Shown: piece after piece, positions 1 through 64,000 of the stretch
How positions within the stretch are numbered: the stretch's first letter is position 1
How the letters are laid out: every line of letters begins with the position of its first letter
Origin: Agelas oroides
Taxonomy: Eukaryota > Porifera > Demospongiae > Agelasida > Agelasidae
Direction: 5' to 3'
DNA: 64,000 nt
Assembly: GCA_949130485.1 (NCBI GenBank)
Contig: OX422184.1
Span: 18,647,824-18,711,823, forward strand
Notes under the pieces: generated by a model
The model's database searches: none
Seen by the model: only the letters and a program-made list of their open reading frames with translations
What the model was told of the DNA's origin: nothing
Program-made: the position numbers and the translations under genes

Positions 1-150
1 TTGCAAGTTAGTAATAATTGTTGGAGTAAGTGCATTAGAGGTTATATAATAGAATAGTAAGCCATCACCATGGTAACAAGTACTGAGAGGTCTAGGAGTT
101 CATTACTTAGTTGATGAGTGCAAGGATGATGGATATCTTTTTCGTACACA

Positions 151-306
151 AGGCCGTAGACAAGTGGATGCTTGGGGGTGCTGAAACACCCCCCAAATGT
201 TTGGCATTTGTATTTGAAGGATATAGCACATAGCCACAGTACACAACTGCTTATGATGTGTAGTGAAAGTTAGCACCCCCAAACTAAAAAACTTGTCTAC
301 GGGCCT
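151..306. mobile_element. Foldback MITE in intron 7 of LLTP-A
   Basis: The left end (aggccgtagacaagt) and the right end (acttgtctacgggcct) are inverted copies of each other, and a CCCCCA-rich inner repeat is also inverted. The flanks gtacaca and gtacata could be a decayed target duplication. No coding capacity is seen. It lies just downstream of exon 7 of the minus-strand LLTP-A gene. Confidence 0.6.
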
Positions 307-418
307 GGTACATAACTACTACTTGCGGCTTCACCACTTCATAGTGAAGAAAAATCTAAAGCACGTACTTGCAATAGTTACAAGTCAGTCATGTGAACAG
401 TTGCATGGGAAACCTTAC

Positions 419-3306
419 TGTAGTCACAAAGTCTATGACTGCATCCACTGCAGGCATAAATCCAGGCAGTGCACCAAACTCAGATTCTAATATGAGGAGC
501 CTCTCAAGCTGGTTACCTGTATTGAAATGAGTCAAATGGATACAGATGAAACATTTTGTATAGCTATGTAGCAGAACTCTAAAAACATACTAAGTTTGCT
601 GTTGTCAGGGTTACGATGCAGTTTCACCAAAACGTGTGGAATAGATGGCATGGCTTTCCAAAGGTCTTCCATCTCACTCTTAGCAAGAGAACCTGCAGGT
701 GTAGAAATATAATGATCATGAGTCATACACCAATGTACCTTTATATACACATGCATGTCTGAAAATAAAGTGAGAAGAGTTACCTTTATCAATGACAACT
801 TCAAGCGATCCTCTTATCATTGGCTTCCTGGCACTCCTTCTCCCTCGTTTAGCAGTTGAAGGCACTGTGTAGCAGCGCAACAAGTCAAGAACATATGAAC
901 CATTGGCAGAGAATAGTTCCTCATTCAGTGGGCCCTCTTCCAGTGTTGTGTGCCTGCTTGGAAACCTCTGCTTAATCTTTGCCATTTTGACAGTTGTTGA
1001 GCCAGAAGAATGGTAAAGATGTCTGGAGCGGTACTCAATGTCCTCCTCCTTCTCTAGCTGCATGTCCTTTACACGAGCTCCTGATGAATACTTTTTGACA
1101 TCATCACTAGAGACAGTGCGATGCATCTTGACTGAGCTATCATTTCCAGTAGTCTCATACCTGCAAGCAGAAATTGCATGGGCAGAACAATGAAAATAAT
1201 ACCGTAATGATTTTGCACACAATGATATATTTACCGGTAGTGTGCTACATGCAGTGATTGTGGATCTTCTTCTTCCTCCTCTTCCTGGTTCTGGAAGTTT
1301 GCCTGGAAGGCAGCAGCAATGGTCTTCTTGAGATTCACTCCCTCAGGATGGCTGTCCTCTTCATAGAAAATCTCCACCACATGACCATTTTCTGCTTGCA
1401 CAAAGCAAAACTGACCAGAAAAGAGTTTGGTCATCAGAGCCTTCCGCTGTTGACTACTACGTATATGACAGAAGAAGGAGGAAAATGTGTAGAGGCACTC
1501 TCAAAATATAGAAACAACACTAGAATAGTCTTATGCTTACTCCATGTTCTCATCACTGAAAGGAGAGCCTAGCAGAACCACATCTTTCACAGTCAGACAG
1601 TATTCTGTGGCTTGTGTTTGGTTGAATGTCCCAACTGGAAAGCAAAAAAAAATTTGCCACTGGTAATGCAGAGTACATTGCAAAATAGCTACTTGTACAA
1701 TAAAAAGAGAAAGACCCTCTACTCGGAAAAGACTTATATTATAGCAGGGCCGGCGGAGCCGGTCCGGTTGCTCAGGCCATGGCCGGACCAATTTTTGAGA
1801 CTTTCCAAGATTTTTCGAGCGACCACATGCTCGTGCAGGCTGGAAATATGCGTGCTTGTCGCCTGCAAGCTAAGTGCCGGCGATGCCAGACTAATGTAGT
1901 ATAGTTCGGCCCTAGCTGCAGCGTTCGTCGCTTGCCGCGGCTGCGCGAATAGCATAGTTCAGCCCTGGCTGCAGCGTTCGTCGCTTGGGCGGCTACGCGA
2001 ATTTCGTGCTGCCGGCGTCTGGGAACGAGGTCAACACTACATATAGCCACGTGGTTGCGTAGCAGACTAATCATGGCATTGTTAGCTCCTAAATCTGCCA
2101 GAGCTTCCAGATGAGCCTAATCACCCCCCCATCAACCTTTGTATTTCCGAAGCGTGAGTTTGGTAAAGCGCAAACTGTGAAGCGTTCCTGTCAGCGCCCT
2201 AATTTCGTGTTAGTGCAGAAATAGACGCGATGTTCGAACCAGTAGGCTAGGTGCCAAATTGAATCAGAACCCAGCCTGCCAAGAGCTACATACAGATAAG
2301 ACTGAAGAAGGTTCCATAAATGGCCTCAGAAGCGCTCTCAGAGCATCAAATTCAAAATAATTTTCTTGGGGGGCATGCCCCCGAAGGACCCCCTAGTTGC
2401 TGCGTGCTTTACGCACGCAGTCACGTACTCACGTACTCGGCCGGACCAATTCAATTTTGCTTCCGCCGGGCCTGTATAGTTAGGCAACTTTGTAAGACAG
2501 TGATCGAGCACAAAAGCATATTATGCGGTCAGTGTACTAGGTACGACACTAAAATAAAATTGTTGTAAACAGGTTAGTGTGTTGGACGGTACTCCCCTCC
2601 CTTGCTGAACGACAGTTAACCGAGCCACGTTGTATACTGTATAGCCATAATGCTGATTACTGGTATAACCATATTACTGGTGACGTTGTTGGGCTAGCTA
2701 ATACACCCACAGTTGTAGCGAAGGACGGTCGACGGCAGTTTTACCTATCATTGTCCGATCACGTTGTGACTATTTTAGGTGTGGTCATAGAAATTTGAGC
2801 GCGCACTGTGCTGCGCATACTCTTTCTATAAGCTAACATGTATCCACACCGCAGCGCGCTTATGTATTCCCTTTTCGTCGCGTCTGTGAGTGTCAAATTA
2901 ATGTGACGTATAACTATTTTATACCACACTGCACTGGAATGAAGGAACACTGCGACAAATGTTATCGGTATATACAATCTAGGATTAATGCGTTGTTTAC
3001 CGGAGTAGCAATCAACTCTGATCGCGGCAGACAGTGTGTAGTTCTGAAGTAAGTCTCCCCGAAAGAACTGCTGGGTAGCAGTGAACCTGTACGTGCAGAC
3101 ATTGGTGTCCTGAAAAAAATAACACAAAAATATAATATTATATAAGACCGAAAGTTTGCAGACGAACGCGGTACCTTGCATTGCGCGCTCTCCACATATC
3201 CACTATCCACCCATGTTGACTCGGACTGTGCAGTTGGAGATGCACAGCTAAATGCCACGAACACCACGACGAGCAGCGCAACTGCGATTTGTTTCTCAGA
3301 ACCCAT
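419..3306 (-). CDS. Large lipid transfer protein-like (Vitellogenin_N), copy A, 5' part
   Basis: Seven coding exons are visible, in transcript order 3306-3175, 3109-3001, 1634-1541, 1456-1235, 1160-784, 692-591 and 516-419. All have GT-AG ends and the same phases and lengths as the complete copies, except that exon 1 is longer (132 nt against 96). They encode 378 codons with no stop. Exon 1 gives a hydrophobic signal peptide. Exons 2-7 form the N-terminal beta-barrel part of a Vitellogenin_N domain, with a run of six Glu in exon 4 and the furin-like site RGRR in exon 5. The start was chosen at 3306 because it aligns with the ATG of the other copies; in-frame ATGs lie a few codons upstream. 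Exons 8-11 are not in the window and would lie beyond the left edge, so it cannot be said whether the gene is complete. The protein is diverged from B-D. The family binds and carries lipid in secreted particles, which is inferred here from homology alone. Confidence 0.8.
1740..2479. mobile_element. GC-rich non-autonomous element in intron 2 of LLTP-A
   Basis: The ends are imperfect inverted repeats: tatagcagggccggcgg on the left and ccgccgggcctgtata on the right. The block is visibly more GC-rich than its surroundings. It carries an internal duplication of a motif around gcagcgttcgtcgcttg (near 1917 and 1970). The complete copies have no counterpart in their intron 2. No transposase is encoded. 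Confidence 0.5.
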
Positions 3307-3363
3307 ACTGGCGCAAATCATTGTGCACCGATTTGCTGTCGGTCGTACAAGACGCACTGAGGC

Positions 3364-3410
3364 CCTTTTTATAGCTCACAGCGAACCCGCGCAGTAAGCC
3401 ACTCTTATCT
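3364..3410 (-). promoter_or_regulatory. Core promoter of LLTP-A: TATA box and GATA motif
   Basis: On the minus strand TATAAAAAGG (3373-3364) lies 58 bp upstream of the ATG. An AGATAAG motif (3410-3404) lies about 31 bp further upstream. Both elements recur at matching places in LLTP-B to LLTP-E although the sequence between them has diverged, which supports a conserved function. Confidence 0.6.
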
Positions 3411-3479
3411 GGGTAAACAACCGCAGTCTCAATGACGGCACCGTGACTGCACGTGTTATCAAGTGTGAATTTACGCAAA

Positions 3480-4379
3480 ATGAAAATGATAGTAGGCGGT
3501 CTAACCGCATCCTTTTAAAATGGCAGCTACCTGCTCTTCTGAACTCTTTCAAACCAGACAGTGTGTCTCTTGAAACACTAACAAATGTACATAATGACGT
3601 TTTACTTCGCCCTCAATAGCCGTATGACTGTAACTATCGATAAAACTATAGGCTAGTTCTCGATAGGCTGAGGCGCCATAGAGCCGCTATTTATCGACTC
3701 AGTGGCACGAGTAATAACTGATTATCCAAACCACCGACTCAGAGGCACGGCTGCCGTACTGCAACCACCTACTCGATGGCACCGCAGCTACTGCGTAGCT
3801 GCAGCAAAAGTCTCTGTGGACAGATATAATTATGACGACTGTTGTTTTTGACTCGTTTCAATTGCTACTACTGTCCCGTTCTCATGCAGATCGACAATAA
3901 GGATTCGGTCTCAGTTCCAGAAGTTTTCTGATGTTGCCACCCTTTACCTTGTCACCAAACCATGATGGCTCAACACAGCCACACTGAACGTACAAATGTG
4001 TGCATCCATCCCAGTAGTTCATATGTAATTGTACTGAACAGTTATAAACTGATTACAAACACTCAAACAATCACCCTCGCTTTAGATATGGAAATAAGAG
4101 TGTGGCTATACTTGTCACCTGTACGTAGAAGCATTTGTAGAATAAAACTGTCCAGATTTTTGATCAGTGTAAACCTCGGTGTGCCTAATTATTCTAGATC
4201 ATTTCTTGTCCTGCCATTTATGACTCAGAGTAGCTCCTTGATCAATCTCCAAAGCACTATAGCATATATAGCTATAGCCACAGAACATTAAAACAAATCT
4301 AGCTAGCTAGCTAGCTATCTGAAAGCTCCAAACATAGCTACTCTCATGCATGGAGCTTGTTCAACCCCTATTGGCCACC
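3480..4379. other. Intergenic DNA, nothing recognised
   Basis: This is sequence upstream of LLTP-A. I see only short direct repeats around cgactcag(t/a)ggcacg (near 3696 and 3737) and a tagc run near 4300. No exon-like signal with sensible splice sites was found on either strand. Confidence 0.5.
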
Positions 4380-4695
4380 CAGTGGCGGATCTAGAAGTTT
4401 AGAAAGGGGGGTTCAGCGCGAAAATTGTTGGGTTTCCACGCCCACTTCCGGTCACGTGAACGCATTCGTTAAAATAGCTGGAAGTCCGAACTGAATACCT
4501 CGAAGCAACTCTAGGCGTCTGGAGATCAGTAAGGAACTGATACCTGAGTGTGTGACTGTGCCTGGTTGTTGTTGCTGCATGCCACTGCTGCATAATCATT
4601 TGATGGACTCGTGCAGTTACGTACGCAAAATACATTACTAGCCGCCGAAGGGGGGTGCATTTGCACCCCCCCTACCCCCCCTAAATCCGCCACTG
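4380..4695. mobile_element. hAT-like MITE (CAGTGGCGGAT termini)
   Basis: The left end is cagtggcggatctag and the right end aaatccgccactg, an inverted pair typical of hAT-derived MITEs. An inner ggggggt/accccccc pair is also inverted. The target duplication is not clean: the flanks share only ccacc. There is no coding capacity. Confidence 0.65.
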
Positions 4696-4773
4696 CCACC
4701 TATTGGAAAATTAGTTGCCAAAGAGATCCTTTTCATGCAGCGAAGATGCTTGGCTATAGCTGTACACGTAGCA

Positions 4774-5003
4774 ACATGCTAGCAGCAGTGTGGTGGTCTA
4801 GAAAATACCATACCACTGATCCACAGCTGCAATCCTGTTATCAGTTTTGATGAGAAAAAACATACCACATCAGGTGATCATGCATGCTAGCAGCAGTGTG
4901 GTACGTGGTCTGGAAAATACCATACCACCGTCCGATCCACAGCTGCAATTCTGCTATTAGTTTGGATGAGAAAAAAACATACCACATCAGGTGATCATGC
5001 TAT
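4774..5003. repeat. Two-copy tandem duplication, unit about 110-120 bp
   Basis: The segment containing catgctagcagcagtgtgg, the accataccac motif, cacagctgcaat and cataccacatcaggtgatca occurs twice in direct orientation, with small insertions in the second copy. It is non-coding. Confidence 0.75.
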
Positions 5004-5167
5004 ACAGCAGCATGTGAGATTATTAATCACATACTAATGGGTCAAAGGTCAAGAGTTGTCCATGTACTAACTGCCTTGCATCTTCTGGGGGTGGGGGTAG
5101 GGTGGGGGGGAGGGAGGGGGAGTGAACCCAAAATGATGTTTCGAATATACAAGCAGCAAAATGATAT

Positions 5168-5492
5168 AGCCTCGTTCCCAGGCCTTCTAACCGTCCAGTT
5201 TTTAATCGCTTGCAGTATGCAAAAACGGATAAGGAAGGCCTGGTCCATTTTATCACGTGTTTTGTCCTGTGTACCTAGGTATATACACAGAGGAGGCGTG
5301 GACGTTCGAAACTCCAGCGCTTGGGGCAGAAACTACAGGATAAGACCTCAAGCTCGTTTCATCGATCGGGGACCCAGTCACCCCTCCCCCCTCCGTCTAC
5401 CTAGGTAGACAAAACGTCAAATGGACCAGGCTTTCCCCTGCATAGTGCAAGCAATCAAAAACTGGACGGTTGGAAGGCCTGGGAATGAGGCT
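5168..5492. mobile_element. Foldback MITE, AGCCTC(G/A)TTCCC termini
   Basis: The left arm starts agcctcgttcccaggccttc and the right arm ends gaaggcctgggaatgaggct. The arms remain alignable for about 100 bp, including the ccgtccagttttt and cctggtccattt blocks and the cctaggt motif near the centre. The same terminal motif marks shorter foldbacks at 7441 and 8911. Confidence 0.75.
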
Positions 5493-5689
5493 AGCAAAAT
5501 GCATCACAGAGTGTTGTCTAGGTACAAGACGACATACATAAAAACCAAACACTTGTGCATAGTCTGAATGGTGAAGCCGTTGAGTGCAGGTTGTGTAAAC
5601 ACTGTGGTTGTATCCTAAATACCGATTACATAACATACGTCAGGAACAGAAAATTAACAATTGCATAGTAAGGTTGTGGCATAGCTGTT

Positions 5690-6060
5690 CACAATGGTAA
5701 TGTGCCAGGTTTATACAGCTGATAATCTTACTCTACCCTCGCAATCGGCTAACTTGTACAGATCCTTATAATTGACTGTACTTATATGTAAAATTGAGTA
5801 AAGTAAGCGCACCACATGATGATTGTGAGCCAGTGATAAACCAACTGACAGGAGGTTTACGGACAAAAGTGAGATGGTCCCTGGGACATCCACTACAGCC
5901 CATGGAGGCCATCTACAGGACTACTGCTCTTGAAAGATCAGAGGCAACATAATAGCTCGTGCACTCCTCAAATGTGCGTATGAATGTGCAAGGAGTAAAA
6001 GAGGTAGTGCTCATGCCTCACACATACTGTTTCTATAGCAACATGTTTTATCATAAAAAT
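5690..6060. repeat. Dispersed repeat, second copy near 52795-53145
   Basis: Shared blocks include caggtttatacagctga, gtgacaaaccaactg-like text and catgcctcacacatactgtt, in the same order and orientation at both sites. The copies are well diverged. No reading frame is conserved between them. Confidence 0.6.
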
Positions 6061-6275
6061 ACCTGTAGCATTATCAAAGTAGCGTAATTTACTCACACTG
6101 TAACCAGCAAAATTTTTACTATATAAAGGAACTTAGATGTTATGAGGCGAAAATAGAGGAAAGTGAAAAGGTCAGCAGTCACACACATACTGAGTGGCTG
6201 CCAGGTGTGTGACTGAGGCATTCAGTACCACCTGTGCAGTACATATAGAGGATTGTGAGGGTTGGTGGTTGTCTG

Positions 6276-6307
6276 GTTGCCGTAGCTCAGTGGCAGAGCG
6301 CTGTCAG
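6276..6307 (+). other. tRNA-like 5' remnant (SINE head?)
   Basis: The text tagctcagtggcagagcgct matches the D-arm and internal A box of a tRNA (TRGCNNAGYGG consensus at 6283-6293). No B box or T-arm follows in the next 80 bp, so it is not a functional tRNA gene. It is most likely the leftover head of a tRNA-derived SINE. It sits inside an inverted repeat whose arms are acttagatgttatga (near 6130) and cataacatctaaattc (near 6317). Confidence 0.4.
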
Positions 6308-6627
6308 CCTTTTCACATAACATCTAAATTCTTTTATTTCCAGCATGAGGCAAGATGCTCTGAGCAAAGGTTTTACTGTTTTGGTTGCATGTAGTACCCA
6401 TCATATGTAAGTAATTACCTCTGGTGTGCAAATGTTTTAAATAGTGAGTTATTCTATGTAATGCTTATTAAATTGTATTGTGCATCTTATTAATATATAC
6501 TATATTGCTTATTATCTTTATAAGGTAAGGGTAAAATTGCTAAAAGAAATTGTGGGTAACCGATAAGATATAACAATAGCAAACTACTACAATGATATTG
6601 CAACACATCAAGAGCAACCTGCATCTC

Positions 6628-7369
6628 TTAAGATGAGGGGCGGGTAAGATCACACATATCACCACAGGTGTTATAAATTGAAGTCATCTGTTGACTTGGC
6701 AGGCTCCACGTCCTGGAAAACTTGTCCCGATGCTTTTTTGAGCCCCACTTAGCCACAGCTAAAGTAAGTGTATCCGTACATATATACAAAAAGGCTCACT
6801 ACATGTGTAACATTCTTTCTTACTATTAAATCCTATCACTGTACCTTTGGAAATCATTATTAGACTGACATACAGTAAATACACTTGCTGATACTGTACT
6901 TCATGTACCAGGCTTCCACGTTAATGCCTTTGTTTGGCCATCCCTCAGAGACACCAATGCAGACCTTAGCTCTTAGTGGTCCACTTACACAGCTGGGACA
7001 GAGCCTTTCCTCTGCACTACCCTCAATATTATAGCATTGAACGTCACTCCATTTCCACCAATTTTTGGAAATTGGTAAAGAAGATTTGGACAACTACATG
7101 ATCCTCCTGAGGTAGAAATGATTATATACACACTTAGAGCCAATCCTGCCCACCCATATATTACATGCTGAAACCCTCACAGCAATATCAGCCTGAGCAC
7201 CACCTTCGACTGTAAAATTGAAACGTGGCTCAACTCCTGCACGGGCACAAAGTATTGTGGAATCGTCACAGATGTTAGCTTCAAAATCAACATCAGCTTG
7301 CACAGTATCTGGCTTTCTGTCACTATCCGTTTGACGTTTAGATACATGGGGTATTGACGACAATTGCAT
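6628..7369 (-). pseudogene. LLTP-F: decayed 3' end of a lipid transfer protein copy
   Basis: Three pieces align with the last exons of the complete copies. The end of exon 9 (about 7369 to 7181, donor GTGAGG at the conserved position) carries the FTVEGG motif. Exon 10 (7093-6885) carries RLCPSCVSG, VCIGVSEGWPN and AWY. Exon 11 (6758-6628) carries FSRTW-LP and a terminal stop. Exon 10 is 209 nt against 222, and exon 11 has lost 2 nt just after its first Cys-Gly, shifting the frame. No upstream exons are seen to the right, so this is an orphan 3' fragment and probably a relic. Confidence 0.7.
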
Positions 7370-7440
7370 GAGGTCTATTTAGCTACAAACATCCCCCTCC
7401 ATTTTTCTTACATTCTCTTTAGCCGAGATCTCTGAGAAAA

Positions 7441-7513
7441 TTAGCCTCATTCCCGGCTCTCTCCTGTGCCCCTTTTTCATCATGGTGGAGGGGAGACCCT
7501 GGGAACGAGGCTA
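7441..7513. mobile_element. Short foldback, AGCCTC(A/G)TTCCC family
   Basis: The ends agcctcattccc and gggaacgaggct are inverted copies around a 50-bp core. It has the same termini as the longer element at 5168-5492. Confidence 0.55.
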
Positions 7514-7737
7514 CTGAGAAGTCACCCACTAGCTGACATTGCTTGTTTAGCTGAAGATCTAGTAGCTACAGACATCTCCTTCATGCTATTGTCCAATTAG
7601 GGCAATTTGAATTGTAGTGCTACTTCATGGTTGCAACTTGCAACCATTGCCAACCAAGTGAGCTAGGATAGCTAGTGTTCGGTTGGGGGTATATAGCTAC
7701 TTCAGCTTTGCACTCATCAGCTATGCACTCATCAGTG

Positions 7738-8057
7738 CAGTGGCGTAGCTACATCCGGGCCCATATATACGGGCCCAGGCCCTGGTGAATTTCTGGGTGC
7801 CCCGGTAAATCATGCGAGGTCAACTTACCTGAACCGCAACAGCATTGTTGTATATAGAATTATGTCATGTAGAATAAAGCTGCCAATGCAGCTTATCTAC
7901 GATTTTTAGCTTCTTTGGCCGTCAACTTTAGCAACAAATACGAGCTCCAGGTGCGAGCTACGCTGTCTCAAAGCCGGGGTCAAAGTTCACCTTGTGATAG
8001 CACGTGGCCACGCCCACCAAGTATCCCAGTAATCGCTGAACTCGGGCTACGCCACTG
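7738..8057. mobile_element. hAT-type MITE with perfect 8-bp target duplication
   Basis: The termini are cagtggcgtagct and gggctacgccactg. The flanks are CATCAGTG on both sides (7730-7737 and 8058-8065), an exact 8-bp target duplication as hAT transposases make. The element is 320 bp long with no coding capacity. The intact duplication suggests a comparatively young insertion. Confidence 0.85.
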
Positions 8058-8471
8058 CATCAGTGAGCAATCTTTGCTGTCCAGCACTATAGGTACTAAC
8101 TTTATCAAAGCTGTTGAAGATGAATAGCTACTGACTTCTCGACAGAGAAGCATCTTTTTCGTTTATGAAGTCATGCAAGTTTAGCTGCACAGCTTTTTCT
8201 AATGCAAGCCTGAGTTTTGTAACTGACTGCACTTTGAAAGTTGTCATCAGCCTTTAGTCTCGTCTCCAGTGTCTGTCTTGCCTCTCCTATGTAGCTAGCT
8301 AGACCTGGCGCAGCAGTAGCAGACACAATTAGGTGTCTCCACAACAGGCACAAACAATACAATGACACGTATCTTCGTGCATGTCTATATACAGGCCCGT
8401 ACGTTGATATTGGAATGGGGGGGTTCTTGTTCCCAGTAGATGGACCATAATGGAGCGGGAAATTTATATAC

Positions 8472-8508
8472 TCGTGTTGTGTATGCTGATTCAGCATACA
8501 CAACACGA
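8472..8508. repeat. Perfect palindrome, 18-bp arms, 1-nt spacer
   Basis: The arm tcgtgttgtgtatgctga is followed by one t and then by its exact reverse complement. It can form a stable hairpin or cruciform. No gene lies next to it. Confidence 0.85.
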
Positions 8509-8910
8509 AACTCAGTACAGAATGGATTCCAGTTCAAGTCTACGAGGACAAAACTGAGCACAGCAACCCACTATATACCTTGTCCAGGTCTACAAATGTA
8601 TCAGAGTGAATTTGGAGGATTGCAAGGCAGGGCCATAGCAAGCTCTTTCAAGGTGGTGTGGCCTAAGTGTACATCCGAATGTGCATCTAGGGGGGTCTGG
8701 GGGTATGCTCCCCCAGGAAAATTGTTGTTCATTTTAGACGCTAAGAGATCGCTTCTGATGCAATTTTTAGGCCCCAAATCTCATATGTTCTGCAATTCTT
8801 ACCCGTACTTTCTGTGAGGTAGCAGATTGCGCGTAACTTAGACTTAGTGCACGTAGTAGCATAGATAGTACTATCTATGGTAGTAGCTACTTTGAGTGAA
8901 CGAGTAGTCT

Positions 8911-8997
8911 TGTTCCCAGGCTCCCGCCCAGCTTTCCGTCGCTGGCACTACGTCCTGCAAACGATGGAAAGCTGGACGTGGCCTGGGGAACGAGGGT
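8911..8997. mobile_element. Small foldback element
   Basis: The left arm tgttcccaggct...cagctttcc and the right arm ggaaagctgg...cctggggaacga are inverted. It is related by its end sequence to the element at 5168-5492. Confidence 0.55.
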
Positions 8998-9857
8998 AGT
9001 GATTGCAGATTCCGCGTATGAACTCAGCTATGCGCACTTGCCGCAGGCAGCACGGGCTTCGTCCTAGTAAGGAATGGCCATACATCGAGTATTAACAATG
9101 GCTGAAAATTCTAACACAACGTTACTTACCTTTTTGTCAATGAAATTTGCACGATGATTGGCAGCCGTTTTCGGAGACGGCTCGGCTTAGTAGTTCTTAT
9201 ACGTAGGATTTCATGTGCATGTTTAGTCTGCGAAAAAGTAATCGGGCCAACTTGAACCCGACCACAGCCCGACCGCTTGCTACGGCCATGCAAGGTGGCC
9301 AAGTGCCATGCAGACGCATGCACCCCCGCGGACTTCTACCAGCGTACGGGCCTGATATATAGAAGTGTTTGTTCACACTTTTTCACTTTTGCCCTGATGA
9401 TGACTTGAGCACTCAGTTCGCAAAAGTTTTTTCAACTTCAAGTTTAGTAACAGGGAACCTTATAAGGAACCTTATCAGTTTCTTTTAGCAGCACACTGTG
9501 GTTATCTCCTGGCCGGGTTTGTTACCACACAAGTGGGGAACGTTCCCTAGTGCCGCCTTTGGAGGTGTTCAAGGGCAACCTCAGTTCTGGCCATAGCCGT
9601 TCATGACATACGCCGCCGGGACCGCCATGCATGTTTCGCGCCCATGCCACCCACGCGGTCCCACCTAGCAGGGACCGAGCGCAATTGTGAGACAAGGGCC
9701 CCCTGACGATCTCAGGAGTAGCAACGCACCTATTCGTAATGGGCCCTATGGCAGGACTGCCGTACCAACAGCAGTATGTAAGTCCACCACAGCGTGGAAG
9801 ACCTGTTGGTCACAAGGTCACTAGGGGTTTATATATCAGGTCCATGACCGCTCCCAT

Positions 9858-11100
9858 GTGACGCCCTTATATTCCCCACAGGGTGTGAATGTCAGTGCCC
9901 AGAGCACGACTGCACTTAACAGGGGTGACATGATAGCTAGTGCATCAAGCACAGCAGTGTCTCAGGTAAGTGCAACAAGATTGTATGCACAGAGAAGTTG
10001 GCAGGTTTTCATACCGCCCTTCCAATTCATATTTTCCTACAGGAAACAAGCCCTTCCCAAAGCTCAGAAACAGGTAGCCGACCATCTACTTCAAGGGAAC
10101 AGTCCCTCAGGTGGACATCCTAAAAGCAGGAGGCCAGGGAGAAGTGCAGGATTTTCTCCCGCTCACCATTGACTCAAGAAGGGCATACCAAGATGATGAG
10201 TCGGACGAAGACCTCCCACCAGCCAAAAGATCGTGCTTTAGGGAGGAAGAGGAGGACAAAGAGGAGGACGAAGAGGAGGACGAAGAGGGGGATCAAACAT
10301 TCGAAGTGTTTGACCCTGCTAACTATTTTCAGAGTGAGAAAAATACGACCGACAAGGAGGAAACTGACTAGAGAACACCCACAACCCTCCATTCCAGCAG
10401 TAACACCACCATTGGCAGATGATGTCCTGGTTGATTTTCTTGGCAATAAATTTCCCAAGAAAACAGATGACACGCTCAGGTCAATACATGCAGACAGCAG
10501 TCTTAGCAGGAACAATTCCCCTCATCAACCTGTGGGCAGATATGTTACGCAGTGGGTCACTGGACCAGGAAGAACCCACCTTGAATGCAGGGGATGTTCT
10601 CCTAGCCATACAGAAGGCACTGGTTCTTTCAAGAAATGCAGCAAGCTACATCTTCAGAATCAGACGAGATCAAATCCTGATGCATTTTGACCCAAATCTC
10701 TCCAGTATTCTCAGGAAGCTGCTGCAGACCAAGTATAAGAACCAGTCTGAGGGAGACCAGCTCTTTGGTGATTCAATCATGAGTAAACTAGCCAACAGAG
10801 TAGATGCTCTTAACTCCCTCAACAAGTTAGCTCAGAAAGCAAAACCAGCATCTGCACTGAGAAATAAAGAGCAAGGACTACCACAACGACCAAGGGCTCA
10901 ACTGTTTTTTCGGAATGACTCTCCTGACAGGCGTGGTGTCGGGCAGGGCAACAGCAGCACACACATGGAACATGGAAACCACAGAAACTCATTCAAGAGA
11001 CAAAAAGGAAGCTGGCTCAAAGCCAGAAATTCGGACACAGTCAAAAAGGCAAGAACAGATACTTCAGACCACCCCAACAAGACCACTAAGTCAGTTGATG
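9858..11100 (+). pseudogene. DIRS gag-like region, frameshifted
   Basis: The open frames 9858-10172, 10111-10371 and 10419-11100 overlap or abut in different frames and together read as one Gag-like protein. There is an acidic, Glu/Asp-rich stretch near 10235-10300, then a helical region with LFGDSIMSKL and SNAASYIFRIRR-like text near 10630-10790, as in DIRS Gag proteins. A stop at 10369-10371 and frame changes show that it is broken. Confidence 0.6.
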
Positions 11101-11806
11101 TTACCAGTATATTATCCTCCGAATCCAAACTCATCACTGTTGGAACCTCCGACCCAAATTGCAGGAAACCTAGAGCACCACCTGCAAGACTGGCAGAAGA
11201 TAACCAACGATCCATGGGTACTGGAGGCAATCCTAGGTTACAGGATACAGTTTGCATCATCCCCACCCATCCAACAGAGAGTCCCCAGACCCCGCTTTAT
11301 GACACAGGAAAAGGAAAAGGCTCCTCAGCAGAAAGTGGAGAGTCTAATGATAAAAGGGGCCATCAAGGAGACGAGGCTTCAAGGGGGCTTCATCAGCAAT
11401 GTACACATAGTTCCAAAGAAAGAAGGGGGGTGGAGACCAATCATAGATCTCAGGATCTTGAACAGCTTTGTCATTCCCCAACATTCCAAGATGGAGGGGC
11501 TCCAGATGTTGAAGGAAGTGTTGGAACAAAACCATTGGATGGGAAAAGTCGACTTAAAGGATGCCTATCTTACAGTTCCAATTCACCACAGCCACACGGG
11601 TTACCTGAAATTTTTCTGGAAGGAAAAGGCTTACAAGTTTGTATGCCTTCCATTCAGACTAGCATCAGCTCCCAGAACATTCACAAAGATCCTAAAGCCA
11701 GTAGACAATTTCCTGAGGAGTCAAGGAGTGAAGATGTTAGTATACATCGACGATATTTTGGTAGCTAACAGCAGACACAAAAGAAAGTCTCAAACAGTTA
11801 CGACTA
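10915..11806 (+). pseudogene. DIRS reverse transcriptase, truncated by frameshift
   Basis: The frame from 10915 carries the RT motifs in order: GGFISNVHIVPKK, WRPIIDLR, KVDLKDAYL, FKxxCLPFRLASAPRTF-like text, and the catalytic LVYIDDILV (YIDD codons 11743-11754). The frame then shifts just after ANSRHK, and the thumb continues in another frame from 11807. Confidence 0.85.
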
Positions 11807-12990
11807 GTGATTTCAACCCTAACAGCACTAGGGTTTGCTCTAAATACCAAGAAGTGCATACTAGAACCCACTCAACAAATAGAGTTTTTGGGTATGATGA
11901 TAGACTCAAATGAAAATCTATCTACCAAAGGTAAAGATGGAGAAAATCATAAAGGAATGCAGGTATGCCCTGCACCACAGCCTCACGGACAGACAGATGT
12001 CACATCTAATCGGACTTCTGATATCATCACACCCAGCTGTTCACACAGCACCCCTTCACATCAGAGCTCTACAAAGAGCAAAGATCCAGGCTCTAGGACA
12101 TGGATCATAAATTCAGAGGTGATTATGGAGTTGGATCAGATGAAAGACCTGCAGTGGTGGATACAACAAATGGAAGCAGCTCATGGTCGTCCCATTGTTC
12201 CAACTTACCCACAAATAGCCCTCACCTCCGACGCATCCAAAACAGGATGGGGAGCATCATGTCTACCCAAAAGAACAGGAGGAAGATGGACACCAGTGGA
12301 ATCTAGTCTACATATCAATGTATTGGAACTTACAGCAGCTTGGTTTGCCCTGAAGAGCTTTGAGAGTTTGGTATCCGGCAAGCATGTTCTGATCCAAATG
12401 GACAATCGAACTGCGGTGACTTATTTGAACAAGATGGGAGGTACTCATGCAAAGGACTGTCAGACTTAGCCCTGCAGATATGGCAGTGGAGTCTGGAGAG
12501 AAACATAGTGATAACAGCAGAATACTTACCCGGGAAAGAAAATGTGATAGCAGATCAGGAATCACGCCATCACTGAGATTCCAGTGACTGGAAATTCGAC
12601 ACACAGATATTCAGTCACCTAGCACTGAGATGGGGACCATTCAGTGTCGATCTATTTGCAGCGAGACACAACAAACAGATCCCAACATATTTCAGCTGGA
12701 AGGCAGATCCAGCAGCAGCAGCAGTGAACGCAATGGTACAAGATTGGGGAGCACTAACCCCACGTGCTTTTCCCCCATTCATTCTGATCGGCAGAGTGCT
12801 GCTGAAAATGAAGCAGGATCAAGTGTCGGAAGCATGTTTGATCACACCACTGTGGAGAGCACAGCCATGGTTTCCTTTAGTACTGGAAATGTCCATTGAT
12901 TTCCCAGTGCTGATTCCGATGAAGGAAGACATGTTAACGGACCCAGATCAAAATCCCCACTCACTGGTACTCAGTGGTTGTATCCAATAA
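11807..12990 (+). pseudogene. DIRS RT thumb, RNase H and following conserved region
   Basis: The frame 11807-12469 contains the RT connection (GFALNTKKC, EFLGM) and RNase H acidic residues in LTSDASKTGWG (Asp codon 12230), NVLELTA (Glu near 12326) and QMDNRTAV (Asp 12401). After a stop, the frame 12724-12990 continues with DLFAARHNKQIP and FPPFILIGRVLLKMK, a region found after RNase H in DIRS polyproteins. At least two frame disruptions are present. Confidence 0.75.
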
Positions 12991-14019
12991 GTCACTTGGA
13001 GAGTGTCAGGTATACTCTCGAAAGCCAAGGAATTTCAGAGAAGGATACAAGCATCATTCTCTCCTCATGGAGGAAAGGAACAGAAGCAAGTTACACATCT
13101 GCATGGCACCAGTGGAACTGCTGGTGCAATCAAAGGAATTATAATCCCGTTTCAGCACCTGTAGAAGCAGTACTTGAGTTTCTAACAGAAAAATTCCACA
13201 AGGGTAAACAGTATAGCATGCTTCTTATCGTTCCTCAATTTCCATGACACACATGGGAGTTAAGGGTATTCCAGTGGGAAAATTGCCAATAGTGTCTAGA
13301 TTTATGAAAGGTATTTTCAATCTGAGACTGACTACCTTGCCCATGTTACACTTCGTCATGGGATGTATCAGCTGTTTTAGAGTTCATTAGTGCTCAGGGA
13401 GAAAATGAATCACTTTCATTAAAGCAGGTTACCCTCAAATTAACCATGCTTATGGCACTGACAAGTGCAGGAAGGTCAAGTGACATTCATGGCTTAGATT
13501 ACTCCTCAAGGAGTAGAATTCACAATTGCAAAACTCACAACGACTAGAAAGTCCGGACCTCCCAAACAAATTCTGTTTTCCAGCTTTTCAGTCATACAGG
13601 GTGTTGTGTCCCATAGCTTGCCTATGCTACTACGAGAAAATAACAGAATAATTGAGAGATACAGGAATGAGCACAAATCCCCTCTTTATTGCCCACTGTA
13701 AGCCACATAAGCCAGTTACATCATCGACAATAGCAAGATGGTCAAAAGAACCATGAAGGGACCAGGAATTGACACCAGTACTTTTAACGCACATTCATGC
13801 AGAGGTGCAGCAGCATCAGCTGCAAAGGATCACGGCGTTGCAGTGGCAGATATTATGAAGACTGCTGATTGGTCCCGAGAAACTACTTTTACTCACTACT
13901 ATTATAGGGCAGATAAAGAGAACTATTTGGGCCAAACGGTTTTGGGACAGAAGAAGGTACATGTTATAATGTACTATACTACTTCAAACATACACTGTTA
14001 TATGCGAAGCCTGTCGTGA
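12978..14019 (+). pseudogene. DIRS tyrosine recombinase, frameshifted
   Basis: The N-terminal SAM-like region (12978-13247, containing SYTSAWHQWNCWC) is followed by broken frames. All the catalytic landmarks remain readable: LTSAGRSSDIHGLD with the first Arg (codon 13473-13475), HSCRG with His 13792 and Arg 13801, and HYYYR with the nucleophilic Tyr at about 13897-13905. Stops between 13240 and 13740 show that it is dead. Confidence 0.8.
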
Positions 14020-14103
14020 CATGGAATTGAAAGTCTCACCAGGGCCGTAGGCCTGCCAGTGAGACTATAATTCCATTAGCGACAAGGCAAGCATATAACA
14101 GTC
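13992..14103. repeat. 112-bp hairpin near the DIRS 3' end
   Basis: acactgttatatgc at the left and gcatataacagt at the right are inverted. The middle blocks ggaattgaaagtctcac / gtgagactataattcc and ccgtaggcctg are also complementary. A reverse copy of its right three-quarters, lacking about 10 nt, lies at 14365-14435. Confidence 0.75.
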
Positions 14104-14364
14104 CAATCCCACCCAACTACCCGACCCTGTTCTGAACAGGAAATTGTTATTTTTGCAGGATACTGAGAGCTAGAAAGATATTTCCAAGTCTCATGCTTAG
14201 TCTGATATTGTGATTATAAAAATTTTATGTGCAACATGTTTAGTCTTATAGTACTGGCAAAAAAAAAAAGACGCCAAGGTACCGTGCGCATGAGCACTGG
14301 TATATGGGCAGAGTTGAAAAGTTTTGCTGGCTGACCACGATTCCGGAATGCAATCAGGCCAAAT

Positions 14365-14435
14365 ACACTGTTATATGCTTGCCTTGTCGCTAATGGAATT
14401 AGGCAGGCCTACGGCCCTGGTGAGACTTTCAATTA
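14365..14435. repeat. Inverted partial copy of the DIRS-end hairpin
   Basis: This is the reverse complement of about 14023-14103, missing the tagtctcact block. The pair could be the inverted terminal repeat and internal complementary region of the DIRS element, or two foldback elements. Confidence 0.6.
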
Positions 14436-14554
14436 ACCAGAACCAAGTAAGCAGAATTACATGCTACAAATCATTGAAAGTCATAAGCAAAAAGAGAAAG
14501 GTCATGCATATCTAAACACTACAACATTGTCAGCAAGTCTTGTGTACACTGAAG

Positions 14555-16307
14555 TTACTCAGCTTCAGCATACTTATTTTTATAGTCATATACAAAGTTT
14601 CCATCATAGGCAGAGCCATATTCAGCACTACCATAGTCAGCACTACCATAGTTAGGGGAAGGTTTAGGAGAAGTCCCTGGAGACAATCGAGGGGGAGAGC
14701 TTGGATCTGGTAGAGGGGTAGCATTTGGAACAGCTGAATGGAAAGTATTTGAGAAAGGTAGAGAAGTAGGAGTTGGGGCAAGTGATTGAGGAGTACTTGT
14801 GAGGAGTGAAATGGTTGTAGTTGGTGAGGGGCAGATTAGATAATCATCACTGCCACAGCTGCTATAAAGTGAAGACAAGGGACGACTTGGCAAGTTCCAT
14901 GTCTTGGAAAATGGATCCCATCGATGTCTGGAGCCCCATTCGATCCCACAGGGGAAACTCTGTATATATAGGGATGATATGACACAGTATTCATAGAGCT
15001 AACTTGTGAATAACATATAGCTAACTCCATTTACTGACAATTGGATTTTTTATTACTGTGCTATAACTTACGATTTTCATGTTCCATACTTTTTCCTGCA
15101 AATCTTGACCCGACGTAACTTACATAACTCATGCAAAACATTTTTTCTATCATAAGTAGTAAATGTGTCAATGAGATTAACATTGACTTACAAAACTTCC
15201 ACCCCATGGTAGAGCTTGTACAGCTGTGCTACTAAAGGATATGACTTACAGTTGTCACACTCCATACTTTCTTCCTGCACATCTTGACTCGACGTATCTG
15301 ATACCAGGCTTCCAGGTTTATTCTGTTGTTTGGCCATCCGTCGTATACACCAATGCAGACCCGAGCTCTTGGTGGTCCAGCTACGCAACTGGCACACAGC
15401 CTTCCTTCTCCACTACACACAATTCGATATTCCAAAGTAATACTTACTGACACTCCACCTCTTGCTAAACTCTGTAGAATGGGAGTACAAAAGGAAGAGA
15501 AGGTGTGATATTAGATCTGATTGGCACATATAGCTGTCAGTCTTATATAGTTATACAGCCATACTACACAAGTGGAACACAGCTCCCCTGGCACACAGCC
15601 ATACTCAAACCATACTGCATGTTAGTTCCATAGAGTTCACACAACACAGGATCGCTCACCAGTAGGTTGCCTGTAACACCACCTTCAACTGTGAAAGTCA
15701 AACGTGGACCAACTTCTACCAAGGCACAAAGACAGGTTGAATTGCCACAAAGCTCAGCTCGAAAGTCCATGTGACCTTTCACATAAGGTTGCAGATAGAG
15801 TGTTAGAGTTCCGACATAAACGAAAATGCTATATGACACACCGGGCAGATTATATCTCGGTGAGGATACGGTTCTCGAAAAATTAGTACAGTAAGTTGCA
15901 TTAATGTTATTGGTGCAAGACCAATCAACAAGTACATTACTGTTTAATTTGAAGTACAGCTTAGCTTGCAGTCGGCTGTCTGTTTTCTCTAGCAATGCTT
16001 CTGCATGCAGTATGGTCCATGACCAACGAAGCAAGTTTGCCTTTGCAATGGCTTTGCCAAATGCCTTCAGGTTTGGGCAAGTAGGATGGTGTCCTATAAA
16101 CAATCCAGCACCAATTGTAAGGTTTGCTTTATCAATTCCAAGTGTTTTGCCCCAAATGTATGCCGTGTGATTGGGATAGTTCTAACCCAAAGATTGGAAA
16201 ATTCGTAAGCAATTTGTGATAAATAATATTATACAAATCAGCTAATTAAAGTGATATATGGAGCTCATTGGCACAAGTTTTCTAATTCATTTGTTTTAAA
16301 CCACAAG

Positions 16308-16344
<37 letters not shown>

Positions 16345-19300
16345 AAAAACTGAGGACTTCAGACCTTCACACTCCTATATCACAGAAAGCCTCACCAATA
16401 AGTTGCCTCTAACACCACCTTCAACTGTGAACGTCAAACGTGGACCGATTCCAGCAAAGGCACGGAGTCTTCTTAAATTGACACAAAGCTCAGTTCGAAA
16501 GTCAAGATGAGCTTGGACATGAGGTTGCAGGTAGAGTGATAGAGTTCCAACATAAATGAAAATGCTGTATGATACACTACTCAGACTATATCTTCGTGAG
16601 GAATATAAGGTTCTTGATGGAGTAGGAGTACAGGTTGCTCTAGACCGATCAATGAGTACATTATTAAGCAATTTGAAGTACACCTTAGCACGCACTTGGG
16701 TGTTTGTTTTCTCCAACAACACTTCAGCATGCAGTATATTCCATGACCAACGAAGTAAATTTGCTCGTGCAATGGCTTTGCCAAATGCCTTCAGGTTTGG
16801 ACAAGTTGGATGATATCCCACAAAGAATCCAGCACCAACTTTAATGTTTGCCTGGCTAATTCCAAGTGTTTTGCCCCAAATGTAAGCTCTGTGATTGGGA
16901 TAGTTTCGAACATCAGCAGCACGGCTACCTTGTGAAGCAACAATGTCATAATCTGAATTTGATGCATCCCAATCTGTTCCTCGTCGACCTCTGATTGAAT
17001 TCTTCACATCTTCAAGGGCGTCAACTAACCCTTCTGACTCTGGAGTCTCAAAGGTTTCCACAAATGAGAGAACAAGCTCTGCTAACTCTACATCTCCAAG
17101 TTGCACAGCAGAGGCTACTAGTGTTGTCTGGAGCTCCATTGATGGTGTGTAATCTATATCCCTTTCCTCCAAGTATTTGGCTCCATCACTAAGTGTTTCT
17201 GCAATGGCTACTACATGCTCATAGCTCGTAGGCATGGTCTGAAGTATGGAGTACAGTGTCTCCTCCACAAGTGGATCGTTAATGAGCTTTCGCATTGCAC
17301 TGATGGAGACAAGCTGAACTTCAAGGTCACTGTGGTTATGAAAGGAGATGATAGTGTCCAACGCAAAGGGAGACCCGGTGTTTCCGAGTGCATGGATATA
17401 GTGAACCATTGTCATCACTGATCTTGGAGCATCTTCCAGTCTGTTGAGAAGAAATTGAACAACTCTCTGCTCACTTTCCACTGTTGTGTCAGAGGCCAGT
17501 GCACCATAGGCCAGAAGCAGTGGATCAAGATGATTGTCAGTTGAGATAATAACTTGTTCCAGCTCAGTAAGCATACTGGGGCTTGCATGATGAATGAAGG
17601 CAATGAAAGATACTATATTTGTCCGCTCACTCTCAGTAGATGCACGTTGAAAAGCTTTGATAATGGCCTGACATTGAGAAGAGCAGAAACTTCGAGTGAA
17701 TATATGACAATTAGAATGCTGATATGCATGCACAGATACAATTATTGTGCACATATATAGTGAATACCTTGTATTCCCACCAAATTTATGTATATCCTAT
17801 CGTTATGGTAGTTGCGTACTCACCTTTTGTGACTTGTAGCTACCTTCTGCACTTAACAGTGAGTACAGAAGATTTCGCATTGATATATCAACTGGCTCCA
17901 TAGAATTTTGTATCTAGGTAGAAAGATAGCACCACTTTAAGCTACATAACTATAATATCTGTGTTTATTGAAGTACGTATGCTTAACACTACTTTTGTAC
18001 TTTTACTTTTATAACTACACATACCCCAAGATATTGCCTGGACTTACAGTGATCTGAAAGTTTAGTGCTATAGTTTACTTTAGCTTTTGGTGGTCTCAGG
18101 ACTGTACTTAGCTAGATGCGTACTAAACTGTGCACACGCAGGACCACTTTTTCATGCTGATTGGTTTATTTCTAGGTTAAGTGCACCATGGCATTACTAG
18201 ATATGCAGATACAGATTGGACATTCATTGTTTCCACTGGCCTGCGTATTATATTATTCTGATTGTAGATCTTACTGTAGTCAAGAAGTCTATGACTGCAT
18301 CAACTGCAGGTGTGAATCCAGGCAGTGTTCCAAACTCGTACTCTAACATGAGAAGTCGCTCAAGCTGGTCACCTGTAATTAGGATATAGCCCAATAGCTA
18401 TATTGTGCACAGCAGGTCTTAAAAATTTATAGGATTTTGAAAACATACTAAGTTTATTGTTGTCGGGGTTAGATTGCAGTTTCTCCAAAACATGTGGAAT
18501 TGATGGCATAGCTTCCCGAAGGTCTTCCATCTCTGCCTTGGCAAGAGAACCTGCATAGACAAAACATGAGCATTATGATTTAAAAGTCATTCGAAGTGAG
18601 AAGAGTTACAGTAAGCTATACACAAGCATGTCTGAAAATAAAGAGTTACCTTTATCAATGACAACTTCAAGAGAACCTCTTATCATTGGCTTCCTGGCAC
18701 TCCTTCTCCCTCGTTTAGCAGTTGATGGCACTGTGTAGCAGCGCAACAGGTCAAGAACATATGAACCATTGGCAGAAAGTAGTTCATCATTTAGTGGACC
18801 CTCTTGCAGAGTTGTGCGCCTGCCTGTGAACTTCTGTTTAGAATTTGCCATTTTGACAGTTGTTGATCCTGAAGAGTGGTAAAGGTGTCCAGAGTGATAC
18901 TCAATGTCTTCTTCTTTCTCTAGCTTCACATCCTTCATACGGGCCCCAGTTGAATACTTTTTGACATCTTCACTAGAGATAGTGCGATGCATCTTGACTG
19001 AGCTATCATTTCCTGTAGTCTCATACCTGCAAGAGAGAATGTCAGGCAACAGAATATTATTTTGCAATCCCACTTCATTGATGGAGTTGTTTTCATGACA
19101 TGATCATACATATAATCATCATTTATTAAAATTACCGGTAGTGTGCCACATGCAGTGATTGAGGATCTTCCTCCTCCTCCTCCTCCTGGTTCTGGAAGTT
19201 TGCCTGGAAGGCAGCAGCAATGCTCTTCTTCAGGTTCACTCCCTCAGGGTTGCTGTCCATTTCATAGTAAATCTCCACCACACGTCCATTTTCTGCTTGC

Positions 19301-20599
19301 ACAAAGCAAAACTGACCAGAGGAAAGGTTGGTCATCAGAGCCTGCTGTTGTTGAACACTGTATGTGTTAGTTGGAAGAAAGGTAATTACTGCCATGGTAG
19401 CTACAAGGATATAGCTAACTACATCATCTTGTGAATAAGGATAATGTGCATGAAAACAATGAAATTGATCAGGAATCAGAGTACTTACTCCATGTTATCA
19501 TCACTGAAAGGAGAGCCGAATAAAACCACATCTTTCACAGTCAGACAGTACTCAGTTGCCTCTGTTTGGTTGAATGTCCCAACTGGATGGATGAAACAAA
19601 AATCACAGTGAGGGAAGTATCTGCATATGCTATAAACACTCGCTCGGTTGCTGGTTGCATGTATGTGCATGTTGAGATGAGGTTGTGGCTTGTGACGAAC
19701 AGTCAGTCGAGCTGGGGCCAGCTTTGCCAATTTGGATGAAGTTCACAAGTCTAATTATAGGTGAGCTTTCAAGTTGGTGAGCGGAGAGAATGATGGCTGA
19801 GCAAAGCTTGGGCGTAATGGGAAGGGGCATTGTTTCACACTGAGGATGCGTTAGTTACTTCATTACACTATAGATAATCATAGCTACTTAACTACATTCA
19901 TGTTTACACTGGTGTATAGCTACGTAGGAGTAGACATCATCGAGCAAAAGTAAACACTAGCCAAATAATAATAGGATTTAACTGCACCAAAAGTTTCGAC
20001 TGTCCTCATCCATGATATTCATGCATTAAGGTTTATTCTGTTGTTTACCAGAGTAACAATCCACTCTGACAATGGCGGACAGTGTGTAGTTCTGAAGCAA
20101 GTCTCCCTGAAAGAACTGCTGACTGGCGGTGAACTTGTACCTGCAGACACTGGTGTCCTAAAATGAGGATTTGATTTCAGTTAACAAAACATAATTATTT
20201 TACTGTGTACAGAACTTGTATAAAGGAAAAAAATTTTCTCACATAAACTCTACTGTAAAAGTAGTAAACATGCAGCGACTTACGCCACACTAGCATATAA
20301 TGACATAATACAACAAGGATTACCTCAACTAAAATAACAACTACAGCTGCCAATTCGAGGAGCAGCAATGAAAGAAACATTAGTCTCGCGGGCCAGACTC
20401 TCACGTCTGGGCTGAGAGACTAAAGAAACATCTCCCAGTTTTCTGCAAGAGCTTTAGCTGATTAGAAAGAAAATATTTTGCAAACTAGAACATTTATTAT
20501 TACCTCGCATTGACCGCTTTCCACGTATCCACCTTGCACCAATGCTGACTCGAACAGCACGGCGAGCAGCGAAAGCGCGAACAGTTTTGCAAATTTCAT
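14555..20599 (-). CDS. Large lipid transfer protein-like (Vitellogenin_N), copy B, 1202 aa
   Basis: Twelve exons with GT-AG ends and agreeing phases: 20599-20504, 20157-20049, 19582-19489, 19357-19136, 19026-18650, 18550-18449, 18372-18275, 17913-17824, 17667-16396, 16181-15660, 15471-15250 and 14959-14555 (3609 nt). Exon 1 encodes the signal peptide MKFAKLFALSLLAVLFES. Exons 2-7 are the N-terminal beta-barrel of Vitellogenin_N. Exons 8-9 are its helical domain, with IHALGNTGSPFALDTI. Furin-like RGRR sites occur in exons 5 and 9. The Cys-rich C-terminal region has no family name that I recognise. Two features are special. The 3' part of exon 9 is repeated as a separate in-frame exon (16181-15660). 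The last exon is longer than in C and D (135 codons including the stop, against 81), rich in Ser/Pro/Thr, and ends in YGSADYGSAEYGSAYDG. There is no von Willebrand D domain, and the other copies are close to MTP in length. A secreted lipid carrier is inferred. Confidence 0.85.
15069..15124 (-). pseudogene. Relic duplicate of the 3' end of LLTP-B exon 10
   Basis: The sequence resembles the end of exon 10 and its splice donor (15243-15300): both share cttac, ccatacttt, ttcctgca, atcttgac and cgacgta in order. It lies in intron 10 and is too short and diverged to be used. Confidence 0.55.
15660..16181 (-). CDS. Duplicated exon 9b of LLTP-B (174 codons, in frame)
   Basis: It repeats the last part of exon 9 from NYPNH through the FTVEGG motif to the GTGAGC donor. 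It has its own acceptor (ttgggttag) and begins and ends in phase 0, so it adds 174 residues without changing the frame. Its sequence has diverged from the parent (GIDKANLTIGAG against GISQANIKVGAG), so the duplication is not new. C and D have only one copy, and in the equivalent intron they carry a transposon. Confidence 0.85.
16311..16350. repeat. (CA)n microsatellite with A tract
   Basis: About 15 CA units are followed by nine A, inside the intron between exons 9 and 9b of LLTP-B. Confidence 0.9.
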
Positions 20600-20651
20600 A
20601 GTGATGCAGATCGTGCTCACAGCCTGCAATGGGTCAAGAAGCACTGAGGCC

Positions 20652-20705
20652 CCTTTTATAGCTCACTGTAAGCCTGCGCAGTAAGCACATCCTATCAGGT
20701 TATCT
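20652..20705 (-). promoter_or_regulatory. Core promoter of LLTP-B: TATA box and GATA motifs
   Basis: Minus-strand TATAAAAGG (20660-20652) lies 53 bp upstream of the ATG at 20599. AGATAA (20705-20700) and TGATAG (20697-20692) lie about 35-45 bp further upstream. The arrangement matches LLTP-C and LLTP-D. Confidence 0.6.
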
Positions 20706-23555
20706 TTACAAACATGTAAGTTCAAATATTATCTGTGTAGTCAAACTGAAAGTATTAATGCACCCGATATATTTTCCACCAAAATTTACAACTAACTATT
20801 AGAGGTTACAATAACTTTTTCTACACCTTCATTACATTTCCTACTTTTTGATGACAAAATCATCACAGCGAATACTAATAGGTTATCCCAAAATAGATTC
20901 ACACTCGAAAATACTAAAGGTTAGCTATGTCTACAGGTCACAGCTGTGAACAATAAACGATACGTCACTTTCATTTCGTAATGGAATCTACTGTGGCTAT
21001 GACGTTTCACATCACCTCATAAATGACCTTTGTACCCAACCGAAGGGGGAAGTCACTGAAAATAGCTGGAAGTTGACTACGCGTCATATGTAGGACAAGC
21101 TGTTGGTTCGAGAAGTGATTCCTCGAGCTCCGTATCTAATTTTTGTTTGACTGTGGCGGACTGTTTTATACTTGGATGAGCAGCTGGCATGGCTGACATC
21201 TGCTGTGGATAGTCTTGTCCTCAGACCCCACTCCGTATACTTTGTAGATCCATCAAATACTTACAGGCTTAGAAATCCTCCAGCTTGTTTGTGAGCTATA
21301 AAGGTAGCCGAGACAGACTGCTCAATTAAACAAATTAGTTAACTAGGTATCTACAGGTTTTATGGTTATAGGTCACATGCAGTTTCACTTGTTCAGTAAA
21401 AGTGAAGTCTATCTACTGCTGAGTTTGTACAAAAGCTGATCATGAGCTCTGGACTGGAGACATGGACTTGACTATGGACTATATTTGGAGTGAGTTTTGG
21501 GCTAATGTGGAGCTTGACGTATGGTCTGAGTGGTTATGTACTGCTAGTGGCAAAGTCATGCAGGTATACTGTACATGCAGAACTATATACATTGACTATG
21601 ACTCAGCTTGCACTCCAAATGATTGCATTGTAGCCTTATTAGGTTAACCTGTGAAATTGAATGGAATGCAATCAACCTCACAACCGGAAATAAGAACTAA
21701 GTGTCAGGAAAGACAAACGAAGTGCTACATTGTGCTCCACCCCTGAGGGCTTCTGGACCAACCCACTTATATTAGTAGGGGAAGCCCCAACCCAACCACA
21801 GACCGCTTGTAGCGCCCATTAGCCCCCATGCCTTCCAAATTGCTGGGGAGAACTCTAATCATATTGTTACTATTGTGAGTTACATGTTCTAGTAATATAA
21901 CTGTTAAGAGCTGCAACTTCATCTCATCTCCTGATTTGAGGTGTAACTATGAGTGTATGTGCTGCTCATACATACAAGCAGTGCAGGTATCAATAGCACG
22001 ACAAGGTAACAGTTTCTACTAAATTTGAAGGTCAACACGAATAACTGAGTGGGAGAAATTCTAACGCCCATTTTATCGTTATACGTAGTCCAAGTCGAGA
22101 TCAAGTAGAGGCTATTTTTGTTAGGCCTGTTCTATAGATGTAAGCATAAAGGCATACCTACCTGGATGCATGTGCTAGAACAATTAGCCTCATTCCCAAG
22201 GCCAGATTGTGATCTTGTCACAGCTTAGACGTGAGGCTATGTATGAACAATCAATGAACCACATCTCCCAGAAACAAAAGGCACACCTAGATATTATGCA
22301 CAGTCACACAGGTAGTGAAGGTTGTGGTCAGCACAAAAGCATATGTCCGTATAGCACTTTCAATACTTGTGTTATGTGAGTCAGCCATTTCCTTCACTGG
22401 GTAAATCATGATCACCACGATCTCTAGAGCACTTACTAACGTGTTTACTCTCATAGCATAAACAATCAGTAAACCACATTTTTTGTTAAAAACGTCAAAA
22501 GCAATAATGCAAGCTAGTGTTTTGTAGTCTAAAAGATACGTTGGGTACTTATAAGTCATTTATAAATGAAGCACAATGCATCCTTGTAGGTAGAGTCTAT
22601 AACATAATTTACATTGTCAAACTATATTACTATTTTGATTACCTTACTATGCCTACACTTGCTATATACTACACAGCTTATTATTATAGCAGCTGATACA
22701 AACTAGAATACCACTACTACAAACTTCATCTGGGGTGAGGGTACTACACAACTAAGCTGACCTACTTTCTGCAAGGTACGCAAGACAACCAATACAACTA
22801 TAACTTTAACAGAGTTGCTACCACTACAGACTCACTATCTAACTCAGTTCGTTATAAGTTCCTCTACAAAACATAAACAACTACTGTATATTGTAAAATG
22901 TTATGTAGTCCCGTCAAAGGTGACTTGCGTCACTTTCTTTGACATCAACATCTTCAGTCTGTTTACATGCCAAGTCTGATTTTTCTAAAGAGAACAAACA
23001 TTACATTTGCATAATACAAAATGGTGGTGTTACTAAGTACTCACAAGGCATAAGTGGACGTGCTACAATGAGATTGTATTCTGCTACTGCTGCTATTTGC
23101 TATATCATGCCTAAGCATGAGGCACTCAACTGCTATCTGGTCCCATGCCTTGTGCTTATAAATCAGTTATACCCAAATGCATGGGCATGATTTGAATCAT
23201 GCATTTAATGTGCATTCCTAGGTGGTTTAGCCATGGAAAAGTGAATACAGCTGGCCACTGCAGTTTGTTGAATGGACATGATCTGAATCATTAGTGTGCA
23301 TTGCTAGGTTGTACAGCTAGAGAGTTGTTTAGCCATGAGAATTTGAGTACAGCTAGCCACTGTAGTTTTTTAGCTGCCCTTTAATGTTTTTCCACTCACT
23401 GGGTATAAGGAGGCTAAGCTAACTTGTTACTAGCCAGTTTCGTGCATTGGTGTTGGGAAAAAATGAAACACAGTTGATCTCATTATCCCCACTCAAGAAT
23501 ATACTTTTGAAGGTGGGGCTAGTAATGCTTGCTTCCACTCGTGAATGAGCCCCTT
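20706..23555. other. Upstream flank of LLTP-B, duplicated upstream of LLTP-C
   Basis: No gene was found. The region is collinear with about 32440-36600, with shared text such as ctgttaagag(c/t)tgcaacttcatc, tacctggatgcatgtgct and tgtcaaagcaataatgc-like blocks. It contains a short AGCCTCATTCCC foldback at about 22189-22238 that is present in both copies. The short open frames here are not conserved as protein between the copies. Confidence 0.6.
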
Positions 23556-26060
23556 GTTGACCTTGAAAACGCAGGGTTCCCTGCCACCTTAAACTGAAGC
23601 TTCTGATACAGATATCTACAAAACTTGTGCATATATACTCTGAACAACCTGTGGACAATTCCACAGTGAAACTAGCTACAAAGTGGTCAACTAAACTGAA
23701 GCAGGAATTTTACAGAGTAAAAAATCATACTCAGCAAAAGCTGAGATTGAACCTGTGGACATTCTGGCAGCAAAGTGTAATGGTGTAAGGACTCTCTCCT
23801 GTCATAGTGTAGATCCTAGGACAATGAATGAGGTTTGAAGTCTGGTAAACAGTTCGGTTTTCAATACTCACCCATTACACCATACAAACTAGCATGCTAT
23901 ACTCACCGTCATGCTCGAGTGTATAGTAGTCAGCAATCTGCTCAAGTAGCTGGTACAATGCTTATTCCTTTTTCCTTACAAGCCACTGCCAATCTCAGTG
24001 TTATATATTTTCCTGGGGGGGTAATGTGCACCAACATGAGGTGTGGGTCTTGTTCCCAGGCTATTTATGTAAAATGGGGTGTTAATCCACCCACTCCCCC
24101 GTCCCGCCCAAAATGTTTGTAAGCCCAGGTTATGCATTGCCTATTGTCATCGAAAAATGTAGCTTGTTATCAAAATCAGTTTGTGTAAGGAGAAGGCTGC
24201 ATGTGTTTTGGGTTTATATGATGCATCATGTAACCTTGCAGGTGAGTGAGTCACATTAATTGGAGAGCATATCAATAATTTTAATGTCAGTCCACCAGTC
24301 CATTCCAGTGATTCCAGATGGGCCCTATGTACTAAAGGTTACTCAGTTCCTTTTTGAACGGAAGTCTAATACTGTATATAGGCTTTCAGAACAGAAGCCG
24401 CAAATGCAATATAAAGCCATACCCATGCATGCAGTCCAGTCAAGTTCTTGGCCGGTCACTCACTGTGAGCCAGTAGATTTTGAATCCTTACACAGTCAAT
24501 TAGTGTTTTTGAGAGTCTGTATATGCCATATACATTTTGTATGGAGCCAGCAAACAAGTACAGTCTTGCTATGTACACTGGAGGTGGTGAAGGTCCTGGA
24601 AGAAAATCAGACCCTCTCCCCACACCGTCTGCACGCTCGTAGCCATACACCTGAGTGTGTGTGTGTGCGTGTGTGTGCGTGAGTGGTGTGTGTTGTACAC
24701 GTACATGTATATGAGTGCATGTAAGTATAAATGTACATGTACATGTGTCTATACGTGTGTGTGTGCATACGTGGGTATGTGTGTGTAGGTAGAGAGCAGG
24801 GAACATGAACAGTGCACTAGCCACTGAGTACACACAGAAGCCGGACATTACCAAGAGTGCGTTTGTCTGTTGAAAGTACACGGTTGGAGATAGAGGGCTA
24901 ATGCATGAGACTAAGAAGGTACCTTTTGGTACAAACCGTGTTATCATCAGTACAATGGGTGGTATATTCCGTGTACATACTGTGAACAATACTTGAGTAA
25001 TCAGCACCAGTTACATTGATGTGACATTGTGTATGGGGAAATATCAAGCCCCACAAACGACCATGTGAAAAAAAGTTGTGATGACACAAGCCAGAGCCAT
25101 GTCTAATAACTCTATGACTGTACCTTACGAAAGTGAGGATAAATCACTTGTGAAGCAATAAATTGAGAAAACCGTTGTGGTGATAAAATTCTAACCACTG
25201 AGTATTGTACTTCAGGTGATGTACTTTGCTACATTTAGTCCACCTGTAGATTGTGAGTGTAGCTTTTGAGAAATCATAACCACTGACCATCTGTAGCACA
25301 TGATGTACTAGTCCATGTGTAGCTATTGTCGATCTTCACAATATAGTTTGTGCTTTTTGCAGCCACCCATAAGTCAAGATCCAAACAAATATTAGATTTG
25401 GTCATTACCATCGCTCAATCATGCAGCTACACTAGGTAACTAATATGTCTTCACTATGAATAAGCTGCGTGTAAACTGTGAACTGCTTGTAGAAGTAAAG
25501 TCTTGAGTGTGTTGCAATGTATTAATTAATCCATAGCATACATGAAAGAAAAAGATGAAGATACCAGCATACTAAAGTACACAAAGACTTGGCAAATGTT
25601 GGTGTAAGTATGCATATAGCTAGTGAGTGTAGCTATTGAGAAACTATTTATCATAACCACTAACTACCCGTAAGAGGTGATATACAATCTAGTCCATGTG
25701 TAGCTATGTCAACAGTGTTCTTTTATGTACGGATCTTGTGGTTTTTACAGTAACCCACGTGCACAGTCAAGATGTTACGGATGTGTAAATGCTATAGCTC
25801 ATGCAGCATATATGCTGTGCTATACTGACGGAACATCTGTATGAACAAACTGTGTTTAAACTGTGACCTGATTGTAGAAGTATGTTGCACTGGACTAATA
25901 TGTTCAAAAATGTATGCAAGTACAATGCAATTGCAGGACAATAAAGTGGGTAAACAAGCTATAGGAGTCATGGCATACATAACTGTATAAAATTACTAAA
26001 ATGACATCAGCATACTAAACTACACTAAGATGGCAAGGCAAATATGAGTACAAGCAAACT
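23556..26060. repeat. Segmental duplication unit 1, non-coding part
   Basis: It is nearly identical to 54878-57340 (offset about 31.3 kb) and continues into the LLTP-C and LLTP-D genes. It contains a TG/CA-rich stretch at 24655-24790. The long open frame at 24456-25007 is mostly low-complexity His/Thr and is conserved only because the DNA is. A short inverted fragment of the TTAA element family forms its left edge (about 23500-23590). Confidence 0.85.
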
Positions 26061-26064
26061 GTCT

Positions 26065-26070
26065 TTTATT
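26065..26070 (-). terminator. AATAAA polyadenylation signal of LLTP-C
   Basis: AATAAA on the minus strand lies 20 nt downstream of the LLTP-C stop codon (26092-26090). The same signal is present for LLTP-D. Confidence 0.55.
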
Positions 26071-26089
26071 CCTATACCCAGAAGCATCA

Positions 26090-29000
26090 CTAGGCAGGTG
26101 CAGATGAAGGAGCAGGGGGGAAGTCTGAATGAGGTGGAGGAGTATCTTGGAGAGATGGGCGAGGAGTGTCTGGGACAGGTGGAGGGGGAGAGTTTGGCAA
26201 GGGACATGTTGGATCATGCATACCACCACAGATGTTGTAAATCGAAGTCAAGGGACGACTTGGCAGGTTCCATGTCCGAGAAAATGAATTCCAACGATGT
26301 CTAGTACCCCATTCGATGCCACAGGGATAGTTCTATTAATGTGAAGAAAGTATGCATGTAGAAAATCAATGTATATGTGTTTGCAAAAATTGGATTTTGC
26401 ATTACTGTGTCATTATATTCTACAACATTTGCAGCAAATGGGTCAACAAATTATTAATTATTGACTTACAAATCTCCAACTCCATATTCTTCCTCTGCAC
26501 ATCTTAATGCGGCGTATCTGGTACCAGGCATACAGGTTAATTCGGTTGTTTGGCCATCCCTCGTATACTCCAACACAGGCCTGAGCTCTCGGTGATCCAG
26601 TTATACAACTTGCACACAGCCTTCCTTCACCGCTACCCTCAATTCTATATTCAAATATAACATCTACTGATACTCCACCTCTAGCCAAACTCTGCAGAAT
26701 GAGAACATAAAAAGAAATTCAAATGGTTAACATGTCTACATGCTACAAGCCTCAGTATATGAGGTAGGTAGTGATGTGTGACACAATCACAACCCTAAAT
26801 TCTTGATAATCCCAGTGCTTGAAAAATTCTTTCAAAATTGGTACAGCTTCACTACTAAACTCTCACTGAATATATATATATACTATAGTGCATGGGCGGA
26901 TCAAAGGCGCTGCATGCGGTCATATACGACATATACACCGCACAGCGGCGACCGCAGGGAGTATATTGCTGAGTCAGGGGTGTATATTTCAACCGCAAGG
27001 GAGTATATTGCTGAGTCAGGGGTGTATATTTTCAACCGCAAGGGAGTATATGGCTGAGTCAGGGGTGTATATTTCAACCGCAAGGGAGTATATTGCTGAG
27101 TCAGGGGTGTATATTTTCAACCGCAAGGGAGTATATGGCCGAGTCAGGGGTGTATATATAACTGCAGCACAGAGAAACGGAATTTTTTGGTTTTGCAATG
27201 GAATGGCCAATTCCCCCCAGTCCTCACTATAGCCTATAGGAGAGCCACTGCCAGCACTATAGACCCCTGTACTCAGTACTAGCACAACAGCCAAAGCGTC
27301 GCACAGGTTATTTGTGCAGCGATACAGTGCTTACTTGGTGTATTGAACCACGCACGGCTGGACAGATGCAACTGCTCCCCGGCAGCTAGCCGGCACTACC
27401 CTGACGGATGCCGACGATAATTTCACTTGCCAGGCGGTTGATACAGGGATAGCGCTAGGACCAGATTGTATTCGACGAGTTGTTGCCACCACTGCCAGCT
27501 GAACTGTGAGGCTGGGCGTTCTCGAACCATTGTTTCATGATCGCTAGATTCCGAGAGCAGCTAGGTAGCAAGCTAGCTGCCCATCGGCATCATGGCCGAG
27601 CGCCAGCAGCATCTTGGTTTCAAGTCGACACGAGCGAAATGCCCATCGTCATGGCTCAGACTCTGCCTTGACTGCAGAGATGTTTCAGGGGTCTTTTGGT
27701 GGCCTAAGAGTACTTAAACTCATCCTTTTCCAGTCAAAAAGCAGCAGCAACGCACAACGACACTAGCTTCGTCAACTCAAAATTCAAAAATGCAATACCG
27801 GAAGGAAACGGAACCGCTTACGTAATCCGCCCGTGCAGTATAGTATATTATATGAACCATGGTAAGGAGGTGTATATGGCGAATATACTACCCGAGACCA
27901 AGGTCAGATGAAGTTTGCAGTAGATATACCCCGAGCCGCACCATGGTTTATATATAACATATATATATATATATACAGCTGCTCTTGGTGATGCATGGAA
28001 CTTGTCTAGTGCAAGCATTTATATTTGCATAAAAATGCTGGCTTGCCAACCTTTACCCTCATAATTATATCATGGAAGGCCTCACCAGTATGTTGCCTGA
28101 AACGCCACCTTCAACTGTGAATATCAAACGTGGGCCGATTCCAGCAAAGCCACGAAGTGTTGTTAAATTGACACATAACTGTGTTCGAAAGTCGATATTA
28201 GCTCGCACATGAGGTTGTAGGTAGAGTGATAGAGTTCCAACATAAATGAATATGCTATATGACACACGAGGCAGATTATATCTTGGTGAGGAGTATAAGG
28301 TTCTTGATGGAGTAAGAGTGCAGTTAGAAAAACTTGTTGCATTGGACAAATCAATAAGTACATTACTGCGCACTTTGAAGTACAGCTTAGCGTGCACTTG
28401 GCTGTCTGTTTTCTCCAGCAATACTTCTGCATGCAATAAATCCCATGACCAACGAAGTAAATTTGCTTGTGCAACGGCTTTGCCAAATACTTTCAGGTTT
28501 GGACAAGTAGGATGATGTCCGATAAACAATCCAGCACCAAGTTTAATATTTGCTTGGCTAATTCCAAGTGTTTTTCCCCAGATGTAAGCCGTGTGGTTTG
28601 CGTAATTTCGAACATCAGCAGCACGGCTACCTTGTGAAACAACCACATCATAATCTGAATTTGATTCATCCCAATCTGTTCCTCGTTTTCCTCTGTTTGA
28701 ACTCTTTACGTCTTCAAGAGCATCAACTAACCCTTCTGTTTCTGGAATCTCAAAGGTTTCCACAAATGAGAGAACAAGCTCTACTAACTCTACATCTCCA
28801 ACTTGTACGGCAGAGGCTACAAGTGCTGTCTGAAGCTCCAATGATGGTGTGTAATCTATATCCCTTTCATTCAAGTATTTGGATCCCTCACTAAGTGTTT
28901 CTGCAATGGCCACTACATGCTCATAGCTCGTAGGCATAGACAGAAGTCTGGAGTACAGTGTCTCCTCCACAAGTGGATCGTTAATGAGCTTTCGCATTGC

Positions 29001-32000
29001 ACTAATAGAGGCAAGCTGAACTTCAAGTTCACTGTGGTTTTGAAAGGAGAGGATAGTGTCCAACGCAAAGGGGGACCCAGTGTTTCCTAGTGCATGGATA
29101 TAGTGAACCAATGTCATCACTGATCTTGGAGCATCTTCCAATCTGTTGAGAAGGAATGTAACAATTCTCTGTTCACTCTCCACTGTTGTTTCAGAGGCCA
29201 GTGCACCATAGGCCAGCAGCAGTGGATCAAGATGGTTATCAGTTGATATGATAAGCGCTTCTAGCTCAGTAAGTGAAGCAGGGCTTGCATGGCGAATAAA
29301 GGCAATGAAAGATACTATATTTGTCCGCTCACTCTCAGTAGATGCATGTTGAAAAGCTTTGATAATGGCCTGACATTGAGAATAGCAGAAACTTCGAGTG
29401 AATATGACAAGTAGAATTCTGATATGCATGCACAGATACAATTATTGTGCACATATATAGGAATACCTTGTATTCCCACCAAATTTATGTATATCCTATC
29501 GTCTTAGCAGTTGCTTACTCTTACCTTTTGTGACTTGTAGCTACCTTCTGCACTTAAAAGTGAGTACAGAAGATTTCGCATTGATATATCAACTGCCTCC
29601 ATAGAATTTTGTATCTAGGTAGAAAGATAGCACCACTTTAAGCTACATAACTGTAATATCTGTGTTTATTGAAGTATGTATGCATTAACACTACTTTTGT
29701 ACTTTTACTTTTTTAACTACACATACCCCAAGATATTGCCTGGACTTACAGAGATTTGAAAGTTTAGTGCTATAGTTTACTTTAGCTTTTTGGTGGTTTC
29801 AGGACGTACTTAGCTAGATGCTTACTTAACTGCATGTGAATTCACCGGTAATTTGGTAAAGTATATAGAGTCTTTGGGTTTTGGTCATGCACACGCAGGA
29901 CCACTTTTTCATGCTGATTTCTAGGTTAGGTACACCATGGCATTACTAGATATGCAGATACAGATTGGACATTCATTGTTTCCACTGGCCTGCGTATTAT
30001 ATTATTCTGATAGTAGATCTTACTGTAGTCAAGAAGTCTATGACTGCATCAACTGCGGGTGTGAATCCAGGCAGTGTTCCAAACTCGTATTCTAACATGA
30101 GAAGTCGCTCAAGCTGGTCACCTGTAATTAGGGGATATAGTCAAATGTAAAGTGCACAGCAGGTCTTAAAATTTATAGTGACAATCAAGATTTTGAAGCA
30201 TACTAAGTTTATTGTTGTCTGGGTTAGTGTGCAGTTTCACCAAAACATGCGGAATAGATGACATGGCTTCCCGAAGGTCTTCCATCTCACTCTTAGCAAG
30301 AGAACCTGCATAGACAAAACATGAGCATTATAATTTAAAGTCATTTCACAACAGCTACTATCTCAACGGAGTGAGAAGAGTTACCTTTATCAATGACAAC
30401 TTCAAGAGATCCTCTTATCATTGGCTTCCTGGCACTCCTTCTCCCTCGTTTAGCAGTTGATGGCACTGTGTAGCAGCGCAACAGGTCAAGAACATATGAA
30501 CCATTGGCAGAAAGTAGTTCTTCATTTAGTGGGCCCTCTTGCAGTGTTGTGCGCCTGCCTGTGAATTTCTGTTTAGAATTTGCCATTTTGACAGTTGTTG
30601 ATCCTGAAGAGTGGTAAAGGTGTCCTGAATGATACTCAATGTCTTCCTCTTTCTCTAGCTTCACATCCTTCATACGGTCCCCAGTTGAATACTTTTTGAC
30701 ATCATCACTAGAGATAGTGCGATGCATCTTGACTGAGCTATCATTTCCTGTAGTCTCATACCTGCAAGAGAGAATGTCAGGCAACAGATTATTATTTTGC
30801 AATCCCACTTCATTGATGGAGTTGTTTTCATGACATGATCATAATGATCACATTTTATTCAAATTACCGGTAGTGTGCCACATGCAGTGATTGAGGATCT
30901 TCTTCTTCCTCCTCTTCTTGGTTCTGGAAGTTTGCCTGGAAGGCAGCAGCAATGCTCTTCTTCAGGTTCACTCCCTCAGGGTTGCTGTCCATTTCATAGA
31001 AAATCTCCACCACACGTCCATTTTCTGCTTGCACAAAGCAAAACTGACCAGAGGAAAGGTTGGTCATCAGAGCCTGCTGTTGTTGAACACTGTATGTGTT
31101 AGTTGGAAGAAAGGTAATTACTGCCATGGTAGCTACAAGTATATAGCTAACTACATCATCTTGTGAATAAGGATAATGTGCATGAAAACAATGAAATTGA
31201 TCAGGAATCAGAGTACTTACTCCATGTTATCATCACTGAAAGGAGAGCCCAATAAAACCACATCTTTCACAGTCAGACAGTACTCAGTTGCCTCTGTTTG
31301 GTTGAATGTCCCAACTGGATGGATGAAACAAAAATCACAGTGAGGGAAGTATCTGCATATGCTATAAACACTCGCTCGGTTGCTGGTTGCATGTATGTGC
31401 ATGTTGAGATGAGGTTGTGGCTTGTGACGAACAGTCAGTCGAGCTGGGGCCAGCTTTGCCAATTTAGATGAAGTTCACAAGTCTAATTATAGGTGAGCTT
31501 TCAAGTTGGTGAGCGGAGAGAATAATGGCTGAGCAAAGCTTGGGCGTAATGGGAAGGGGCATTGTTTCACACTGAGGATGCGTTAGTTACTTCATTACAC
31601 TATAGATAATCGTAGCTACTTACTACATTCATGTTTACACTGGTGTATAGCTACGTAGGAGTAGACATCATCGAGCAAAAGTAAACACTAGCCAAATAAT
31701 AATAGGATTTAACTGCACCAAAAGTTTCGACTGTCCTCATCCATGATATTCATGCATTAAGGTTTATTCTGTTGTTTACCAGAGTAACAATCCACTCTGA
31801 CAATGGCGGACAGTGTGTAGTTCTGAAGCAAGTCTCCCTGAAAGAACTGCTGACTGGCGGTGAACTTGTACCTGCAGACACTGGTGTCCTAAAATGAGGA
31901 TTTGATTTCAGTTAACAAAACATAATTATTTTACTGTGTACAGAACTTGTATAAAGGAAAAAAATTTTCTCACATAAACTCTACTGTAAAAGTAGTAAAC

Positions 32001-32330
32001 ATGCAGCGACTTACGCCACACTAGCATATAATGACATAATACAACAAGGATTACCTCAACTAAAATAACAACTACAGCTGCCAATTCGAGGAGCAGCAAT
32101 GAAAGAAACATTAGTCTCGCGGGCCAGAGTCTCACGTCTGGGCTGAGAGACTAAAGAAACATCTCCCAGTTTTCTGCAAGAGCTTTAGCTGATTAGAAAG
32201 AAAATATTTTGCAAACTAGAACATTTATTATTACCTCGCATTGACCGCTTTCCACGTATCCACCTTGCACCAATGCTGACTCGAACAGCACGGCGAGCAG
32301 CGAAAGCGCGAACAGTTTTGCAAATTTCAT
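26090..32330 (-). CDS. Large lipid transfer protein-like (Vitellogenin_N), copy C, 978 aa
   Basis: Eleven exons, all with GT-AG ends and agreeing phases: 32330-32235, 31888-31780, 31314-31221, 31089-30868, 30761-30385, 30305-30204, 30121-30024, 29614-29525, 29369-28086, 26691-26470 and 26332-26090 (2937 nt, no internal stop). Residues 1 to about 23 are a signal peptide. About 33-395 is the beta-barrel part of Vitellogenin_N, with a Glu run near 155 and a furin-type RGRR at about 279-282. About 397-620 is the helical lipovitellin domain. A second furin-type site, RGKR, is at about 622-625. The rest is a Cys-containing region with FTVEGG and GWPNNRINLYAWYQI, then a Pro-rich tail. The length is near microsomal triglyceride transfer protein and far below vitellogenin, with no von Willebrand D domain. 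The likely role is a secreted or secretory-pathway lipid carrier (family knowledge and inference). Intron 9 holds a transposon. Confidence 0.88.
26882..27844. mobile_element. TIR element in intron 9 of LLTP-C
   Basis: The left terminus actatagtgcatgggcggat is matched by an inverted right terminus atccgcccgtgcagtatagt, with two mismatches. The flanks are TA-rich, so the target duplication (TA or TATA) cannot be fixed. The interior holds a 42/43-bp minisatellite next to the left end and about 650 bp without a reading frame. The same element is in LLTP-D but not in LLTP-B. Confidence 0.75.
26957..27169. repeat. 42/43-bp minisatellite, five units
   Basis: Units begin gggagtatat at 26957, 26999, 27042, 27084 and 27127, alternating 42 and 43 bp (an 85-bp higher-order unit) and sharing gctgagtcaggggtgtatat. 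The sister element in LLTP-D has only two units. Confidence 0.9.
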
Positions 32331-32382
32331 AGTGATGCAGATCGTGCTCACTGCCTGCAATGGGTCAAGAAGCACTGAGGCC

Positions 32383-32436
32383 CCTTTTATAGCTCGCTGT
32401 AAGCCTGCGCAGTAAGCACATCCTATCAGGTTATCT
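32383..32436 (-). promoter_or_regulatory. Core promoter of LLTP-C: TATA box and GATA motifs
   Basis: Minus-strand TATAAAAGG (32391-32383) lies 53 bp upstream of the ATG at 32330. AGATAA (32436-32431) and TGATAG (32428-32423) lie upstream of it. Confidence 0.6.
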
Positions 32437-33012
32437 TTACAAACATGTAAGTTCAAATATTATCTGTGTAGTCAAACTGAAAGTATTAATGCACCCGATA
32501 TTTTTTCCACCAAAAATTACAACTAACTATTAGAGGTTACAATAACTTTTCTACACGTTCATTACATTTCCTTCTTTTTGGTGACAAAATCATCACAGCA
32601 AATACTAATAGGTTATCCCAAAATAGATTCACACTCGAAAATACTAAAGGTTAGCTATGTCTACAGGTCACAGCTGTGAACAATAAGCGATACGTCACTT
32701 TCATTTCGTAATCGAATCTACTGTAGCTATGACGTTTTCATAAATGACCTTTGTACCCAACCGAAGGGGGAAGTCACTGAAGATAGCTGGAAGTTGACTA
32801 TGTAGGTTGAAAAAACAATCTGTTGGCTAGAGAAGTGATTCCTCGAGCTCCCCGTATCTAATTTTTGTTTGACTGGCGGACTGTTTTAGACTTGGATGAG
32901 CAGCTGGCATGGCTGACATCTGCTGTGGATAGTCTTGTCCTCAGACCCCATTCAGAACGGAGTCTGGGCACGAGACTATGCTGTGGATTGGCTGTAGAGC
33001 TTTATAGAATTG

Positions 33013-33060
33013 TGTACACACACACACACACACACACACGTGTGTGTGTGTGTGTGTGGG
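33013..33060. repeat. (CA)n(TG)n palindromic microsatellite
   Basis: A CA run turns directly into a TG run (acacacac then gtgtgtgt), so the whole tract is self-complementary. Confidence 0.9.
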
Positions 33061-33133
33061 TGATAATTTAAAAATCAACCCCAGCACAACACTGTGGGTT
33101 GCAACAATATTGGACTTATTCGCCTTCCCAACC

Positions 33134-33488
33134 TGGTCTGGCAAAGCCAGACCCTCGCGCTTCGCGCTCGGGTCTGGTCACAAGCCAATATTGCGTTTTG
33201 TATGGTAGGAATGCAACTGTCGCGTGATTACATAATGCCTATTAAGTTTTCGAATTCAGGCTTGGGTCGTTGTAGCCCAGTTCCTACCTCTGCCAAGTTC
33301 TGACTGCTTCTCAAACTCTTTCTGAATGTTTGCTACAATGCAACGTTTGTCAAATCCTCGATATCAGTATGTTGTAATTGCGCGTTCTGCAATCTGATTG
33401 GACTGCAATATTTCTGCAGTGGGTACAAATCGCAGTATAGGCTTGTGACCAGACCCTCGTGCTATGCTTGGGTCTGGCTTCACCAGAC
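33134..33488. mobile_element. MITE with about 55-bp terminal inverted repeats
   Basis: The left end ggtctggcaaagccagaccc...gggtctggtcacaagcc is repeated inverted at the right end as gcttgtgaccagaccc...gggtctggcttcaccaga. Each arm is itself partly self-complementary. It is absent from the LLTP-B flank, so it inserted after that duplication or was lost there. Confidence 0.75.
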
Positions 33489-36400
33489 TATTCCCAACCC
33501 TAACCCCTACTCTAACCCATGATCCAGCTGCCTATCGATCACACTTATACTGCATGGCAATGACCAGGCTGTTCAGTACCACAAGCACCGCAATTGTTCA
33601 TTAAGGGAAAACTTGAATTCCACACACACACACATATTACCATAAGATTACGATGACTTTTCCCCCCTTATATAGTCATAGACATAGGAAAGACCTAGAA
33701 ATGAGAGTTTGACCAACATGTTGTTGGGACTCCTGCTATTTTTTAAATGTTCCCTTGCCACCAAATTGTCACACAAAGTAGTAGCTAACTCAGATGTGGA
33801 AGTACAGAATCAGCTTATGTAGCCAGCAGAATATAATTAATTAAAGAAGTAGAAAATTTCATAGTTAAGTTGTTGTAGCACATGGAAGAAAGCATTGATA
33901 TAATTATGCCAACCAAAGTAAAGTTGATGTCAGAGGCAGACTGAGACAGAGTGCCTCTGATGTTTATGTCTACTCTGTTACAACTGTTTACAGAGTTGGA
34001 CTCTGTGTACTTTGAATCCTCCAGCTTGTTTGTGAGCTATAAAGGTACCACAGACTGCTCAACTAGATAACTAGGTATCTACAGGTTTTATGATAGATTA
34101 CATGCACTCTGCAGTTTAATATATGTTCAGTAAAAGTGAAGTCCAGCTGGATTTGTCCAAAAGCTGAGCTCTGGACTGAAGACATGGACTTGACTATGGA
34201 CTGATAGTTGGAGTGAGTTTTGGGCTAATGTGGAACTTTATGTATGGTCTGAGTGGTTATGTACTGCTAACGAAAGTCATGCAGGTATACTGTACATACA
34301 GCACTACAGTGACTATGAATCAGCTTGGACTCCATATGATTGTATTGTAGATTACAATGTAACTCAATTTACCGGTATGCGAAATTGAGTGGAATGCACT
34401 CAACCGGAAATTGAATTGATTTTATCTCAAGGGTTACACAAAACGTATTCCTATAAAAGTGCTCCCCCTAGCAAACAAGACAAAAACAAACATTCTATAT
34501 GTAGTTACATGAGATAAGGGCATACATAACAAAAATAGAGAAACAAACATTGTAGATACATGACATAAGGATATGCATTACAAAAAATAGAAATGTGACT
34601 ACAACTACAGATGAGCTACTTTGTACACCATCTAGAGGTAGAGTATTCCATAGGAAAAGGGAGCATGAGTGTCAACTTCACGTAATGGCAAATATTTAAC
34701 GATAAATCGGTGGTAAAATCACCACCAAGAGTTTACAACAGTAAGGGTGTGCAACTCCCTATACCCGCCCTCTGGATAGGATGACATAGGCAATCAGCAG
34801 TGAATATTGTAAACTGTGAAAACACAGCAGTAAAGAGGCGGGCTTTTGTTTATAGTGTTCACATAGCTAATTACACTAGCACCTAGAATGGCTTCATGTT
34901 AAGTACCTGATAAGCATATTCACTGCTGATTGGCTACGTCATCCTATCCCTTACTGTTATAAACTCTTGTCACCACTAAATGACTATTGCCACCGATCCA
35001 GTGGCACACAGAGCGACAAACTGACTGACACCGACTGTATATATTAACAGCTAAGTGTTTCTACTGACCTGCTAGTAATATTCAGGTCAGTAGAATTAAT
35101 TGGTACTAATTATTGGTACTAATGTGAGTTACATGTTGTAGTAATATAACTGTTAAGAGTTGCAACTTCATCTTGAGATACCTCATCTCCTGATTTGAGA
35201 TGTAACTATGAGTGTATGTGCTGCTTTAAACATACAAGCAGTACAGGTATCAACAGCACAGACAAGGTAATATTTTCTACTAAATTTGAAGGTCAACATG
35301 AATAACTGAGTGGGAGAAATTCTAATGCCCATTTTATCGTTATACATAGTCCAAGTCGAGATTAAGTAGAGGCTATTTTTGTTAGCCCTGTTCTATAGAT
35401 GCAAGCATGAAAGACATACCTACCTGGATGCATGTGCTGGAACAATTAGCCTCATTCCCAAGGCCAGATTGTGACCTCGTCACAGCTTAGACATGAGGCT
35501 ATGTATGAACAATCAATGAACGGCATCTCCCAGAAAAAAGGCATGCACGCCCAGATATTATCCACAGTCACACAGGTAGTGAAGGTTGTGATCAGCAGAA
35601 AAGCATGTGTCTGTATAGCAATTTCAATAATAAATAATTGACCACTTGTGTTATGTGAGTCAGCCATTTCCTTCACAGGATAGATCATGATCACCACAAT
35701 CTCTAGAGCACTTACTAATGTGTTCACTCTCATAGCATAAACAATCAGTAAACCACATTTTTTTGTCAAAAGCAATAATGCAAGCTAGTGTTTTGTAGTC
35801 TGTTGGGTACTCATAGGTCATTTATAAATGAAGCACAATACATCCTTGTAGGTAGAGTCTATATATAACACTGTCAAGATAGCTACATTACATATTTGAT
35901 TAACTTACTATGCCTACATTACACTTGCTACAACTTATTATTATAGCAGCTGATACAAACTAGAATACCACTACTACAAACTTCATCTGGGGTGAGGGTA
36001 CTACACACCTAAGCTGGCCTACTTTCTGTAAGGTACGCAAGACAACCAACTAATACAACTATAACTTTAACAGAGTTGCTACCACTACAGACTCACTATC
36101 TAACTGAGTCTGTTAAACTTTAAACTGAGTTGCTCTACAAAATATAAACAACTACTGTATATTGTAAAATGTTATGTAGTCCAGTCAAAGGTGACTTGCG
36201 TCACTTTCTTTGACATCAACATCTTCAAACTGTTTACATGCCAAGTCTGACTTTTCTAAAGAGAACAAACATTACATTTGCATAATACAAAATGGTGGTG
36301 TTACTAAGTACTCACAAGGCATAAGTGGACGTGCTACAATGAGATTGTATTCTGCTACTGCTGCTATATATTGTGCCTAAGCATGAGGCACTCAACTGCT

Positions 36401-36786
36401 ATCTGGTCCCATGCCTTGTGCTTATAAATCAGTTGTACCCAAATGGGCATGATCTGAATCATTTAATGTGCATTCCAAGGTGGTTGTACAGCTAGAGAGT
36501 TGTTCAGCCATGGAAAATTGAGTACAGCTAGCCACTGTAGTTTTTTTGATTTTCTCAGCCAGTTTCGTGCATTGGTATTTGGATAAAGTGAAACACCATT
36601 GATTTCATTATCCATACTCAAGAATATCCTTGAAAAGCGCATTTGAAGGGTAATTACCATGCATATATAAGCACAGAATGGCTATAAACATAAACAGAAT
36701 GCAATAATCTATGAGCTGTTGCACTCTTGCATACTTTGGTGGGTTTGTATAGTAGATTCATTGTACACAAGTATTTTAGCAGCCAC

Positions 36787-38041
36787 CTAGCAATTTCTAA
36801 TGGTACCTGGAGCTTCAGCAGACTGGAAGCCTTCATAAGCATTCTGAAATGAAAGTTTTAAAAAGTGATTTTTTGAAAACAAACTCATTACAACTTGTGA
36901 GCTACTAAAACACCCATACCTGTTCAGCATCATCTGTGACCAGATCTGTAAATTCAGTTCCTGTCGGCTCACCAGTCCTGGTATGGAGTGTGTGCATTGT
37001 ATGATTCAGCAACATAATGTGATTGGTCGAACATTTACTAAAAGTCTTATATATATCCTACCTAGTATAGTTTTGCGTATACAACAGGTGGGGTTTAACT
37101 GTGATAATTTTCCCCCCTGAGGGCTACAAGGGAAACTATGGCTCATAGTTCCCTCTCCATGTATTTTAGTTTACTACATTGCTATACTATATAGTACAGA
37201 TTTCATACAGAGTTGTATGTAAATAATGTTGAAGTTACTGTAAACACTTGCACATGTACAGATGTGTTTACAATAATAACAACAAAGGACCAAACAGGTG
37301 GGATATATTATAGTTATAGCACAGGTGGCCAGGGATTTAAGCCATAAATTACTGATACTGTGCTATAACTATAACTTATTGTACCTACATATGATTGAAG
37401 TATTTCAAATATAAAGAAACATTAAGCTTGCAGGTACCTTCAAGATTGAAACAAGTCAGTGTACGTACAAGTTGTACATAGTTGTCATTCTAGATGCTTC
37501 TGAGTCTTTAGTGTAGTACCCTTTGATAAGTGTACAGCACATGTTTAAGGGTTGAAATACCAATCTGTTACTTGGGCCCAGGATACAGTTTGGCTGGCAA
37601 CATGGCCATGATGAACACTTTACGTGTCTTGATAAACTCTCATTATAGATGTTTCTGAGTCTTTAGTGTAGTACCCTTTGATAAGTGTACAGCACATGTT
37701 TCAAGGTTGAAATACCAATCTGTTACTTGGGCCCAGGATACAGTTTGGCTGGCAACATGGCCATGATGAACACTTTACGTGTCTTGATAAACTCTCATTA
37801 TAGATGTTTCTGAGTCTTTAGTGTAGTACCCTTTGATAAGTGTACAGCACATGTTTCAAGGTTGAAATACCAATCTGTTACTTGGGCCCAGGATACAGTT
37901 TGGCTGGCAACATGGCCATGATAAACACTTTACGTGTCTTGATTATAATTATGGACTTGACTTGACTGTTATTGAGCAGTTGCAAAGGGATCTATAAAAA
38001 AGGTAACTGCTACCTTGTTCAGAGTACCTACTTACTGTTGC

Positions 38042-38093
<52 letters not shown>

Positions 38094-41000
38094 ATTGTAT
38101 GTACACTATACATCAATCTAGTTCACAACTCACACATTATACTTCTTGGTCTTGAGTCTGAACCAAATGATTGCTGCCACCACAATCAAAACAATCGTGC
38201 ATCCAACTGCTACAACCACTGGCACAGAAATAGCAGCTGCTTGTGAAGCTGAAGACTGTCCTGAGAACATTTATTTCAAGATGAGTAAATGAGAAAATAG
38301 AAATACTTACGGGTGCCGTCTTCTTACCAGTTTCTCCTTCAACAGGAAGAGTTGTGTTAAATGCAGTGGAATTTTCTCCATATCCTACAGATGTTCTGGC
38401 ACAAACCTAAGAACATTAAATTTTTTTAAAATGTTGGTATGTTTTCTTGTAATAATTTTCCACTATTTACACTCAAGTAAGTATTCTAGCTAATAGAGGA
38501 TTCCAAAGAGGTACTGTATAGGTGTTGACTGGTGAGACCGATGTATCTCTTTTCTCTGGTACCTTAAAACTGTAGGTTAATCCTGGATTAAGATTGGTCA
38601 CTGTAACTGAGTAATCCAAGGTATTCATAACGTGAGGACCATCAAGAATCTGCATCATTCCACCTTGAGCCTACATAGATAAAGCATGACATACCATGGA
38701 AGATGCATGAGATGAGTCCTGGTGATTAGGCCACCTTGTTTCTCATCCACAAAAGCCTTCAGAGTGTGTGTTTGTGTGTGCTGGCAGTTTATCATTGCTC
38801 AGTGTCATTAACTTGCTGTCATTGTACAATAATTATTTATTTTTGCATGTTATCGAAAAACATTGTTTGTTAGTATTGGCTGCAATATAACCTGTTCTAT
38901 GGAGGCAGGTTTTTGTCAAGAGTGAGTCTGCATGTGTTCTTGTGTTTTTGCTAGCTTATAGATTCATAAATTCTTAATCAAACAATAATTCTGCTATGCA
39001 AAAAGCAACCAAGGATGGAGCTGGTGACAGGAAACAAGGTATTATCAAAGCATGTATTTTGTTGGGGGCAGGAGTGTACCTGTTTTTTTTTCTTTTCTTT
39101 TTATCTATGCAGAAAAGTGCACAGGATACACAAATAGCATGTGCTAATATGAAGTGTACCCAGAGAAAAGACAAGACAAGCATATAGGATTCAATAAGTA
39201 TCTAATATAATTATTTTATGTATACGTAAAGTAGTTATAGATAATGCATAACATTAGTTTTAAAAGTACTGAATGAGGATGTGACGAGCCTCTCAGGGAG
39301 TGTATTCCATAAGTTTGTAGCATGTGGTACAAATGAACTGTGGAAGGCATGTGTGCGAGCAAAGGGTTGGTGGAGAAGAAACTGTCTATCTGATCATTAC
39401 TTGTATGTCTATTTATTTGTAATACCATGTCTGCAATATGTACTGTTTGCAAGTAATAGCAAGAGTGACTGGTCTTGTGTCATCTTTTATGGTTAACACT
39501 AGTCTCGGTCCCAGACCCAAAACCAACCCCAGCGCGGATTCCCTTCAGTATGTACGTGCCAGATGAGGTCTGGGGACGAGACTAGGTTAACACCCAATTT
39601 GTACACTAATCATGCTACTAATCATGATCAGAATATTCATAACTGCTACTACTGTATCCAATTACCTGTTGAACTTGAACTGTTGTTCTGTATCCGTAGT
39701 AAGTAACTTGATACCCAGTTATGACACCATTAGGCCTCTCAGGTGGATCCCAGTGAAGTCTAACCGTAATGTCATTTAGTAGATCAACAGTCACATTTTG
39801 AGGAGCAGTTGGTACTGAGTGTAAGAGTAGCATACCATTAATCATATTCCTTTTGTGCACATAAATTACCTAGCTTGCAGAACTGCATGACTGCTGCTCA
39901 CACATGGTCTGCTGTTAAGGAGTTAATAGTCAATTTATGATAATTAAGTGGGAAAAATATTCCTGTGCTGGATGTCACAAAGTTTGATGCAGTCTTGGAA
40001 TTTATGCCCACAGCTCATTCACAATCCGAAATTTGCGTGTGCATGTATGCAGCAATGAAGCTTAGTCCTTGATCTAATAGTACACAGCTATATAGCAAGA
40101 TGTAGTTGCACTGCAGTATGGAGAGGGGGTCAGGTTCATTGATTGTGAGATTAACATCAACCAGCAGGTCGATCACAGGAGTTCCATAAGAATTAAGTTA
40201 CTGTATTTTTCCCAGTTGGCAATCAACAAAAATTTCTTGACATTATGTTTGTTCTGAGTTAGCTGATATGTACAAGAAGACTAAGACATTGGAATTGGAA
40301 TTGCTATACATTTTCTTTGAGTTCTGAGAAGGTGCATGCTGCACATTTAACACAGTGATGGCAACCACAAGCTGTTCTAGCACTAGTTCTGTTCCACTGC
40401 CATTGGCAAATATTTTCATCTGTATGTATAGTGCGTTGGTACAACTACTATAATTGAGAGGACTAATTACAAGGATGGCATCTAGAAATATTATACTGTG
40501 CATCATTGGTACATTATCTGTAAAGCTTGATAAATAGCTCTAGGCACAGGTATCTCTGCCATGGTTCAGAGTAGCAATTCAGACAGATGACCATTGTGGT
40601 CAGCGATGTATATATACCCATAATTTTATTCAATCAGGATAATGATTACAGAACCAAACTAGCACTGTCCTTCATGGTATAACAAGCTTATACTTACCCA
40701 TTCGCTGTACCTATCCACCTTGAAAAATATACCGTGCAGGTTCAAACTTGGGCAAGACCCAGTTTGCATAATTATTATCAAGACACTCAAGAGCAGTACA
40801 GAATGTCTTACGATCTTCATTTGTTTGATTAGAGACAGTGATAGAAGGTAGACCAGCCCCAGATGATGAAACAGCAGTAACCTGTATTCGATACTGGCTG
40901 TACTTTTCCAGATCTGTTCATGAGAAGAAATTGAACTGAGTATTACTAATTAAAGGCTTTCATGTATGATAATCATGTTACCCTCAATCCTCAGTGATAG

Positions 41001-44000
41001 TAGATCTGCTGATACATTATACACTTGCATCTGTCCAGAGTCACTGGTGACTAGTACTCTATAATGAGTAATCACACCATTGCGCTGAGAAGGAGGTGGA
41101 GGCTCCCAAGTGATCAACAATGAAGTTGAAGAAAGTGCTTCCACAGTGATGTTAGTAGGAGCTCCAGAAGGAACTGTAATCAGAAAACATACATATAGCT
41201 GTTCATATGAGGACATTAATATACCTGTTTACAATAGCTTAGAGCAATTCCTAAGCACTTGCTCCATGCATAGTGTGAATTAAGAATTGCCCTAAGATAT
41301 ATATAGTGGTCCAAGCATTTTGGACAATTTGAATGCATCTTCAATCAAAGGAGCACTTTGTACTGAGTATGAAGATAACACAGTTTTAATAATCTTTTCA
41401 GCATGTGGATAACTAGGGTGCAGAACTGCATGCAAAGACTATAGCCTGCTGTAAATAGTCAAGTGCACTAGTACTACAACTGAGAAGTGTGTTGTTTATT
41501 TCTTACCAGGAAGAGTTAGCAAAATAACAAAGTCTTAGACCATAACCAGTCTCATCCCCACACCTCATATATCACTTGTAGTATAATGCATGGGACTGAA
41601 AACAACCTGTGCTGGGGTTAGTTTTGGGTTTTGGGTTTAGTACTAGGAACCAGTCCCAGTGATAGTGCATGACTGATCTGGGTATGCTGTGAGTAGGGAA
41701 CAAGAGGTCATAGTAATTTATAGTGAAATCTAATGTTGTTGTTGATCCTTGTGCCTGAGTAGTTTCGCTCCCATGCTACTGAATGCTCTCTGTGTGGACG
41801 ATGATGAAGGAGCGATAAAGGCAGTAAGCTCTTCACTTACAGGAATTATCCACATTCGTTCCATCTAAATGACACGGCATGTGACTAATGCCTTTGAGGT
41901 TATCCCCTTGAATGAAGCAATGCAGACAGTTAACGTCAAAGCAATATCGTTTCTGACTTCAAAACCACCCAAAGTGTCTCACAGGTAGTATAATTCTGCA
42001 TTGTGGCTTTTCACCAGGTAAGCAGAAATTTACATTAATATTAGTGTAGCAAAGTAGTAAGCAGGTTAACAAGGGAACTTGGCACATGTGCAAGCAGTAT
42101 GTACCAGGCTCTCTTTCCTCCTCCCCTGCACATGGTACACCTTGAAACAAACAAGACGAACAAGACAAACAATCATACTTACAACGTCGCCTCTGGCATA
42201 TCACACCAGCAGCAGTGCATGCACCACCACGTGTGTATGAGCAGTTTGTAATGGCAGTCTCATTGCCAGCACACATGACATTGCTATACACAGTAGGACC
42301 ACTTCCTGGACCAAACGTTGCTTGAGTCACTGCATGAGCATCTGTAATGACAGAAATTGTTGGTACACACTATGGAATGGTGTTATTCATTATAAAACTA
42401 TTATAGCAATTAGCTCCTCTGAGTCTCTTTTCTGTGATCTTCCAAGTAGTTTGGTAAGGACTATTTGCTGTTTCATGTGTGGATCAAAGTGCTGTTTTGT
42501 GTCACTATATATAATACTAAAAGGCTTATGTCAATACAGGAACTCCATCTCAACATATAACTACAGGTAAAACAGTGTAGCATCGAAAATTTACATTCTT
42601 AATTGCATATTTAATGTATCTAAATTCCACTTTGTATCAGAATACTGTATGTTAGATACAATGCCTCCAGGGGAGTAGTACAAGTGCAGAATTTCACGTT
42701 ACTTTTAGCTCATTAATTGCATTCCTGAGTCAACTGCACTTATCTGCTTCCATGTTGAATTTCACTTGGAGACCAGACTGGGATTAGTTATTATGATATA
42801 TCTATTTATATACTTTCGAATGTGATATTTTGTGTACCTATCCTATTGATGTCAATGTCATATAGATCAGCTAAATCTCAAACTTCAAATAGCACTAAAC
42901 CTGTTCTACCATTTGAATAATCTGCTCCTTGTGCGGAGTAATCAAATGTGTGTGAATTTGATAATTTACACACATGAATGTTGGTAGCATAAATTAGTGG
43001 TGCCCACTTTGCACAGAGTGGCCAAGTTGTGTACACACAACAACTGCAGCATTATCATTCCAAGGGTTGTCACAGATTGTTCCCCAGAGCTCATTCTGGC
43101 AGACCTCCACTCGTCCCTCATATGGAGTTGATCCTCCTGCAAGTCTAAGTTGTCCATCGCGACACACAACTAAAAACCAAAAGGGAAGATGAACAGTGTA
43201 AATAAAGTAGGTACCTTTGTGACAAACAATTTTATGTCATGAAAAGACTGCACAAAGATTACAGAACATTACTTTCTATGTGTTTTCCGTATATAAAAAC
43301 CTGTTGTTTTTGGTACAAAAATTAGTATGTAGCTATAGCTAGCAAGAGCACATAAGAGGGGCTTGAGTAAGGGCGTGTAACTCTGTAAATTTGAAACTGG
43401 TTAGAATTTACCACCAGTACTAAAACCTGTATAGCACGTACTGTGCAGCTGCACATAGACATAACCCATTAAGCATTTTTTAGTACAGTTCAAAACTTTG
43501 ACCAGACTGTGGGCTTCTATTGGAGTTACAAGCTCTTACTCGAGCCGTCCGTTCTTGTAAGCTAATAGAGATGATGCATGGTTAGAAGGTAACATCTTGA
43601 GATTGGTTTGACTATTATCATCAGCAATGAAAATGCGAGTAAAATTGAACTTAGTAATTATAAAGTGCATTGCTCACGTTGTAGCCCTGTACCTAGCAAT
43701 CAGTTTTGGTCATTTGATCATTTGGTATGACTGAAGCAATGATAAGCATGCAAATTTCCTGGCTACACTCAAACAATGTTCTTTAACAACGCTGACTTAC
43801 TGGGCCCAACCTAAAACCAAATGTGATAGTTCGCCTACAGCACAGTGGTAAAAGTTGGTAATTATTTTGTGCATAGACATTCATCTGCTGTGCACTGAGC
43901 CAGGGGAGCTTTCCATGAATGCCAATGTCTCAAAACAGTCACACTGAACTGGAGGTTCCCAGCTCAATAGTCAACACAAAAGCCTGGAATTTTTATATAG

Positions 44001-45699
44001 TGTTATCAAAGGTCAGTATAATGTGTGCATGTGAATAAAACAAATTCCTAATCGCTCATTCAATATTTGGTCATATTTTTGTCGGTGATACAGCAAATCT
44101 GGCTTTTACACATGCGATCTAGATTGTATAGTCTCTTACAGTTATTATAACTCACGCTGTGGCTGGCAGCGCACACTGGCATCTTCAAAGTGGATGCAGT
44201 TATGAACTGATGTGTATACACAGTCCATTAGTAGGCTCTCAGTCCCAGTACACCGCACATCATCTAGAAGAATCGTACCAGCTCCTTGGCCAAAGGTGGA
44301 TAATGAAAGGGCAGTGGCATCTGAGGGAGAAGATACACATTGTATGTTATAATTTCTTTGTTTTAGAATAATAGATATCAGTGTCACTAATCTGTTCTAA
44401 GACTAGCTTGAAAGCCAGAAGCTTGCACAGTGCATGCATTGTGCCACAGCAAAAAGTGACATTGCAGGATTATAAGTACAAATCAAAAGCACTGTGTATA
44501 TGACTTTTTAGCGGTCTAGACCTCTAACAACCAGTCTCTCGGGCCAAATTATTTTATGTAGATATTCATGGGCGAATATTCTGGGCAATCTTTGAGTGCA
44601 CAAAACTTCATCATACTTTTCCAACACCTTAACCCCTAAGGGTCTTCTTTAAAGCCAATACAACATTAATTTTGGAAACACACTTTACAAAACAGACCAA
44701 TTAGACACATGGTAAAAAACAGACGAAAAAACGTCTGTTCTTTTTAAGTGTGTTTCCAAGTGTTGCATTTGCCTGAAGAAGACCCTTCAGGGTTGAAACA
44801 TTGCAAATGTATGATGAAGTTTTCAGCAATTGCCTAGCACTATGTATGTATACCCCATGTTACATACCAAAAGAATCCACCATATAAATACTGCCACCCA
44901 GTCTGAATGCATTTTGGTTAATGCCATGGTGTGCCTACTATGTAAAAACAGTCTTGTTTATATTTACCAACAAGCATGGTAAAATCGTACCAAATTGCAA
45001 AAATCCTTACAACAGCCTTTCTACTCAAGAGGTTGAGAAGCACGTAAGTAATACAAATACTTATGATTATGGAACAGTATTTTCTATTACATACTGAAGC
45101 TTGAGAATCCCAGCTGTCTGCAGACAACACTGGCATCACGATCATCCCAGTGGTCATCACACACAGTACCCCATCTTCTACTCTTGCAGATTTCCACACG
45201 TCCTTCATAAGGTGTGCTCCCACCAGCTAGCCTGATACCATCATCCACACAGACTGTAATATGGCATCAAAACGAAGATCATAACAGAGTTGTAAAACTG
45301 TCAACAGAATAACCATGCACAACAATTTATGAGGTGCATTTATGAGAATATCACTCACTTTCTGCACATCGGAGTCCAGCATCATCCTCATGGCCCCTGC
45401 AGAAGTCAAACTGACCAATTCCTTCATGTTGGCAGTCTACTAGTCGAGATTCAGTGCTTCTGCAGAGCAAGTCATCAAGGATGATGGGGCCAGTTCCTTG
45501 ACCAAAGAAGGCATTGTGTAGCGGAGTAGCTCCTGCAAAAGTAGTCAATGAGAGTAACAAACATTCAACAGCATGAATTGCTACTTTACAGATGAACAAG
45601 GGTATCATTAATATGGATGTTATATGGAGCAGTCCTTTTAATCATGGTATACTTATGTGTTCCATACCCTCTGCCACGAAACCAAGCTGTCTACAAGCC
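36787..45699 (-). CDS. Type-I membrane receptor with three SRCR and two FN3 domains, 5'-truncated
   Basis: Exons: 45699-45668 (broken), 45532-45359, 45253-45095, 44320-44156, 43169-43008, 42341-42183, 42140-42105, 41173-40982, 40913-40812, 39814-39666, 38670-38563, 38406-38328, 38260-38134, 36977-36920 and 36843-36787, about 1759 nt with a continuous frame. Most introns are phase 1, as in shuffled extracellular domains. SRCR domains are split over two exons each and show [33 protein letters not shown], then [10 protein letters not shown] and [10 protein letters not shown]3 domains show [18 protein letters not shown] and [19 protein letters not shown] hydrophobic helix of about 22 residues ([20 protein letters not shown]) is followed by basic FRLKTKK and a tail with NAYEGF, a possible YxxPhi endocytic motif. 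The donor at 43008 and the small exon 42140-42105 are the weakest calls. If the intron after the helix is retained, a stop at 38132-38130 leaves a 10-residue tail. The promoter, signal peptide and first half of SRCR1 are missing: LLTP-E sequence takes their place. Ligand unknown. Confidence 0.78.
37490..37943. repeat. 155-bp tandem repeat, three units
   Basis: Units beginning gat(g)c/tttctgagtctttag start at 37493, 37648 and 37803, a period of exactly 155 bp, and are almost identical. The array lies in the long intron that separates the transmembrane exon from the cytoplasmic exons of the receptor. Confidence 0.92.
38036..38093. repeat. (TTG)n microsatellite
   Basis: About 18 TTG units lie just downstream (minus-strand sense) of the receptor transmembrane exon. 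On the minus strand this is (CAA)n. Confidence 0.92.
39500..39584. mobile_element. 85-bp foldback with 9-bp target duplication
   Basis: The ends tagtctcggtcccagacc and ggtctggggacgagacta are inverted. The flanks GGTTAACAC (39491-39499 and 39585-39593) are identical, which supports transposition. It lies in an intron of the receptor gene. Confidence 0.75.
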
Positions 45700-47209
45700 A
45701 GAGAAGAGTTGTTTCATCATCACCTGCTGTTGTTGACTACTGAATAACATGCAGTATAGGATAGCAAGAAAACGATCAAGTAATTTAGTTGGTGTAGTAG
45801 CTATATAGTGACCATTCCTACAAAGTTGGAATACTCCAGAATATTTGTCATCAATATAGTGCTTACTCCATCACTGAGGGGCTGTCTTCACTGAAAGGAG
45901 AGCCTAGCAGGGCCATGCACATCTTTCACAGTCAGACAGTACTCTGTCGCTTGTGTTTCATTAAATGTCCCAACTGGGGGGAAAAATGAATAATTATAAC
46001 CATTAGTGATGCACGATGGGTGATGATGGAGCAAATTAGCTATTTGTACAATAGACTGACTCTCTACTAGTTAGACAACACTTACTAAGAAGACCAGCAG
46101 TGGGTGTGAAAGTATATACATTGCAAGCATCCACACATGCACACTGAGTTGCAGGGAGGAACATTATTTCTGACAGCGTTTGCTTGGTCATTGGTTGAAC
46201 ACACCATTAAAATTTGAGAACATTAACAGTATATGTATACAAAGCATTTTCAAGGGTATAGGCATGTGCCACTAGCTGGTGCCCCCCTGATTCCTTTGCC
46301 CATAAATGTTATAATTGTCAGTCATTTGTTAGCTGTAATCAGGTTTTTAGCCGCAGTTCTCTTTGGAAATCACGCGCGCGCGTTATAGTGTACGTTGTTA
46401 CCAACTGCGCTGCTTAGATTTTCAGCTGTGGAGAACAAATGTCTCAGGCCATCTCACATTCCATCCCGAGAAGCATGCCCATATTGTAACAGGTTTTTAT
46501 TGTTGGCACAGTCGATCGTCTGTGCCCTGGAAACGAACCAAAAACCATGCTAGAAAAAAACAACAACAGTTAATATAATGTACCGCTCCTTGGAGTACAG
46601 TAGTCAGTTTCCGGCCGTCTTCGCGCATTTTATGTAAGCAAATACTGCGTGATGCCATGAAGCTTATCTCTCCAACTCAAACAAGTCCACACCGCTGCGC
46701 GCTAATGTATTCTCTTTTCGTCGCGTGAGTTATTAGTATGTGTGTCAGATCAATGCGATGTGGAACTATTTTATACTACTGTGTTTCATATAACACGGCA
46801 ACAACGGCTTGTGGATTTATCGGTTTATACGTGGGGATGTACAATGTAGATTTAATCTGATGTTTTACCGGAGTAGCAATCCACTCTGACCGCGGCAGAC
46901 AATGTGTAGTTCTAAAGTGAGTCTCCCCGAAAGAACTGCTGAGTAGCAGTGAACCTGTACGTGCAGACATCGGTGTCCTGAGGAGAGAGAGAGAGAGAGA
47001 GAGAGAAAAAAAAGGTGGTGGTGATAATGATCAAGTTGATTTTGCAGACGAAGGTAAATATGCGGTATACATGGTACCTGGCATTGTTCGCTCTCCGTGT
47101 ATCCACTATGCACCGATGTTGACTCTGGCCTTACAGTTGGAGATGCGCAGCTAAATGCCACGAACACCACTGCGAGCAGCGTAAATGCGGTTTGTTTCTC
47201 AAACTCCAT
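45700..47209 (-). pseudogene. LLTP-E: broken 5' fragment of a lipid transfer protein gene
   Basis: Exon 1 (47209-47078) gives an intact signal peptide similar to copy A. Exon 2 (46977-46869) has TAG where the other copies have CAG (Gln), in the conserved Leu-Gln-Asn-Tyr context. Exon 3 (45973-45867) is 107 nt instead of 94 and shifts frame after KDV. Exon 4 survives only as its first ~50 nt ([14 protein letters not shown], about 45748-45700) and then joins SRCR sequence in a different frame. Exons 5-11 are absent. The promoter is still recognisable. This is a pseudogene made by recombination with the neighbouring receptor. Confidence 0.85.
46982..47005. repeat. (GA)n microsatellite in LLTP-E intron 1
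   Basis: About 11 GA units are followed by an A tract, right next to the exon 2 acceptor, where they replace part of the polypyrimidine tract with CT repeats on the sense strand. Confidence 0.9.
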
Positions 47210-47265
47210 ATTGGCACAAATCTTGCGCAGAGTTTGCTGTTGGCCGTACAAGACGCACTGAAGCA

Positions 47266-47310
47266 CCTTTTATAGCTCACTGTGAACCTGCAAAGCGAGC
47301 AACTCTTATC
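47266..47310 (-). promoter_or_regulatory. Residual promoter of LLTP-E: TATA box and GATA motif
   Basis: Minus-strand TATAAAAGG (47274-47266) lies 57 bp upstream of the ATG. TGATAAG (47311-47305) lies about 31 bp further up. The spacing is as in LLTP-A. Confidence 0.55.
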
Positions 47311-47399
47311 AAGGTGCTAACCTCAATCTCAATGGGTGCATCCGTAATATCGAGTGGAAATTATACAAGTGAGTGCTATTGTACTCAGCTTTTCAAATT

Positions 47400-47975
47400 C
47401 CTTTTGAACGGAAGCGCACTAGTACTATAGCATTGTGGCATATACAGACTCTCAAAAACACTAATCAGTGACTGTATAAGGATTCAAAATCTACTGGCTC
47501 ACAGTGAGTGACCGGCCAAGAACTTGACCGGACTGCATGGGTATGGCTTTATATTGCATCTGCGGCTTCTGTTCTGAAAGCCTACAGTATTAGACTTCCG
47601 TTCAAAAAGGACTGAGTAACCTTTAGTACATAGGGCTCGTCTAGAATCTCTCCAATTAATGTGACTCACTCACCTGCAAGGTTACACCATTTTATATAAA
47701 TAGCCTGGGAACAAGACCCACACCTCATGTTGGTGCACATTAACCCCCCCCCCCCCTCCCCCTAGGAAAATATATAACACTGAGATTGCTTGTAAGGAAA
47801 AATGAATAAGCATTGTACCAGCTACTTGAGCAGATTGCTGACTACTATACACTCGAGCATGACGGTGAGTATAGCATGCTAGTTTGTATGGTGTAATGGG
47901 TATACTAAACAACTAATGAAAACTGAACTGTTTACCAGACTTCAAACCTCATTCATTGTCCTATATATTACTGCA
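47400..47975. repeat. Inverted copy of part of the segmental duplication unit
   Basis: It is the reverse complement of about 23820-24530 (and 55150-55800): it shares in reverse the gaacggaagtctaatactg, ggccggtcactcactgtgag and gctcgagtgtatagtagtc blocks. It is shorter and more diverged than the direct copies. Confidence 0.75.
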
Positions 47976-48225
47976 AAAACAAATTGGTTGTTTTAACCAT
48001 AGAGTGGTTACCCTGGTTGCAGACAAGCCAAAGAGACAGTGGTTATGTGCTATATATTTTGCTGATTACATAAGACAACTGTAGGGGAAGCTTCCCAGGC
48101 TATCTTACAACCAGCATCTTGTAGTTAGTAACCACTGAACATCTGTGGTTACACCTGTTTGTATGTAATGACAACCCCATGATATAGTAACCACTGAACA
48201 TCTGTGAGAGAGTCACCATGCAGCT

Positions 48226-49248
48226 TTAAGGTGGCACGCCTGTCACTCGGCGGAGGATAAACGAAAACCTAAACATGGGTTACAGTCAGGACCAGGGTTA
48301 CTCCTAGTTTCAGGGTTAGGGTTCGCTTTAGGGCAATCTTGCTTTGCCTACTTTTAAAAAGGGTTTTACTAGCTCATTAACATATTCATGAACCCAAAAT
48401 TGCCACTTGATGGACGCATCTACATGTTCACTGTAGGTAGCATCCTTACCACCAATGTATCTCAAACCAATCTATGTTAGCTTTTGCTCAGAGCTACTCT
48501 CAAAGTCAGGCTAGACTCATGTTTGTCACTACTCTTGGAACGGACAACTTTGACTGCACCAAAATGAATGCTCATTTCAAAAAATTCACAGCTTGTCTAC
48601 GCGAGGGGCTCATTCACGAGTGGAAGCAAGCATTACTAGCCCCACCTCTCCCCATTATGTCTCTAAACAACTCACGGCTCTGTTCCACAAACAAACCCTC
48701 TTCAGCTTTCTTGTATACGGCAGCGTTGTACCAACGATATATTGCGCATTCTAGTTAAAGCCCAGCCCAGCACTCGGAGCACTGGGCCACGGTCACCTAC
48801 TAGGCTTGGCATACGATCGCAAGACCTGGGCCTACCCAGTGAGTACAGTCTTGGCCACTATGGCCTTTCTGCTGCTTCTAGACACAAGCTTGCTTTCACA
48901 AGCAGGCATTACGCACTACTCACAGCTACTGACACTACAGCACTCTACTAAACTCCTTCTTGGTTTTTTTTTCTTTTTTTTTTTCTTTAAGTCGATCTAA
49001 GCCTATCTTCGAAGTTCCGACCACCACAGGGGTTCCGCCAGGCCACATCTTAACTAACTTAATTATAAACTGATTATTGGATGCCAATGCCGATAGGAAA
49101 TGGGGAAAATCTCCAATTTTACGGACAGTGAACGGTTGAAGACTCCCAAAACGGACTGTGCGCTAAAAGTTTACAAAGACAAAGAATTCTATCAGCTTGG
49201 ATTCCAGGTTTGTTGAACTTGAAAATACAGGGTAGCGTGCCACCTTAA
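48226..49248 (+). mobile_element. TTAA-ended MITE, copy 1
   Basis: The ends are TTAAGGTGGCACG and CGTGCCACCTTAA, a 13-bp inverted pair that includes TTAA, as produced by piggyBac-type insertion. It is 1023 bp long and includes a T-rich tract near 48964-48990. It contains a 94-codon open frame (48474-48758) shared with the other two copies, with NDNFDCTKMNAHFKKFTACL-like text. No DDE transposase is recognisable, so it is probably non-autonomous. Confidence 0.7.
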
Positions 49249-49439
49249 TTTGTCAAAAGCATCATCCTTTAAGTGTGGTTGTAGTGACTCCCTGACAGAT
49301 GTTCTGTCGGTTGTCAGTTGTAATGTATGAGTTGGTTATGCAATTAGCCTCTAGTACCAATATAAGCATCTCATAACCACTGTCTCCTCAGCTTGACTGC
49401 AACCAGAGTAACCACTCTGTGGTTAAAACAACCAATATT

Positions 49440-49680
49440 TTTTGCAAACTGAAGCAGGAATTTTACAGAGTAAAATCATACTCAGCAAAAGCTGAGATTG
49501 AACCTGTGGACATTCTGGCAGCAAAGTATAATGGTGTAAGGACTCTCTCCTGTCATAGTGTAGATCCTATATATAGGATCTACACTATGACAGGAGAGAG
49601 TCCTATGATTTTTACTCTGTAAAATTCCTGCTTCAGTTTGCAAAAAATATTGGTTGTTTTAACCACAGAGTTGACCACTT
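49440..49680. repeat. Long near-perfect inverted repeat centred near 49573
   Basis: ggactctctcctgtcatagtgtagatcctata is followed directly by its reverse complement. Further out, gcaaactgaagcaggaattttac and ccaatattttttgcaaac are mirrored too. The left arm is a direct copy of part of the segmental unit (23697-23820); the right arm lacks an internal ~70 bp. The TTAA elements at 48226-49248 and 49793-50823 are placed symmetrically around this centre in opposite orientation. Confidence 0.88.
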
Positions 49681-49792
49681 TGTAGCTAGTGTCACTGTGG
49701 AATTGTCCACAGGTTTGTTCAGAGTATGCACAAGTTTTGTAGATATTATGTTGAACTCCAGGATCAATTAGGAACCTTCTTTCACTAGTGTA

Positions 49793-50823
49793 TTAAGGTG
49801 GCACAGTACCCTGGATTTTTAAGGTCAACAAACCTGGAATCCAAGCTGATAGACTTCTTTGTCTTGTTAAAATTTTAGCGCACAGTCCGTTTTGAGAGTC
49901 TCAAACCGTTCACGGTCCGTAAAATTGGGGATTTCCCCCGTTTCCTGTCGGCATTGCCATCCAATAATCAGTTTATAATTAAGTTAGTTAAGATGTGGCC
50001 TGGCGGCACCCTTCATGTGGTGGTCGGAACTTTGAAAATAAGCTTAGATCGACTTAATAAAAAACAAAAAAAAAAAAAAAAAAAAAAAAAGGAGTTTAGT
50101 AGAGTGCTGTAGTGTCAGTAGCTGTGAGTAGTGCGTAATGTCTGCTTGTGAAAGCAAGCTTGCGTCTAGAAGAAGCAGAAAGGCCACAGTGGCCAAGACT
50201 GTGTTTGTTAAGTAGGCCCAGGTCTCGCGGCCGTATGCCTAGCCTAGTTGGTGACCGTGGCCAGGTGCTTCAAGTGCTGGGATGGGCTTTAACTAGAATA
50301 CGCAATTTATCGTTCAGGGTGCTACAGTCTGACAGCCAAGGGAGCTGAACGGTGGCTGTGTGTGGAACAGAGCCGTGAGTTGTTTAGCGACATAAGGAAG
50401 AGAGGTGGGGCTAGTAATGCTTGCTTCCACTCGTCAATAAGCCCCTCCTGTAGACAAGCTGTGAATTTTTTAAAATGTGCATTCATTTTGGTGCAGTCAA
50501 AGTTGTCCATTCCAGGAGTAGTGACAAACATGAGTCTAGCCTGACTTTGAGAGTAGCTTTGAACAAAAGCTGGCATAGATTGTTTTGAGATACATTGGTG
50601 GTTGGGACGCTACCTACAGTGAGCGTGTAGATGCGTCCATCGAGTGGCAATTTGGGGTTCATGAATATATTAATGAGCTACTAAAACCCTTTTTAAAATT
50701 AGGCAAAGCAAGATTGCCCTAAAGCAAACCCTAATCCTGGAACTAGGAGTAACCCTGGTCCTGACTGTAACCCAGGTTTATGTTTTCGTTAACCTCCGCC
50801 GAGTGACGACCGTGCCACCTTAA
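49793..50823 (-). mobile_element. TTAA-ended MITE, copy 2 (inverted)
   Basis: It has the same termini and content as copy 1 in the opposite orientation, with a long A tract at about 50060-50090. Its open frame is at 50576-50322. With copy 1 it forms an inverted pair about 0.5 kb apart. Confidence 0.7.
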
Positions 50824-53775
50824 AGGTGTGTGATTTAATTTTACAAAGGACAAACAACTAATGTATTGCTACATCAAAGTTGAATCATGTAGCTAACAGG
50901 TACGCGTGTTGTTTTGTGAGACCAGTTTGATGTAGTAGTCATGCACACTGTAAACAAATCGTGTATCAAATGAGCAAAAAGCCACAAACTGACTAGTCAA
51001 TGTAGCTGTAAGTGTACACAGGAGTTATTAGCCTTTCCTGCACTTCATTAAATCCTTCAGCTGGCCCAGCAGTGCATATGGAATGGTGGTTCATATTCTG
51101 CTGGGTTTATCAACTGATCCAGCAGTGCATATGGAATGGTGGTTCATATTCTGCTGGGTTTATCAACTGATCCAGCAGTGCATATGGAATGGTGGTTCAT
51201 ATTCTGCTGGGTTTATCAACTGGTCCAGCAGGGAACCGCTATCCAAGGGCTCCACTTCTGCTTCACCCTGATTTCTGATTGCTATTGCAGCACACTTCCT
51301 TTTCAGGTATTGAGTGATACCTGTCACTGTTGTCAGCTGAAATACAAAGGATTCCAAAGAAGGTTGCAAGTAATAAAGAAAAAGAGGTGTCCCCAACTAC
51401 AAGCTGATCACTTTACTGACATGGTAGATGTACACAGTGGCAGCAGATAAAATGATCACGTTCAGGGCAAGTGAACCTTCTAGGGCATATAAACATGCCA
51501 GCTTCTGTAAACCCCACCACTGACCCAGGCCCACACTGCAAGAATTCCAGTTCCAACTAAACCTACTAGTAGGTTAATATTAGTGCCTTGTTGAGGATTG
51601 AGCTCAATGGCAAACAGTAGCTAGATAAGAACAAAGTGAAGTGCAAGCAGCATGCAGTCTGGGCCAGTAGTGATGCTTTGCCTTGTAAGGAGGTAGGGAG
51701 TAGGGTATGAATCCACGAAAGCTTTCAGCCTGGCACTGTTGACCCAAGAGCCTCAGTTGTGATATGGATTGCAGCCACTGACCAAAAACATGTAAGGAGG
51801 AAGCAGGAAGAGAAAGACAAGCACTGCTACCCTGAAGAGTGGAACGAGTTTGCCACTGGTTTGCATCATAAAACCACACCCTTGCATGGAGCACTTTTTA
51901 GATGTGCCTAGTGGCTACAATATTTTAACCTTCCTTACAACATCCACACAAGAGGCCCAACCTGTTGCATGTCACTTCTGTTAAGAGGAAAGACAACTGC
52001 ATGGGAGACACAGTAGTCGAAAGGGCAGAGTGGGTGGACAGTAATTAGTTCATCAGATTATCATACCCAACCCACACCGGTTTGCTTGAGTCGTATGTTA
52101 TTTGTCCTATAGTCTATTTGTTATATTGCACTGAAGTTCACATTGTTTAATTCTTGGCTCTCAGATGCATGATTTTTCAGATTTAGAAATGTTGAATCCA
52201 GGTGGGCATGTCAGTGATATGTCCACTAAAATAAGCATGCATGCAGTGTATAGTCATCATGTTTTGAAATGGGGGCTACATTCTGCAAACAACACTATCT
52301 CCACAAACTGGGACTGTGAAAGTGTAGTTCAGTTTGGTGCAGGTGTTGTTTGCTTGTTAGAGGTATTGATAATCTCGAAGATTGGTACTAACTGAGGTTG
52401 TCCTGGCCCTGTTTGTACAATTTGTCTTGTAGCTAACTAATTTTAAGATATCAGATTTTCTGAGCCCAGAAGTCTAGATTAGAATTTTCTCTGAGCTTTC
52501 AAAAAGCATACTATTGAAATTGAAAATGTAGCTATTCAAAATCAATTGACTATGTATTCATGCAATACACAATTTTGTCTACAGTGTTTCAGTTTCCGAG
52601 CAATAAACTACTTTCTCCATCAAGGATACTGTCCAAAACTTCACTGGCAAAACATTCTTCTAACTAGATGACTCTTCAACAACCAAACATCAAGTAGCTA
52701 TGGAATTGGAATCAGAACAGAATTGAAAATGGAATATGCATGACATGAAGGCATGTTCAACAGTATCGGTAGACTCTGACTATAATGCAAGTTCATGGTG
52801 GTAGCTATAGTGTGTCAGGTTTATACAGCTGACTTCCTGATTCTCATAACTGTGACTGTACTTACGTAAACTTGAGTGAGGTATGAGCACCTGTGATGTC
52901 AGTGACAAACCAACTGGCATGCAGGTGTTCCAAAATTGGGTGGGAAAATGCCCCTCTGGATATCCATTGTCGCACTTGAAAAGTCATAAGACAAAGTCAC
53001 AAGACAACATTAAAATAACTCAAAACTGATGCCGAATGCAGTCCAGTTTGAAACTTCAAAGGTACAGATGAATCCACAAATGTTAAGGGTAGCTTGTGTT
53101 CATGCCTCACACATACTGTTGTTATGGTAACATTTGTATAGCTGTACCACAAAATAAGATTGTTCTAACTCAAAAACAACAGTTCTCTTAAGATGCTGCA
53201 CATAACTGAACCAAGAATATTCCACGTTACATTTGTCAAGTCAACCCTATCCAGTGCTACCACAGAACAAACATGACACCACTAATCATATTCTTGAGGA
53301 CCAATGAACGGAATGTTGCCTAGGGGTGCCAAACAGAGCTAGCTAAATTCAACTATTAATATGCATGAGGGAAGGGATTGCCTGACTTCCAGCCGGAATT
53401 ACATGCCTTTAATGAGATTCATTGATCTCCATTCAGACATTAACAACATTCACAAGTATCCAAGGAGGGTTAATTCGATTCCTAGCCCAGTTCCGTTCGG
53501 GTTTGAGTCCATGAAAGGCTTAGGGCATACTCATAAATATTCAACATCATTTACCCATTCCTTTCAACCCCAAGCCAAGCTGCCAATGCTTCAACAGAAG
53601 GTCAATAATGAGGTTCACGAGAGTCACACATACTCTAACCCTCCCACTGGACAGCTGACTGAACCCAGGGTTGTTCATGGGTAATGCTGAGGTCTAGTTA
53701 AAGCCAACTCGTTAATATTCATGAGGTGGAGAGAAACACTCCAGATTTTAGAGCTCGGTCGGGCTTTAATTAGAT
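50824..53775. other. Intergenic DNA without recognisable gene
   Basis: Apart from the 53-bp array and a dispersed repeat (52795-53145, related to 5690-6060), I see no exon with plausible splice sites and no RNA gene here. Confidence 0.5.
51066..51236. repeat. 53-bp tandem repeat, three full units and a partial one
   Basis: Units starting ccagcagtgcatatgg lie at 51066, 51119 and 51172, with a partial unit at 51225. The period is exactly 53 bp and the copies are nearly identical. Confidence 0.92.
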
Positions 53776-53880
53776 TCATAGGCTCAATTAGGGTTAGGGA
53801 GATTAGGGTTAATGAGATTAGGGTTAGGGATTTTAGGGTTAAGGCAAACTAGGGTTAGGGCTAGGGCTAGGCTTAGGGTT
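53776..53880 (+). repeat. Degenerate TTAGGG-like interstitial repeat
   Basis: Many (t)tagggtta units, some separated by gagatta or gctagg variants, run up to the edge of the TTAA element that starts at 53881. TTAGGG is the common metazoan telomere unit. The tract is short and impure. Confidence 0.7.
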
Positions 53881-54914
53881 TTAAGATGGCGGGGAAGTCT
53901 TTCGGCGGAGGTTAACGAAAACATAAACTTGGGTTACGGTCAGGACCAGGGTTACTCCTAGTTTCAGGGTTAGGGTTTGCTTTAGGGCAATCTTGCTTTG
54001 CCTAATTTTAAAAAGGGTTTTAGTGGCTCATTAATATATTCATGAACCCAAAATTGCCACTCGATGGACGCATCTACACACTCACTCTAGGTAGCGTCCT
54101 ATCCACCAATGTATCTCAAATCAATCTGTGCCAGCTTTTGTTCAGAGCTACTCTCAAAGTCAGGCTAGACTCATGTTTGTCACTACTCTTGGAATGGACA
54201 ACTTTGACTGCACCAAAATGAATGCACATTTCAAAAAATTCACAGCTTGTCTACGGGAGGGGCTCATTCACGAGTGGAAGCAAGCATTACTAGCCCCACC
54301 TCTCCCCCTTATGTCGCTAAACAACTCATGGTTCTGTTCCACACGCAACTCCTCTGGAGCTTTCTTGTGTACTGCAGCCTACTACCAACGATATATTGCG
54401 CATTCTAGTTAAAGCCCAGCCCAGCACTCGGAGCACCAGGCCACGGTCACCTACTAGGCTTGGCATACGATCGCAAGACCTGGGCCTACCCAGTGAGTTC
54501 AGTCTTGGCCACTGTAGCCTTTCTGCTGCTTCTAGACACAAGCTAGCTTTCACAAGCAGGCATTACGCACTACTCACAACTACTGACACTACAGCACTCT
54601 ACTAAAACTCCTGTTTTTTTTTTCTTTTTTTTTTTTTTCTTTTTTTTTTTTAAGTCGATCTAAGCTTATGTTCAAAGTTCCGACCACCACATGAGGGGTT
54701 CCGCCAGGCCACATCTTAACTAACTTAATTATAAACTGATTATTGGATGGCAATGCCGACAGGAAATGGGGAAAATCCCCAATTTTACGGACAGTGAACG
54801 GATGAAGACTCCCAAAACGGACTGTGCGCTAAACGTTTACAAAGACAAAGAATTCTATGAGCTTGGATTCCAGGTATGTTGACCTTGAAAACGCAGGGTT
54901 CCCTGCCACCTTAA
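53881..54914 (+). mobile_element. TTAA-ended MITE, copy 3
   Basis: It has the same content as the copies at 48226 and 49793, with decayed outer repeats (ttaagatggcgggg at the left, ccctgccaccttaa at the right). T-rich tracts lie at about 54614-54652 and the shared open frame at 54128-54412. In the sister duplication unit only a short rearranged end of this element remains (about 23500-23590). Confidence 0.7.
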
Positions 54915-57340
54915 ACTGAAGCTTCTGATACAGATATCTACAAAACTTGTGCATATATACTCTGAACAACCTGTGGACAATTCCACAGTGAAACTAGCTA
55001 CAAAGTGGTCAACTAAACTGAAGCAGGAATTTTACAGAGTAAAAAATCACACTCAGCAAAAGCTGAGATTGAACCTGTGGACATTCTGGCAGCAAAGTGT
55101 AATGGTGTAAGGACTCTCTCCTGTCATAGTGTAGATCCTAGGACAATGAATGAGGTTTGAAGTCTGGTAAACAGTTCGGTTTTCAATACTCACCGTCATG
55201 CTCGAGTGTATAGTAGTCAGCAATCTGCTCAAGTAGCTGGTACAATGCTTATTCCTTCTTCCTTACAAGCCACTGCCAATCTCAGTGTTATATATTTTCC
55301 TGGGGGTGTAATGTGCACCAACAGGAGGTGTGGGTCTTGTTCCCAGGCTATTTATGTAAAATGGGGTGTTAATCCACCCACTCCCCCGTCCCGCCCAAAA
55401 TGTTTGTAAGCCCAGGTTATGCATTGCCTATTGTCATCGAAAAATGTAGCTTGTTATCAAAATCAGTTTGTGTAAGGAGAAGGCTGCATGTGTTTTGGGT
55501 TTATATGATGCATCATGTAACCTTGCAGGTGAGTGAGTCACATTAATTGGAGAGCATATAAATAATTTTAATGTCAGTCCACCAGTCCATTCCAGTGATT
55601 CTAGACGGGCCCTATGTACTAAAGGTTACTCAGTTCCTTTTTGAACGGAAGTCTAATACTGTATATAGGCTTTCAGAACAGAAGCTGCAAATGCAATATA
55701 AAGCCATACCCATGCATGCAATCCAGTCAAGTTCTTGGCCGGTCACTCACTGTGAGCCAGTAGATTTTGAATCCTTACACAGTCAATTAGTGTTTTTGAG
55801 AGTCTGTATATGCCATATACATTTTGTATGGAGCCAGCAAACAAGTACAGTCTTGCTATGTACACTGGAGGTGGTGAAGGTCCTGGAAGAAAATCAGACC
55901 CTCTCCCCACACCGTCTGCACGCTCGTAGCCATACACCTGAGTGTGTGTGTGTGCGTGTGTGTGCGTGAGTGGTGTGTGTTGTACACGTACATGTATATG
56001 AGTGCATGTAAGTATAAATGTACATGTACATGTGTCTATACGTGTGTGTGTGCATACGTGGGTATGTGTGTGTAGGTAGAGAGCAGGGAACATGAACAGT
56101 GCACTAGCCACTGAGTACACACAGAAGCTGGACATTACCAAGAGTGCGTTTGTCTGTTGAAAGTACACGGTTGGAGATAGAGGGCTAATGCATGAGACTA
56201 AGAAGGTACCTTTTGGTACAAACCGTGTTATCATCAGTACAATGGGTGGTATATTCCGTGTACATACTGTGAACAATACTTGAGTAATCAGCACCAGTTA
56301 CATTGATGTGACAGTGTGTATGGGGAAATATCAAGCCCCACAAACGACCATGTGAAAAAAAGTTGTGATGACACAAGCCAGAGCCATGTCTAATAACTCT
56401 ATGACTGTACCTTACGAAAGTGAGGATAAATCACTTGTGAAGCAATAAATTGAGAAAACCGTTGTGGTGATAAAATTCTAACCACTGAGTATTGTACTTC
56501 AGGTGATGTACTTTGCTACATTTAGTCCACCTGTAGATTGTGAGTGTAGCTTTTGAGAAATCATAACCACTGACCATCTGTAGCACATGATGTACTAGTC
56601 CATGTGTAGCTATTGTCGATCTTCACAATATAGTTTGTGCTTTTTGCAGCCACCCATAAGTCAAGATCCAAACAAATATTAGATTTGGTCATTACCATCG
56701 CTCAATCATGCAGCTACACTAGGTAACTAATATGTCTTCACTATGAATAAGCTGCGTGTAAACTGTGAACTGCTTGTAGAAGTAAAGTCTTGAGTGTGTT
56801 GCAATGTATTAATTAATCCATAGCATACATGAAAGAAAAAGATGAAGATACCAGCATACTAAAGTACACAAAGACTTGGCAAATGTTGGTGTAAGTATGC
56901 ATATAGCTAGTGAGTGTAGCTATTGAGAAACTATTTACCCGTAAGAGGTGATATACAATCTAGTCCATGTGTAGCTATGTCAACAGTGTTCTTTTATGTA
57001 CGGATCTTGTGGTTTTTACAGTAACCCACGTGCACAGTCAAGATGTTACGGATGTGTAAATGCTATAGCTCATGCAGCATATATGCTGTGCTATACTGAC
57101 GGAACATCTGTATGAACAAACTGTGTTTAAACTGTGACCTGATTGTAGAAGTATGTTGCACTGGACTAATATGTTCAAAAATGTATGCAAGTACAATGCA
57201 ATTGCAGGACAATAAAGTGGGTAAACAAGCTATAGGAGTCATGGCATACATAACTGTATAAAATTACTAAAAATTAATGACATCAGCATACTAAACTACA
57301 CTAAGATGGCAAGGCAAATATGAGTACAAGCAAACTGTCT
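54878..57340. repeat. Segmental duplication unit 2, non-coding part
   Basis: It is nearly identical to 23556-26060, with single-base changes and a few small indels (for example a 19-bp deletion near 56936). It is collinear into LLTP-D. Confidence 0.85.
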
Positions 57341-57346
57341 TTTATT
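57341..57346 (-). terminator. AATAAA polyadenylation signal of LLTP-D
   Basis: AATAAA on the minus strand lies 20 nt beyond the LLTP-D stop codon (57368-57366), as in LLTP-C. Confidence 0.55.
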
Positions 57347-57365
57347 CCTATACCCAGAAGCATCA

Positions 57366-60300
57366 CTAGGCAGGTGCAGATGAAGGAGCAGGGGGGAAGT
57401 CTGAATGAGGTGGAGGAGTATCTTGGAGAGATGGGCGAGGAGTGTCTGGGACAGGTGGAGGGGGAGAGTTTGGCAAGGGACATGTTGGATCATGCATACC
57501 ACCACAGATGTTGTAAATCGAAGTCAAGGGACGACTTGGCAGGTTCCATGTCCGAGAAAATGAATTCCAACGATGTCTAGTACCCCATTCGATGCCACAG
57601 GGATAGTTCTATTAATGTGAAGAAAGTATGCATGTAGAAAATCAATGTATATGTGTTTGCAAAAATTGGATTTTGCATTACTGTGTCATTATATTCTACA
57701 ACATTTGCAGCAAATGGGTCAACAAATTATTAATTATTGACTTACAAATCTCCAACTCCATATTCTTCCTCTGCACATCTTAATGCGGCGTATCTGGTAC
57801 CAGGCATACAGGTTAATTCGGTTGTTTGGCCATCCCTCGTATACTCCAACACAGGCCTGAGCTCTCGGTGATCCAGTTATACAACTTGCACACAGCCTTC
57901 CTTCACCGCTACCCTCAATTCTATATTCAAATATAACATCTACTGATACTCCACCTCTAGCCAAACTCTGCAGAATGAGAACATAAAAAGAAATTCAAAT
58001 GGTTAACATGTCTACATGCTACAAGCCTCAGTATATGAGGTAGGTAGTGATGTGTGACACAATCACAACCCTAAATTCTTGATAATCCCAGTGCTTGAAA
58101 AATTCTTTCAAAATTGGTACAGCTTCACTACTAAACTCTCACTGAATATATATATACTATAGTGCATGGGCGGATCAAAGGCGCTGCATGCGGTCATATA
58201 CGACATATACACCGCGCAGCGGCGACCGCAGGGAGTATATTGCTGAGTCAGGGGTGTATATTTTCAACCGCAAGGGAGTATATGGCTGAGTCAGGGGTGT
58301 ATATATAACTGCAGCACAGAGAAACGGAATTTTTTGGTTTTGCAATGGAATGGCCAATTCCCCCCAGTCCTCACTATAGCCTATAGGAGAGCCACTGCCA
58401 GCACTATAGAGACCCTGTACTCAGTACTAGCACAACAGCCAAAGCGTCGCACAGGTTATTCGTGCAGCGATACAGTGCTTACTTGGTGTATTGAACCACG
58501 CACGGCTGGACAGATGCTACTGCTCCCTGGCAGCTAGCCGGCACTACCCTGACGGATGCCGACGATAATTCCACTTGCCAGGCGGTTGATCCAGGGATAG
58601 CGCTAGGACCAGAATGTATTCGACGAGTTGTTGCCACCACTGCCAGCTGAACTGTGAGGCTGGGCGTTCTCGAACCATTGTTTCATGATCGCTAGATTCC
58701 GAGAGCAGCTAGGTAGCAAGCTAGCTGCCCATCGGCATCATGGCCGAGCGCCAGCAGCATCTTGGTTTCAAGTCGACACGAGCGAAATGCCCATCGTCAT
58801 GGCTCAGACTCTGCCTTGACTGCAGAGATGTTTCGGGGGTCTTTTGGTGGCCTAAGAGTACTTAAACTCATCCTTTTCCAGTCAAAAAGCAGCAGCAACG
58901 CACAACGACACTAGCTTCGTCGACTCAAAATTCAAAAATGCAATACCGGAAGGAAACGGAACCGCTTATGTAATCCGCCCGTGCAGTATAGTATATTATA
59001 TGAACCATGGTAAGGAGGTGTATATGGCGAATATACTACCCGAGACCGAGGTCAGATGAAGCTTGCAGTAGATATACCCCGAGCCGCACCATGGTTTATA
59101 TATAACATATATATATATATATATATACAGCTGCTCTTGGTGATGCATGGAACTTGTCTAGTGCAAGCATTTATATTTGCATAAAAATGCTGGCTTGCCA
59201 ACCTTTACCCTCATAATTATATCATGGAAGGCCTCACCAGTATGTTGCCTGAAACGCCACCTTCAACTGTGAATATCAAACGTGGGCCGATTCCAGCAAA
59301 GCCACGAAGTGTTGTTAAATTGACACATAACTGTGTTCGAAAGTCAATATTAGCTCGCACATGAGGTTGTAGGTAGAGTGATAGAGTTCCAACATAAATG
59401 AATATGCTATATGACACACGAGGCAGATTATATCTTGGTGAGGAATATAAGGTTCCTGATGGAGTAGTAGCACAGGCAGAGGTATTGGTCGCATTAGAAA
59501 TATCAATGAGTACATTATTAAGTAGCTTGAAGTACAGCTTAGCTCGCACTTGGCTGTCTGTTTTCTCCAGCAACATTTCTGCATGCAATATGTTCCATGA
59601 CCAGCGTAGTAAATTTGCTCTTGCAATGGCTTTGCCAAATACTTTCAGGTTTGGACAAGTAGGATGATGTCCGATAAACAATCCAGCACCAAGTTTAATA
59701 TTTGCTTGGCTAATTCCAAGTGTTTTGCCCCAGATGTAAGCCCTGTGGTTTGCGTAATTTCGAACATCAGCAGCACGGCTACCTTGTGAAGCAACCACAT
59801 CATAATCTGAATTTGATTCATCCCAATCTGTTCCTCGTTTTCCTCTGTTTGAACTCTTTACGTCTTCAAGAGCATCAACTAACCCTTCTGTTTCTGGAGT
59901 CTCAAAGGTTTCCACAAATGAGAGAACAAGCTCTACTAACTCTACATCTCCAACTTGTATGGCAGAGGCTACAAGTGCTGTCTGAAGCTCCAATGATGGT
60001 GTGTAATCTATATCCCTTTCATTCAAGTATTTGGATCCCTCACTAAGTGTTTCTGCAATGGCCACTACATGCTCATAGCTCGTAGGCATAGACAGAAGTC
60101 TGGAGTACAGTGTCTCCTCCACAAGTGGATCGTTAATGAGCTTTCGCATTGCACTAATAGAGGCAAGCTGAACTTCAAGTTCACTGTGGTTTTGAAAGGA
60201 GATGATAGTGTCCAGTGCAAAGGGGGACCCAGTGTTTCCTAGTGCATGGATATAGTGAACCAATGTCATCACTGATCTTGGAGCATCTTCCAGTCTGTTG

Positions 60301-63300
60301 AGAAGGAATGTAACAATTCTCTGTTCACTCTCCTCTATTGTGTCAGAGGCCAGTGCACCATAGGCCAGCAGCAAGGGATCAAGATGGTTCTCAGTTGATA
60401 TGATAACCACTTCTAGCTCAGTAAGTGAAGCAGGGCTGGCATGACGAATGAAGGCAATGAAAGATACTATATTTGTCCGCTCACTCTCAGTAGATGCACG
60501 TTGAAAAGCTTTGATAATGGCCTGACATTGAGAAGAGCAGAAACTTCGAGTGAATATGACAATTAGAATTCTGATATGCATGCACAGATACAATTATTGT
60601 GCACATATTTAGTGAATACCTTGTATTCCCACCAAATTTATGTATATCCTATCGTTATGGTAGTTGCGTACTCACCTTTTGTGACTTGTAGCTACCTTCT
60701 GCACTTAACAGTGAGTACAGAAGATTTCGCATTGATATATCAACTGGCTCCATAGAATTTTGTATCTAGGTAGAAAGATAGCACCACTTTAAGCTACTTA
60801 ACTGTAAATATCTGTGTTTATTGAAGTACGTATGCTTAACACTACTTTTGTACTTTTTATAACTACACATACCCCAAGATATTGCCTGGACTTACAGTGA
60901 TCTGAAAGTTTAGTGCTATAGTTTACTTTAGCTTTTGGTGGTCTCAGGACTGTACTTAGCTAGATGCGTACTAAACTGTGAATTCACCGGTAATTTGGTA
61001 GAGTATATACAGTCTTTGGGTTTTGGTCATGCACGTGCAGGACCACTTTTTCATGCTGATTGGTTTATTTCTAGGTTAAGTGCACCATGGCATTACTAGA
61101 TATGCAGATACAGATTGGACATTCATTGTTTCCACTGGCCTGCGTATTATATTATTCTGATTGTAGATCTTACTGTAGTCAAGAAGTCTATGACTGCATC
61201 AACTGCAGGTGCGAATCCAGGCAGTGTTCCAAATTCATATTCTAATATAAGGAGCCTCTCAAGCTGGTCACCTGTAATTAGAATATAACCATATATTGTG
61301 CACAGCAGGTCTTAAAAGTATAAAAATTTATAGTGACAATCAAGATTTTGAAACATACTAAGTTTATTGTTGTCGGGGTTAGAGTGCAGTTTCTCCAAAA
61401 CATGTGGAATTGATGGCATGGCTTCCCGAAGGTCTTCCATCTCTGCCTTGGAAAGAGAACCTGCAGGTGTAGAAATATGATCATGAATCATACACCAATG
61501 TACCTTTATAGCTATACACATGCATGTCTGAAAATAAAGTGAGAAGAGTTACCTTTATCAATGACAACTTCAAGAGATCCTCTTATCATTGGCTTCCTGG
61601 CACTCCTTCTCCCTCGTTTAGCAGTTGATGGCACTGTGTAGCAGCGCAACAGGTCAAGAACATATGAACCATTGGCAGAAAGTAGTTCATCATTTAGTGG
61701 ACCCTCTTGCAGAGTTGTGCGCCTGCCTGTGAACTTCTGTTTAGAATTTGCCATTTTGACAGTTGTTGATCCTGAAGAGTGGTAAAGGTGTCCTGAATGA
61801 TACTCAATGTCTTCCTCTTTCTCTAGCTGCATGTCCTTTACACGAGCTCCTGATGAATACTTTTTGACATCATCACTAGAGATAGTGCGATGCATCTTGA
61901 CTGACGTATCATTTCCTGTAGTCTCATACCTGCAAGAGAGAATGTCAGGCAACAGAATATTATTTTGCAATCCCACTTCATTGATGGAGTTGTTTTCATG
62001 ACATGATCATACATATAATCATCATTTATTAAAATTACCGGTAGTGTGCCACATGCAGTGATTGAGGATCTTCCTCCTCCTCCTCTTCCTGGTTCTGGAA
62101 GTTTGCCTGGAAGGCAGCAGCAATGCTCTTCTTCAGGTTCACTCCCTCAGGGTTGCTGTCCATTTCATAGTAAATCTCCACCACACGTCCATTTTCTGCT
62201 TGCACAAAGCAAAACTGACCAGAGGAAAGGTTGGTCATCAGAGCCTGCTGTTGTTGAACACTGTATGTGTTAGTTGGAAGAAAGGTAATTACTGCCATGG
62301 TAGCTACAAGTATATAGCTAACTACATCATCTTGTGAATAAGGATAATGTGCATGAAAACAATGAAATTGATCAGGAATCAGAGTACTTACTCCATGTTA
62401 TCATCACTGAAAGGAGAGCCCAATAAAACCACATCTTTCACAGTCAGACAGTACTCAGTTGCCTCTGTTTGGTTGAATGTCCCAACTGGATGGATGAAAC
62501 AAAAATCACAGTGAGGGAAGTATCTGCATATGCTATAAACACACGCTCGGTTGCTGGTTGCATGTATGTGCATGTTGAGATGAGGTTGTGGCTTGTGACG
62601 AACAGTCAGTCGAGCTGGGGCCAGCTTTGCCAATTTGGATGAAGTTCACAAGTCTAATTATAGGTGAGCTTTCAAGTTGGTGAGCGGAGAGAATGATGGC
62701 TGAGCAAAGCTTGGGCGTAATGGGAAGGGGCATTGTTTCACACTGAGGATGCGTTAGTTACTTCATTACACTATAGATAATCGTAGCTACTTAACTACAT
62801 TCATGTTTACACTGGTGTATAGCTACGTAGGAGTAGACATCATCGAGCAAAAGTAAACACTAGCCAAATAATAATAGGATTTAGCTGCACCAAAAGTTTC
62901 GACTGTCCTCATCCATGATATTCATGCATTAAGGTTTATTCTGTTGTTTACCAGAGTAACAATCCACTCTGACAATGGCAGACAGTGTGTAGTTCTGAAG
63001 CAAGTCTCCCTGAAAGAACTGCTGACTGGCGGTGAACTTGTACCTGCAGACACTGGTGTCCTAAAATGAGGATTTGATTTCAGTTAACAAAACATAATTA
63101 TTTTACTGTGTACAGAACTTGTATAAAGGAAAAAAATTTTCTCAAATAAACTCTACTGTAAAAGTAGTAAACAGCGACTTACGCCACACTAGCATATAAT
63201 GACATAATACAACAAGGATTACCTCAACTAAAATAACAACTACAGCTGCCAATTCGAGGAGCAGCAATGAAAGAAACATTAGTCTCGCGGGCCAGACTCT

Positions 63301-63498
63301 CACGTCTGGGCTGAGAGACTAAAGAAACATCTCCCAGTTTTCTGCAAGAGCTTTAGCTGATTAGAAAGAAAATATTTTGCAAACTAGAACATTTATTATT
63401 ACCTCGCATTGACCGCTTTCCACGTATCCACCTTGCACCAATGCTGACTCGAACAGCACGGCGAGCAGCGAAAGCGCGAACAGTTTTGCAAATTTCAT
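57366..63498 (-). CDS. Large lipid transfer protein-like (Vitellogenin_N), copy D, 978 aa
   Basis: Exons: 63498-63403, 63060-62952, 62485-62392, 62260-62039, 61929-61553, 61460-61359, 61271-61174, 60765-60676, 60521-59238, 57967-57746 and 57608-57366 (2937 nt). Every exon has the same length and phase as in LLTP-C, and there is no stop. The domains are as in C: signal peptide, Vitellogenin_N barrel with RGRR, helical domain, RGKR site, Cys-rich C-terminal region and Pro-rich tail. Exons 10-11 look identical to C. Exon 9 differs mainly around the SNATNTSACATTPS segment, just before the conserved LYSSPRYNLPRVSY. Parts of exons 5-7 and intron 5 match LLTP-A rather than B or C, pointing to gene conversion. 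Because D is intact and its promoter motifs are conserved, it is probably expressed. Confidence 0.88.
58156..58992. mobile_element. TIR element in intron 9 of LLTP-D
   Basis: It has the same termini and interior as the element at 26882-27844. It is 126 bp shorter, which equals three 42-bp minisatellite units, so only the repeat array differs appreciably. Confidence 0.75.
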
Positions 63499-63550
63499 AG
63501 TAATGCAGATCGTGCTCACAGCCTGCAATGGGTCAAGAAGCGCTGAGGCC

Positions 63551-63604
63551 CCTTTTATAGTTCGCTGTAAGCCTGCGCAGTAAGCACATCCTATCAGGTT
63601 ATCT
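63551..63604 (-). promoter_or_regulatory. Core promoter of LLTP-D: TATA box and GATA motifs
   Basis: Minus-strand TATAAAAGG (63559-63551) lies 53 bp upstream of the ATG at 63498. AGATAA (63604-63599) and TGATAG (63596-63591) lie upstream of it. Confidence 0.6.
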
Positions 63605-64000
63605 TTACAAACATGTAAGTTCAAATATTATCTGTGTAGTTAAACTGAAAGTATTAATGCACCCGATATTTTTTCCACCAAAAATTACAACTAACTATTA
63701 GAGGTTACAATAACTTTTCTACACGTTCATTACATTTCCTTCTTTTTGATGACAAAATCATCACAGCAAATACTAATAGGTTATCCCAAAATAGATTCAC
63801 ACTCGAAAATACTAAAGGTTAACTATGTCTACAGGTCACAGCTGTGAACAATAAGCGATACGTCACTTTCATTTCGTAATAATGGAATCTACTGTGGCTA
63901 TGACGTTTACATCACCTCATAAATGACCTTTGTACCCAACCGATGGGGGAAGTCACTGAAGATAGCTGGAAGTTGACTCGTCATATGTAGGTTGAAAAAC

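Follow-up and report, generated by a model that had tools for sequence, protein, structure and literature searches.

The 64-kb window of Agelas oroides DNA analysed here carries a minus-strand array of genes for proteins with a vitellogenin-type lipid-binding core. Gene A (14555..20599) was modelled as 12 exons encoding 1202 aa, with exons 1-6 at 20599-20504, 20157-20049, 19582-19489, 19357-19136, 19026-18650 and 18550-18449, and exons 7 onward at 18372-18275, 17913-17824, 17667-16396, 16181-15660 (exon 9b), 15471-15250 and 14959-14555. Genes B (26090..32330) and C (57366..63498) each comprise 11 exons and encode 978 aa in the spliced models. The exons of gene B lie at 32330-32235, 31888-31780, 31314-31221, 31089-30868, 30761-30385 and 30305-30204 (exons 1-6) and at 30121-30024, 29614-29525, 29369-28086, 26691-26470 and 26332-26090 (exons 7-11); those of gene C lie at 63498-63403, 63060-62952, 62485-62392, 62260-62039, 61929-61553 and 61460-61359 (exons 1-6) and at 61271-61174, 60765-60676, 60521-59238, 57967-57746 and 57608-57366 (exons 7-11). 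Every one of the 31 introns has GT-AG ends, and splicing leaves an open reading frame in each gene. These models agree exactly with the lengths and outer coordinates that an earlier note had assigned to three complete genes. The common exon plan it described holds for B and C, but gene A, a recombinant, has the additional exon 9b. Gene D, which the note had taken to be partial, is represented on the minus strand at 401..3222 by matches to exons 2-7 and to a portion of exon 1, and it extends past the window start: sequence matching exons 8-11 lies at window-relative positions -159 to -4880 of the same contig. Two relics that had been noted are indeed present on the minus strand: a degenerate 3' part of exon 9 with exons 10-11 (6661..7303), which is 36-50% identical to gene A and by eye is nearest to copy E, and family exons 1-3 (45918..47209), the second of which is interrupted by an in-frame stop. 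A gene of SRCR/FN3-like type also sits within the array. A scan for RNA families and tRNAs gave no matches.

The array extends beyond the window, and the tandem, multi-copy nature claimed for it is borne out genome-wide: 19 family copies were counted, at least one of them broken, with 11 in the ~300 kb around the window (counted as copies of exon 9) and eight at four other loci. The genes are 89-96% identical in DNA over their main blocks, and dN/dS is 0.32 for A/B and 0.31 for both A/C and B/C. These values show that the A-B-C array is not a product of chance, and open frames together with a dN/dS of 0.31 rule out a chance or pseudogene array; genes A, B and C are under purifying selection. 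Exon 9b of gene A (15660..16181, minus strand) repeats the 3' part of exon 9; this additional copy comes from a D-like gene and marks the crossover point. Gene A is an unequal-crossover hybrid with a B/C-like 5' part and a D-like 3' part, which accounts for its length of 1202 aa and led us to reject a separate architecture for this protein. Gene B with its 3' flank (23555..32814) and gene C with its 3' flank (54877..63999) form the two copies of a segmental duplication, and their aligned blocks are 95-99.7% identical. The 9 kb that B and C have in common at this identity is what uncollapsed haplotypes set in tandem by the assembly would produce. We consider such an artefact very improbable, because divergence among A, B and C is patchy, at 0-0.9% in introns 1-3 and 28-41% in intron 5, with B/C at 0% from exon 10 through the 3' flank, because gene A differs in its 3' part, and because the array holds 11 copies and divergence is graded among the copies placed in the tree. 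Genes A, B and C are mosaics, with the pattern that gene conversion would leave. The family, which is large and recently duplicated, grew by tandem duplication, by unequal crossing-over, as in gene A, and by gene conversion.

The Vitellogenin_N domain (PF01347) was found in gene C at 41.4 bits (E 9.8e-11; cut-off 24) and in all four members of alignment A1, which identifies the genes as encoding large lipid transfer proteins (LLTPs), the machinery behind lipoproteins and yolk in animals. The barrel and helical domain are homologous to those of known LLTPs. A 12-row profile of the family aligned by hhalign with a profile of five LLTP references over columns 37-551 at a probability of 97.7% (E 2e-12); among subset profiles the combined vitellogenin (Vtg) and apoB profile matched best (96.2%), and an MTP-only profile, built from three mammals only, matched very weakly (7.3%). 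What we call the barrel motif, N-x-x-[RK]-x-[ILV], was read off the alignment, where it lines up in 12/12 sponge rows and 5/5 references; it is VNLKKSIAAAFQ in gene C and NIKRGI, NIVRGI, NILKSI or NIKRGL in the five references. The Vitellogenin_N core and helical domain of the earlier note are therefore confirmed, as is a length close to that of MTP (978 aa for B and C, 894 aa for MTP). A PDB sequence search with the helical part returned mainly designed or natural HEAT repeats and scattered weak matches, and no PDB relative was accepted from it. When the genome itself was searched with Vitellogenin_N, only five matches were returned and genes A-D were missed, so exon-wise searches for this family are insensitive here.

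The C-terminal region, a Cys-bearing stretch of ~300 aa, is common to the cluster and to Ephydatia muelleri proteins. The earlier note had considered it distinctive and unassignable. It did match no Pfam domain at E<=10; it is not peculiar to the cluster, being found in Ephydatia and in P0003, and it is recognisable in a JGI protein. The lipid-binding domain of MTP, MTP_lip_bd (PF19444), was found at E<=10 in neither of two isolated C-termini and in none of four full homologs, with human MTP as control at 4e-171. The open-sheet domains DUF1943/DUF1944, DUF1081 and VWD are likewise absent from the Pfam matches of gene C and the A1 members; the open sheet and VWD are defining features of the vitellogenin family. 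As to a known LLTP domain, profile comparison aligned the region collinearly, but weakly, with the C-terminal sheet of LLTPs, at a score of 31.6 (hhalign probability 13.9%) against at most 17.3 for the best of 60 shuffles and 15.0 and 15.2 for reversed controls. Scores against single references reached 20.7 at most (bee), with 11.5 for MTP alone. The region is probably a strongly diverged form of the LLTP lipid-cavity sheet. Mean pairwise identity among six representatives is 0.34 in the C-terminus, 0.36 in the barrel and 0.35 in the helical part. The idea that the C-terminal module also stands alone elsewhere in this genome was rejected, as all 52 matches to P0001 (E<=0.001) fall at the five family loci; that search scored the best candidates alone, and short C-terminal exons match weakly. 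A PDB sequence search with the C-terminus returned one chance-level match only, and neither NCBIfam nor a scan of viral contigs with P0003 was informative. The region may conceivably resemble a secreted domain that is widespread in bacteria and protists.

Among named proteins, the nearest relatives come from the freshwater sponge Ephydatia muelleri; they are uncharacterised and 31% identical over 87-95% of the length. In the tree, all 12 family rows that were tested group in one clade (100/100) that excludes the five references, as expected of the separate LLTP subfamily that had been proposed. Its sister group is not distinguished among MTP, apoB and vitellogenin, with AU p values of 0.445 for sponge plus MTP, 0.356 for sponge plus apoB and 0.227 for sponge plus the three Vtg references, all obtained with five long-branched references that include one MTP; the three Vtg references did not group together. 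Of 669 homologs listed for human MTP, the best 120 are mammalian where named. Human MTP gave no match at E<=0.1 in the sponge genome in a search with no positive control, which is insensitive, as it also missed the present LLTP family. MTP_lip_bd likewise gave no match there, again with no positive control, and this empty answer does not show absence.

Basic motifs are conserved at the domain junctions. Genes A, B and C each encode exactly two strict furin-type RX[KR]R motifs, at aa 279 and 622, where a shuffled gene C is expected to have 0.29 (P(>=2) 0.036). In gene C these are site 1, RGRR at aa 279-282 (61605..61616, minus strand), at the barrel/helical junction, and site 2, RGKR at aa 622-625 (59835..59846, minus strand), at the helical/C-terminal junction. 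Site 2 is strictly furin-type in 10/12 rows and a plain dibasic KR in the other two, so that KR is found in 12/12; site 1 is strict in only 6/12 rows. The Ephydatia proteins P0001 and P0002 have the strict motif nowhere, P0003 and P0004 each have one additional strict motif outside the junctions, and F3 has one against 0.37 expected by chance. Among the references, chicken Vtg and lamprey Lv have one strict motif each, within the LLT module, and human MTP and the N-termini of apoB and bee Vg have none. The N-terminus is hydrophobic and signal-like, the highest later 19-mer having a mean hydropathy of 1.63; Cys residues of gene C are confined to 31-270 and 685-941, and there are nine N-glycosylation sequons and no KDEL-type end.

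Secretion and cleavage, like the lipid cargo, the tissue and the role, are inferences; we propose, with a probability of roughly 0.55, that the family comprises secreted, furin-processed, apolipoprotein-like carriers of sponges. Each protein begins with a signal-like stretch, which is followed by a beta-barrel, a HEAT-like helical arch and the Cys-bearing C-terminal region. Phospholipid and neutral lipid would be loaded onto the arch and C-terminal sheet in the ER, after which furin-like proteases may cut the barrel/helix and helix/C-terminus junctions, much as has been reported for apolipophorin II/I and vitellogenin of insects. The resulting pieces would remain associated and ferry lipid from one sponge cell to another, such as from archaeocytes or nurse cells to oocytes. 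A role specifically as yolk precursors, that is, as functional sponge vitellogenins, is doubtful. The LLTP core and cleavage-type junction sites are like those of Vtg and apoLp, and a sponge transcriptome study (PMC9012834) reports a vitellogenin-annotated gene and its receptor at roughly threefold higher levels in a vitellogenic female, although without differential expression. Against such a role, VWD and open-sheet Pfam domains are missing, and the tree does not group the family with Vtg.

It is less likely still that the proteins are the MTPs of sponges, which as lipid transfer subunits would stay in the ER lumen and load other lipoproteins there instead of being secreted. Their MTP-like length, the lack of open-sheet, DUF1081 or VWD matches, a tree that does not reject sponge plus MTP and the failure of the insensitive human MTP query to reveal a separate MTP would all fit such subunits. 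The missing MTP_lip_bd, found neither in the proteins nor, in a search whose empty answer is not absence, in the genome, argues against them, as do the preference for the Vtg and apoB profile over that of three mammalian MTPs and the conserved basic junction sites; ~19 copies would also be unusual for a housekeeping subunit of the ER. We give even less credence to secreted immune effectors that bind lipid patterns, diversify as a tandem array and transport lipid only as a secondary role. The large array with its conversion-like mosaics and unequal crossing-over, the SRCR/FN3-like gene inside it, and a dN/dS for A versus B or C of 0.33-0.34 in the C-terminal part and 0.14-0.22 in the barrel point in this direction, but dN/dS is at most 0.42 in all three regions, the C-terminus is about as conserved as the core among family representatives, and the Vitellogenin_N module is kept.

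As a tentative proposal, demosponges might have one more LLTP family in addition to MTP, APO and vitellogenin. Its members would be minimal secreted apolipoproteins of ~900-1000 aa, cut by furin into barrel, arch and cavity-sheet chains, that preserve the state preceding the addition of DUF and VWD domains and that, expanded to ~20 genes in some sponges, serve as the lipoprotein system of an animal without circulation. A conserved, secreted-looking LLTP clade of MTP length in demosponges would provide a direct handle on the origin of lipoproteins before there were circulatory systems, and the array clearly illustrates, in a natural setting, how LLTP genes acquire new lengths by recombination.

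Among known systems, the vitellogenins (chicken Vtg, lamprey lipovitellin 1lsh, honeybee Vg 9enr) contribute to the best-matching subset profile; most insect Vtgs have a furin-type site between motifs N6 and N7 according to PMC1783640, and the sponge proteins differ in having no open beta-sheet or VWD Pfam domain and no counterpart of the bee Vg polyserine stretch. The MTP large subunit (human PDB 8eoj/6i7s) has a similar barrel, helical domain and length, but its MTP_lip_bd was not found in the sponge C-terminus and the human protein carries no strict furin motif. The uncharacterised Ephydatia muelleri proteins EMCRGX_G018221, EMCRGX_G003505 and EukProt Em0003g648a have the same barrel, HEAT-like helices, basic junction and C-terminal region; they form their own clade (100/100), two of the three lack a strict RX[KR]R, and Em0003g648a stops before the last C-terminal W motif. 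Finally, insect apoLp-II/I and vertebrate apoB (the APO family) have the LLTP core in common with the sponge proteins, which end at ~980 aa with nothing beyond (DUF1081, VWD), and the furin-type RX(R/K)R cut placed between N19 and N20 of apoLp-II/I by PMC1783640 would, by its position, be the equivalent of sponge site 2.

The family of which three intact genes lie in the window is a real subfamily of the large lipid transfer proteins (LLTPs), shared with the demosponge Ephydatia muelleri and strongly expanded in the A. oroides genome. The Pfam domain Vitellogenin_N matches gene C with an E of 9.8e-11 and is found in all four members of a smaller family alignment (A1). A profile of 12 aligned family sequences matched a profile of five reference LLTPs with a probability of 97.7% (E 2e-12, columns 37-551), a combined Vtg and apoB profile with 96.2%, and a profile of three mammalian MTPs with 7.3%. 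The barrel motif VNLKKSIAAAFQ aligned with NIKRGI, NIVRGI, NILKSI and NIKRGL of the references. Given these matches, the barrel and helical domain can be assigned to the LLTPs. The top named relatives are two uncharacterised Ephydatia proteins, P0001 and P0002 (bit scores 459 and 427; 31% identical over 95%); their sequence clusters comprise 18 and 14 members, which may be isoforms or gene copies. Profile searches added a third Ephydatia relative, Em0003g648a, and three ENA fragments 60-68% identical. Judged by these relatives, the window itself probably comes from a demosponge.

The LLTP tree suggested in the earlier note was built from 558 columns of the LLT module, using five references and the 12 family rows (A-E, three copies from contig C23, three Ephydatia proteins and the JGI protein P0003); the rows for D, E and C23 were stitched from tblastn exon matches, and a broken C23 copy was excluded. 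All 12 family rows formed a single clade with 100/100 support, and human MTP, human apoB, honeybee Vg, chicken Vtg and lamprey lipovitellin fell outside it. The sister group may lie with any of these lineages: constrained placements beside MTP, apoB, the three Vtg or bee Vg gave AU p values of 0.445, 0.356, 0.227 and 0.199, none of them rejected, and the references were themselves poorly separated, bee Vg grouping weakly with apoB under a long-branch warning.

The C-terminal region of about 300 aa (in gene C, FTVEGG..RLCASC..GWPNNRINLYAWYQ..W.LPS) is recognisable in all 12 rows, with variation in single motifs; Em0003g648a ends ahead of the last W motif. Among six representatives its mean pairwise identity is 0.34 vs 0.36 and 0.35 for the core, and its conservation is thus about that of the LLTP core. 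The earlier note could place this region in no named family, and Pfam likewise held no family matching two isolated C-termini at E<=10 (control: human MTP with MTP_lip_bd, 4e-171). A PDB sequence search with the C-terminus gave one match at chance level (E 2.3). Against an LLTP C-terminal profile it scored 31.6 (P 0.002; HHalign probability 13.9%), collinear with the N-terminal match and spanning the 'GGV..LARGGVSV' strands; 60 column shuffles reached at most 17.3, reversed controls 15.0 and 15.2, and LLTP barrel parts 11.7-12.8. The best score against a single reference was 20.7 (bee), and MTP gave 11.5. These scores hint that the C-terminus could be a diverged lipid-cavity sheet.

Spliced models were rebuilt for three minus-strand genes: A (20599-14555) has 12 exons and codes for 1202 aa, and B (32330-26090) and C (63498-57366) each have 11 exons and code for 978 aa. 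They agree in length and outer coordinates with the three complete genes described earlier; every one of the 31 introns has GT-AG ends, and the spliced reading frames are open. The main aligned blocks share 89-96% DNA identity, and B and C lie in a 9-kb duplicate with blocks 95-99.7% identical. Nei-Gojobori dN/dS is 0.32 for A/B and 0.31 for A/C and B/C; the barrel has the smallest values (0.14-0.22), and the C-terminal part has 0.33-0.42. A, B and C look like real genes on which purifying selection acts. The tail of gene A (14959-14555) is Ser/Thr/Pro-rich and terminates in YGSADYGSAEYGS-type repeats, and those of B and C differ from it in a Pro-rich end; gene D matches the last 134 residues of A at 86%.

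The 5' part of gene A, as far as exon 9, is 95% and 89% identical to B; from base 16181, the exact start of its extra exon 9b, the gene shows 91% and 88% identity to D, in exon and intron. By this mosaic, gene A is a hybrid of B/C-like and D-like genes, and unequal crossing-over between them accounts for its 1202 aa. A, B and C have diverged unevenly along their length (introns 1-3, 0-0.9%; intron 5, 28-41%), and between B and C the divergence runs from up to 22 of 150 columns in exon 9 to about 1% in intron 9 and 0% from exon 10 into the 3' flank, a pattern expected from gene conversion.

A plus-strand retroelement at 10078-14016, between the relic at 7.3 kb and gene A, carries RVT_1 (3.9e-15), RNase H barely over cut-off (26 bits) and a Dam-methyltransferase-like domain under cut-off (25.6 bits); with what we take to be a tyrosine-recombinase-like stretch, it is presumably DIRS-like. 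Inside the array, adjoining an exon 1-3 relic, are minus-strand exons (39621-45641) of an SRCR-like/fibronectin-III-like gene, with one SRCR Pfam match under the family cut-off (8.5e-05); its other SRCR parts and the fibronectin-III-like ones were recognised by eye. An element of about 1 kb recurs in direct and inverted orientation, 88-92% identical, at 48.2-49.2, 49.7-50.8 and 53.9-55.0 kb (span 48224-55014), beside one edge of the segmental duplication that holds B and C.

Gene D, previously called partial, is present in the window at 3222-401 but does not end there: matches to exons 8-11 continue upstream of base 1 to window-relative position -4880. Copy E lies at +126650 to +120547, its exon 9 59% identical to that of gene A. 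In the 259-Mb assembly, where the window spans C2:18647824-18711823, P0001 gave 52 exon matches, which grouped by exon 9 into at least 19 copies (lower bounds). Of these, 11 lie on the minus strand within about 300 kb in the C2 array, and C2 has one more at 15.71 Mb; C23 carries four, C21 two and C5 one. Full gene models cover A, B and C, and the remaining copies are counted from exon matches, not as working genes. One C23 copy, within this second cluster, has its exon 9 broken over two reading frames (C23:1084475-1085397) and is an apparent pseudogene. In an exon-9 tree of 16 of the 19 genome copies, rooted on P0003, the C2 family groups first with C23; Ephydatia joins next and C21/C5 after that (support 87/82 and 86/84, neither starred). 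This branching order hints that some paralogs may be older than the split from Ephydatia. The ENA proteins P0005 and P0006 cluster with copy E at 100/100, so their source may be a metagenomic sample of this sponge species or of one very close to it.

The literature covered on LLTPs or vitellogenin in sponges named no sponge LLTP family; outside this coverage was Hayward et al. 2010, reportedly the key LLTP comparison, which may include sponges. What is surprising is the copy number, and also an MTP length combined with secreted-type cleavage motifs. PMC9012834 states that no studies discuss lipoproteins in sponges, and reports a vitellogenin-annotated sponge gene threefold higher in a vitellogenic female, though not differentially expressed. 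Archaeocytes are described as nutrient distributors in PMC13341560.

The N-terminus carries a signal-like stretch, as judged by hydrophobicity rather than a signal predictor, the C-terminal end is not KDEL-like, and Cys is confined to the barrel and C-terminal part. A, B and C each contain two strict furin motifs (RX[KR]R) and no more: site 1 at aa 279, on the barrel/helical junction, and site 2 at aa 622, on the helical/C-terminal junction; shuffled gene C averaged 0.29 such motifs, with P(>=2) of 0.036. In 10 of the 12 rows site 2 has the strict form, and the remaining two rows have a dibasic KR there; six rows have a strict site 1, and some relatives have extra strict motifs elsewhere. Together with the insect parallels, these features predict that the family proteins are most likely secreted, furin-processed lipid carriers, in which cleavage, secretion and lipid binding would all occur. 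According to PMC1783640, furin cuts insect apoLp-II/I at an RX(R/K)R site that lies between LLT motifs N19 and N20, and most insect vitellogenins have an RX(R/K)R site between N6 and N7; from their domain positions, we infer that these are the counterparts of sites 2 and 1, respectively.
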